Shown piece after piece: positions 1 to 64,000 of a stretch of DNA of 64,000 nucleotides (its first letter is position 1; each line of letters begins with the position of its first letter). This DNA is from Apostichopus japonicus (Eukaryota; Echinodermata; Holothuroidea; Aspidochirotida; Stichopodidae), in NCBI RefSeq assembly GCF_037975245.1, contig NC_092577.1, positions 511,001 through 575,000 on the forward strand, in the 5' to 3' direction. The notes beneath the pieces are model-generated. The model was not told the DNA's origin. It did not search any database and was given only the letters and a program-made list of their open reading frames with translations. The translations under genes and the position numbers were made by a program.

Positions 1-105
1 AGACTGTCAGATTGGAAATCAGAAGGTCAGAAATCCGAAAACCCAGCCTACGATATTATCTTTGAAGTGACACTAGTACTAGTGGTGAAGTGAAAGTCAG
101 TCAAC

Positions 106-3100
106 ATGGCTTCGTCAAGCCTCGCAGCGTGGGACTATGTTGCCATAATTGGTTATTTTATTCTGGTGTTATGTGTTGGGCTTTACGTAAGTTGCTAGGC
201 GTATCATCTAAATTAAACTAGGGCCTAGTAGTAGTAGTTTATGACTAGGTGCTATGACCTATACTATAGCATGTAGGCCCGAGCTGGCCGGTTATAGCCT
301 AGGACTATACCTATACATAATTCCCTCATAAGTAACGAATGAGATTATAGTTAGAAGGATACTCCAGAGCGAAATTTATTTTGATGTATTATTAAAGCGG
401 GACAAAATCAAAGAATTCCTGCGAAAGTTGCATTATAATCCTATGTAGGCCTACTGCTTTTGAGATATTGGCAGGCAGACGTTCTTGCATTTTTTATTGT
501 AAGTGGACTTAAAGTTAAAGCAAACAGGTGTGATGTTATGGCTGCACACTGACTAAACTATGTATTAACATTTTTTCAATCTGTTGTTTTGACCCGTAAT
601 TGGATAGCATTGATTGTTTGCCAGCCTAAATTGGATGTGACGTTTTTGACTAATTACCAATTAATGCCTGTGACAAAGGTACAATATGGATACATCAAAT
701 TTTGGAGCAGCAAAATAGATGAAAATTTTAAAGAAAACCAAAAGATTTATTTGTCATTATGTATCAATGACATCACATCTGTTTGCTTCAAGTTCACTAT
801 ATGGTACAGGAGGTGACAACTTCAACTGCCAATATCTCGATCGTAAACAAAAGGTAGGATTTTTATGCAAATTCCACCAGAATGCTTGATAATATTCCTC
901 ATTGACATAGCAGAAATAAATTTTCTTTTGCCTTATCCTTTTAAGTTAAAAGGCCAGTTTTGTAGACCAGTTCTATAGGCACATTCATCATAAACTTTGT
1001 AATATGACCACTAGTTTTAAATGTATTCTGTGGATGTGCGGATCTGTGATATTGTTGTATTACAGTAAGTCAAGGTCAAAGTCACCCAAGGTCACCAGAG
1101 TTCAACTATTGGAAACCTTGTATATGCATGATATCTCGAGTTAGGCAGCATTGATACGTTCATATTTGGCATGTGGATGTATTATATTGAATAGAAGAAC
1201 TCAATTGATTTTGGAGGAGGTGAAAGGTCATCTGGGTCACCAGTGGTCAAACTCTGAAAACCTATTACACATGATATCTCATGTTGGAAATCATGCAATT
1301 CTCATACATGGAATATGGAAATTCTCATATTAAGTACAAGAATCCTGTTAATGTTGGCGTAGTTCAAACGTCATATGAGGTCAACAGATCAAATTCCTTT
1401 AAACATGATATCTCAAGGTAAGAATCATGGAAACTTCTCAAGGCCCCTATTGTATTTCGAGGACATGTATTGCCATGTGCAGTAGACTAACCTGTGTTCA
1501 TCATGCCATAGTGTAAATGTACATCAAAAAGAGTCATTCAGGATGTTTATAGTATGAGAGCTCTATTTCTACCGTGAACGAGCAACATTATAGTGTAATG
1601 AAGTCTTCGAAACCTCAATGCATTTTTGCATTCTGGTTATGGATGGCAAGCAAACTGGTTATAGCTTTTATCCAAATTGTCTATATGGCCTGACCATGTT
1701 TGGTAGCTCTAGCTACATTAATAGTTACAGCCTCAAACTTTGTTAGAAAGTCATGCAGTTATATAGTCAGATTTGGTCTGTACTGTGTCTGTATAATTTA
1801 TGTATACCAGGCAGGCATTCTCATTTGTTGTACAACATTGCAAAGATAATGCTTTCAATTTATTCAAACAAGTGCAAATGAAAAATAAGAAGAGAAAAAA
1901 CAAAACCATGGACACATGTATACTAGCTGTATCAATACAGTTTGATTTTATAATGTTTGGAAATTAATATGACTTCAGTCAGAACAAAGGTTACAAATCT
2001 TCTAAGTACTGTAATCAGTGTGCTAGAAAACTTGACAAACAGATCAGTTCTAAGTATATTGTTGCACCTGTTCAAATATATAATTCATAGAGACTAAGTA
2101 GGTTTCCAATATAGAGTCCATGGAAAGTAACTCTCACTGAAATGTAGTATATATTACTGGCAATAGATACCATCAGCTGAACAGGCAGTGTTAAAACAAA
2201 GGGAATAATTATGATGGCAGAAAATCTTACATTATATACAATTAAAGGAAATGTTGCATGTAGCTGTTTGTTAACAAAGCAGTACCTAATAGTATCGTAT
2301 TATGGTGAACATATCATGCATGCCACACCTTCATTTGCAGAATGTTCACCTTAAATCTTTGTGTAAAAGTAAGTTGGCCTGAGGTTTCGATCCTAGCAGG
2401 ATCTTCTTCAAAGGCTAAAAAAAAAAAAAAAAAATGGAAAAAAAAAAAAGCTTGAAAATGTTCACGTTAAATCTTGGTTAGAATTCTCAGATTACAGTAG
2501 ACAATATGTTAGTTTGAGTATAAACTGTACCATATAGTGTGTGTGGTACTGTATACTAGCCAAGAATGTGCAAGGTATTCAAATTTACATCTACTGTAAA
2601 TGAGTTTAAGTTACATTGCATGTACTCTGTGGAGTTTTTTTTAGCCAGTTATACTATGGACCTTGTCTAGCATGGTGATTTGGTGAACAGGTGGTAATTC
2701 AGCTTGTTTGGACAATACATGTACTCACAGTTTTATATTTATTGCTGACATCTGGATGAAATGGTTTCAATACATACATGTAATGTTTACATTGACATGG
2801 TAGGAATTCCCCAATAGCTATGAATGAGCTGTTTGGAATGTTCAAGTTAAGTATATACTGCATTTTTTTAGTCAATCCAGTCATGAATCAACAGACTTTC
2901 TTTCTTCACAGTCTCTCTGCCGTTCTAACAGAGGCACCGTCAGTGGTTACTTTCTGGCAGGAAGACACATGCTATGGCTTCCGGTAAGTATCCCTGAAAT
3001 ACCAAAGACTCCTGCATTTATCAAAACATCCCTGAATTACAAGAGACTCCTGCATGTATCAAAAACTTCCCTGAAATACAAGAGACTCCTGCATGTATTA

Positions 3101-6100
3101 AAAACACCCCTGAAGCACAAAAGACTCCTGCATGTATTAAAGACTTCCCTGAAATACAAGAGACTCCTGCATGTATTAAAACATCTCTGAAATAAAAGAG
3201 ACTCCTGCATGTATTAAGAACTTCCCTGAAATACAACAGACTCCTGCATGTATTAAAGGCTTCCATGAAATACAACAGACTCCTGCATGTATTAAAGGCT
3301 TCCATGAAATACAACATACTCCTGCATGTATTAAAAACATCCCTGAAATAAAAGAGACTCCTGCATGTATTAAAAAAATCCCTGAAATAAAAGAGACTCC
3401 TGCATGTATTAAAAACATCCCTGAAATAAAAGAAACTCCTGCATGTATTAAAAACTTTCCTGAAATACAAGAGACTCCTGCATGTATTAAAGACTTTCCT
3501 GAAATGAAAGAAACTCCTACATGTATTAGAAACATCCCTGAAATAAAAGAAACCCCTGCATGTATTAAAAACATCCCTGAAATACAACAGACTCATGCAT
3601 GTATTAAAGACCTGCCTGAAATGCAACAGACTCCTGCATGTATTAAAGTAAAAACTTCCCTGAAATAACAAAGACTCCTGCATGTATTAAAAACTTTTGG
3701 CTAATAGTAAGCAACTTAAAGGGGAATACTAAGGCTCCCTCCCGTATGACAATTAACCAATAGTGAAAATATTAAAGGAATTCATGAACATGAGTATTAT
3801 TTATATATATGTACACTACATGACTATATTAGACATGTGTTGCACAAACATATATCTAGAAAGATCACAGACTAAGAATGTAAAATATTTTGGGGTTGAT
3901 TTCCTTAGAACGAGTTCAATAGCCTAACAAATTCATTAACATGTCTTGAAGTATATATGATTAATACATCTGCAGCTGGAGTTGGTACTGTGGAATTTGT
4001 TAAGCTATTCCACATGGACGTACTACCATGTAATTAACATATGTTCCATCTAGCCGTAATTTTCATTTTTGTGTTTGATTTATCACCAGAAGTGGAGGTA
4101 TATTTAGCTTCAGTGAAATACTCATTTTCAAGCAGTCCATTGAAGCATAATGCAATACAACCAAGGATAAATGTTACAGTGTAAATGAGCAGCTATTTAT
4201 AGCTATAGAGCTGATATACTGTATTAATAAACATTCCGATTAATGTGTTATGTATGACTATAGCCCTCTTTTGAGGAGCTATTTATAGCTCTATATAGTA
4301 GAGTACTAGAGTTGATATACTGTATTAATAAACATTCAGATTAATGTGTTATGACTTAGATAGCCCTCTTATGAGGAGCTATTTATATAGTAGAGCTGAT
4401 TAAATTAAAACATTCTGATTTATGTGTTATGTATGACTATAGCCCTCTTATAAGGAGCTATGTAAAGCTCTATATAGTAGAGCTGATATACTGTATAAAT
4501 ATATACAATATGTATATAAATATATTTCAGATTAATGTATTATGTATGACTACACAGTAGCCCTCTTATGAGGAGCTAATTAAAGCTCTATATAGTAGAG
4601 CTGATATACTGTATAAATATATAAAATATGTATATAAATTTATATATTCAGATTAATGTGTTATGTATGAATATACCGTATAGCCCTCTTATGAGGAGCT
4701 AATTAAAGCTCTATATAGTAGAGCTGATATATAGTAAATCGGGGTAAAAAAAAACCACAGGGTAGTTGGGGTAAAAAAAACCCACCCCCACTACAAGTCG
4801 TGAGAAATTGAAACACATTTTTGTATGGTGTATGTGAAAACCATGGTGCCCAAGTCAATTCTGACATACTTTATTGATTGTTACTATTCTTTTCCATCGG
4901 CGTATCGATACTTTTAGCGCCGATTTTTCCCATACTCTAAAAATAGCAAATATTTAGGTTCTGAACACTGTCCTTTAACTTTATCCTGCAAAAAATATTA
5001 GAACTGATATAGAGGTTTTTGTTTCTTGGTTATGATAACAAGAGGTGTACCTACATGAATCAGTAATGTAATTACCCGCACGATCTGCCAGTTTTCTCGA
5101 ATGACGTGGATTTTTTTTATCCCAGGGTTTAGTGTCCGTTTGGGGTAAAAAAAGACCAGTCCTATTTTCCTCCCAAAATGGTTTATATTTATCACAGAAT
5201 GTTAGAACTGCTATATGATTGACACAGGGAGTACATCTATGCTCCTCTTATTTCTACCAATATAATAATTTACATTTTTATAACTAACTGTTGCCTGTTC
5301 TTAACCTAAGTTATTGCTATGTTAGCCTAGTGTTATAGCCTAACACAATATATGTCTGCTGTATGGTTATCTTGTTATTTTTAGAGTCCTAAATTATACT
5401 CTACCCTAAGTCCCAACCCCACAGCTGGATGTGATACTAATATATAGAATAACACTCATAAAACATGGTCAATAATGTTTCAGGGGGTATTAAACAGTCT
5501 TGATAGAATCTTGCTTAGTCTCGGAAGGTGGGGTTTGTTTCCCGGAGTTTATCGTTTGGCAATAGGTTAATTCATGCAGAACTCGATTGAAAATGCCCAA
5601 ATAAAGCTTTTCTAAAGTGTGCTGAAAATATTTCTGGTGGTTTTGCACATTTTCTTTGGTAGTATGTTGTTTTAACAGTGTGGACTTTTTTTACCCCAGC
5701 AGGGTTTTTTTATTACCCCAAAAATGACTAACAGCCGGGGTAAAAAAAAAACCACCCCTTTTCTGGAATTTCTCCTTTACTCATTGTGATTGAAATTTTT
5801 ATTATGGCTATTTAGGAAGGTATTCCCAATTGTCAACTGACAATGCTAAAATATCTACCTAAGCATCTACCTAACGAGTTTTATGTTAAACTTTAAGGAA
5901 ACGTTTTTTTTTTACCCCGTCTTACTATACTGTATAAATATATACAATATGTATATAAATATATCAGATTAATGTGTTATGTATGAATATATAGCCCTCT
6001 TATGAGGAGCTAATTAAAGCTCTATATAGTAGAGCTGATATACTGTATAAATATATATATGTATATAAATTTATATATTCAGATTAATGTGTTATGTATG

Positions 6101-9100
6101 AATATATAGCCCTCTTAAGCCCACTGCACTGAGGGAAAAGCACATACAGTTTGTCGTAATAGGGCTTGTCAAGTAGGCAATACCTTGAGTGTCATTAAAA
6201 ACATAAACCATAAATGTTAATTACATCCCCCTCCCCTCCCCCCTCCCATCCCAATCATCATTTAAGGTGGTTAGTGTATGCCATACAACATCCAGTTCAG
6301 GGAATGAACAATTGTGCCTTAAAATATTGGATAGCAATTAACACTATGCAAAAATGGCTAAATTATACAGATGGAACAAAAAAACACAGCTTTGTAATAT
6401 TGTCATCTTATGGTAATAAAAGAAAATTCATAAATTTCAGAAACATAAATGATATTTTAGATATATTAATTGTCTTCATTCTTGTTTCTGTCAGGTTGGG
6501 GCTTCTCTGTTTGCCAGCAACATCGGTAGTGAACATTTTATAGGTTTAGCAGGGTCTGGAGCAGCAGCTGGTATCGGAGTTGCAGCATTTGAATTCAATG
6601 TGAGTGTAACAGTTCAAGTTCATCTCTCACCAGTTTATGTGATATTTAAGACTTTGTGCTAGTTGCTGACGGTTAAGGGTATAGGCTGTGCACTATTGGT
6701 TATTTGATTAACAAATATAAATTATGAAGAGTTCCTAGCTGCTTTCTTGATTTCATTCTTAATTCTCCCACATTGGTGTTATAATTTAGTCACAGTGGAT
6801 AATGGTAAAGTTCAATGTATGTACTTATGTCTTTTAGTCCTCCTGCAAGCAGGAACTTGCGAAGAAGCCTCATTGGCTTATCAAAGCCTCAAGCTGACCG
6901 AAGTCAGTCTCTTACATTCATATTTAACATACATGATTATGAAGCGTATCACGACATATATGCACCTAAAATATCAACGCTCTCAACCAAAACTCATCAA
7001 GCTGTATGTAATTTGTTATTGCCACACTTCATTATAAATGCCTTTATTAAATTCATCTCCTTCTCGCCCTGTTATTTTCCTGGGGGTTTTCATCTGACAA
7101 GTAACCAATGTTTATTTGATTTTATTTACAGGCTTGCCTGCTGGTTCAACTCCTTGGATGGGTGTTTTTACCAGTCTACATAGCCAGCGGGGTGAATTTT
7201 TCAATTGTTCAATCAATATAGTATTCATTCATGTTGTACTCAATCGTTTATATTTCATATAATTAATCCTGTCAACCGTTTGGTAGCTGTACTCCATCAT
7301 ATTACATTAATGCAGTAATCATGCCTGTAGTAGGGTAATCAATCACAGAATATTTAAGTAGTACTCAACACTGCAATAGTGTACTCTGGCCATCGCATTA
7401 TGTTAGAATAGTACTCAACCCGGTAGAATAGTACTCCATCAGGTTATATTGGTAGAGACTTATTCAATCCTAGATTAATAGTATACTAGTACTCTCTCAC
7501 ATAACATTATTAGAGCAGTACTCAATCCTGTAGTACAGTACCAGCTCAACCCTGTAGCATGCAGTCACACCTCAGCCCTGTACGTAGTACAGTACAGTAC
7601 TAGCTCAAACCTACATCAATTAAAATACCAGCTCAACCCTGTATAACAGTACTAGCTCAACCCTGTATTACAGTACCAGCTCAACCCTGTATTACAGTAC
7701 AAGCTCAACACTGTAGTAGTAGCACCAGCCCTGCATTACAGTACCAGCTCAGCCCTGTATTACAGTACCAGCTCAGCCCTGTATTACAGTACCAGCTCAA
7801 CCCCGCATTACAGTATCAGCTCAACCCTGTATTACAGTACTAGCTGAACCCTGCATTACAGTACCAGCTCAACCCTGTATTACAGTACAAGCTCAACCCT
7901 GTATTATAGTACCAGCTCAAACCTACAGTAATTAAAATACCAGCTCAACCCATTGTTACAGTACAAGCTCAACACTGTAGAAGTACCCCTCTACAAATTT
8001 AAGTGTGCTAGTTGCGCGCAGCTTATGCGCCGAGAGCGAACATACAACAACGTTCGTAACTGGCGCACAAAAGTACGCAACCTGCGCACAACCCACGCGC
8101 TCCAAGGGAAGCGTGCGCTTTGTCTTAGCGCGCGCACACTAAGACGGAGCGCGCCCGTGCCATCTTAGCAGGCGCACGCTTCGTATTAGCGTGCACGTGC
8201 TTCGTCTTTGCACGTGCGCGCTTGATGTTAGCGCGCCAGTTCTTGGTTAAGCGTACAAAGAGGACTTAAATACTTTTGCTGACTTCTGAAGCAAACAATT
8301 TGGACTTAGAAAAAAATGTGAAGCAAACAATTTGGACTTTGAAAAAATTGCTTATATGTCTTTGTGCGCGAGTAGCTCTTGGACTTGAACCATGTGTAGA
8401 CTTGTGTAAGGTGGTGCGGTGAGCATACAAACTTCTGGGTCAGTTTCATGGGAACCCGAAGGCCCTTAGGGGTTCTTGAAACAATTCTGTAGGGTATATT
8501 GAACAGTATTTAAAAGCATGAGAAATGTTACAGTACAATTAGGAACGCAGGCTTTCAGTGAAATGTTACTTCAAATGATCTTCAATGAAATCAAGATGCT
8601 TGTGCACCTTGGGGAATAGGAGGAAAACAGGGCAATATTTTTCAAGCCTGACAAACAATTTCTAATGTAAGTTAACAACACCTTTAGAAATAAGATACCT
8701 CATTACAAAGAACATGTAGTGAAATGAAATTTATTTACACTCATCATACAGTACATGTAAGTAATGTATCACAGGCTAACAAATAGAAAGAATATCAAAA
8801 TTGAGGGAGAAACCCATCTTTTGTTTAGAAGCCAAAATAAGTATGACACATGTAATGTCAATTGTGAATTCATGGTTAAAACCAGTAAGGGTTTTCCTTG
8901 CACTACACCATTAACTTGAGGCTTATGCTCCATTGTTGATAAAGAACTACAATTTGGAATTTACTGTAATTACGTATATCAAGTACTACCACACCTCTTT
9001 CTCCACTCAATCCCCCAGCCTCAAAATGTATACCAATTCCTTTTGCCCTAATATGAGCAGAAAGCTGAATATATACACAGCATTTATTCATGTCTCACAA

Positions 9101-12100
9101 TGATTTCCTAAAGAAAACTAAACATTAAAATTGGTAACCTGAAGGCACTCATTTTTATTTGCAGTACACCCTGAGTATTAGTCTACCAGCAAAAGATATT
9201 ATTCCACCCTTTAGTCACTCTCTAGTAAATTTGGAGCTTGTGCAATGAAAGACTCTTCTGGATTTTCAAACTGCATGAAAATACATAGCTCAGCAATATC
9301 CTTTACAGGTATGATATGAAAAAAAACATCACCTTGATTTTTAACCATCAAAAGATGGTCTAATTTTAATGTTTTTCTGCAATTTGCAGCAATGCTTTCA
9401 GCCACAGAGTTCATGTGCTTTATCACAGCGAGATAATCTGAAGAGCACATACATTTCGCAGAGCAACTGCAGCATTTCGTACATTTTAAAAAGTACTTTA
9501 TCTGCCCAAAAAATGTAACTCCCTCTTTAAGGTATCTTACAGTGTATGAATTTCTTTTGGTCACAAGTTTGTAATCACTGCTGTAAAGTAACATGTCATT
9601 CAGCTGAAGACGAAGAAATTTGTAAAAAAGCTGTGGTTTATAACCAATACATTCAACTATCAATGGCAACAGATCTGACTCAGGGTTACAAGGCAAAAGA
9701 CGACCAACCACTGAAATGAAGCCATCTATCACCTCTGTCCTTGAGGCAGGTTTTTTCTTAACAGATAGTTTTTTAACATACTTCAATGTATCTGCCCCAA
9801 CAGACACATTTTGCAATAACTCTGGAACCTTCAGCAAAGAACACAAATTATTTGCTATTTGCAAATGTGGCTTTTTTGTGCCCTGCACCATGTGCAATAA
9901 TTTCCCATTGATATCTTCATATGCAAAGCATGAATACACCCACAGTGGACCAAGATTTCTCACTACACCTGGAAGATGGAGAAGCCCATGAACCACAGAA
10001 AGGCAGTACCTGTCTCCATATAATGTCCCAAACAAGTAACAAAACTGGATAAGTAAACTTTCACAGTATTTAATATCATTGACAGAAATACTGTCACTAT
10101 TCAAAATGACAACTGCCTCTACTAGTAATGCATAATGCTCAAAAAATATGTCATTCATTAAACCCTTTAGAGCTGGTAAAGAGTAATAAAACAGCCATGC
10201 CCTATATTCTGATGCCTTCCAATAACCCAAATGATCTTTAATACTCCTTGGAATTCGGGAAATGAAATGTGGAGGCTTTATCTTGGTAAGTCGCATATCA
10301 ATATTGTCAAGCAGTTTGGTTAAAGAAAATAGTTCTTTGGAATGAGATGTGTCGAACCATAAGTGTAACAATTTCTTAGATACTCCAAGCAGAACTGTGT
10401 GCATATAATCAATAGCCATTCCATCAGCAAGATTCATACCAAATGAACTTAGAAAAGTAGGCCCTTTGATGCCATTAATGGGCTTTTTCATTTGCATGGT
10501 ATGCACTTTCATAGCATCACTCAACATTTTTTCATGAGACCGTTTAGGACCAAGGGGATTAGTCATGCAAAAAGGATATGTCCACACCGAGCCTTTTCCT
10601 GTTGATGTTGAACAGCCTTTTTGTAAGCAATGAGAACACCCAAAAGCACCATTAAACTGCACCATATTTAACATTACAGCTCTTGCAGGAAGGTCACATG
10701 TACCGCAGAGAACCACAGCTTTAACTATGATAATTTCCTTTTTGTCCTGAGCATAAACTTCTACACCATCTTGAAGTTCTTTAATGGAAGCAAGGAATGG
10801 CTTCAGAAAAGTGCCCACAGCCGGTTTTGAACCAAGCCACAATCCAGCGTAAATCAAATTCTCTTTTAGGAACCGTCGTTTATGCGGCAACTCATTGATT
10901 GAAAAAAAGAGGGGCCAAAGGCTGACCTTTGATGATTTGAAGATGGGACATCCATCTGTATACCACATAAGAGATATGTTTCTTGGTTCATGTAAAAGTT
11001 TTCCGGGAGCAAAAAGACGTTTGTACTGCTCTCCATCATAAATATCCTCAATATTGTCACTGTTTTTCTTCTTTCTGTTGAATCTATGCTGCAAGTCATT
11101 ATAAAATCCCTGCCTTTTCATTAAGGTGCAAATTTGATTAACAATCGGTATTTCTATAAAGTAGGATATTCCACTGTTCTCCGAGACATTACTGCTGCAT
11201 ACTGGGCACCTAACATTATCAGAGGAGCTAAGTAAATAATTACAAAAATTGCAGAACTTGTGGAATTTCAAAGGATTTTTTAGAGTTCCATAAAATTTGT
11301 TAAACATATGAAGTGTTGTCTTGCAGATATTTGGCTTTTGGCAGTGCATTGAAATTAGCACAAGCAAATCAACCAGTGCAACACCAGTAATGCTATGGCT
11401 GCTTGAAAACATCAGAATCATCAACATACTTTCTGCCAAAGTTAGTGGAGCACCTTCATAAAGTGGTTTACTTCCTTCATCTTCTGCTTCATCATGGATA
11501 GATGGGGATTCCTTGCAGTCAAACCAGTCATCTTCAAGGTCGAACTCCTCTACACTGAGTGGGTCACACCAGTCATCACTTTCATAAATGCCTCCTACCT
11601 CTTTAATATTTGCCAGGTGGAGGTTATCATCATCCAGATCCCTGTGATGAGTACAGGAAAACAAAGTTATGGTTCAAATATAACCTGTTTATGTGTGAAC
11701 AACTATGTTAGAGTACAGCCAAGAACCTTGCATTGTTTTAGTGAATGGCAAGGAAACATGAGCTTCTTGCATGTTTCTATGATGAAACATTTTTCCATGA
11801 TTTAAGTGTACTTCTAAAAGTAAAGATGACTAGAAAAGTACATATAGAGGAAATCCCCAAACCCTTGACCAATTTGACACAGCATCGCACCAACTTTAAC
11901 TCTATTTTCTATTCTATTTCATTTGATCAAGGATTAAACTGCAACACTTACTAGCATCATACATGTCAAATTAACAACACTTGATAGATTTCACCCAACC
12001 TGCCTGGACATATTAAAACCCACACAAGCTCTGATCAGTACCATATATCTTCATTCTTGTTAAAGAAACCACATAAGCCCAGGTTGGTTAATAAAAAAAT

Positions 12101-15100
12101 CCAGGCTGTTTGGGCAAATTGTATTTTGGGAATAAGACAGCTGGCCAGTTGGTCCTTACCTATTTCCCTTACAACTACTGTATGTGAGTCTACCTAAAAA
12201 GTATCACTAATTTGGGAAGCCTAGTTATACTATAAGCCTAGGTCTTATTACCTTTTTATTCCATCCGTTGAGGAGCCATCAGACAGAGGTAGGCCCATGA
12301 AGTGGTCAGATTCGGAGAAATTCAGATTATTACTAGATCCTTGTTCCACAGTATGAATGCATTCAAGTTCAGATGACAAATTCTGAGTACCCATTTTATC
12401 CTCATTGAGTTCAGGTTTTAAATGGGTTGTAAGGGAAGGTTGGCTAGGTTCAAATTGTTTGTTTGTTGCTTGGCCTATGTATTGCGTAATTTGGAGGCTA
12501 GTACTACTAGTAGCAGTACTACCATGGGCATCATGTTCAACTTCAACCTCTCTTGTTGAAACGAAGTCAACTTGCCCTGGCTGAATTTCACTTACTGTGA
12601 ATTCATCATCTTCTAATTCAACTGTCCTAACACCTAAACTCGCATTAATCTCCACTTGCTTGTCCATACGCCACCGTGTGGTTCTCGAGACAGTTTGTTT
12701 TGATGAACTATTAATATCACTAGGCTTAGGCCTTGTTCGACAGCGTGACTGAACGTTAGGCTGACGTTGTGTACGCCGCCGCTTATAAGCTCTGTTGTCC
12801 TGTGTAGGCAAGTAAGGACTTGTTGGATCAACTTCCAGTAAGTGAGACATTATGAATATGAGGTGGTTTCGAAGTCACCATAACACAACTGCGACAGTGA
12901 ATTCATCTGTGCAAAACCTACGAATGATCACCATTTCCCCCCTGATGAAACAACAGGCGGGCTCGGTAGTGCTGACGTTTAAAAATACTTTCACCGGATG
13001 GTCGCCGCGCTGTAATAGTTTACTAAGTATGTTAGATTAACGTTGGCAACTTGGCACTGTATACTAAATTACTACTTGAGAACACTGCTAGTGTAGATCA
13101 GTGCTTGAAAATAGCAATTAACATATCCCGATAATGGTCAGTTGTACGGAACAATGTACGATACAACTAAAATGCTTCCACATCGTGAAAATGAATTTTC
13201 TTAAATACGCATCGTTAGATCCTGTTACCAATACAAGTTTTCAAAGATAAGCTCATGCGACTACTTTTGAACCGAATTACTGCTCTATAAACATTTTGAC
13301 CACCTTAACCGTGTTATTAGCTGTACGTGATTCTTTCTCCTCCGTGGAAGCACTTTGCCAAACTATAGATGTTGCGTAAGTCGATATATATGCAAATATT
13401 ATGGACTGGTAGATACTAGCCAATCAGCGTAGAACAAACGATCATCGCGCTTTAATTTTGAACCTAAGTTAGAAGTACCGACGTTACAGTACGCTGTCAA
13501 CAAGTTCTTGCCGAAAAGTCCATATCTTTCCCTTGACATCTACTGTAACTTATTTCAATCAGCCATTGCGAAAGTGTTTAATTTTTTTTTTTTTTTTTAT
13601 GCCTTGTATTGATTCCGCTCAACTTTAATTAGCTGATAGTTTATCTCTCAGTTTCGTTTGCATGAACGTAAGGTTTCTAGCTCTTCCATAGCCTAACCTA
13701 CTAGCCTAACGTCCTGTAGTTCTACAGCCTCGACTTTGCAAACCAGTTGTTCGTTTTCTTTGTATCGGAAGCAGGATATTCCGTTGGATTATCGTCAAAA
13801 TACATTCTTTGTCAACCTGTTGGGAGATTGCAGCTTTGCGAATTATCCAGGGAATTTTAACAATATCAAGACATTTATATTTGCAAGTTAGGGCCTTGAT
13901 AATGGATGCGACTGCCTTGATGCTTTTGTCTCAGACAGCGGCAGAAAATGCAAAAAGTCCTAAAGTCGTTTCAACGAAACTCCAAACTGTTCGGCAAAGA
14001 TGCCTTATTTACTGGGTTGACGATCGTTTAGTCAGCATCGAACCTTTATCTTCAGTGGTTGAAAAAAATCAAGTGAAAGAAGGAGCTGTTTGTAAAATCA
14101 AGTGGAAAGGAAAGGGACCATATCTCGGAAAGCTTATCAAAATCAGTGGTGAGTACTATTGCGATAGGCTAACAAGTAACATTAACTTAAGAGTAACACT
14201 AAATTTACAGCTTAGGCTAAGCAATTGTAGCTTAGGCTACCTTACTAATACTACTAGGCCTAGTACTACAGTAGTAACTATTTAAACTTAAAGCCTAGGC
14301 CTATGCTGTATTGGCTCTAAATATGCCAGATATTCAAATGTGGTTAGCCTAGGCCTAGCCTACCTTTGATCAAAATTCTTTATTGGCCGTGGCTATTCTT
14401 ACGACTAGTCGTAACAATTATTTATAAACTATTCTTACAACAAAGGCGAATTAGGCTACACATAACACAACATTTGATAGCCTATAGCCCTCAACGCAGA
14501 TGATTAGAAGGCTGCAAAATTGCAGAGCAATGGAATCAGTAAATAGGCTACTTTATATTTATGTTGGTTTCCTCTGACGTTACAAGTACAAGGAAGCCTA
14601 GGCCACATGCTTATTGGCGTCAAGAAATAAATTTAAAGCGTTCCAAAGAATGTTTACTTAGTTATGGAGTCATCATTTCAAAAGCATGGTCCTTCTTTAC
14701 CAGGTCCAAACAAGACAAATGTTGGTACTGTATGCATTAATATACAAAGCAAAGTAATTTTTCAGAAAGTTGCTCATTGTCTTGAAAAATCCTGTACAAT
14801 TTGAAATCAAATTGAAATCCTGTACAAATTGATTAGCCTAGTTTTCCATAGGAACTTTGTGGTGTGTAAAAATTAAAACCTTTCTGTGAATAGTGTTAAT
14901 ACGACAAATATGTCGACTGTACACTTTAAATATGTCACGCATCATTAATGTTCATTAATTTATTTCTTGCTACTTTTCGAGTCTACAGTAGTTTAACTGT
15001 ACTTCGTCCCTTTAATGCATGTCATTTATCTGACAACCAAAGTCACCAAACCTTACCTGCAGGCTACAGTCTATACAGTAATTACCTACTGTATGACATC

Positions 15101-18100
15101 AGTCTTCTCTGTACTTTTTCAATACAATAAATCATCATGCCCTGCTCTTTTAAAACCCCAATGATTCCCCCCCCCCCTTATGTCTGGGGCTGCATATAAC
15201 CATACATGTACCATGTTTCTGTAATCCTATTGTTTAAAAAAAATTATTAGCTAGAGTTCTCATACTATAGAGGTAAGCAACTGTGATCATCATTGTTTTC
15301 TGTACAATCATTCACAGCTGACTCTAAAGTATTACGTGAAGAGCAGTTTAAACTTGAAGAGGCCCTCTTTAAAGTAACGGATCCCCAAGAAGGCCAATCA
15401 TCTCCACGTCAGGATGAGTGTATAGCTTCTACGAAAGGGAGAAAGAGGACAAAGCCCAGGAAACTACTTGAGGCAACAGATGTGGAGGAAGAGGAAACGG
15501 CTGACAAAGCTTTACTGCCACCGCCCACGAAAAAAGCAAAGGAGACCAAGGCAAAGATGTCAAAACTTTCCGCCAAAGTTGATGCCCAGAGGGCTGTCTT
15601 TGAACAATATTTGAAGGAAAGCCCCACTTATACATCAACTTCCACAGGAGAACCTGAGCCTGCAATAGATATTCCTATTCCAGAACCAATTATTAGCAAC
15701 ACTGACAATGCAATGTCTGCCCAGTTTACTTCATTCACAGCCCTACTGAATGATTCAGGAGATGAAGGAAACTGTCTTGAAGGAGTCTCACGGGCTGTAG
15801 AAGTTCTTCACGATGATTCTAATCTTTTTAATGACTCTACAAACCTGGATGAAATTCATTTCTTGAGACAGGAAGTAGACAGACTTCTGTGGGTAATTGA
15901 AACAAATGACCAGGAAATTCAAGATTTGCGACAAAGGCTCAGTGAAGGTTGTGACTGCTACAACTCACCAGCACCAGAGAAGACAGTAATGAATGAAATC
16001 AGTAAGTTTATTTTAGCTGTTTTTGGACCAGAATATTATTTTTTTCTGGCTATATTGTTACACCATATTATTATTTCCAGGACAAGGACCACAAAAACCC
16101 AGACTTTTGCCGGTTTCCCTCTTTTCCTTATTGTGAGAAAACGTTTAATCTATTGGACTTCGCCTAGAAAAATGTAAATTTTAACCAACATTTCAGGTTT
16201 CAATTGGTACATACTGTAGGTAATGATTGCTAATTGTCTCATTTACCCTCATGAATGGATATGATAGAAAAATGAGTTCTTTTATAATCTCCTGTTCATT
16301 AGATGTGACTCCAAGGAAGATTAAATTCCTCAGTGACCTGACAAAGACTTTGTCCTGTATGGTCACAGAGACTGCACCACCATTGATGACTACGCCACCA
16401 TCGTTAACTACGCCACCATCGTTGACTACGCCATCATTTTCAACCATACCTGAAACGAGTACACTGGGGGCAACAACAAGTAGCTCCGTCACAGAAGTAG
16501 GTGACACATCAATGTCACCATCACCATCTGTTGATCATGATGAGGTGTGTTCTTTTGTAGCTTTGTTTCTATTTTGAGCTGTGCGGTAACAAATTTGTCC
16601 TGCTTACAGTCCTAGCATATCAAAATAAAAGTGATCTATGAAAATACTTGAAATTCAACTGTAAGTGTATGAATCACCTTGGAAAGGCAAACCCTACCTT
16701 GTAAGTACAGGTACATATGAATAAGCAACAAAAGCTTGTGTCTTAATCAAAAAAAGAAAATGTTTGTAAAAAATTCAGGTAGAGATTGCACAACTCGTCC
16801 CAGCCTGTAATAATATCACAAAGTTTGCACACTGCAGGTTCTGGAAAGTCAGGGAAACTAAAATAGGAATTTCAAGGTCTGGAAAGTCAGGGAATATGTA
16901 TAATTTTTCCAAAGGTCATGGAAAAGTCAGGGAATCTAAAGAAACCATGTATTTTTTCCCTGATATTCTCAATCTAAAATTTGTTTATAATGTAAAAAAA
17001 AACAGAAGTGGGAAAACAAAAACACATTTGAAGAATATTTCATTTGAGGTCCTTGAAAGTCATGGAAAAGTCATAGAAATTTTTGCTGTTGGAATGGGTA
17101 CAAACTTTGTTTCAACTTCACATTTTTTTCAAGTCTTCCTGACAGCAACCCATTTGCCCCCCCCCCCCACTTTTCCATTCCCCTTACTAATGAAAACAAA
17201 TTGACAGTGATAAATATTTAGTCATTTTCTACATTTCATTGTCTCTTTGCAGAAAGTTGAATTAGTGAAAGGCACTGGTGTTTATGTCACTGTGCCAGAA
17301 CGAACCAGTATTGCACTAAAAGGGAGAAAAGGTTTAGGTGTAATGTTGAGGAAAATTCTAGAAGTCCTCTTTTCCTTTGATGAGCTTCGTCGTGGCTGTG
17401 CTGTTGGAGGAAGACCAAAGGCTTGCAACAAGCAGTCTGCTGACGTGAGTGTTCCGCTTGATCCCAAACGCTTGAGTGCAGCCAAAGGTGAGTTACTGTT
17501 AAAAGGTTTACTTTTTCTATTTATCAAGAAAAAAAGCTTGCAAAAGAGAGCATATATTTTAAGGTAGGTGTGTGCACCAAAAAGAGGAGTTGAGTGTTTC
17601 AAATTGTTTGCTGTTTGCATTCTACTTTGCATTTTGGTGATTGACAATTTATTAAAGGGATATTTTGGTGGCATGCAATGTGCACTTACAGAAAAGACAA
17701 AAATTTATAAACCAGAAATTTTGTACCTACAGAAATTTTTTTTCAGTGCACAACTGACACTTTTTCATGTGTTAAATATTATTTACATCAATTAGATAGG
17801 TTTTTACCCATTTCTTTGCAGCATATGTCCTGTGCTTTTGTCAAAAGAAGGGTCTGCCAGCACCGACAGAGACTGACATCAATGCCATAGTAAACAGCAA
17901 GTGCGTCACTGTTCGTCGTAGCTTCAAGCAGAAGTTTTCCAGTTTGACAGACATGCGGCAGTAACAATTCATAACTTCCCTGGGGTTGGGTATATATTGT
18001 ATGCTAACTTTATAGGTCACTTAAAACTTCCTTGTATGATAGGTACTCAACAACCTTTGCAACTCTATGTAATATACTCCATATTTAGCCTTGCCATTTT

Positions 18101-21100
18101 TAAAATGACTTTAAACCTTAAAGTATTTCAATTATATTCTTAAGCTGCAACTGCACATTACCTAAACATCTCTCAGTATTCCATTTTCCCCCTTGCCATT
18201 TTTTATACCTTGAAAACTTTTGGTAGTTTAGGTTACACCAAGCAATCTGAATCGAGTCATTTTAGTTAAAAATCAATGATTTCTTTCACCTGCCATTTTT
18301 CTGCTGCACAATTAGATATTTTTTTTATATTGCATCAATCTTTTTTTATACTAACTATGATATCTTGCCAGTTTTTTTTTTATATTCATTTTAATTAAAC
18401 TGTTAACCAAAACTACATTAGTTCATTACTCTTATAAAGTTGCATGACACTGTTGACTTTATGAACAAAGTCTATGTTCACAGTTTTAAGCCTTGTTAGT
18501 TTCTCCAACCTTTAATAAAAATATTAAATCACTTAATTGTATTAATATTCTATCCGTCAACTGCCAATGCTTACACCCTAAACAATTCTACTCATCAGCA
18601 GTATTCTCACCAAGATCTTTTCTTTTCATTAAAATACCTTTTAATATTAATCTGTGCACATGAGACATGTTGTCTCATTTTACTTCACAATACATTTTAT
18701 TTTAGACATTTAAATTGAAAAATTTGTTTTCTTTTTTCTGCTTTGGAGCTATATGTGCTTATATAGCTGCATGCACCCTTTATCTTTTTGTGTGGTTCTA
18801 TATTCAACAACAAACTGCAGCGCGCTCAAGTCGCTCGCAGCGCGCTCAAGTAGCGGGCACAGCAGCTTGCTCAAGTAGCGTGCATTGTTTCTATGCTTCT
18901 GGCGCGCTACAGTGCGCAGCTTGCGTGCGACACGCTACTTTTTTGCTAGCGTACATTGTTTCAAATCGCACGCGATCCGTTTGCCTTTCGCGCGCTTAAA
19001 GCTGGACAGCGCGGCACGCTGTAGCGCGCAGCTTGCGTGCGACTTTTGCTAGCGTATATAGTTTCAAATCGCCCTCGATCCGTTTGCGTTTCGCGCGCGG
19101 CATGCTGGAGCGCGCAGCTTGCGTGCGACGCGCTACTTTTGCTAGCGTACAATGTTTCAAATTGCACGCGAACCGTTTGCATTTTGCGCACTCTTCTAAA
19201 ATCGCACGCGTGCAGACATGGGAAATATTTGTAGAGGGGTAGTACCAGCTCAACCCTGTATTACAGTACTAACTGAACCCTGCATTACTGTATCAGCTCA
19301 ACCCTGTATTACAGTACCAGCTCAACTCTGTATTACAGTACTAGCTCAACCCTATAGTACAGTACTAGCTCAACCCTGTATTACAGTATCACCTCAACCC
19401 TGTATTACAGTATCAGCTCAACCCTATATTACAATACTAGCTCAACCCTGCATTACAGTACCAGCTCAACCCAATAGTACAGTACTAGCTCAACCCTGTA
19501 TTACAGTATCACCTCAACCCTGTATTACAGTATCAGCTCAACCCTGTATTACAGTATAAGCTCAGCCCTGTATTACAGTATCAGCTCAGCCCTGTATTAC
19601 AGTATAAGCTCAACCCTGTATTACAGTATCAGCTCAGCCCTGTATTACAGTATAAGCTCAACCCTGTATTACAGTACCAGCTCAACCCTGTATTACAGTA
19701 TAAGCTCAACCCTGTATTACAGTATAAGCTCAACCCTGTATTACAGTATCAGCTCAGCCCTGTATTACAGTATCAGCTCAACCCTGTATTACAGTACCAG
19801 CTCAACCCTGTATTACAGTACTAGCTGAACCCTGTATTACAGTACCAGCTCAACCCTGTATTACAGTACCAGCTCAACCCTATAGTACAGTACTAGCTCA
19901 ACCCTGTATTACAGTATCACCTCAACCCTGTATTACAGTATCAGCTGAACCCTGTATTACAGTATCACCTCAACCCTGTATTACAGTATCAGCTCAGCCC
20001 TGTATTACAGTATAAGCTCAGCCCTGTATTACAGTACCAGCTCAACCCTGTGTTATAGTACTAGCTGAACCCTGCATTACTGTATCAGCTCAACCCTATA
20101 GTACAGTACCAGCTCAACCCTGCATTGCAGTACCAGCTCGACTCTATAGTACAGTACCAGCTCAACCCTGTATTACAATGCTAGCTGAACCGTGCATATA
20201 GTACAGTATCAGCTCAACCCTATAGTACAGTACTAGCTCAACCCTGTATTACAGTACCAGCTCAACCCTGTATTACAGTCCCAGCTCAACCTTTTATTAC
20301 AGTACTAGCTCAACCCTGTAGTATAGTAGCAGATCTGCAGTTCCTTTCATGTTTGATTTGTTTTCTAGGTTTGTACTCTTCCAGAGTACATGAAGAAACG
20401 TTACGGAGGCCAGAGGGTTCCAGTCTTCCTTGCTCTGCTCTCACTGATCCTCTATGTATTCACCAAGATATCGGTATGAGTAATTGTGTTAGTTAATTAA
20501 CATACAATTAATTAAAGTATTATTTAACTTGTATGAACACTGCAAATAAGATATCGGTGTGAGTTACATTTGTATTAGTTCATTAACATACAATTAATTA
20601 AAGTATTATTTAACTTGTATGAACACTGCCAATAAGATATCGGTGTGAGTTACATTTGTATTAGTTCATTAACATACAATTAATTAAAGTATTATTTAAC
20701 TTGTATGAACACTGCCAATAAGATATCGGTGTGAGTTACATTTGTATTAGTTAATTAACATACAATTAATTAAAGTATTATTTAACTTGTATGAACACTG
20801 CAAATAAGATATCGGAGTAAGTTACATTTGTATTAGTTAATTAACATACAATTAATTAAAGTATTATTTAACTTGTATGAACACTGCAATGCTCTTGATC
20901 TGCATTGCTAATTCTCTCAAACATTGAACCAGTGGATCATAATTAAGCAATGTTTCCAGTAATCATTTCTATATTATAATGAATGTTTGTGCAGCAGTGA
21001 GCTGCATGTCGGCATGATCTTGATGGACAAAGATCTATGTACATTTTTAAAAAAATGATATCATTAAGCTATGCAAAGTATTTTGTGCTTATAGGCCTAT

Positions 21101-24100
21101 CACTTTGATTGCAGGTATTGAACTGCAGGTTTTCATCACATTTGGCATCAAACAATAAAGTTTCAGGGTGATAATTGCCATTTTTCTTGTCTTTTATAGG
21201 TTGACCTGTATTCTGGAGCACTGTTTATTCAAGTGACTCTACAGTGGAATCTATATGGTGCTATTTTTCTGCTGTTGGCCATAACTGCAATATGCACAGT
21301 AACAGGTATCAATGTGTTGTCAGTTTATATTTCACCATCACAGTGATAACTTGTACTGCAGTATCGCGTAGGAGATGGTTTTAAGAAACAAATGATATAA
21401 GTGCATGCTGCAAACCAAAGCTCCTGGAAAAAAAATGATGCACAACACATAAAAATACTATACACAACACAGCACAAAACCATACATAACACTATATAGC
21501 ACAACACAATTCAATACACAACACAATACACAACACAAAACAATACACGACACAAAACAATACACAACACAACACTATATAGCACAACACAAACCAATAC
21601 ACAACACAAAACATTACACAACAACACAAAACAATACACAACACTGCATAGCACAACACTACATAGAACAACACAAAACAATACACAACACAAAACTACA
21701 CAATATAACACTACACAACATAAGACACAACACGGAACAATACACAACACTGCATAACAAAACAACGTTTTCTTTATTTTGATAACATTTAGTAATTACC
21801 AATTGATGAATGTATGTATCTTCTTAAAGGGACAAGATAATCTTGATTCATTCTTGCATGATATGATAACCGCTTTAAGCTTTGCTTGGTGAACACAGCT
21901 GGAACTTACATTAATTTTCATTGGCTTTCTTGGTAGCCATTTTGCATTCTAGTTCATATCTTGAAACTTGAATGATGAAGCCTAATTTGTAGTGAAAGAA
22001 ATAATTATTTGGAATATAACAAAATAGTTTTCATTTTGCTACTGTGGTTAAGTGCCTATCAATCCACGTGACTACAAAATTATGGTAAATTAATATGTTA
22101 TTTATTTTTTGTCCTATATTTAAGACTGTGTGGTCATACTGAACAGATCATTTGATACAGTAAAGATTGTATCCTGGGAAAAATATCTGTTAAGTTTAAG
22201 CATGTTGTAAACAGAATGATGACTTAGTCTATTAAGGCAGAAAAGGTTTGCTAATAACAAAAAATCAATATTTTCTAAATGCTTAAATGACTTTCAGACT
22301 TGCAATGGTAGACTCCGTCTGTGTTAGATTAAGTTTACAAAAGTTATTGGAAAGATGATATACCTGGAAAGTTGACTCTAAGTGTTTTTGTAGTCTCTAA
22401 ATGGATGTTGAGAAGCTCTCAACAATGTATGTATGACTTTATTTGATGCATGAGTGTCTTTCCACATGAACATCAGATACATTTATTCATAGATTGTGTA
22501 GGAAATAAAACTTGAATTACTTGAAATCATAACTTGCTGCTTGAGAGTACCTGTTGTTACCATGGTGATTCTATTCAATATTGATGAGTATTCATGTTGT
22601 GTGAATATTCTATGTCTTGGTAAGATGCACACCAAGTTACAAAACAAAGACAATTATAGATTAATAAATGTTATTACCTCCATTTGTGGCATGTTTTTGG
22701 ATATGAATTAGATTATACCACTGAAACTGCAGCATACTAGGGCTGTAACTATGTGATTACCAAAGGCATGGTAGCTATAGGTTGCTACTACCAAGATAAC
22801 ATGATAATATTGCTATGTTACTTTGTTTGTAACAAAACATCTTAGACAGTCAAAAGTAGGAAGGGAATCTTTAAAAATGGCAACATATCATTTAAAAAAT
22901 CATGAAATCCAATAATTTAGCAATTCCATCCTGCAGTTTATCTAATCTTGGTCATTCACAGGTGGACTGGCTGCTGTGATGTACACAGACACTTTGCAGT
23001 TTATCATCATGGTTATTGGAGCTTCAGTCCTCAGCATTATGAGTAAGTGACTCATACATTCTTAATGCTCAGCTTTCATTTCCTTGGTCTTCCTGTTCTT
23101 GCCAGTGAGGCCTAATATCCAATCAGTGACAATACAAGTTGAGTTTGTTATTAGTGGCATACATAATATCCAATCAGTGACAATACTAGTTGAGTTTGTT
23201 ATTAGTGGCATACATAATATCCAAACAGTGATAATACTAGTTTAGTTTGTATTAGTGGCATACATAATATCCAATCAGTGATAATACTAGTTGAGTTTGT
23301 TATTAGTGGCATACATAATATCCAATCAGTGACAATACTAGTTGAGTGTGTTATTAGTGGCATACATAATATCCAAACAGTGATAATACTAGTTTAGTTT
23401 GTATTAGTGGCATACATAATATCCAAACAGTGATAATACTAGTTTAGTTTGTATTAGTGGCATACATAATATCCCATAAGTGACAATACTAGTTGAGTTT
23501 GTTATTAGTGGCATGCATAATATCCCATCAGTGACAAATCAAGTTGAGTTTGTTATTAGTGGCATACATAATATCCCATCAGACAATACTAGTTGAGTTT
23601 GTGTGGATTTTTTGTGTAATTATCTCTAACCCACTAATAGATTATTTATTACAGTACTGTGTGTTAATTAGTTCTATGAGTCTTTACCCTGCGATTTGGA
23701 CCCTGTTATAGGAATATTTAACAATTTAAATTGCCTGTGATGGATGTATAGTCATCACCTGCTGTGAACATGTAAAACCATCCTCATAAAAAAGAATGAA
23801 TAAGGATTCAACTTCTCAAGAAACGCCGCTCGGGTAGTGTGAGCTAGGATCAGTGTAGCCCATTTAGTTTTGTATTTGTTGTTTCTCATGTGTGAATTTG
23901 ATCACAATTTGTTTACCAAATGAGTATAGTAAAAATGCAGTCATTCCTAAGTAATTTTTTATTTTGAACTTGTTGTAAAGCTGGACACCTCATGCTGGTT
24001 CTGATCTGCGGTGAAGTAGATACAGCTAAAAGTGTAAACTGTCTAACTTCATTATGTCAGGGTGCCTCAATTCAACTATGCCTCTCAAAGAAGGGAAATA

Positions 24101-27100
24101 GGCAGGCTACTGGACAAGTTATTTGTATGAGATAAATCCAATTGAATTCAAATATACAGTTTGGAAACTTAACTTAGGCAAGAACCAAATTAACAGAACA
24201 ACCAAGATGAATTTATAATTGATTTAGAATTGTGATTTGTAGGTTTTATCAAGGTTGGTGGGTACCAGCAGTTGAAGGTAAAGTATATGGATGCTGTCTC
24301 TGATGATACCAGAAATAACCTTACGGAGGGGTGTGGTTACCCTAGAGAGGACTCCTGGCAGATGTTACGTGAACCTTTACACTCTGATATGCCCTGGGCA
24401 GGGTTCCTCTTTGGTCAGACTGTGGCCTCTATATGGTACTGGTGTACAGATCAGGTATGAGTACATTCATGGTGGGACATTTTTCGCAGATGCGTCATGT
24501 TTTGTCCGATATCACAGTGCTGTTTTCATGTAGTACCCAATGTGGATAGTTGAGTTAGGTGATATGTGAAACTATTTGCAAGATATAACTGGAGCTGGTC
24601 AAGACATCTTGTTTTGTTCACTCATTAGTAGATTCGTCCATAAACTTTGAATCCTGAAAGTTTTACCAAGGATTGCCTTGCTGTGTCACTTGTGTCTTGC
24701 ATGAAACTGGGGGGGGGGGGTGTGGGGAAGATGACTCCACTGAGAACATGATGTCTTTAAAGGCAGTTGAACGTTGCCTTTTATAATATTAATACTCCAC
24801 CTAGCCTCACTATATACTACTGCTGGAATATACAGTACTGTATATCCTTGAAGATTTATCTTCTAGCTGTTGGAATGTTTAATAGTTTACCGATAACATC
24901 TAATAATCAGTTTCATTCCAGTTGTTATATGTAACTTACTCAAAGCTTTGTTGAGTAGTTGCAGCTGTGATAGGGTATTTGCTACTTAAAATTTGACTCA
25001 TATCTTATGTGTTGATTGGTAAAATCACACACAAAGACATTTAATTTCCTGTGCTAGAGCATATTATCACCTTCTGTGTTACAGGTAAAACCATCCTTAT
25101 AAAGAATAATGTAAAGATCATGCGCTTGAGACCACTCTACTCTAATTCAAGACCATTTAGCAGAATATAAATTGTATATGTTTGAACTCAGTATTGAAAG
25201 GCATTGAAGACTCGCTCCAAACCGCATGCAGCCATCTGAAAAAGTTAACTTTCTGTTGCTTGCAAGTGACGTTTTGTTCGTGTCGCTACAAAATACAGAC
25301 AGTAATGAAACGTGATACCTTGTTATCTTTAGCTGGACCTGAGATGTACATCTCTGTATTGTTTGTACACTGTGCTGTGGGTATTGACCGCAGCTGTATG
25401 TACTGACTGTACACTAGTGTCTAATAACCGATGGTAGCAAGCTGTGTATGTGTATTTTCTGCGATCGATTGCGGTGTCTAACAGTTCTGTTACACCTCAT
25501 TCGAAACTAGGTCAGATTACCGGCATTAGACGTTTCTTTTTGCGCGAGTCTTCACACCCTTTAAAACAATGTTTCAATGGCACAGATTCTGGTTGACAAT
25601 CTCTGTGTGTTATCTTTGTCCATTTGATTTGTATTGTTTTCCATATGAGGTTTACCATTGTTGGATGATTAAATTGATTTGTGATGTTTCAGCTGATGGT
25701 TCAGAGAGCCCTTGCAGCTAAGAACCTCTCTCATGCTCAAGGTGGTTGTCTATTGGCTGGATACATCAAGCTGCTTCCAATGTTCCTAATGGTTCTTCCT
25801 GGAATGATAAGTCGTGTGTACTTTCCAAGTGAGTATAAATAATATTTGGTTTTGCTTTGTTGCTGATGTCTTGGTTTCTATAGTACATCATATTTCCAGC
25901 TGTCATTGAAACTAATTAAGCACATCCTAAACTTGATTATAATTAAAGGTTGTTTATTCCTTCTTTCCATCAAGATTTATGATATTGCTCTTCTCATCTC
26001 TCCAGAGTGAAATAACCTTTGCTTTCCACAATTTACTTTCATTTGTTTCACAGATGAGCTTGCATGTGCGTCTGCCGAGAGTTGCTTGGAAGTTTGTGGA
26101 AGTGCGACTGGCTGTAGCAACTTGGCCTATCCAAAACTAGTTCTTGCTGTTATGCCAACAGGTAAAGATATATGTCAGCTAATACTAGATATCAATCGAT
26201 ATTTATCAAGTCTTGACCTTGCGAAGTCTGTCTAAATATAGCTTGTATTGGAACAAAAAGCCAGAAAAAGAAAAAGAGGTTTCTCTTGTTTTAACAATTA
26301 AAAGTTACTTTATGTAAATATAAATTATGCATGTCTGAGAATGATGTTTTAGCTGGCTGTACAACAAGCTAGTTAATTTTTATATGGACTCTACACTCTA
26401 TTAATATCTTTATAAAACACAAAGAATCAAACTATTCAAGAGAAACTTGAATTCTGGGTAAAGACTAATGCCAAATCATTTTTATTTTTTGTAATAAATT
26501 ATATTTATGTTTCCTTGCAGCAGTAATCAATTACACTTTTTCTGTACTGTAACAGGTATGAGATGTATATGTTGGTATTGACAATAAGCCTTAGTTAATG
26601 AACTGCTTTGAAGAGTCATGACTACCTGACATAAATATTCAACCGTCCCAGCAAACACAAAAATGTTTTTAAAATATCAGGAAAATATTTGAACAAATGT
26701 ATGATAACATTATATAAAATAATGTTATTAAAACGTTAAACATGAGTTGTTAGAAAAGCAGGATGACGTTTTCACAACGTTTAAGATAACGTTATTTCGA
26801 TGTCAGCACAACTTTTTCAAGATGTTGCAGAAAATGTTGTAAAGACGGTATCATAACATTTTGACAAATATTAAGATAACATTATAAAATAGCGTTATAT
26901 AAAAAAATTATATGTTGAGTCGCTACAATAGCAGGTTAACGTTTTCACAACGTTATTTCGATGTCAGCACACATTTTAAAATGTTGCAGAAACTGTTTCG
27001 TTATAGTAACATTTTGACAAATGTTATGACAACGTTATAAAATGACATTATGAAAACATAAAATGTTGAGTTGCTAGAATAGCAGGATCACCATTTCACA

Positions 27101-30100
27101 ACAATTGATACAACATTATTTCGGTGTCAGCACAACGTTTCTAAAATGTTGCAGAAAATGTTGCAAAGACATTAACATATTTACAAATGTTGTGATAACG
27201 TTATATATAATAATGTTTTTAAAACGTTTAATGTTGAGACGTTAGAATAGCAGTTTAACCCTTCTTCAGATATCGTGTTTACATTACAAGATGGGAGTCA
27301 CAAATGCGTGCACACACACACTTACGCCATCATGAAAGCAAAGGTTACAATTATAATCAAAATAAAAAAGTTAGGCACCAGCTTTAACAACTGGTCTGAT
27401 AACCATTATCAGTGTTGCAGCTCAACTAAACATGTTAAGGGAGGTGAAAAGTAGACCGTCAGGAATAAATATTTGTAGTATCGTAATCTGATATCATAAA
27501 CCAATCATGGTTCACGAACCAGTGCTAGTATTTTGAAACGTGTGTCCCAGGGACGCATCTGCTCGAAAATGTTTGAATGCAACAGATGAAAACTTGCTTC
27601 CGCTCATACACTTCTGTGATAAAACCTCAAGCCAAAGAGCTGTTATATGACTTTTATGTATGTTTGAAGTCAAGTAGACTAACTAGTATGGTAGAGGTCT
27701 ACTTACACGCAAACAATGAATTAAAAAGGAAAACAAAAATAGCTGCAGTGCATATCAAGCAAATGTATAAATTAGAATGTTCACCTAGGCTGATGTTTAT
27801 CCTGTTCTGGTAGGCTTAGCCTAAGCTTAGTGTATAAAAAGCACTGAATTATGAGGAAGTTCAAGGATATAAACTTTTCTGTGGTATTTGGTAAAGTTTA
27901 ATAAATATTCCTATAGCAGCATGAGAGTTTCTGTATTCAACAAGTCAGTTGAAAAGAAATTGATGTGAAAATGCCTAAACAGTTGTTAATGAATTTAATT
28001 TCCCTAGCATCAGCAAAATGTTATGGCAATGTTAGGACACTTTCCAACTTTCAAATTACCATTTGCAGAAAACCACCTCTGTGAACATTGAAGAATCTTC
28101 TCAGTGAAACAACATGTAACAATCTGCCACACTGTGTTTGTGCCTCCACAAAACAACATGTGATACATTCAAGTGCATGTACTAGTTACCTTTTTACCAT
28201 GCATTCAGCAGTACTAGTGCCCTATTTACTATGAATATTCAACAGTACTATGGCCCTATTTACTATGAATATTCAACAGTAGTGCCCTATTCACCATGAA
28301 CATTTAACAGTACTAGTGCCATATTTCATGTAACATGAATATTCAATAGTAGTGCCCTATTTACCATGAATATTCAACAGTACCAGTGCCCTATTTACCA
28401 TGAATATTCAATAGTAGTGCCCTGTTTACCATGAATATTCAACAGTACTATGGCCATATTTAACATGAATATTCGAAACTACTAGTGCCATGTTTACCAT
28501 GAATATTCAACAGTACTATGGCCCTATTTACCATGAATATTCAACACTACTAACTGTGCCCTATTGCCATACATATTCAACAGTACTAGTGCCCTATCTA
28601 CATAAATATTCAACAGTAATAGTGTCCTATTTACAATGAAATAGTCACATGTTTTGAAGATAATTTAAATTTGATCACACAGTTGAGACCTGTTTTATTT
28701 TCATGCACCGCTTGAAAGTACCTGTATTGTCTAGTATCTATGAGCAGTATGAATATCATGTTTCTCTCAGATAAAGGTTAGGAACTGTAAATAATCATCA
28801 ATACAAGTGCTTTGAAGCAAGTTTTGGATGGGCAGCACAGAGTGGTATTAGCATAAGAAAGTTGTCCCAACTTGTTGCATATGTTTTACATATCATTAAT
28901 ATAGCTTGATATACCTTACTTCCACGGGTATGAAGATATAATGTTGGAAATGGTGTTTATTAGCTGCTTTAATTAGTGACCTGATATCAATACTGAACAG
29001 TACTAGAACCCTATTAAAAATAAAACTTATTTTATGCATATTTATTTGACCTGATATTATTTTACACATCTTGAATATCCAGTTTATACTTGCTGTTTAA
29101 TTTCACAGGTATGAAAGGCATAATGTTGGCAGTAATGTTAGCTGCTTTAATGAGTGACTTGACATCAATATTCAACAGTACAAGTACTCTGTTTACAATG
29201 GACATCTGGAAATACTTCCGGGAAAAGATTAGTGATAAGGAACCATCCGTTAAGGAGCTGATGGTTGTTGGCAGGTAAATGGTTCACTGAACCATCACCA
29301 GACAGCAGACAGCAGACTGTATCTGAGAATGAAATCCCTAATCCTGCTTTCTCTTTGCTGGTTTACAGGCTTCATCTGAGACTCAATTCCCTAATCCTGC
29401 TTTATGTTTGTCATCCTATGGGCTGGTGTCTGAGAATGAAATCTCAAATATCATATCTGGCAATGAATTCACTAATCCTGCTCGCTCTCTTTGCTGGTTT
29501 ACAGGCTATATCTGTTAAAAAATCTCATATCCTGCTTGCTGTTTATTATCCTATTGGCTGGTATCTGAGAATGAAGTCCCTAATCCTGCTTTCTCTTTAC
29601 TGGCTTACAGGCTATATCTGAGAGAGCAATACCTTATCCTGCTTTACCCTTGATTTCCTGCAGACTGGTATCTGAGAATGAATATCTCAAATCTTGTTTT
29701 CTCTTTGTTATCCTATTGGCTGGTATCTGAGAATGAAGTCCCTAATCCTGCTTTCTCTTTACTGGCTTACAGGCTATATCTGAGAGAGCAATACCTTATC
29801 CTGCTTTACCCTTGATTTCCTGCAGACTGGTATCTGAGAATGAATATCTCAAATCTTGTTTTCTCTTTGTTATCCTATTGGCTGGTATCTGAGAATGAAG
29901 TCCCTAATCCTGCTTTCTCTTTACTGGCTTACAGGCTATATCTGAGAGAGCAATACCTTATCCTGCTTTACCCTTGATTTCCTGCAGACTGGTATCTGAG
30001 AATGAATATCTCAAATCTTGTTTTCTCTTTGTTATCCTATTTTCTGGTATCTGAGAATGAAATCCCTTATCCTGCTTTTCCCTTGTTTTCCTGCAGGCTA

Positions 30101-33100
30101 TATCTGTTAAAGAATCTCAAATCCTGCTTTCTCTTTGTTATCCTATTTCCTGGTATCTGAGATTTAATGAAATCCCTAATCCGGCTTTCTCTTTGCTGGT
30201 ATAGTCTTTATCTGAGAAGGAAATCCCTAATCCTGCTTTCCCCTTGTCTTGCTGCAGGCTGGTATCTGAGAATGAATCTATAAAATCTTGCTTGTTCTTT
30301 GTTATCCTATTGGCTGGTATTTGAGAATGAAACCCTAATCCTGCTTCCTTATTGCTGGTTTAGTCTTTATCCGAGAAGGAAATACCTAATCCTGCTTTTC
30401 ACTCGCTTTCCTGCAGGCTGGTATCTGAGAATGAAATCCCTAATCCTGCTCTCTCTTTGCTGGCCGTTAACAGTCTTTATATCTGAGAAGGAAATCCCTA
30501 ATCCTGCTTTACACTTGTTTCCATGCAGGCTGGTATCTGCAAATGAATCTATCAAATCTTGCTTGTTCTTTGTTATCGTATTGGCTGGTATTTGAGAATG
30601 AAATCTGTAATATTGCTCTCTTATTGCTGGTTTAGTCTTTATCCGAGAAGGAAATCCCTAATCCTGCTTTTCACTTTTTTCCTGCAGGCTGGTATCTGAG
30701 AATGAAAACTCAAATCCTTTTCTCTCTTTGTTGGTTTACAGTCTTTATCTGAGAATGCAACCCCTTATCCTGCTTTCTCTTTGTTATCCTATTTACTGGT
30801 ATCTGAGAATGAAGTCACTATAATCCTGCTCTCTCTTTGCTGGTTTACAGTCTTTATCTGAGAATGACATCCCTTATCCTGCAGTTTTAGTGTTCCTGCA
30901 ATCTGGTATCCATTATCCTATTTGTCTTTGTCTTCCTTCTTGATTTGCAGGCTGGTGGTTGTTGTAATGGTCATAATCTCCATCTTGTGGATACCAGTGA
31001 TACAACAGATGCAGGGGGGACAGCTGTTTCTCTACATCCAAGAGATATCAGCCTACCTAGCACCTCCCATAGCTGCTACTTATCTGGTTGCTATCTTTTG
31101 GTCTCGGGGCAATGAACAGGTATCAACTTCTTCACCATACCTCATCAAGCTTAATTTAAAGACTACAGCAGGAAATGCCTTAGCTAGCTTTCTTATACTT
31201 CAGTTTTGATTCGAAGAGACATCAAAGTTGTGGGGCTATGCTATATTTAAAAGTCTAAACTATTGAATTAATTGGAATATAAAGGACCAAAGAAATTTTG
31301 AGCTAGAATCGGTTTTGAACCAATAAATGAGCTCAGAATTATAATTTGCGTAATCCCATTCAACTTTCTCTTGTTGCTTTACATAATAACTTCAACCAAT
31401 TAAAGCAGAATAAGTATTGCAATTCTATGGCCAGCTGCCAAGTTTTAATCCTAGCAGGATCTTTATCAAGGGCTTACTGAAATGAAAACAAACAAACCAT
31501 TAAGCTTTTTGCAGTAGATAAGCAGTTTGTAGATAAGCAGTTTGTTTAACAGAGGTTTCCCTCTTATGATAACTTTGTGAAATGTTTTAAAATATTCATA
31601 CAGCTGAATGCGGTAATATCGAGAACTGAAATTCACTCTGCGTTATTTGTATCTCTCCTAGGGATGTTCTGCTTTATTTGTATCTCTCCTAGTGATGTTC
31701 TGCTTTATTTGTATCTCTCCTAGGGATGATCTGCTTTATATGTATCTCTCCTGGGGATGTTCTGCTTTATTTGTATCTCTCCTAGGGATGTTCTGCTTTA
31801 TTTGTATTTCTCCTAGGGATGTTCTGCTTTATTTGTATCTCTCCTAGGGATGTTTTGCTTTATTTGTATCTCTCCTCGGGATGTTCTGCATTATTTGTAT
31901 CTCTCCTAGGGATGTTCTGCTTTATTTGTATCTCTCCTAGGGATGTTCTGCTTTATTTGTATCTCTCCTAGTGATGTTCTGCTTTATTTGTATCTCTCCT
32001 AGGGATGTTCTGCTTAATTTGTATCTCTCCTAGGGATGTTCTGCTTTATTTATATCTCTCCCTGGGATGTTCTGCTTTATTTGTATCTCTCCTAGGGATG
32101 TTCTGCATTATTTGTATCTCTCCAAGGGATGTTCTGCTTTATTTGTATCTCTCCTAGGGATGTTCTGCTTTATTTGTATCTCTCTTAGTGATGTTCTGCT
32201 TTATTTGTATCTCTCCTAGTGATGTTCTGCTTTATTTGTATCTCTCCCTGGGATGTTCTGCTTAATTTGTATCTCTCCTAGGGATGTTTTCTTTATTTGT
32301 ATCTCTCCTAGTGATGTTCTGCTTTATTTGTATCTCTCCTAGTGATGTTCTGCTTTATTTGTATCTCTCCTAGTGATGTTCTGCTTTATTTGTATCTCTC
32401 TCTGGGATGTTCTGCTTTATTTGTAACTCTCCTAGGGATGTTCTGCTTTATTTGTATCTCTCCTAGGGATGTTCTGCTTTATTTGTATTTCTCCTAGGGA
32501 TGTTCTGCTTTATTTGTATCTCTTCTAGGGATGTTTTGCTTTATTTGCATCTCTCCTCGGGATGTTCTGCATTATTTGTATCTCTCCTAGGGATGTTCTG
32601 CTTTATTTGTATCTCTCCTAGGGATGTTCTGCTTTATTTGTATCTCTCCTAGTGATGTTCTGCTTTATTTGTATCTCTCCTAGGGATGTTCTTCTTAATT
32701 TGTATCTCTCCTAGGGATGTTCTGCTTTATTTGTATCTCTCCCTGGGATGTTCTGCTTTATTTGTATCTCTCCTAGGGATGTTCTGCATTATTTGTATCT
32801 CTCCTAGGGATGTTCTGCTTTATTTGTATCTCTCCTGGGGATGTTCTGCTTTATTTGTATCTCTCCTAGTGATGTTCTGCTTTATTTGTATCTCTCCTAG
32901 TTATGTTCTGCTTTATTTGTATCTCTCCTAGGGATGTTTTGCTTAATTTGTGTCTCTCCTATGGATGTTCTGCTTTATTTGTATCTCTCCCTGGGATGTT
33001 CTGCTTTATTTGTATCTCTCCTAGGGATGTTTTCTTTATTTGTATCCCTCCTAGTGATGTTCTGCTTTATTTGTATCTCTCCTAGTGATGTTCTGCTTTA

Positions 33101-35246
33101 TTTGTATCTCTCCTAGGGATGCTCTGCTTTATTTGTATCTCTCCTAGGGATGTTCTGCTTTATTTGTATCTCTCCTAGTGATGTTCTGCTTTATTTGTAT
33201 CTCTCCTAGGGATGTTCTGCTTTATTTGTATCTCTCCTAGTGATGTTCTGCTTTATTTGTATCTCTCCTAGGGATGCTCTGCTTTATTTGTATCTCTCCC
33301 TGGGATGTTCTGCTTTATGTGTATCTCTCCTAGGGATGTTCTGCTTTATTTGTATCTCTCCTAGGGATGTTTTCTTTATTTGTATCTCTCCTGGGGATGT
33401 TCTGCTTTATTTGTATCTCTCCTAGGGATGTTCTGCTTTATTTGTATCTCTCCTAGGGATGTTCTGCTTTATTTCTATCTCTCCTAGGGATGTTCTGCTT
33501 TATTTGTATCTCTCCTAGGGATGTTCTGCTTTATTTCTATCTCTCCCTGGGATGTTCTGCTTTATTTGTATCTCTCCTAGGGATGTTCTGCTTTATTTGT
33601 ATCTCTCCTAGGGATGCTCTGCTTTATTTGTATCTCTCCTAGTGATGTTCTGCTTTATGTGTATCTCTCCTAGGGATGTTCTGCTTTATTTGTATCTCTC
33701 CTCGGGATGTTCTGCTTTGTATTTCTCCTAGGGATGTTCTGCTTTATTTGTATCTCTCCTAGGGATGCTCTGCTTTATTTGTCCTAGTGATGTTCTGCTT
33801 TATTTGTATCTCTCCTAGGGATGCTCTGCTTTATTTGTATCTCTCCTAGGGATGTTCTGCTTTATTTCTATCTCTCCTAGGGATGTTCTGCTTTATTTCT
33901 ATCTCTCCTAGGGATGTTTTTGGGGTCTAGTCGCTGGTTTTATCGTCGGTGTGATACGGATGGTTCTGGACTTTGTGTGGAGGGGACCGCCATGTTGGGG
34001 AGAGGACCACAGACCAGCTATCACTGCTAAAGTTCACTACATGTACTTTGCTCTGATTCTGTTCTGGATAACTGTCATCGTGGATGTCGTTGTGAGTCTT
34101 CTGACAAAACCACCGGAACAAGAAAAGGTAATTGAACACAGATTTCATCCTCACATTATTTTTAGCCTCACAATTATTCATTTTGTTATAAGTATTACTA
34201 TTGCCTTCTCGTGATTAATACAATGCTGGTATCTATGGATGGATTCGCCCATCTCAGATCAATCCATCTTCTTCTCCTAGCTTATTCGGACGACATGGTG
34301 GTCACGATTTAGCTCCGCCAAGAGAACTGATGAAGATGAGTTCAAAGCCGAGGGAATTGACCCACCAGGTAAGATGATGACCGGGGCAGTTATTTGATTC
34401 GCAAGTTTAACTTTTCAGAGAAATGGAAGCAATGTGTAGAACTTAACGAAAAGGAATGATCAACTTGTAGATTGGTGAATAAAGAATTTCATTTAAATAT
34501 GATATGGTTTATAGAATATGACATAATAATTTATAGACACAGAGCATCATCTGATATCAGATCATAACAAGTTTGGGATAAATCTGTTCCTGTTTATGGT
34601 TTTAACTAATGTAACAAGATTCACTGTATCTCACATTAAAGAAGCTGGTTTATTTCTGCTTTTCTGGAACACAATTACTTATGGAAAACCTGTGAAGTTA
34701 CATCATATATACAAATTATTGATTTACTTTTGTAATGCATTGTTTATTAACAAGCTTGTTAACAGGAATGTTTTAAATAAACGTGGCATGACATTGTTGT
34801 TCTCATTGTTCATGTGGTCTTCATTGTTTTTATTTACTAATGTTTAATGTTCTTTCATCTATGATTTAATATGATAATCAATGCTGTGTTCTTATTGTCA
34901 CATAACATATTTGTTTCAATTGTTTAGATTTCCCTTAATGTTTGTTGGTTGACTAACAGGCTTTTGATTCCTTTCAGATAAACAGGAAACCAGCAACGAA
35001 GAATCTCACGAGGAGAGCTATTGTCACCGTGGTTACAACTGGTTTTGCGGCTATGATGACACAGCTAGGGGTAAATTTAAGATGTTGGAACAGCGAGAAC
35101 ATCTTCGTAAAATCACGTCTCTGAAACAAAGTGCCAAGGCTAAAGTGTTTCTTAATCTGAACCTGGTCATAATATTAATAGTATCTACTATTCTGTACAT
35201 TTATTTCTCTATACCAAATACAAGGGTGACGTCTGTGTTTCAGTAG
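106..35246 (+). CDS. SLC5A3/SLC5A11-like: Na+/myo-inositol-type cotransporter (SLC5A family), 15 exons, complete
   Basis: Coding exons: 106-186, 2912-2983, 6495-6599, 7132-7191, 20369-20473, 21200-21305, 22962-23042, 24243-24454, 25693-25828, 26054-26161, 29109-29274, 30951-31119, 33912-34127, 34281-34368, 34978-35246; 657 residues, all junctions in frame. The start is the first ATG, followed at once by a membrane helix. It is a plasma-membrane, Na+-driven solute symporter with the LeuT fold and about 14 helices. Seen: [17 protein letters not shown] (residues 59-75), [34 protein letters not shown] and GGQLFLYIQ. The SEHF and SDLTS variants, the RTTWWS stretch and a WFCG motif near the C-terminus are features I associate with SMIT1/SMIT2 rather than glucose SGLTs. 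Myo-inositol is an osmolyte, so a role in osmotic balance is plausible; the substrate is inferred. Oddities: an 11-kb transposon in intron 4 and splice-site-bearing minisatellites in several introns. The family call is near certain; the exact paralogue is not. Confidence 0.93.
187..2911 (+). other. Transporter intron 1: no gene, degenerate repeats
   Basis: About 2.7 kb between transporter exons 1 and 2. At roughly 1060-1440 three degraded copies of a 140-160 bp sequence each contain an AGGTCA-rich stretch followed by a CATGATATCTC-like motif. At 2388-2415 there is a near-palindrome, GATCCTAGCAGGATC, followed by an A-rich tract; a second copy lies at about 31449. I see no supported coding sequence; the short ORFs here lack family similarity. 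Confidence 0.6.
2984..3705 (+). repeat. Minisatellite, about 39-bp unit, abutting the donor of transporter exon 2
   Basis: About 18 copies of a unit near 39 bp with core GACTCCTGCATGTATTAAAA followed by CATCCCTGAAATA variants. The first recognisable copy starts about six bases after the exon 2 donor, so intron 2 begins almost directly with the array. Because the unit length is nearly divisible by three, long repetitive ORFs appear on both strands; these are artefacts. Confidence 0.93.
4180..6115 (+). repeat. AT-rich tandem array, 87-123 bp units, split by an insertion
   Basis: Units share an AGCCCTCTTATGAGGAGCTA block and a TATATAGTAGAGCTGATATA block, with a variable AT-rich spacer. Block starts near 4262, 4352, 4439, 4559, 4682, 5993 and 6107 show about seven copies. 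A 1.2-kb element interrupts the array at 4732-5927. The AGCTCTATATAGTAGAGCT part is a near-perfect hairpin. Confidence 0.88.
4732..5927. mobile_element. Non-autonomous DNA transposon with TA target duplication
   Basis: The ends are inverted repeats: TAGTAAATCGGGGTAAAAA on the left and, on the complement of the right end, TAGTAAGACGGGGTAAAAA. TA flanks both sides (4730-4731 and 5928-5929). Removing the element and one TA restores exactly the array-unit sequence GAGCTGATATACTGTATAAA, so insertion into the array is directly visible. The GGGGTAAAAAAA motif recurs inside in both orientations near 4769, 5143, 5686, 5712 and 5739. No transposase ORF is present. The TA duplication fits Tc1/mariner-like or related superfamilies, but the family is unassigned. 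Confidence 0.85.
6120..7131 (+). other. End of intron 2 and intron 3: nothing recognised besides exon 3
   Basis: Apart from transporter exon 3 (6495-6599), this stretch holds unremarkable AT-rich intron sequence. The ORFs at 6214-6543, 6747-7037 and 6815-7183 partly overlap real exons in the wrong or extended frame and are not genes. Confidence 0.6.
7240..7985 (+). repeat. 24-bp minisatellite, left part
   Basis: The unit is 24 bp, reading like CAGCTCAACCCTGTATTACA plus GTAC. Copies are degenerate from about 7240 (TAGTACTCAACC variants soon after the exon 4 donor) and become regular from about 7500. The array is cut at 7985 by the 11.25-kb transposon and resumes at 19240. Confidence 0.9.
7986..8270 (+). 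repeat. Left terminal and subterminal repeats of the transposon
   Basis: After the 13-bp terminal repeat comes about 250 bp of very GC-rich sequence with reiterated GCGCGC, TGCGCGCA and AGCGCGCGCAC words in both orientations, unlike the AT-rich surroundings. CACTA elements typically have such subterminal transposase-binding repeats; binding here is inferred. The ORF at 7953-8168 is a composition artefact. Confidence 0.75.
8271..9210. other. Transposon 3' flank of the transposase gene
   Basis: No coding sequence recognised. A minus-strand AATAAA signal (TTTATT on the plus strand at about 9154-9159) lies some 50 bp downstream of the transposase stop and is a plausible polyadenylation signal. 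An inexact doublet of the motif AAGCAAACAATTTGGACTT occurs at about 8290-8342. Confidence 0.5.
9211..12850 (-). CDS. tnp2-type (CACTA/EnSpm) transposase, two exons
   Basis: Exon 1 is 12850-12252 and exon 2 is 11641-9211. Joining GGAATAAAAAG to GGATCTGGATG keeps frame and gives 1009 residues. Exon 1 encodes a polar, disordered N-terminus with the basic run YKRRRTQRQ. In exon 2, a CxxC...CxxC zinc-ribbon-like motif (about residues 330-348) precedes the core: WYTDG (Asp about 429), then [11 protein letters not shown], then [19 protein letters not shown] and [11 protein letters not shown] (Asp about 516) with FGCSHC, then DYMHTVLLG (Asp about 611, His about 614). This order matches the Transposase_21/tnp2 family, whose acidic residues form the catalytic site. 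A Cys-rich cluster ([14 protein letters not shown]) lies near the C-terminus. The frame is intact, so the protein may be active; activity is not shown. It should cut and join the element's ends in the nucleus. Confidence 0.88.
12851..13808. promoter_or_regulatory. Shared region between divergent transposon genes
   Basis: About 960 bp separate the start codons of the transposase (-) and BEN-domain gene (+). No convincing TATA box was found. A long T tract lies near 13580-13598. The head-to-head layout suggests one bidirectional promoter driving both element genes; this is inferred from arrangement only. The short ORF at 12852-13040 has no recognisable features. Confidence 0.5.
13809..17964 (+). 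CDS. BEN-domain protein encoded inside the transposon, five exons
   Basis: Exons 13809-14148, 15318-16001, 16303-16544, 17253-17487 and 17822-17964 join in frame to 547 residues; the in-frame ATG at 13902 is an alternative start. The N-terminal part ([19 protein letters not shown], then [18 protein letters not shown]) resembles the small beta-rich N-terminal module of some BEN proteins. The middle is acidic and basic low-complexity sequence with KKAKETKAK as a likely nuclear signal, then a predicted coiled coil near [15 protein letters not shown], then a Thr/Pro/Ser-rich stretch. The last two exons give a BEN domain: [11 protein letters not shown] through RPKACN and [11 protein letters not shown] domains bind DNA and recruit chromatin factors. 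In this context it could bind the subterminal repeats, as the accessory protein TNPA does in plant Spm, but that is inference. It could also be a captured host gene. Confidence 0.82.
14149..15317 (+). other. Intron 1 of the BEN-domain gene
   Basis: About 1.2 kb of intron. The first 300 bp are rich in TAGGCCTA and GCCTAGGC words, a composition also seen near other gene starts in this window. I see no embedded gene or clear repeat. The ORF at 14948-15130 is not supported. Confidence 0.5.
17965..18820 (+). other. 3' flank of the BEN-domain gene with candidate poly(A) signal
   Basis: AT-rich sequence after the stop. An AATAAA hexamer at about 18514-18519 is the best polyadenylation candidate. 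No other feature recognised before the GC-rich right end of the element starts. Confidence 0.5.
18820..19239 (+). repeat. Right subterminal and terminal repeats of the transposon
   Basis: Three to four imperfect copies of a roughly 100-bp GC-rich unit are visible, with words GCGCGCAGCTTGCGTGCGAC, TTTGCTAGCGTA and CGATCCGTTTGC. The region ends with the terminal inverted repeat at 19223-19239. The overlapping ORFs on both strands (18715-19253) are products of the GC-rich repeats and are not genes. Confidence 0.8.
19240..20335 (+). repeat. 24-bp minisatellite, right part
   Basis: About 45 copies of the same 24-bp unit as at 7240-7985, with small variation (CCAGCTCAACC, ATCAGCTCAGCC, ATCACCTCAACC) and some higher-order pairing. 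The array stops about 33 bp before the acceptor of transporter exon 5, so it fills intron 4 almost to the exon. The ORF at 19218-19559 is a translation of the repeat. Confidence 0.95.
20461..20890 (+). repeat. 86-bp tandem repeat that includes the 5' splice site of transporter exon 5
   Basis: Five units. The first contains the true junction AAGATATCG|GTATGAGT (donor at 20474). Later units carry AAGATATCG|GTGTGAGT at 20557, 20643 and 20729. The fifth has GGA at that site but gains a good donor, GTAAGT, two bases on. The rest of the unit is AT-rich (TAATTAACATACAATTAATT). The last nine exon bases are thus part of the unit. Confidence 0.93.
21306..22961 (+). other. Transporter intron 6: CA-rich tract, otherwise plain
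   Basis: From about 21435 to 21760 runs an irregular array of AACACAAAACAATACACAAC-type words in 10-22 bp steps. The minus-strand ORFs rich in Cys, Val and Leu at 21325-21765 translate this tract and are not genes. The remaining 1.2 kb shows no gene or repeat I can support. Confidence 0.7.
23104..23610 (+). repeat. Tandem repeat, about 58-bp unit, in transporter intron 7
   Basis: About nine copies of a unit containing AATATCCAATCAGTGACAAT, ACTAGTTGAGTTTG and TTATTAGTGGCATACAT. It starts about 60 bp after the exon 7 donor. Two unit variants (TCAGTGAC and ACAGTGATA) alternate irregularly. Confidence 0.9.
23611..24242 (+). other. Rest of transporter intron 7
   Basis: About 630 bp of unremarkable intron between the tandem array and exon 8; no gene or repeat recognised. 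Confidence 0.5.
24455..25196 (+). other. First part of transporter intron 8
   Basis: Unremarkable intron sequence apart from an uninterrupted G run at about 24710-24720. No gene recognised. Confidence 0.5.
25197..25562. mobile_element. MITE-like element, about 366 bp, in transporter intron 8
   Basis: The ends are imperfect inverted repeats: AAAGGCATTGAAGACTCGC on the left, and on the complement of the right end AAAGGGTGTGAAGACTCGC. No transposase is encoded; the internal ORF (25182-25406) is incidental. I could not define a target duplication. The sequence is reminiscent of a dispersed echinoderm repeat, but that is an unverified impression. Confidence 0.65.
26640..27260 (+). repeat. Degenerate tandem repeat, about 150 bp unit
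   Basis: Roughly four diverged copies rich in AACGTT and AAAATGTTG words, each containing TTTCACAACGTT, TATTTCGATGTCAGCACA and ATGTTGCAGAAAATGTTG variants. The many short inverted AACGTT motifs would form hairpins. No coding content. Confidence 0.75.
28195..28640 (+). repeat. About 35-bp minisatellite resembling transporter exon 11 coding sequence
   Basis: About 12 copies with the core GAATATTCAACAGTACTAGT followed by GCCCTATTTACCAT. Exon 11 at about 29165-29203 reads CAATATTCAACAGTACAAGT followed by ACTCTGTTTACAATG. The two share most positions across the whole unit, which suggests the array was seeded by a copy of this exon segment. Confidence 0.8.
28923..29015 (+). pseudogene. Decayed duplicate of transporter exon 11
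   Basis: The stretch starting CACGGGTATGAAGATATAAT and running through TTAGCTGCTTTAATTAGTGA, then TATCAATACTGAACAGTACT, follows exon 11 and its acceptor (29103 onward) base by base with scattered changes. The acceptor AG is lost (CACGGG instead of CACAGG). A fainter copy may lie at 26553-26640. It does not fit into the reading frame of the gene and is taken as a dead tandem exon copy. Confidence 0.65.
29290..30900 (+). repeat. Compound tandem array carrying the acceptor of transporter exon 12
   Basis: Fills intron 11. Half-units of about 65-80 bp contain TCTGAGAATGAAATCCCTAA and TCCTGCTTTCTCTTTG. Full units of about 160 bp also contain TTGATTTCCTGCAGACTGGT or CCTGCAGGCTGGT. The true exon 12 boundary is CTTGATTTGCAG|GCTGGT at 30951, so the unit includes the acceptor and the first six exon bases. 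A three-copy, nearly identical 163-bp block lies between 29555 and 30040. ORFs here are repeat translations. Confidence 0.88.
31120..31635 (+). other. First part of transporter intron 12
   Basis: About 500 bp of plain intron before the large array. It contains a second copy of the near-palindrome, here AATCCTAGCAGGATC at about 31449, also followed by ATC(A)AAGG(G)CT-type sequence as at 2388-2415, consistent with a dispersed repeat. Confidence 0.5.
31636..33911 (+). repeat. 31-bp minisatellite, about 70 copies, each with the 3' splice site of transporter exon 13
   Basis: The unit contains TATCTCTCCTAG followed by GGATGTTCTGCTTTATTTG. Exon 13 starts at 33912 as GGATGTTTTTGGGGTC directly after TATCTCTCCTAG, so the real acceptor is the last repeat and every upstream unit is a near-perfect decoy with pyrimidine tract, AG and seven exon bases. 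Variants change CTAGGG to CTAGTG, CCTGGG or CTCGGG. The array spans 2.3 kb with few indels. ORFs of 60-81 codons rich in [17 protein letters not shown] are translations of it. Confidence 0.96.
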
Positions 35247-36600
35247 TACACATAGAGAAATAGCTGATTCAGTTGTTGCCATGGTTATAAGGTGAAACTG
35301 TACTGTCCCTACTTGGACCAGCTAATGGTGTACCCATGGAAGTTTTTGGTGTTTCAATGTAAGCCAGAGGGGTGATGGTTTTGTGATTTCCATAATTTTT
35401 TGTAATTATTTTACAATATATGTATTTTATTTTTCTTTGTTTCTTCCTAGTATAGTTATGATATTTAAACTATTTTATACTCAATCTTGAACTGTCTTGG
35501 TAGCTCATGTAGTTACCTAGTTATAATGGATAAACTATTTGATACTCAATCTGAATAACTGTCTTGGTAGCTCATGTAGTTACCTAGCTATGAAATAGTT
35601 AACTATTTTATACTCAATCTCTTTAAAGTACCGGTAGCTCACGTAGTTACCTAGTTATGATATTTTCACTATTTCATACTCAATCTTTAACTGTCTTGGT
35701 AGCTCACATAGTTACCTAGTTAGGATATTTAAACTATTTTATATTCAATCTTTAACTGTCTTGGTAGCTCACATAGTTACCTAGTTAGGATATTTAAACT
35801 ATTTTATGCTCAATCATTAACTGTCTTGCTAGCTCACGTAGATAGTTATGATATTTTCACCAATTTATGCTCAATTTTTAATTGTCTCTCTAGCTCACTT
35901 CATTACATGGTAAACCTGTCTTAATTACTTTGCCTGTGATAGAAATCACTGTAATAGAAATCACTGTGATAGAAGTGGTGTTCAATTGCTTGACATATTT
36001 TATGTCATTTATTTCTCGGTTTTCACTGCATGTTTATCTTCTGAACTGTATTCCTATCTTCAAGTCTTCTCTAAATTGTTTTTATTTACTCTTTGATTCG
36101 AAAAAGTAATCTGAAATAATTCCTGGTAAGTCTTATGACACAACAATTAGCATGAAATGTTACAGACACAAACATTGTCAAGCTGCTAAAGAGGTCGTGC
36201 ATAAGTTTGGGTTCCTCTGTACCAAACATTGGAGTCTGATTTTTTTCTTAAGATCAGAAAATGCTCTTTTGTAAATTTCATTATACTGCCAGCTGCCTAA
36301 AATGTTTCTAAATGTGAAATGAATGAGGTCATTTTTCCAGCCATTAAGTGGTAGTGTTTGATTTTGGTGTTTTGTTCTTGTTTATCAAAGCTTGTATTCT
36401 GGAATTTATTTCTTAGCTTGAGATGTAATCTGAAATATTCTCTTTTGGCAGTTTTCATGGCACTGCACATCAACCTGAAATGTGTGATGATTAAGCCGGT
36501 CTTGTTAGATCTTTGACAACGATGCAGTTTATTTTCAGCATAAATACTCAGTATTATACATATACATAGTAAAGTGAAATATAAGTCAAAGACCGAAAGA
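35247..36600 (+). repeat. Transporter 3' flank with 63-bp tandem repeat
   Basis: At about 35440-35920, seven degenerate copies of a roughly 63-bp unit contain AACTATTTTATACTCAATCT, TTAACTGTCTTGGTAGCTCA and GTAGTTACCTAGTTATGATA. This probably lies in or just beyond the 3' UTR. I found no clear AATAAA near the stop codon, so the transcript end is not set. Confidence 0.75.
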
Positions 36601-36725
36601 GGTAGTGAATGAGGTAGGACCTGGAAACCTCAAGAGGTAGTGAATGAGGTGAGACCTCAAGAGGTAGTGAATGAGGTGAGACCTCAAGAGGTAGTGAATG
36701 AGGTGAGACCTCAAGAGGTAGTACA
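36595..36725 (+). repeat. 26-bp minisatellite
   Basis: Five copies of a unit reading AAGAGGTAGTGAATGAGG plus TGAGACCTC, in the region downstream of the transporter. The minus-strand ORF at 36586-36786 (repeating LRSHLIHYL) translates the repeat. Confidence 0.9.
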
Positions 36726-37620
36726 ATTGGTTTACTTGTTTCTTATGAACCAACTGCTTGTAGTTGAAAGTGAAGAGACTAAGCAAAAGAATGAATTTCT
36801 CTTATTTGGCTGACGACTCCTATGGCCCATTATGACACACATGATAATCTGCCATGGAACTAACCATGAACAGTTTTCTCATTTGTGACTGCTTCAACGC
36901 TAGCTTCATTCAGGTGATTCCATGTATACAACAGTAACATAAATTGCTTATTATTTGATAGATATGTAACTGTATTTATCTTCTTTGTTTATGGTGTCAG
37001 GTGTTCCAGATATTTCTTCTAAGTTTATCTGCCTTTGACCTAATTCATACTGTCTGCACAACTAATAACTGAAAATAATATAGAACTGAAATACAGTTTA
37101 TCCTTTTTGAGTGTGTTTTTGATTCATATTTGGATTTATATTTTTTGGAATATTTTTCACAGAGTTAATTGAGTTATTGTGTAACATGTTTTGCTAATTC
37201 TGGTTTGTCCATAAAGTAGCATATGTGACTTTATAATCACCCTTCCTGACATTTAATCAATGTCAGCACACAGTACTGTACATATAGTCTTTGTTTTTTT
37301 TATTCCAGAGCTGTACAATTAATGTTATAACACCAGCACCATGGCTACCAATTACCACCACCACAGTTTTACCGTTCTGCTGAAATTAACAAAGGGTGGT
37401 CTCTTCCTTGTTATAATATTACATGATCAGAGTTTCTTGTAATTTGTCTGCTAAAGAAAGTTGCTACAACTCATTTTCAAGGAAAGGTGGGTTTTGCTAA
37501 TTAACTCGAAAGAGGCTGGCCGGGCTCAAACATCAATTTCCGCTTGTTTCGAAAAGTGGCTTGTTGCTTGATTGATTTTACCATAAAGCCCCGGTGGACT
37601 GGTGATCCTGGTGTAGAAAA
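36726..37620. other. Intergenic, nothing recognised
   Basis: Between the 26-bp minisatellite and the LINE relic. AT-rich, with no gene, tandem repeat or terminal repeat that I can support. Confidence 0.5.
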
Positions 37621-38160
37621 CGGCGAGTGAAAATTCATCCGAATAAATCTAAGCTTTTAATCCCTTATTCCAATGACTCGACCGAGGACTATAGCATTAA
37701 TCTCTTCACGACCCACATCACCCCCAGCAAAGAAGCTGTTTACCTAGGAATCACCCTAGACAATTATAAGAAACATATTAATATCACTATCATAAAGCTT
37801 GGAGGATCCTAAACACTTGCAAGCTTAATTAATGTAAAGTGTTTTCCCCCACATATTTTATTACAAATGTTTAACTCAAAAACTTAAACCAATCATTACT
37901 TATGCCTCCTTAGTTGTAATAAGTCTCAAATTTCTCAATTGAACGTTATTAATAATAAGGCCTTTAGAATCTGCCTTAACATCCCTAATAGTTACATTGC
38001 TACCAGTAAGCTCCAGTTAAGCAGCAAACTCTTTACCACTTTTTTTTATCACCTACAGTATATTATTTCAAACAAAAAATGCTTAAAAAACACCCTCCTG
38101 CTTGACCTCCTGATCATAAATCCTATGCAAAAAAAAAGAGACAGAATTTTTTAAACTGGT
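37620..38160 (+). pseudogene. Decayed non-LTR retrotransposon (LINE) reverse-transcriptase fragment
   Basis: In broken frames the translation shows NKSKLLIP, then HITPSKEAVYLGITLDN, then (about 37940-38030) VINNKAFRICLNIPNSYIAT. This order (K..VYLGI.LD, then NKA.RI) is typical of the C-terminal half of LINE reverse transcriptases of the jockey/CR1/RTE type. Frameshifts and stops separate the pieces, so it is inactive. The A-rich tract near 38130 may mark the 3' end region. No endonuclease domain is seen. Confidence 0.7.
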
Positions 38161-40440
38161 AGGAGGCTTCAGCCCTGGCAAAGGGAGGTCCTTTGTTTAG
38201 GAACCCAGTGAGTAGAGGGCTTGTGAGTCAAACGCCAGAAGAATAGACCTCTGGGGAAAGCCTTGTCACTGGGAACTATTTTTATTTTTCCTTTTTCTAA
38301 GGGTACATCCCGGCAGGATGGGTTTGCCAGGGGTGGAGCAACCTCCCATTATATTTACTAAGTAGTTCCAATTCCATTACTCCTTTATAGCTTCCAAATT
38401 AAGTGTGCTGCTCGTCTTCCTCTTCACTTGATTCACCAAACTGATATTGTCTGTTTTACCCAAAAATTCTAATTACCTGCAGGAGCCGTGCCTGGCTTCG
38501 AACAGCGGCAATTTTCATTCTGACCTTGCACCAGATCCAGTCACGTCGAAGCTCAACAATTTTGACCTGGAATCAGTTCAGTTCACAATGTAGCACACGC
38601 CCATTAATAGCCCCAGTGACTTACACACTAAATCACAAAGGAATGTGGTCTCTTAGTCTAGATAGAAGTTTTCACTAGCTAAACGCTACCCATCACTGGA
38701 TAGCTGACATGTGTGGCCTTTCATGGCACCATCAATTTTCCGTATCATGACCATGTAGATTTTTGCTATCCGAGCCGGACGTTTTCGTCACTTGTAAACA
38801 AAACTCTTCACTCAAGTAGTAAACAATTTTCGTACGCTGCTCCTGGTAACCTAAAGGGGTCTAAAATTGCCTCAATTTACACAATTTTCGCACCACATGT
38901 ACTTCCATTCATGCTCTTCAAAATGCAAACCACAATAAACCAGATCCTGATTGATAATGTATCAAAAAGTTGTTCTCCTACTGCGATTTGGCACTTTTCC
39001 TGAAATAGGAGAACATCCCGGCGGATTGATACAGACTCTACTAGGAGTGTACCACCACAAATTATTGATTGCTACGCTGAAAGCTACGATATGCACATTA
39101 TGAATAAACACAGTTGATGCCTGTGAGTTTAGCACCGTCGGTACCCTATTCTTCCTTTTAATTTTATTTGGCATTGTGTTTACTTTGTAATTTTCCAATT
39201 TTAGCGTTTCAATTATGTCGAACTATGGAGAGATTGCTGACTACGTATTAGTGTGGCTATCCTAGTCCCTTAATAGCGGAGCTAGCCTCGAGTCGAAGTT
39301 TTCACTTAGCTCGAACTGATGAGTCCCTGTGTGAGTTGGAGCCACGTCGGTTCCCTGATTTCTTATAGTTGAGTCATTCGATTCCCTGATCTAGCCTTCA
39401 TATTTACCAAACATAAATAATTGGCCTATAATTGTGAACATTCTACTTTTTCTTTCCAGTCATATTGTCGGTTGTTTCTTATTCATGGCTCATTTGTAAT
39501 TATTGATATTTAATAGTGCTCTCAGTGACCTCACCAGGAACTAGGTTCGCTTTAATCACTAATTTCTGGTTTGAGAATTGGAGCATGGGACTTGTTTCTG
39601 CTCCTTCAGTGGTTTTGAAACAACTTCGTTAACCAGCCATTTGCAGTGATGATGATTGAGAGTATTTCGTGTCGCTCAAAAATGTTCCGGTTTTGCCCCC
39701 CATGCCTGCTTCCCTCAAATGCTGCTGATTTTAAGCTAAGTTCTGGAAACAAATAACCGTTAAAGCCGCAAACCTTCAACGATCTCTTACCAAGGGCCTA
39801 TGATGGCCCACAGGTCAATATGTTCCTGCACTCGTAGCGCCAGCTTGTATTAGCCGGCATTAATGTGTGCCCAAAAATGTTATTTCGATTCGTTTGCTGT
39901 CCCACTTCCTCAAATGTCTGGCGCCGCTACTGTTTAGCATTGCTTGTCATTTGTGAAAATTTCGTTGGAAATTTCATAACGACAAACATAATAAAATGAT
40001 CACTGTAGTTGCCCTTAGACCGAATGTTTCCATATCACTGTACACAACACCAAAGACTACAGCACATCGATATACGTTTGCCCGCACCGTGCGTAGTGAA
40101 TCCATAAAACGCCCCCATGTTTTCATAATTACAAAGTAATGTGTTATTTTGATTTTGAACTATACTAACAAGTATACAGTACTATGTAAATATTATTCGT
40201 ATAAATATAAACACTGAACTTTGTCAATGATAATTCTGTAAAATTGTGTTATTTGGTGGAAATAATAGATGAATGGAAAAGAATTAATACTTTGACCACT
40301 GCCATGTAAAGTCCACGCTGGTCCTCGTTGTCACAGGCCAGTACGCAGTTTTTAGTTTCATATCCTTTCTACGAGTTGCAATGTGGTCCTAAAAGCTTCG
40401 AAGGTGTTGCGTAAATGGCGTGCCGTACTGTCATGAGTAA
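38161..40440. other. Intergenic DNA, no gene recognised
   Basis: The 2.3 kb between the LINE relic and the FBXO5 upstream region contains only short ORFs (such as 38713-39003 and its antisense neighbour) with no family signature. It may include old repeat sequence, since the composition is more balanced than elsewhere, but I cannot place it in a family. Confidence 0.5.
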
Positions 40441-40463
40441 ATAATGAGTTAGATGATGTCAAA

Positions 40464-40473
40464 CCGCGCGAAT
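40464..40473. promoter_or_regulatory. E2F-like site upstream of FBXO5
   Basis: CCGCGCGAAT reads ATTCGCGCGG on the minus strand, matching TTTSSCGC at seven of eight positions. It lies about 90 bp before a likely 5' UTR donor (TTTA|GTGAGT at about 40565), whose exon would join at 41042 after TTACATTACAG, 26 bp before the start codon. Vertebrate Emi1 is a known E2F target, so the site is plausible but untested. Confidence 0.5.
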
Positions 40474-41067
40474 TACAAAAGAACGCTATCCTGTTCCGAT
40501 ATGATGCCCAACGTTTGAAGGAAAAGAATGTTTAAAGGACCGTACGAATATTGGATGGTTTAGTGAGTATATTTTCTTTTCATTTTAAATACAAAAACAC
40601 ACTTTAAGTGGATAACACCGCTATATTAAACCTCCAGTCATTTGATAGCTACGAGGTCCATTATAAGGCCTTAGTACAGTAGGCCTAACGTTAGGCTTCG
40701 GGCACAGTCGTTCCAATGCAAGTCTAGTTTGTAGGCCGAGAACTATGTTGGTTATGCTTAGGCCTACATACTATATGTGGCATACGTTGGGAGCGCCTCC
40801 GGCCTATAATAATAGTAATACTGTTACTAAGATACATAGTATAATTTCGTAGTCTAAGATTAGGGTCAACTTAGTTTCCATTCACTAATGCAAATTGGTT
40901 AATTTTACAGTGCCTGTTGCAAAGAAAATTATGGTTTGATATGCAATTTCTTATTGCCTGTGTTAAACATGTACATCACCCATGTTGCTTATTATTTTAT
41001 AATGCAAAAAGTCATCTTGTTTCTTCTTTGTTACATTACAGACTGTTTTGTTCTTAAATACTGAAGT

Positions 41068-44000
41068 ATGACTGCTACATGTTTAATCCTAAAGAAACCC
41101 TCCATGGAATCTCAAAATTACTTACTGACTGGAGGATGCTCTGGGAATCATCCATTATTTCCTACCAACCCAGATGAACCTTCACTTTTGACAGAAATAG
41201 AGAAGCTCTTTGGTGAGGATGAAAAACAAGTGGAAGAACGGCCAAAGACAGGAGTATACTTTCACACATCACCGTTTAATTCCACCCAGAAGTCGAGCAG
41301 AAGAAATTCATTTCACTGCCGTGTGCCATCTAGGGAATGGTTTAAGCTCTCTCCAAAGTCCAAATTTCAAAGGAAATCAAAGAAAATGGCAAAACTCTAT
41401 CGAAATAAAAGTGACTCTCATCTCCATCATTGGGGTCTGTGCAGCATTAAAACATTTCCAACTCTTACCAAAGAACATTCTTTCAAAAGCTTGATTATTC
41501 CATTTACTCCTGTGGCCAAAGTTCAAAGACAGTTATTTACTCCAGACTCCGGCTACGATAGCACTTTGGAAGACGTCAATGGAAATTCAACACCACGAAG
41601 ACCAAAATATATCATCGGTAGTCATATTAGATCCAGTAAATTAGACATAGTCCATGAAATACAGAAGAGGGTTCCAGAGTTGATAACTAAAATTCTGGTT
41701 TATTTATCAGAGAAAGATCTAACAAGGTGAATAACGCACATACCTTTATTTCAGAGCTACAGTAAGTACAGTATGTTTGAGTGGATAAATGCAGTGGTAT
41801 TTAGAAGCAATTAGACCTAGCATCTGGAAAGCCATGGGGGCAAGATCTGGCCACGTATGGTATAATAAGGAGGGTTAAATTCATCACAGGAGAAATTCAC
41901 AGATTTCCAACATCTGACATATCAACAACACTGCAAGGCAGCAATTTTGAATAGGTCAAGAGAATCTAGTTTAGGTGAGGTGAGTGTGGGGCAAACACTC
42001 TAATTGCTACAACATACCTTCAACTCTTTGGCTTTTAAACCTATGTGCAACCATCAAGCAACAAGTCATGCAAGATCTATTGATAAAGATACTTTACTAG
42101 TCTACAGATGCTCAGCAGAAATACGAACATTAATTTATTTTATTTTTTATTTATTTCAGTTTTGTTTGGGTTTCTAAATGCTGGAGGGAAGTTTTAAGTC
42201 ATGAAAGAAGAGACGATGACAGAAGGTTGGCATATGTTAAGAAGAAGAAGAATGAATTTCAAGCAAAGAAGGTAAGAGGCCGTACCCTGGCTGGTTAGAG
42301 GCTGTACCCTGGTTAGATGCTGTACCCTGGCTGGTTAGAGGCTGTACCCTGGCTGGTTAGAGGCTGTACCCTGGCTGGTTAGGGGCTGTACACTGGCTGG
42401 TTAGAGGCTGTACCCTGGCTGGTTAGAGGCTGTACCCTGGCTGGTTAGAGGCTGTACCCTGGCTGGTTAGAGGCTGTACCCTGGCTGGTTAGAGGCTGTA
42501 CCCTGGCTGGTTAGAGGCTGTACCCTGGCTGGTTAGAGGCTGTACCTTGGCTGGTTAGGGGCTGTACACTGGCTGGTTAGAGGCTGTACCCTGGCTGGTT
42601 AGAGGCTGTACCCTGGCTGGTTAGAGGTTGTACCCTGGCTGGTTAGAGGCTGTACCCTGGCTGGTTAGAGGCTGTACCCTGGCTGGTTAGAGGCTGTACC
42701 CTGGCTGGTTAGAGGCTGTACCCTATCTGGTTAGAGGCTGTACCCTGGCTGGTTAGAGGCTGTACCCTGGCTGGTTCACCCATAGGGAAACCACATGAAG
42801 GGGTCACAAGCATATGACGGTTTGGAATAATAACTCAGAGGTAATTGAGGGTAGCGAAAACTTCCAAAGGAAACTTTCCAACTAACAGGCATTTGGCAAA
42901 TGAAACTAAGACAGCTATTTGTCCAATTTCAGAGAGTGGAGCCCACTTTCTGGGGTGGGGTTGGGAGTGGGATGTGACTTGGACCACTATTTGCCCCACT
43001 TCAGACAGTGGAGCCGGCTTTCTGAGGTGGGGTTGGGAGTGTGGTTTGACTTGGACAGCTATTTGCCCCACTTCAGATAGTGGAGCCTGCTTTCTGGGGT
43101 GGGGTTGGGAGTGGGATGTGACTTGGACCACTATTTGCCCCACTTCAGACAGTGGAGCCGGCTTTCTGAGGTGGGGTTGGGAGTGTGGTTTGACTTGGAC
43201 AGCTATTTGCCCCACTTCAGATAGTGGAGCCTGCTTTCTGGGGTGGGTTGGGAGTGGGATGCGACTTGGTAGTAGAGTAGGCTGAAGGACAGGTAGGTAA
43301 AGGTTTAAGGTTCCTTTCTGTTCAATGCAAATCATGTTCTACCTCACCTGTTATTTCAAACAATACAGATTAGCTGGAAGTAAATATCTCAACTTAATCT
43401 TTTCATTCTCCGAACAGGAAAATCTTGCTCACGTCGACCATCAAAACAAATCAGTGACTCGGTCTTCTCTCCTGTTTGGTGACATCCAGGAAACAGCTAA
43501 ACCTCAGAGGTTGCAGGCATCGTCGTCATTCTTATCTTCTAACAGTTTAAGGTCTTCCAGACACGAGGAATTTTGGCAGGTACTGAATAAGAACTATAAT
43601 ATGTTTAATGGATGCTTTAGAGCCAGATACTGAATAGTAACTATTGAGTGTTCAATGGATACTTTAGAGTCAGGCACTGAATAGTAACTATTGAGTGCTC
43701 AATGGATGCTTTAGAGCCAGATACTGAATAGTAACTATTGAGTGTTCAATGGATACTTTAGAGTCAGGCACTGAATAGTAACTATTGAGTGTTCAATGGA
43801 TGCTTTAGAGGCTTGCATGTGATATATCTGGTTCTACGATACTTTGCTTTTTACTTTCTCAAGAGTGGGGAGGGAGAGAGGGGTACCATTTAGCATATAC
43901 ACATCATCGTTATGGTAATTTATTGGAATAGTGATGCTGATTCCTTACAAAGTGGTGACTCACAACAAGTCTTGCTCTTCATTGAATACATTTTTTAAGC

Positions 44001-44258
44001 CATTTCCTCTTTGTGTTCTTTCTTTCAAAGGCAAAGCAATCTCTACGAGATGGGGAGATGCTGATGAAATGTCACTGTGGATCTCCTGCTACAATCTCGT
44101 CATCCATCTCAAAGGCTACGTGCAATAAATGTCAGTCTAATATCTGTACCAACTGTGGGTCTTGTTACCATGGCAACAAGCCATGCCAGAAATCCTCACG
44201 TATCAGTGGGAGTGGGATATTGACCCCAACAAGTCGCAGAAACTTAAGAAGACTCTGA
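41068..44258 (+). CDS. FBXO5: Emi1-type F-box protein, inhibitor of the anaphase-promoting complex
   Basis: Coding exons 41068-41726, 42160-42271, 43418-43579 and 44031-44258 join in frame to 386 residues, slightly short of human EMI1. Seen in order: a phosphodegron DSGYDS (residues 160-165) of the type read by beta-TrCP; an F-box (about 203-240, KRVPELITKILVYLSEKDLT then FVWVSKCWREV); KKENLAHV across the exon 2/3 junction, a KEN-like motif; RSSLLFGD, a possible D-box-like RxxL; a zinc-binding ZBR domain (about 325-365: CHC, CNKC, CTNC, CYHGNKPC); and a C-terminal RRNLRRL. The ZBR plus terminal RL tail is diagnostic of Emi1/Emi2 proteins, which block APC/C substrate ubiquitination until SCF-mediated destruction. 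A single ancestral Emi1/Emi2 (FBXO5/FBXO43) gene is likely in invertebrates, so the paralogue name is approximate. Introns 2 and 3 start with arrays built on their donor sites. Confidence 0.9.
42272..42775 (+). repeat. 22-bp minisatellite starting exactly at the donor of FBXO5 exon 2
   Basis: Intron 2 opens GTAAGAGGCCGTACCCTGG, and the next unit is GTTAGAGGCTGTACCCTGGC. About 23 copies follow without a break. The first unit is the donor itself (GTAAGA); later units have GTTAGA, a weaker donor. Unit variation is very low, pointing to recent homogenisation. Confidence 0.95.
42930..43275 (+). repeat. About 68-bp tandem repeat with 138-bp higher-order period
   Basis: Five copies within FBXO5 intron 2 carry CTATTTGCCCCACTTCAGA, AGTGGAGCC and GGGGTGGGGTTGGGAGTG. 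Two variants alternate (GGGATGTGACTTGGACCACT and GTGGTTTGACTTGGACAGCT), giving a 138-bp dimer. The overlapping ORFs on both strands (42835-43335) are repeat translations. The CTTCAG in each unit looks like an acceptor but lacks a long pyrimidine tract. Confidence 0.92.
43580..43815 (+). repeat. 47-bp tandem repeat starting exactly at the donor of FBXO5 exon 3
   Basis: Five units begin at 43580, 43627, 43674, 43721 and 43768. The first is the true donor, CAG|GTACTGAATAAG. The next ones read CAG|ATACTGAATAG, CAG|GCACTGAATAG, CAG|ATACTG and CAG|GCACTG, so the unit includes the last three exon bases (CAG) and the copied donors have lost the GT. The alternation makes a 94-bp dimer. Confidence 0.94.
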
Positions 44259-44940
44259 CCAAATATCGTGTTCAGGTCAAAAATGATAATGTATCCTGCA
44301 ATATTTATATTAGTATACAGCTGACAGCTGAATGTTGAGAAGAGTAAATAGAATATTAATATTGATGGATCATATAGAGAGGTTCTTGAAATATATCAAC
44401 TCTAAATATCATTGACGTGGTGATAGATTGCTTTAAATCAAACCACTTTAATGATCAGTGACTCATCCAAATAAATGCTTTATAGTCGATAAGATTAAAA
44501 TTAGCAGCAACAGCTGGGCAGTATGTATATACAGCAGTATTACTACAAATACCATCGAATGTTACAAGGAATCAAACTTCATTCTCTTGTGTGCAAACTT
44601 TTGCCAATAATTGCGATTCTTTCAATGGTAATATCATATTTTTGTATATTTGCCATAGTTGTTAATAAAGAGGTTCAAGGGTACAAGAAAATGTAAAATT
44701 TTAAGATGAAGGTTGTTTTTTAAACTTTCCAGAGATTTTCTACAAGGTGTACTTTAAGACTGTGATCTGGAACTCTGTTGGACAATTAATGCTAAGTGTC
44801 GACTGTGTAATAGAGATTTTGTCCAGTGGCAGGCTAGGTGATACTAAATATTCATTGGAAAGCCTTGGACTGTCTTAAAGGTATTAACATTCGTTTATGT
44901 CGTCAGTGACTTCAACAGAGAAACTTGGCTAAAGAGAGGA
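44259..44940 (+). terminator. FBXO5 3' flank with two poly(A) signals
   Basis: AATAAA hexamers lie at 44470-44475 and 44664-44669, about 210 and 405 bp after the stop codon. Either could end the transcript. No other feature seen before the next array. Confidence 0.6.
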
Positions 44941-44944
44941 GGGC

Positions 44945-45670
44945 CAGTATTTCCTTTTTCGATTGCTAGGGAGTAACTTCATATTATAGTAGCTAGGGAG
45001 TAATTTCATATTATAGTAGCTAGGGAGTAACTGAATATTATAGCAGCTAGGGAGTAACTGAATATTATAGTAGCTAGGGAGTAACTGAATATTTTTGTAG
45101 CTAGGGAGTAACTGAATATTATAATAGCTAGGGAGTAATTTCATATTAAAGTAGTTAGGGAGTAAACTGAATATTATAGTAGCTTGGAGTAACTTCATAT
45201 TACAGTAGCTAGGGAGTAACTTCATATTATAGTAGCTAGGGAGTAACTTTATATTATAGTAGCTAGGGAGTAACTTCATATTACAGTAGTTAGGGAGTAA
45301 ACTGAATATTATAGTAGCTAGGGAGTAATTTCATATTATAGTAGCTAGGGAGTAACTTCATATTATAATAGCTAGGGAGTAATTTCATATTAAAGTAGCT
45401 AGGGAGTAAACTGAATATTATAGTAGCTTGGAGTAACTTCATATTACAGTAGCTAGGGAGTAACTTCATATTATAGTAGCTAGGCAGTAACTTCATATTA
45501 TAGTAGCTAGGGAGTTATTGTATATTACAGTAGCTAGGGAGTAATTTCATATTATAGTAGCTAGACAATAACTTCATATTATAGTAGCTAGGGAGTAACT
45601 TTATATTATAGTAGCTAGAAAGTCATTTCATATTACAATAGGTAGGGACTCTAGGGAGTTAACTTCATAT
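44945..45670 (+). repeat. 27-bp minisatellite between FBXO5 and TSEN34
   Basis: About 26 copies of a unit such as TAGCTAGGGAGTAACTTCAT plus ATTATAG, with a 240-bp higher-order block repeated once (compare 45000-45240 and 45240-45480). Decay increases towards 45670, with related TTGCTAGGGAGTAC words up to about 46060. Minus-strand ORFs with KLLPSYYNM repeats are artefacts. Confidence 0.94.
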
Positions 45671-46599
45671 TTTAGTTGCTAGGGAGTACTTATCTGTTAC
45701 GGTCACTAGAGATTAGTTTCACAACACGGTTGCTATGGAGTACTTTTTTGTTATGGTCACTAGTGCATACTTAATATCTTGGATTCCGGTTACAGCTGGA
45801 GTATATTTTGTAATTTGGTACCGCTTTCTTGGTAATGGAATACTTTCCTGTTTTGGTAGCAAGAGGGTGGAAGTTTTTTATCTTGCCCTATGTAGTAGTC
45901 TCTTGTTATGCTAAGGCTTTTAATGAGTACTCTTGTGATGGCCACTAAGGGAGTACTCTCTTGTTCACCAGAGAGTACTCTTATGCTATAGTTGCTAGTT
46001 AGCATTGATCCTGTTCTGATTGTCTGGGAGTAGATGCAGTCTATGGTTGCTAGGGCTGTCTCCCTTTCAAACTTATTTAGCTTTTTGTTTTTTGCTGGTC
46101 AAATAAAGTGAACAACCTTGCTGTAACTGTGAAGCACTTCAGAGAAATTTCTAGTGAAGAGTCATCGGTAGGCACAACAAGTTACTAAAGTTAAACTAGG
46201 GGTCAGAAACCTACAAATGCTATGCACTGCATGTTGGATGGGACCACCACTACTTTTCTCTATGTAGGTAAAATTTGTAAGAAATAACTAAGGATTTTAG
46301 TACTTCAAACCATATTTTTGAGTCCTTTCATTGTGTAGTAATACTAAGTGTTATTGGTTGATTGTACTGTTTGATAATTAACTTCACCTTGAATATTTTA
46401 ATCTTTTCTATCCATGATACAACTTTTTACAAATCAAACTAGAGAATGTTTAATAAACCAAATATTACCTTTTCAACCATAATTAAATTATTTGTTTACT
46501 TCCAATTATTTAGTTTCTTCTTTGCTAGTAAATGCCAATTCCAAACAAGAAGTGGAAAGACGAGGAACATGAAAGCAACATTAATGTCTGCTTATTTGA

Positions 46600-46790
46600 G
46601 TGTTAACTACCATGGTCCCCTCTCAATCCCACAAGTCACATGTTAATTCTATACCATGGTCCCCTCTCATATCCCACAAGTCACATGTTAATTCTATACC
46701 ATGGTCCCCTCTCAATCCCACAGGTCACATGTTAATGCTATACCATGGTCCCCTCTCAATCCCACAGGTCACATGTTAATTCTATACAGC
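46600..46790 (+). repeat. 44-bp tandem repeat
   Basis: Four copies of a unit with ACCATGGTCCCCTCTCAATC, CCACAAGTCACATG and TTAATTCTAT in the intergenic region. No coding content is supported. Confidence 0.9.
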
Positions 46791-46799
46791 AGGACTCCT

Positions 46800-47845
46800 C
46801 CAAACCAATGTAAGTTCAAGCATTATCTGTAAGTTCAAGCATTATCTGTCTCTGTCATTATCTGTCTACCCTTCCCCACCTCATTTGGTTCACTCTTTCT
46901 CATGTGAACTTTAAGACAGTTATTCAATGTTTCAGAAGTCTTTCTGAGTAACCCACATGATGCTTAATTGTTTAAATTACATTATAAAAGGAGCGAACTT
47001 GAAGATTGACTTGGTAGGATAAGCAGTTTATAATTGATCCATGATAAACTTATACAATGGAAACAAAGTAAAATCATACAATAGAAACAAAGGAAATTCT
47101 TTGCATTCAATGAAGGTTTACATAAAGTCCTATCACACAGCAGAATCTATTGTAAAGGCTACATAATCATTTCCATTGTAGATGTTAGTGCAGTCCTTGT
47201 TTGACATAACAGTAAATTCTGCAGAAATACCCAAGAAAGTGCGTAAATTGTGATATTTTACTTTTCTCAACAGCAGAAGAAGTTGGGAACTTGATAAATT
47301 TGCTACTTTTACGAGCTCTTTCTTATATTTTAATTTTTTAATGAAGTCACTTGACCACACTTTATCAACATAAAATAACACCTGTTAGACCTACACTTCA
47401 AGGTTACATCACCAATTTCAGGAAGCAAATGCTATCTTTGGTGTAGCCAATATTATGTACTTTTGAAAATTGCGATATCAATGACAAATACTGTAAGAAG
47501 AACGTGTTTGTTCAGTTACTATGTTAATTGTAGCTCTTTGGTATAAAATCATTTGTGAATATGTAAAGCTCTTTCCACAACTCCCAGGACAATATTACAT
47601 GACATAAGTCCAATTCAAGGATTGAAATGCCTTTCCAGCAAAATAGAGCATTTAAATTAACTTTTTAAATTTTCTCAATTCTGCAACTTTAGGGAACTTT
47701 ATTTAATATGTTTAAACAAAAGGTAACTTTTTAAATAACAAAAGGGTTCACGTTACTTTAAGGAAATGATTTTTTTTTTTAAATTTAATTATGGCAAAGG
47801 TGTATGTATTTTGAGGTTTCTTCACAGAACTGAGAGGACATAATC
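46800..47845. other. Intergenic, nothing recognised
   Basis: About 1 kb of AT-rich sequence between arrays; only a 19-bp doublet (GTAAGTTCAAGCATTATCT) near 46810-46850 stands out. The minus-strand ORF at 47133-47381 has no family signature. Confidence 0.5.
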
Positions 47846-47849
47846 CCCT

Positions 47850-48240
47850 GTGTTCCCCTGACTCCACCACCCAGACTTAAAATGTTCCCCTGGCTCCACC
47901 ACCCAGACTTAAAAATGTTCCCCTGCCTCCACCACCCAGACTTAAAATGTTCCCCTGCCTCCACCACCCAGACTTAAAATGTTTCCCTGCCTCCACCACC
48001 CAGACTTAAAATGTTTCCCTGCCTCCACCACCCAGACTTAAAATGTTCCCCTGCCTCCACCACCCAGACATAAAATGTTCCCCTGGCTCCACCACCCAGA
48101 CTTAAAATGTTCCCATGCCTCCACCACCCAGACTAAAAATGTTCCCCTGCCTCCACCACCCAGACTTAAAATGTTCCCATGCCTCCACCACCCAGACTTA
48201 AAATGTTCCCCTGCCTCCACCACCCAGACTTAAAATTTTA
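47850..48240 (+). repeat. 31-bp minisatellite downstream of TSEN34
   Basis: About 12-13 copies of a unit with CCCCTGCCTCCACCACCCAG then ACTTAAAATGTT. ORFs on the minus strand with GWWRQGNIL repeats are translations of it. The next 300 bp (48241-48540) show no feature. Confidence 0.93.
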
Positions 48241-48544
48241 CTCCAAAGAATAGTAAGTAATTCCATGCAATGCTTGGTCAAGGTGAAGATTATTAAATCA
48301 AACTTTTTGATTGGTACAAAATTATATTCCATTGTCTTATGTAGATTTCAATCAGTTGCAGTATAATAACAGCTTCTCAAAGTTGGTCAGAAGAGATATT
48401 TTTTGAACAATCAAAATGTTTGTAATCTAGAACTGAATCTATTCTGATCTGTAACATCCCTTAGCTGTACTCTTTACCTCCCCTTTGAGACACATGACCA
48501 TAAATAGAGGGACAACAATGAGAACCTGTGCAGTATATCCAGAC

Positions 48545-48800
48545 CACTTGGTAGTGACACAGACCTCACATTTCCCTGGTAACCGCTCATATTCCAGACC
48601 ATTTGGTAGTGACACAGACCTCACATTTCCCTGGTGACCGTTCATATTCCAGACCACTGAAGGGACATAGACCTCACATTTCCCTGGTGACTGCTAATAT
48701 TCCTGACCACTGAAGTGACACAGACCTCACATTTCCCTGGTGACTGCTCATATTCCAGACCACTGGAGTGACACAGACCTCACATTTCCCTGGTCATCTA
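48545..48800 (-). repeat. 54-bp tandem repeat containing the last codons and stop of TSEN34
   Basis: Five copies read on the minus strand. The first lies in the coding exon and encodes QGNVRSVSLQWSGI plus TGA. Four more follow in the 3' UTR with CAGGGAAATGTGAGGTCTGT then CAGTGGTCTGGAATAT variants. The copies keep most of the coding pattern, some including similar stop positions. Confidence 0.93.
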
Positions 48801-51800
48801 AGGAACAGAGAAGTACAGTTTTCTTTACGATGGGGCCAAGTCTGCCATAGGAAATGATCATCTGTGTAGACATGGATTTCTGGTACGGGAGGCAAACAGC
48901 AATAAAAGTGGAGTGGTACAACAACGGATCACCTGGTTGGAACAAAGCAAAGATAGACCAATAAATAGAGCAATGGAACCAAGTGCGTATGAAAACAATA
49001 TTGGGCAGTAATAAAGATACCACCTAGGAAGGAGCAACCTACACTATGTGATGTTCGACAAACCAACTGCATTGTAAATTATTGCTAATACTTAGTGCAG
49101 GGAGATGCTAGAGTAGCAGCTCCTTGAACACTGGGTAAACACAAGGTGAACACCCAAGGGACACAAGGTGAACACCCAGGGAACAATGTGAACACCCAGG
49201 GAACAAGGTGAACACCCAGAGAACACAAGGTGAACACTGAGTAAACACAAGGTGAACACTGAGTAAACACAAGGTGAACACTGAGTAAACACAAGGTGAA
49301 CACTGCGTAAACACAAGGTGAACACCCAAGGGACACAATGTGAACACCCAGGGAACACAATGTGAACACCCAGAGAACACAAGGTGAACACCCAGAGAAC
49401 ACAAGGTGAACACCCAGAGAACACAAGGTGAACACCCAGAGAACACAAGGTGAACACCCAGAGAACACAAGGTGAACACCCAGAGAACACAAGGTGAACA
49501 CCGACAAAACAACATGTCCACCCTCTGTTGTCATTTAGAAATAAATATCAGTTTCTATAAAACTGTTAAAAACAACTATTCATCTTTAATTCTGTTTGAA
49601 CAGCTCAATGATCCAAACATCACTTATCCCTGATGTCTTCTACATAGTTCTAGTTGTTATGAAGATACCTGACATCCACATTACTCCATCACAGGGAATA
49701 CCATCAATGCAGAAGAGATTCATATAGACTTCTAGTGATGAGCAATTCATAACACAGAGTTCATCATTCAGGATGAGAAATTACCTTTATAAATTAGAAA
49801 GTCTCCCCCAAACTTCATTCCAGACGTCAAGTAGTACCCCTGCTCCCAAAAATGTAAAAACACAGCAGCTCGTATCCTCTCCTGGTCTGTGGATGGGAAC
49901 GACCAGTCGTTGACTTCAGTCATATCAGGGTTGACGGTCTCTGGCAACAAAAACACAAACAAGTCTGGTATCAGTAAGGGTTTCTGTTGAATATTTATGA
50001 CAAGTTCTGCGACAAATAAAGGTCTTGCAAGCTGTACCTAGTCTTGACTTTGCCTTCATTCTTGTGAAAGAATTGAGTATGTACATGTTTATGCAACACT
50101 ATCTCTCCACATTGATGACATATATATAGTGAATATTATTTACAAACAATAATATAAAATAAAGTAACATCCTTCACTGTCCAACCTTCCACCACCCCCT
50201 CCCTCCCCACCATGTTCCAAGCCATCCCCTCCTCAATGAGATTAAGCAAATTTTGTCTAATCAATTTAATTTCTTAACTGTGTAAATCATGTTTACTTTA
50301 ATATACAATACAATACATAGAATCCTTTTGCAATACATACTTTATACACAGAAATAATAGTTCTACAGTTCATTTACCAGTGAATAGTTGAATGAGGCAA
50401 CCATTATCAGTAACTGTACAACCAGCTTGGGTCATTGGCAAGTCCATTGGTGATGATGACTGGTCTGCTTCTTCACAGCCCTGCTTATTCTCTTCGGGTT
50501 TGATGAGCTGTTTAGGAGAGGGGTCGACCATTCCATCAGCCATTTGATCTTCAATCTCCTCAGTGGTAGCTTTAATCTCCTCAGTGGTAGCTTTAATCTC
50601 CTCAGTGGTAGCATTAATCTCCTCAGTGGTAGCTTTAATCCCCTCGGTGGTAGCTTTAATCCCCTCAGTGGTAGTTTTAATCTCCTCAGTGGTAACATTA
50701 ATCTCCTCAGTGGTAGTTTTAATCTTCTCAGTGGTAGTTTTAATCTCCTCAGTGGTAGCTTTAACCTCCTCAGTGGTAGCTTTAATCTCGGTGGTAGTTT
50801 TAATCTCCTCAGTGTTAGTTTTAATCTCCTCAGTGGTAGCTTTAATCCCCTCAGTGGCAGCGTTGATCCCCTCAGTGGCAGCGTTGATCCTCTCAGTGGC
50901 AGCGTTGATCCCCTCAAGGGTAGATTCCATCACATGTGACTCACCATCTGTTTGTTTCAGTTTCAACAGCTTTGTTTCTTTTTCAATGACTGTGTTGGTC
51001 TCTCCTGGCCTGGAATCTGTTACTTTACTAACTTCATCTAGATTTGGCGGGCAGTTTCCTGTACAAGGGTTTGGCATTGTTTGCTCTTTGGTACTATGGT
51101 ATGTTGTCACATTAATGTGGATACTGAAGCAGGTAGTTGCTTCAGTAGTCTCTTTACCAAGCCTGGAGTCTATCAAGTTCAAATCTATCGGTGGTATATT
51201 TGTATTGCTGGTGCTTGAGGTAGAGGGAGACATATATGGAAGTGTAGCAGAAACTCCGTCCTTCATTCCGAGGCGAGAACAATTAGACGTCAGGCTAGAA
51301 CTACCCTGAGAGGTGTCCATGTTGGTGTCCTCGTTGACAAGAGGAGGCAGTTGTTGCAAGCTTGTTGTTTCTAAGGAAGCGGGAAGTTCTCTTACATTAT
51401 TCAAAGAAAGTGGTCTTTCTGCTTCTAGTTTGTCGTCTACTCCAGTGGGAGTGTCTTCATCACCTGAATATGTAATGAGATGACTTGTTGACTGGTTTGG
51501 ATTGGTTGAAGGACCCTTCCTATCACTCCATAGCTTAGAATTTCCATCGATGTCCATCTCATCTAGACCCTCCCTAGCCTGACTACTGTCTCCCAGAATG
51601 CACTGGTCGGTCGCATCTTTTGAACTGCTCTTTTCCACGATGGGGAACCAATCCCTATGAGCAACATTCATATCTTTCACCTTGCTATCATCTCTAGCTC
51701 CCACTTCCCAGTCACATGTCTTAGCTCCTCCTACTCTGCCATCTGGATTCTCTGGGACAGTCTCTGCTGCTTGTAAGGTTTCAAGTTTCTCCTTTTCGTA

Positions 51801-54800
51801 TTTCTTCATTTGTTTCTGTTTCCTCTTCTTCTTCTTGCTAAGTTGAGATTGCTTTGAATTTCGATAAATGTTCTCCTTCGCTTGCATCTGCTCCAAGTAA
51901 ATCGACTTCTGCAAAAAAAGAGGAAAGAAGACTGCAGTTGACACAGCTAGTTAGTAGATTCTAGTAGTAGGAACTACCTTAGGGTGGCAGGTAAGCTGAT
52001 TGCAGTTTAAACTAGCAGACCCATCCACTACTTTAGAAGCTAAGGTATCCCGCCATCAGACTGCAGTTGACACAGCTAGTTAGTAGATTCTAGTAGTAGG
52101 AACTACCTTAGGGTGGCAGGTAAGCTGATTGCAGTTTAAACTACCAGACTCATCCACTACTTTAGAAGCTAAGGTATCCCGCCATCAGACTGCAGTTGAC
52201 ACAGCTAGTTAGTAGATTCTAGTAGTAGGAACTACCTTAGGGTGGCAGGTAAGCTGATTGCAGTTTAAACTACCAGACCCATCCACTACTTTAGAAGCTA
52301 AGGTATCCCGCCATCATACTGCAGTTGACACAGCTAGTTAGTAGATTCTAGTAGTAGGAACTACCTTAGGGTGGCAGGTAAGCTGATTGCAGTTTAAACT
52401 AGCAGAAATGCCAGACCCATCCACTACTTTAGAAGCTAAGGTATCCCGCCATCATACTGCAGTTGCCTCAGCTAGTTAGTAGATTCTAGTAGTAGGAACT
52501 ACCTTAGGGTGGCAGGTAAGCTGATTGCAGTTTAAACTACCAGACTCATCCACTACTTTAGAAGCTAAGGTATCCCACCATCAGACTGCAGTTGACAAAG
52601 CTAGTTAGTAGATTCTAGTAGTAGGAACTACCTTAGGGTGGAACATAAGTTGATTGCAGTTTAAACTAGCAGACCAATCAGCTACTTCAGTAAGCTAGTA
52701 TTCCACCGCCATACTGCAACTTTAAGTTAAAGTTCAGATCACATTCTGGCCAAACCTTTATTTTAACATTTATCAGATAGAGAGAGCCCCTATCCTGAAG
52801 CAAGATCACTAAAGAAAGCGAGCACACCATAGAAGGAATGGAAACACACCATAGAAGGAATAGAAACACACCTCATCCTTCCCCAACTTCTGTCCCTTCT
52901 CAGGTTTTGTAATGAGAAACTCACCTGTTTCTCAAATGATTCCTTCCTTGCTTCCTGGAAAGTGGTAATATCATGTTGGGAGTGGTAGGGAAGATTGAGT
53001 CTCATCAATTTAGCAACACCTACCAATGAAAAGTTAAAGAAAGATGTGAAGCCATTGGCTTGGTCCTTGAGTGAGTTTGTAAAACAGTTTAATACTGTTA
53101 ATACAGGATTATAGGAGCAGCCCAAATAATGTTTGTTGATACAATTGCTTCAATGTTAGACCTGGAAATCCAGTCAAATTCTTTGACAGAAGCTTGCTTT
53201 TATACCTGCTTACAATGTGTTTATGTTCTTCCAGTGGCAGACAAATGCAAACTGTGCCCTTGTCTACGGCCAGATAAGGAATCCTCTGGCATTTAACTAG
53301 CATACAATTATCATGAATTTAGAGGCCTAGATGTATTCATCTTATTACCAAATATCCTGTGTTAATCACAGAATGTTAGTTTATTTGAAGCCACCTACTC
53401 AAGTTACTATATAATAAAAGGTATGTGCTGTTATGTAACAACTGTGTCACTGGTTGGTACCTCATCTGTATATCTGTGCTGTTATGTGACCACTGGTTGG
53501 TATCTCATAGACTATATGTGCTGTTATGTAACAGTAGTAATCTAGAGATTATGGAACTGAAAACTTACATTGCTGCTGATTATGCGCCAAGGCCAGTGTT
53601 GGGTATTTTTTTTGGGGGGGGGGGAGAGGGGGGGGAGGGGAGGGGAGGTAGAAATAATTTAGTGTTCAAGTTTTGTGTAGCATTTCCAAAGGATCTGGAT
53701 TTTTCCTCTCATCGACTAATCTTTAGTTCCTGAGTAGAAAACTGCTATCTATACACTTGTATATCATTTTGCGATGAGATACAGGAAAAATTATTCCCTG
53801 GAAGTGAAGTGAAGGGTAGGGTGAGGCAAGGACTGGTCTTGGGTTCATCATCTTACCATAAGTAATAAGAGCAAAAGCCTCTTCTGGCATAAGTTTTAAT
53901 GGAAGACCAAGCTGGTTGTTCTGTCTTGGAGCTCGAGGGAGTGAACCAGTCAGTGCTCCAACTATGTGATGAGTATCCCTGAGCAGCCTAACATCTATCA
54001 ACAAAAGAAGAAACATTATCAAGTTATTAATAAACAGTTGCTTCTGGAAGATGTCTTACCTAACCCCCCCCCCCCCACACAACCAGAGAATGTTTCGTTT
54101 AATAATTATGATAAAGAAGAACTGTAATATTTAGCAACAGGATTGCACATACTGTATGCAGTACAAGTAATGCACTGATCTTGTTACTAGATGATTTTGC
54201 CAATTTAACCGATATTTCAAATACAACTTTTGGCTGATACTGATCCAATACTGATAACAGAAAAGAAAGATATGTAGCCTAACATTAACCCATATCTGCA
54301 CTAAATCCCTCTTCATTTCAATCATTGCATCCCTGCTCGTTCAACCTTATCTCTTTACCAGTTACTTCATTGTGAACATGAATGAATTCTAATAAAAATA
54401 TAAATGTTTCATATTTCTTTTAATCTTTGTTAATTTCTTATGAACTTTAATTAGGTAATTGCTGATCACTTAATTAATGCTTCTCTTGCGGTGGCCTAAA
54501 GTAAAGGACGTGTTTGAACGTATTTTACCTCAGGTTTTTCTACATTAGGAGAGAGAGCACAAAATTGTAATAAGATTGCATCACAATGACACAGAATGGG
54601 GTTGGTTTATAAACCAACATATTTTCAACTTTCAACAAAATATCAGTAAATTACACACATTACTGATACCGATATCACTGATATTGGCCAATACCGATAA
54701 ACGATGCCACACTAGCAGTGGCGTCACCAGACTTTTCAGTCTGGGGGGGCACAGGGGGCACCAGCATTTGATGGGGGGCACTTAGGTGGATACGGATCGC

Positions 54801-56309
54801 CGTCCTGGGGGAGGGGTCTAAGGGGAGGGGGTGCCCCCTGGAAAATTTTCGCATACGGAGGATGGGCTAGATGCAAAATGGTGCCACATTTGATGCTAAA
54901 TTCCATCTGAAGATATCTCCAGATATTGCTATTTTTGAGGTAATGATTTTAACAACGCGCAGAATTTTGCAGAGGATGTGAACCACATGCTGTCGATATT
55001 ATGCCTAACCCTATCAATAGAACCTACATTTGTTGAATTAATGTGTGCATGACCCCCTACTCCTTTCTTGTCCTTCTCGTTTTCTCCCATTATCTATTAA
55101 GATGTAACAGGTTCCAGCATCGTTATTGGCTCCTATCAGGGATCTCACCATGCAATCCAAAGTTTGATCACACATCGAGTATGGCTCAGTATGCAGGTGT
55201 GAACATTCGCCATTTGTTCCTACAAGCATCTGACCTCAAATGACCTCTGCACCCCCTACACAACAGGGTTAATATATGGGTCCACAAAAAAAAAATTTGT
55301 TTCAAAATCAAGGTTAGGGTTCAGAGCAACGATATTACTCATTGGTCCAGAAAAAAATAAAGCGCGTTCTTGCATATTCTGATGTCAGAATCATGAGAAA
55401 GGTCCAGAAATAGTGTTCTCTGGAGAGTAGGGGTGGCCTACTAATTTTCAGGAATTTGATTGGACTGCACCTAGTGAATTTCTGAATATTCGTCCTACTT
55501 CCTAGGAAATAAAAACACGGCTGCAGCACAGCCAGAACAGGGAAATTCATTGTTTTGAACGATGAGTCATGTAGCTCGCGAAGCGGACGTGTATAGCCGC
55601 TGGTAAGGCGTGAGCACTGACACATTCAATGTGAATATCGACACCTGTTGTGATGGCGCGGGTTACGACTTCGATACCCGACGGTCAAGGATTAACTTTT
55701 TCATTTTCTCGCAGCTCATTTGAAGAAAATACGAATTACTGTGCTTCTTTGTCCTTATGAAAAACCAACTCAGATGATGGGAGTTGAATATAACAAAATA
55801 TATATATATTTTTTTACCAACCCAAATCTCAGATGGGGGGGCACTCCGGGGGGCACTAGGTTTTCCAGGGGGCACGTGCCCCCCTTGCCCCCCCCCCCCT
55901 TGGCGACGCCACTGAAGGGGAGGGGGTTGAGATTATCAATTGCCACTTTAAATCAGCCTTTAATACGTGTTCAGGCTTAGGCCTAGCATATGTTTTGGTA
56001 TAATGTTTAGTATTTAATATCTGTGACAAATATGACAAACTTCTGAAAATAATATTGGCCTTTCCCTTAATGCGCCAATCCCGCAAACGTCACACTTGTA
56101 CTGTACAATTGTTCCATATCAAGCATAGAAAAACAGTTGTAGCTTAGGCCTACTGTTCGTGTTAAAGTAGCCTAGATCAGCGATATGTCTAACTTGATTT
56201 ATAATAGTTTATGGTCACTATTGCCCCCAAAAGGAAACAAACCTCTAGAATTCCAAACAAATATGTTTCCCCTGCTAAAGTGTAATTGAATGACTTGTTC
56301 CTCTTCCAT
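48748..56309 (-). CDS. TSEN34: tRNA-splicing endonuclease catalytic subunit Sen34, six exons
   Basis: Minus-strand coding exons 56309-56243, 53994-53857, 53019-52925, 51908-50378, 49940-49785 and 48932-48748 join in frame to 723 residues. Human TSEN34 has 310; the excess is exon 4. TSEN34 cuts the 3' splice site of pre-tRNAs in the nuclear TSEN complex. The N-terminus (IFVWNSRDVRLLR, then VGALTGSLPRAPRQNNQLGL, then LPLKLMPEEA) and the C-terminal nuclease fold (GYYLTSGMKFGGDFLIYKGD) are clear. The catalytic triad is complete: Tyr about 661 (IYKG), His about 669 (LLYH, the same eight-residue spacing) and Lys about 700 (VKKTVLLC). Exon 4 (about residues 101-610) holds a Lys-rich coiled stretch and a long low-complexity part with a 7-residue TTEEIKA repeat. 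The first donor is GTTTGT, weak but in frame. The gene is head to head with MCM3 and convergent with FBXO5. Confidence 0.92.
49115..49510 (+). repeat. 21-bp minisatellite in TSEN34 intron 5
   Basis: About 19 copies of a unit such as AACACAAGGTGAACACCCAG plus one base, with a block of ACTGAGTAA variants at 49233-49310. Since 21 is divisible by three, ORFs up to 149 codons occur in three minus-strand frames (FTLCSLGVHLVFSGCSP); these are not genes. Confidence 0.95.
50079..50377. other. End of TSEN34 intron 4
   Basis: AT-rich intron with a short C-rich tract near 50190-50235. No feature recognised. Confidence 0.4.
50550..50930 (-). repeat. 21-bp coding minisatellite inside TSEN34 exon 4
   Basis: About 17 copies of a 21-bp unit, encoding TTEEIKA and variants (TTEKIKT, TTEGINA), run within the TSEN34 reading frame. 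One unit has a six-base deletion (TTEIKA), which keeps frame. All indels are multiples of three, so selection maintains the frame. Long ORFs in the other frames, including 248 codons on the plus strand, are by-products. Confidence 0.94.
51929..52710 (-). repeat. 129-bp tandem repeat next to the acceptor of TSEN34 exon 4
   Basis: Six copies of a 129-bp unit begin about 20 bp upstream of the exon 4 acceptor (51909). On the minus strand each unit includes CTACTAACTAGCTGTGTCAA followed by CTGCAG, that is a TACTAAC branch-point consensus with a CAG about 20 bp on. The true acceptor TTTTTTTGCAG|AAG follows directly after the last unit. Copies are nearly identical; a ten-base GCAGAAATGC-type insertion marks one. 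Confidence 0.92.
53020..53856 (-). other. TSEN34 intron 2 with G-rich tract
   Basis: At 53605-53650 the plus strand carries several runs of four to twelve Gs (GGGGAGGGGAGG type), a strong G-quadruplex-forming candidate on the non-transcribed-RNA strand. Weak short repeats with TGTGCTGTTATGTAAC words occur at 53425-53535. No gene. Confidence 0.55.
54716..55914. mobile_element. 1.2-kb non-autonomous DNA transposon in TSEN34 intron 1
   Basis: The ends are inverted repeats: CAGTGGCGTCACCAGAC at the left and, on the complement of the right end, CAGTGGCGTCGCCAAGG. G-rich GGGGGGCAC motifs follow inside both ends. CAGTGGCG-type termini recall hAT and related families, but I could not find an 8-bp target duplication, so the superfamily is open. 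No transposase ORF is present. At 55570-55700 a stretch with GGTTACGACTTCGATACCCG looks weakly tRNA-like but does not fold convincingly. Confidence 0.75.
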
Positions 56310-57133
56310 AACTTTCTTTGTAATGAGAATCGGTGGATCAAATTGGTTAAAACAAGACTAGTTGTATCGAAAATTATTCTAGACCGAATTTGAGACCATT
56401 TTTCAAATGCAACCTCGGCTAACAAAACAAGCTACAGACGAGCCTCCTATCAGCCAGCTATAACAATTGGTATTTGATCTCCAGCAATTGGAGCGAAAAC
56501 CCTCGTAAAGTTGCAAATGTTTTTAAAATATCACTTTCACTTAACTATTTAACTTGTTCAAAGCTCTGAAACATCAACGTTAATTTATTGGTCTATACCC
56601 ATACCTGAGTCCCTAAATATGGACAAATTAACATATATACTGATATACGGTGAAGTTAGTAACCTCGTTTTAGATGAATATTCTTTTTCTTCACGCCTCG
56701 TATCATCAAGAGTGTGTGAAACATGTCATTTTAATGCTCATGAAATTTCAATCTCATAAATCAAAAGGAAACATAATTTAGCTCATTGAAGTGGAAAAGG
56801 ACGATTGATATGTTAGGCCGAAGGTTAAGATGATTGACAGGTAATGTTTATGCATATATGAATAAACATTAAATTATTAGAGTACATATCCAATCAGAGA
56901 AAGCGATTTTGTTAAATGTCCCGGGGAATATGCACGTGATAGTTGGCGCGAAATACACCTTCCAACTTGTCCGTACTGTACTATAACTGTAATGTTTTGT
57001 GCTCAGCGTACTTAGCCAGATGTAAGTTAGGCCTACACTGTATTCGCTTGGAAAACAAAGAAATTTTGTTCAATTTGGGAGAGAGTTGAAGAATTTCACC
57101 AAAAAAGGACAAAGATCCAATAGAGTTGCAATC
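56310..57133. promoter_or_regulatory. Bidirectional TSEN34-MCM3 promoter region with CCAAT box and E2F site
   Basis: The 824 bp between the two start codons hold a CCAAT box (CCAATCAG, 56890-56897) and, about 50 bp on, GCGCGAAA at 56946-56953. Its complement TTTCGCGC is a perfect TTTSSCGC E2F motif, about 180 bp before the MCM3 start codon. CCAAT plus E2F at this spacing is typical of S-phase genes such as the MCM family. Whether TSEN34 is co-regulated is unknown. Nothing else in the region is recognised. Confidence 0.75.
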
Positions 57134-63837
<6,704 letters not shown>

Positions 63838-64000
63838 TAATAGATCTTTTGATATTACATAATGGTCAACAACAATTGAAGGAAATGTTGGTGGACTCCA
63901 CAAGGAAAGCCAATTGAGGCCAACAAAGGTCAACAGAGGTCAACAGATTTCAAGGTCTTGTAACTTTTGCAAACACAGTAATGCCCTTGCTTAAGTTGTA

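Follow-up and report, generated by a model that had tools for sequence, protein, structure and literature searches.

Among the matches listed in the open-licence literature, the only close parallel to the arrays described here is the VNTR in intron 18 of human ABCA7. According to PMC5954066, this 25-base minisatellite immediately flanks an exon, ranges from about 12 to 427 copies, and has a unit that opens with the two bases of the exon 18 splice donor. The same paper describes retention of a single unit and exon 19 skipping, and the array is linked to disease risk in humans. PMC8724738, PMC12783039 (earthworm metallothionein intron minisatellites), and PMC3223203 (a dog LHX3 intron with a 7-base repeat) gave no closer match.

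Two further systems share part of this architecture. The CeRep25B minisatellites of C. elegans are likewise tied to introns near alternative exons, but PMC4039745 describes a named repeat with regulatory motifs, whereas the matches listed for two sea cucumber units all lie at the home locus. In the 1989 model of Rogers, as outlined in a citing paper, introns are gained by a tandem duplication that likewise copies exon sequence together with splice signals. There, the duplication provides the splice sites of the new intron, whereas in all four confirmed cases described below the array touches only one intron end, with the other end outside it. We therefore rejected this model for these four cases, since in none do both splice sites derive from one duplicated exonic segment.

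Splice junctions copied in a 64-kb window

We examined a 64-kb stretch of the Apostichopus japonicus genome (here, the window). Tandem Repeats Finder (TRF) returned 61 rows, which merged into 29 arrays (period of at least 10, score of at least 90) occupying 13,680 bases. Gene models read off the sequence supplied 63 junctions and include a sodium:solute symporter gene (the "transporter"; 15 exons; Pfam SSF, E 1.4e-130), an FBXO5-like gene (4 exons), a TSEN34 gene (6 exons; tRNA_int_endo domain), and an MCM gene (10 exons modelled). The relevant features are as follows.

2991..3696, + strand: 39-base array beginning 7 bases into symporter intron 2 (donor after 2983)
20465..20889, + strand: 86-base array that takes in the donor of symporter exon 5 (20369-20473) and the 9 exon bases before it
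28179..28640, + strand: array in symporter intron 10, its unit similar to the interior of exon 11
28870..29030, + strand: decayed partial copy of exon 11, including the region of its 3' splice site; true exon 11 (29109-29274) lies downstream
29320..30882, + strand: array in symporter intron 11 with repeated 3'-splice-site-like stretches (CAG|GCTGGT), its end 68 bases from the acceptor of exon 12 (30951)
31637..33918, + strand: 31-base array, 74 copies, holding a polypyrimidine tract, CTCCTAG, and 7 bases from the start of symporter exon 13 (33912-34127)
42271..42776, + strand: 22-base array beginning on the final base of FBXO5-like exon 2 (42160-42271) and including the donor
43577..43810, + strand: 47-base array including the final 3 bases of FBXO5-like exon 3 (43418-43579)
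48538..48794, - strand: 53-base array that repeats the last TSEN34 codons and stop and runs on to the 3' side (last exon, 48932-48748)
51929..52718, - strand: array 20 bases short of the TSEN34 exon 4 acceptor (51908)

Four arrays carry a splice junction inside their unit, at symporter exons 5 and 13 and FBXO5-like exons 2 and 3, with 9, 7, 1, and 3 exon bases per unit, respectively. As in ABCA7, the unit thus carries the neighboring exon's splice site, which also holds for 11 junctions sampled elsewhere in the genome (see below). The FBXO5 exon 2 array is a close structural parallel of the ABCA7 VNTR; at exon 3 of the same gene, all four located copies lack the GT. Some sea cucumber units differ from the ABCA7 unit, so far as it is described there, in holding long exon stretches. 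The two cases also differ in kind: ABCA7 is one locus in humans for which population and splicing data exist, whereas the sea cucumber provides four window arrays and 11 of 414 sampled junctions, read from one assembly.

The initial annotation had counted a fifth such array, at symporter exon 12, which our analysis did not confirm. There, the TRF array stops 68 bases before the acceptor, the intervening sequence scores only 26 against the array (shuffle maximum, 34), and the remaining likeness is the short CAG|GCTGGT match. Its other local observations held up. The TSEN34 array does repeat the final codons through the stop (an alignment of 45 bases that scores 80, where shuffled sequence reached at most 25), and arrays do abut the symporter exon 2 donor and the TSEN34 exon 4 acceptor at the distances listed. 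The reported likeness of one array to the interior of symporter exon 11 was also borne out (score 46; shuffle maximum, 35), and the same intron contains the decayed exon 11 copy (score 94; shuffle maximum, 27).

Distribution and origin of array units

To look beyond the window, we sampled 173 other regions of the same 671.6-Mb genome, with 243 exon hits and 414 junctions (224 donors and 190 acceptors). Arrays numbered 57 in 215 kb near exons (within 500 bases) and 2 in 40 kb of mid-intron, a roughly fivefold difference in frequency. This agrees in part with the earlier impression that array starts are not random within long introns, although the excess may instead reflect mid-intron sequence diluted by transposons.

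The sample does not support nearby exons as the general parents of these arrays. We compared each array with its own exon and with 60 other exons, 56 of the 57 near-exon arrays being long enough for this test. None of the 44 arrays that do not touch an exon was closer to its own exon than to the others, against 7 of the 12 that do. In the 671.6 Mb, at up to three mismatches, neither the exon 13 array unit nor that of the intron 4 arrays occurred elsewhere, with 66 of 66 and 32 of 32 among the matches listed, respectively, lying at this locus. This suggests that both arose locally, and a dispersed satellite or transposon-borne repeat, which would place one unit at many loci, was set aside for the two units tested. 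No inverted repeats of at least 30 bases were reported around the element in symporter intron 4. One sampled locus, L149, has a donor-spanning duplication whose two copies lie 220 bases apart and match at all 48 positions compared; it illustrates a likely first step of an array.

Array edges and splice junctions

Of the 28 non-coding arrays in the window, 5 have an edge no more than 10 bases from a junction. Random placement outside exons gave a mean of 0.35 such edges, with none of 2,000 runs reaching 5; allowing partial exon overlap raised the mean to 0.63 (P 0.001). Exon-overlapping arrays numbered 4 against 1.57 expected (P 0.07). Because the finding was picked for this very pattern, these P values are not independent evidence. 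The idea of junction-seeded repeats, though appealing, should not rest on this window.

In the sample, 11 of 414 junctions (2.7%; 95% interval, 1.3 to 4.7%) lie inside an array, where the density of arrays in flanking intron predicts 6.8 to 7.8 (P 0.08 to 0.16), and 4 array edges fall within 10 bases of a junction, compared with 2.5 expected. Were mid-intron density the right baseline, the expectation would be just 1.7 arrays across a junction and 0.43 edges. Each of the four gene families sampled contains spanning arrays, which lie on six contigs and occur at donors (7/224) and acceptors (4/190) at rates that do not differ significantly (P 0.56). Spanning counts exceed expectation at each score threshold tried. 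The excess reaches P 0.042 both at a score of at least 200 (11 versus 6.0) and in the symporter family (3 versus 0.8), each a nominal value from one of ten looks. The suggestion of a genome-wide habit in the initial annotation stands insofar as arrays of the same kind occur elsewhere, but not as a significant enrichment over flanking intron in the sample.

One reading of the window excess and of the slight excess in the sample is that splice junctions seed arrays, through slippage, R-loops, or template switching linked to splicing, and that junction-bearing units are a genome-wide habit. This is improbable. Across the 414 sampled junctions local duplication shows no peak but a drop: 24-base stretches with a close copy nearby make up 6.5% at +204 in the intron (25/387) and 1.9% astride the junction (8/411; Fisher P 0.002). 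Seeding would also tend to fix the exon share of the unit, which instead varies between 2 and 129 bases and fits a uniform distribution (KS P 0.37), and the lack of own-exon likeness in the 44 non-touching arrays argues against it as well. The sample therefore shows no junction seeding. Rather, it suggests that exon-edge copying is mostly a by-product of abundant near-exon arrays, without any habit of arrays beginning at the edge itself.

We give similarly little credence to a selection barrier acting alone, in which intronic arrays expand until they meet an exon and their edges accumulate at junctions. Array coverage does increase with distance from exons (3.0, 5.7, 8.2, and 8.7% in the sample; 11 to 44% at 500-1000 bases in the window), as expected with protected exon edges. 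Stopping at edges, however, does not explain units with up to 129 exon bases, and the sampled edge excess is not significant. The earlier argument that growth limited by selection predicts arrays without exon bases also fails. A duplication spanning a junction leaves the outermost copy intact and so changes no codon, provided that this copy is the one spliced.

Inflation or misplacement by the assembler is very unlikely, given that copies within the four junction arrays diverge (by TRF, 87 to 96% matching at their basic period), coding frames and junctions are intact, such arrays lie on six contigs, and the assembly was built from HiFi reads if it is the one described in PMC10344927; the window arrays are genuine.

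A probable origin in local duplication

The explanation that we favor, and consider probable, is that DNA duplicates locally in tandem without regard to gene structure, and that the resulting arrays are tolerated since the outermost copy retains the junction. Intronic DNA within about 1 kb of exons would readily duplicate in tandem, and some of these duplications would expand into minisatellite arrays, presumably by slippage or unequal exchange. Where a duplication happened to cross an exon edge, its copies would bear the exon end and splice site. Expansion would then proceed toward the intron. The exon-proximal copy, presumably the one spliced, would keep the original junction and reading frame, which would be why the array is tolerated.

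The copies may not be wholly neutral. A scan located junction copies in 14 of 15 arrays (L050 gave none), and the true site scored above the mean of its copies in 9 of the 14, equal in 3, and below in 2 (sign test P 0.065), hinting at some difference between true sites and copies.

More tentatively, the exon-flanking kilobase could be a minisatellite birth zone, with several thousand junctions carrying tandem self-copies that are tolerated or even used, although we regard this as doubtful. The total is extrapolated from the 2.7% using the gene number and mean lengths given in PMC10344927. Arrays that copy a whole donor or acceptor are a test of how the spliceosome chooses among near-identical sites, and a genome rich in them would offer hundreds of natural cases readable from RNA data. 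If the birth zone exists, its arrays would amount to natural splice-site competition experiments with copy numbers of 2 to 74, and in these the true site would usually remain the strongest.

Junction-containing arrays in the window

Merging of the TRF arrays with a period of 10 or more and a score of 90 or more reduced 61 rows to 29 arrays, which cover 13,680 bases, or 21% of the window. The gene models total 63 junctions (exon-intron splice boundaries) and are as follows.

106-35246, sodium:solute symporter; 15 exons read directly, GT/AG at every junction, open frame of 657 residues
41068-44258, FBXO5-like gene; exons read directly
48932-48748, minus strand, last exon of TSEN34
57133, start of the MCM gene

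Pfam supports the symporter (SSF, 1.4e-130), TSEN34 (tRNA_int_endo, 8.8e-19) and the MCM gene (1.5e-46). The F-box match of the FBXO5-like product lies below threshold (19.8 bits vs a cut-off of 24.3); the name FBXO5 is putative, and so is the name TSEN34 within its family. Four window arrays contain a junction.

Array with the symporter exon 5 donor; 9 exon bases in the unit
Array with the symporter exon 13 acceptor; 7 exon bases in the unit
Array with the FBXO5 exon 2 donor; 1 exon base in the unit
Array with the FBXO5 exon 3 donor; 3 exon bases in the unit

The most striking is the exon 13 array, in which 74 copies of a 31-base unit repeat the polypyrimidine tract, CTCCTAG and the first 7 exon bases. 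AG is kept in 59 of the 73 copies located by scan; over a 14-base stretch at the splice point, the exon-adjacent copy is identical to the true site, and its use would shift the frame by one. Exon 12, which the initial annotation had also placed in a junction-containing array, dropped out on checking. A TSEN34 array copies the last codons and the stop, extending to the 3' side. A decayed copy of part of exon 11 with its acceptor region (score 94 vs at most 27 after shuffling) lies at 28870-29030, ahead of the true exon; since the exon 11-like array occupies the same intron, that array probably started as an ordinary exon duplication. Within TSEN34 exon 4, which is long (1531 bases), we also observed an in-frame coding minisatellite with a 21-base unit (50549-50923, minus strand).

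The 28 non-coding arrays were placed at random, with 2000 runs under each of two rules. Five edges lie within 10 bases of a junction vs a mean of 0.35, a count reached in none of 2000 runs, or vs 0.63 with partial exon overlap allowed (P 0.001). Twelve arrays lie within 100 bases of a junction vs 2.8 or 4.2 (P 0.001 or less), and four overlap an exon vs 1.57 (P 0.07). Because the window is the discovery set, its chance test cannot test the pattern itself.

Arrays at junctions in an independent sample

We searched the genome (671,581,487 bases in 35 contigs, one of which carries the window) with the symporter and with Pfam Cpn60_TCP1, Kinesin and Myosin_head. The match rows used were 48 of 68 for the symporter (leaving out 11 from the window and 9 long single-frame rows), 53 of 57 for TCP1 (4 long single-frame rows left out), 124 of 126 for kinesin (2 stop-rich rows left out) and 70 of 70 for myosin. 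Neighbors were merged; all symporter (29) and TCP1 (39) clusters were taken, with random draws for kinesin (60 of 81) and myosin (45 of 61). Fetching each cluster with 500 bases per side gave 173 regions (258,008 bases, no N), whose 243 exon hits yielded 224 donors and 190 acceptors that passed a window-trained splice-site score, which removed a further 19 donors and 53 acceptors. The sampled junctions are transcript-free predictions from domain matches and splice score, and the acceptor position in region L008 was set by hand from sequence.

Eleven of these 414 junctions lie inside an array (two in region L014 and one each in L166, L138, L068, L055, L169, L107, L050, L008 and L033), with 2 to 129 exon bases in the unit. 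In one symporter exon, the last 129 bases and the donor are repeated about 4.6 times; in a TCP1 exon, the last 31 bases and the donor are repeated about 12 times, as far as the fetched sequence extends. The expected number was derived from the 34 exon-facing array edges at intron positions 11 to 300, with duplication assumed to be junction-blind. The 11 spanning arrays compare with 6.8 expected by shortest period (P 0.08) or 7.8 by best period (P 0.16), and the 4 edges within 10 bases of a junction compare with 2.5 (P 0.24). Among the spanning units, exon share is consistent with a uniform distribution (KS P 0.37, n 11). Among ten looks across thresholds and families, the spanning count was above expectation in nine and below it in kinesin; the lowest P, uncorrected for these looks, was 0.042, both for scores of 200 or more and for the symporter alone.

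The initial annotation had described arrays at junctions and offered seeding there as a possible cause. The observation was mostly borne out; the explanation is not the best one. The junction-containing cases are close to the count expected from arrays crowding exon flanks.

Local duplication across exon flanks

As a measure independent of array edges, we counted 24-base stretches that another stretch no more than 450 bases away matches with at most 3 mismatches, leaving out low-complexity stretches. On the donor side, the share of such duplicated 24-mers is 6 to 8.5% at intron positions 84-400, 3.3% where the intron starts and 0.5% in the exon at 84 bases from its end. The acceptor side gives 5 to 9% at more than 100 bases, roughly 2% at the splice boundary and 0.5% within the exon. 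Of the 24-mers straddling the boundary, 8 of 411 are duplicated vs 25 of 387 at +204 (P 0.002), and the window has the same fall toward junctions. Array coverage rises with distance from the exon: in the sample it is 3.0% over the nearest 60 bases and 8.7% at 300 to 450, and in the window it climbs from 11% to 44% for the zone of 500 to 1000 bases. Local duplication dips at junctions, with no peak, and the 24-mer measure agrees with the edge-based sample result.

The mid-intron control consisted of twenty 2-kb stretches drawn from 39 gaps, each over 4.5 kb, that separate sampled exons of the same genes. These held 2 arrays (1.2% of bases) and 7 duplicated 24-mers of 595, and the 215 kb within 500 bases of exons held 57 arrays (7.4% of bases), a rate 5.3-fold that of mid-intron (P 0.003). 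Arrays crowd exon flanks, and array starts in long introns are therefore non-random, as initially proposed. Part of this excess may be dilution of mid-intron by transposons, as mid-intron sequence has a higher repeat content (22% resembles another sampled stretch vs 9% near exons) and the control introns are all long. With mid-intron density as the baseline, 1.7 spanning arrays would be expected and the 11 observed are six times too many; such an excess is then common to the whole flank, where it exceeds that at the junction. Beyond 2 kb from any exon, window bases, mostly in one transposon-bearing stretch, are 1.8% array, or 6%, of only 2.3 kb, with that stretch excluded.

Origin of the arrays and extent across the genome

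Seven of the 12 arrays touching an exon are more like their own exon than other regions' exons; for none of the 44 near-exon arrays not touching an exon did own-exon likeness exceed the likeness to 60 exons taken from other regions. Donors spanned by two-copy duplications were also found. One, spanning a myosin exon end and donor in region L149, has copies 220 bases apart that are identical over the 48 bases compared, and is either a recent event or an assembly duplicate. Genome searches with the exon 13 unit and with the 24-base unit of intron 4 (3 mismatches or fewer) gave, among the matches listed, none away from the window locus for either unit. Judged from sequence, array likeness, two-copy cases and locus-private units fit local duplication with random end points; it would be blind to junctions, and array growth would follow. 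The same 24-base unit makes arrays at 7619-7979 and 19241-20332, either side of 11 kb of sequence that includes a Transposase_21 reading frame (9211-11673), and a transposon probably split one array in two.

To score copies as splice sites, we used a score trained on the sampled junctions that lack these arrays. In 9 of 14 arrays the true site was higher than its copies' mean, in 3 equal and in 2 lower (P 0.065), and GT or AG is kept in 130 of 162 located copies. None of the 73 exon 13 copies outscores the true site, all 21 FBXO5 exon 2 copies are weaker than theirs, and in regions L166, L055 and L138 the copies equal it. Weak selection against copies is possible. Where donors compete, SR proteins can favor the one nearer the 3' splice site, here a copy, so that splicing at the outermost copy is putative. 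For human ABCA7, retention of one unit has been reported (PMC5954066).

The window is an array-rich instance of a pattern found elsewhere in the genome. The figures in PMC10344927 (19,828 genes; mean transcript, exon and intron of 7,737, 194 and 1,286 bases) give, by our arithmetic, about five introns per gene and some 200,000 junctions. With a sampled share of 2.7% (1.3 to 4.7%) inside arrays, several thousand junctions genome-wide would lie in arrays, an order of magnitude drawn from four gene families.
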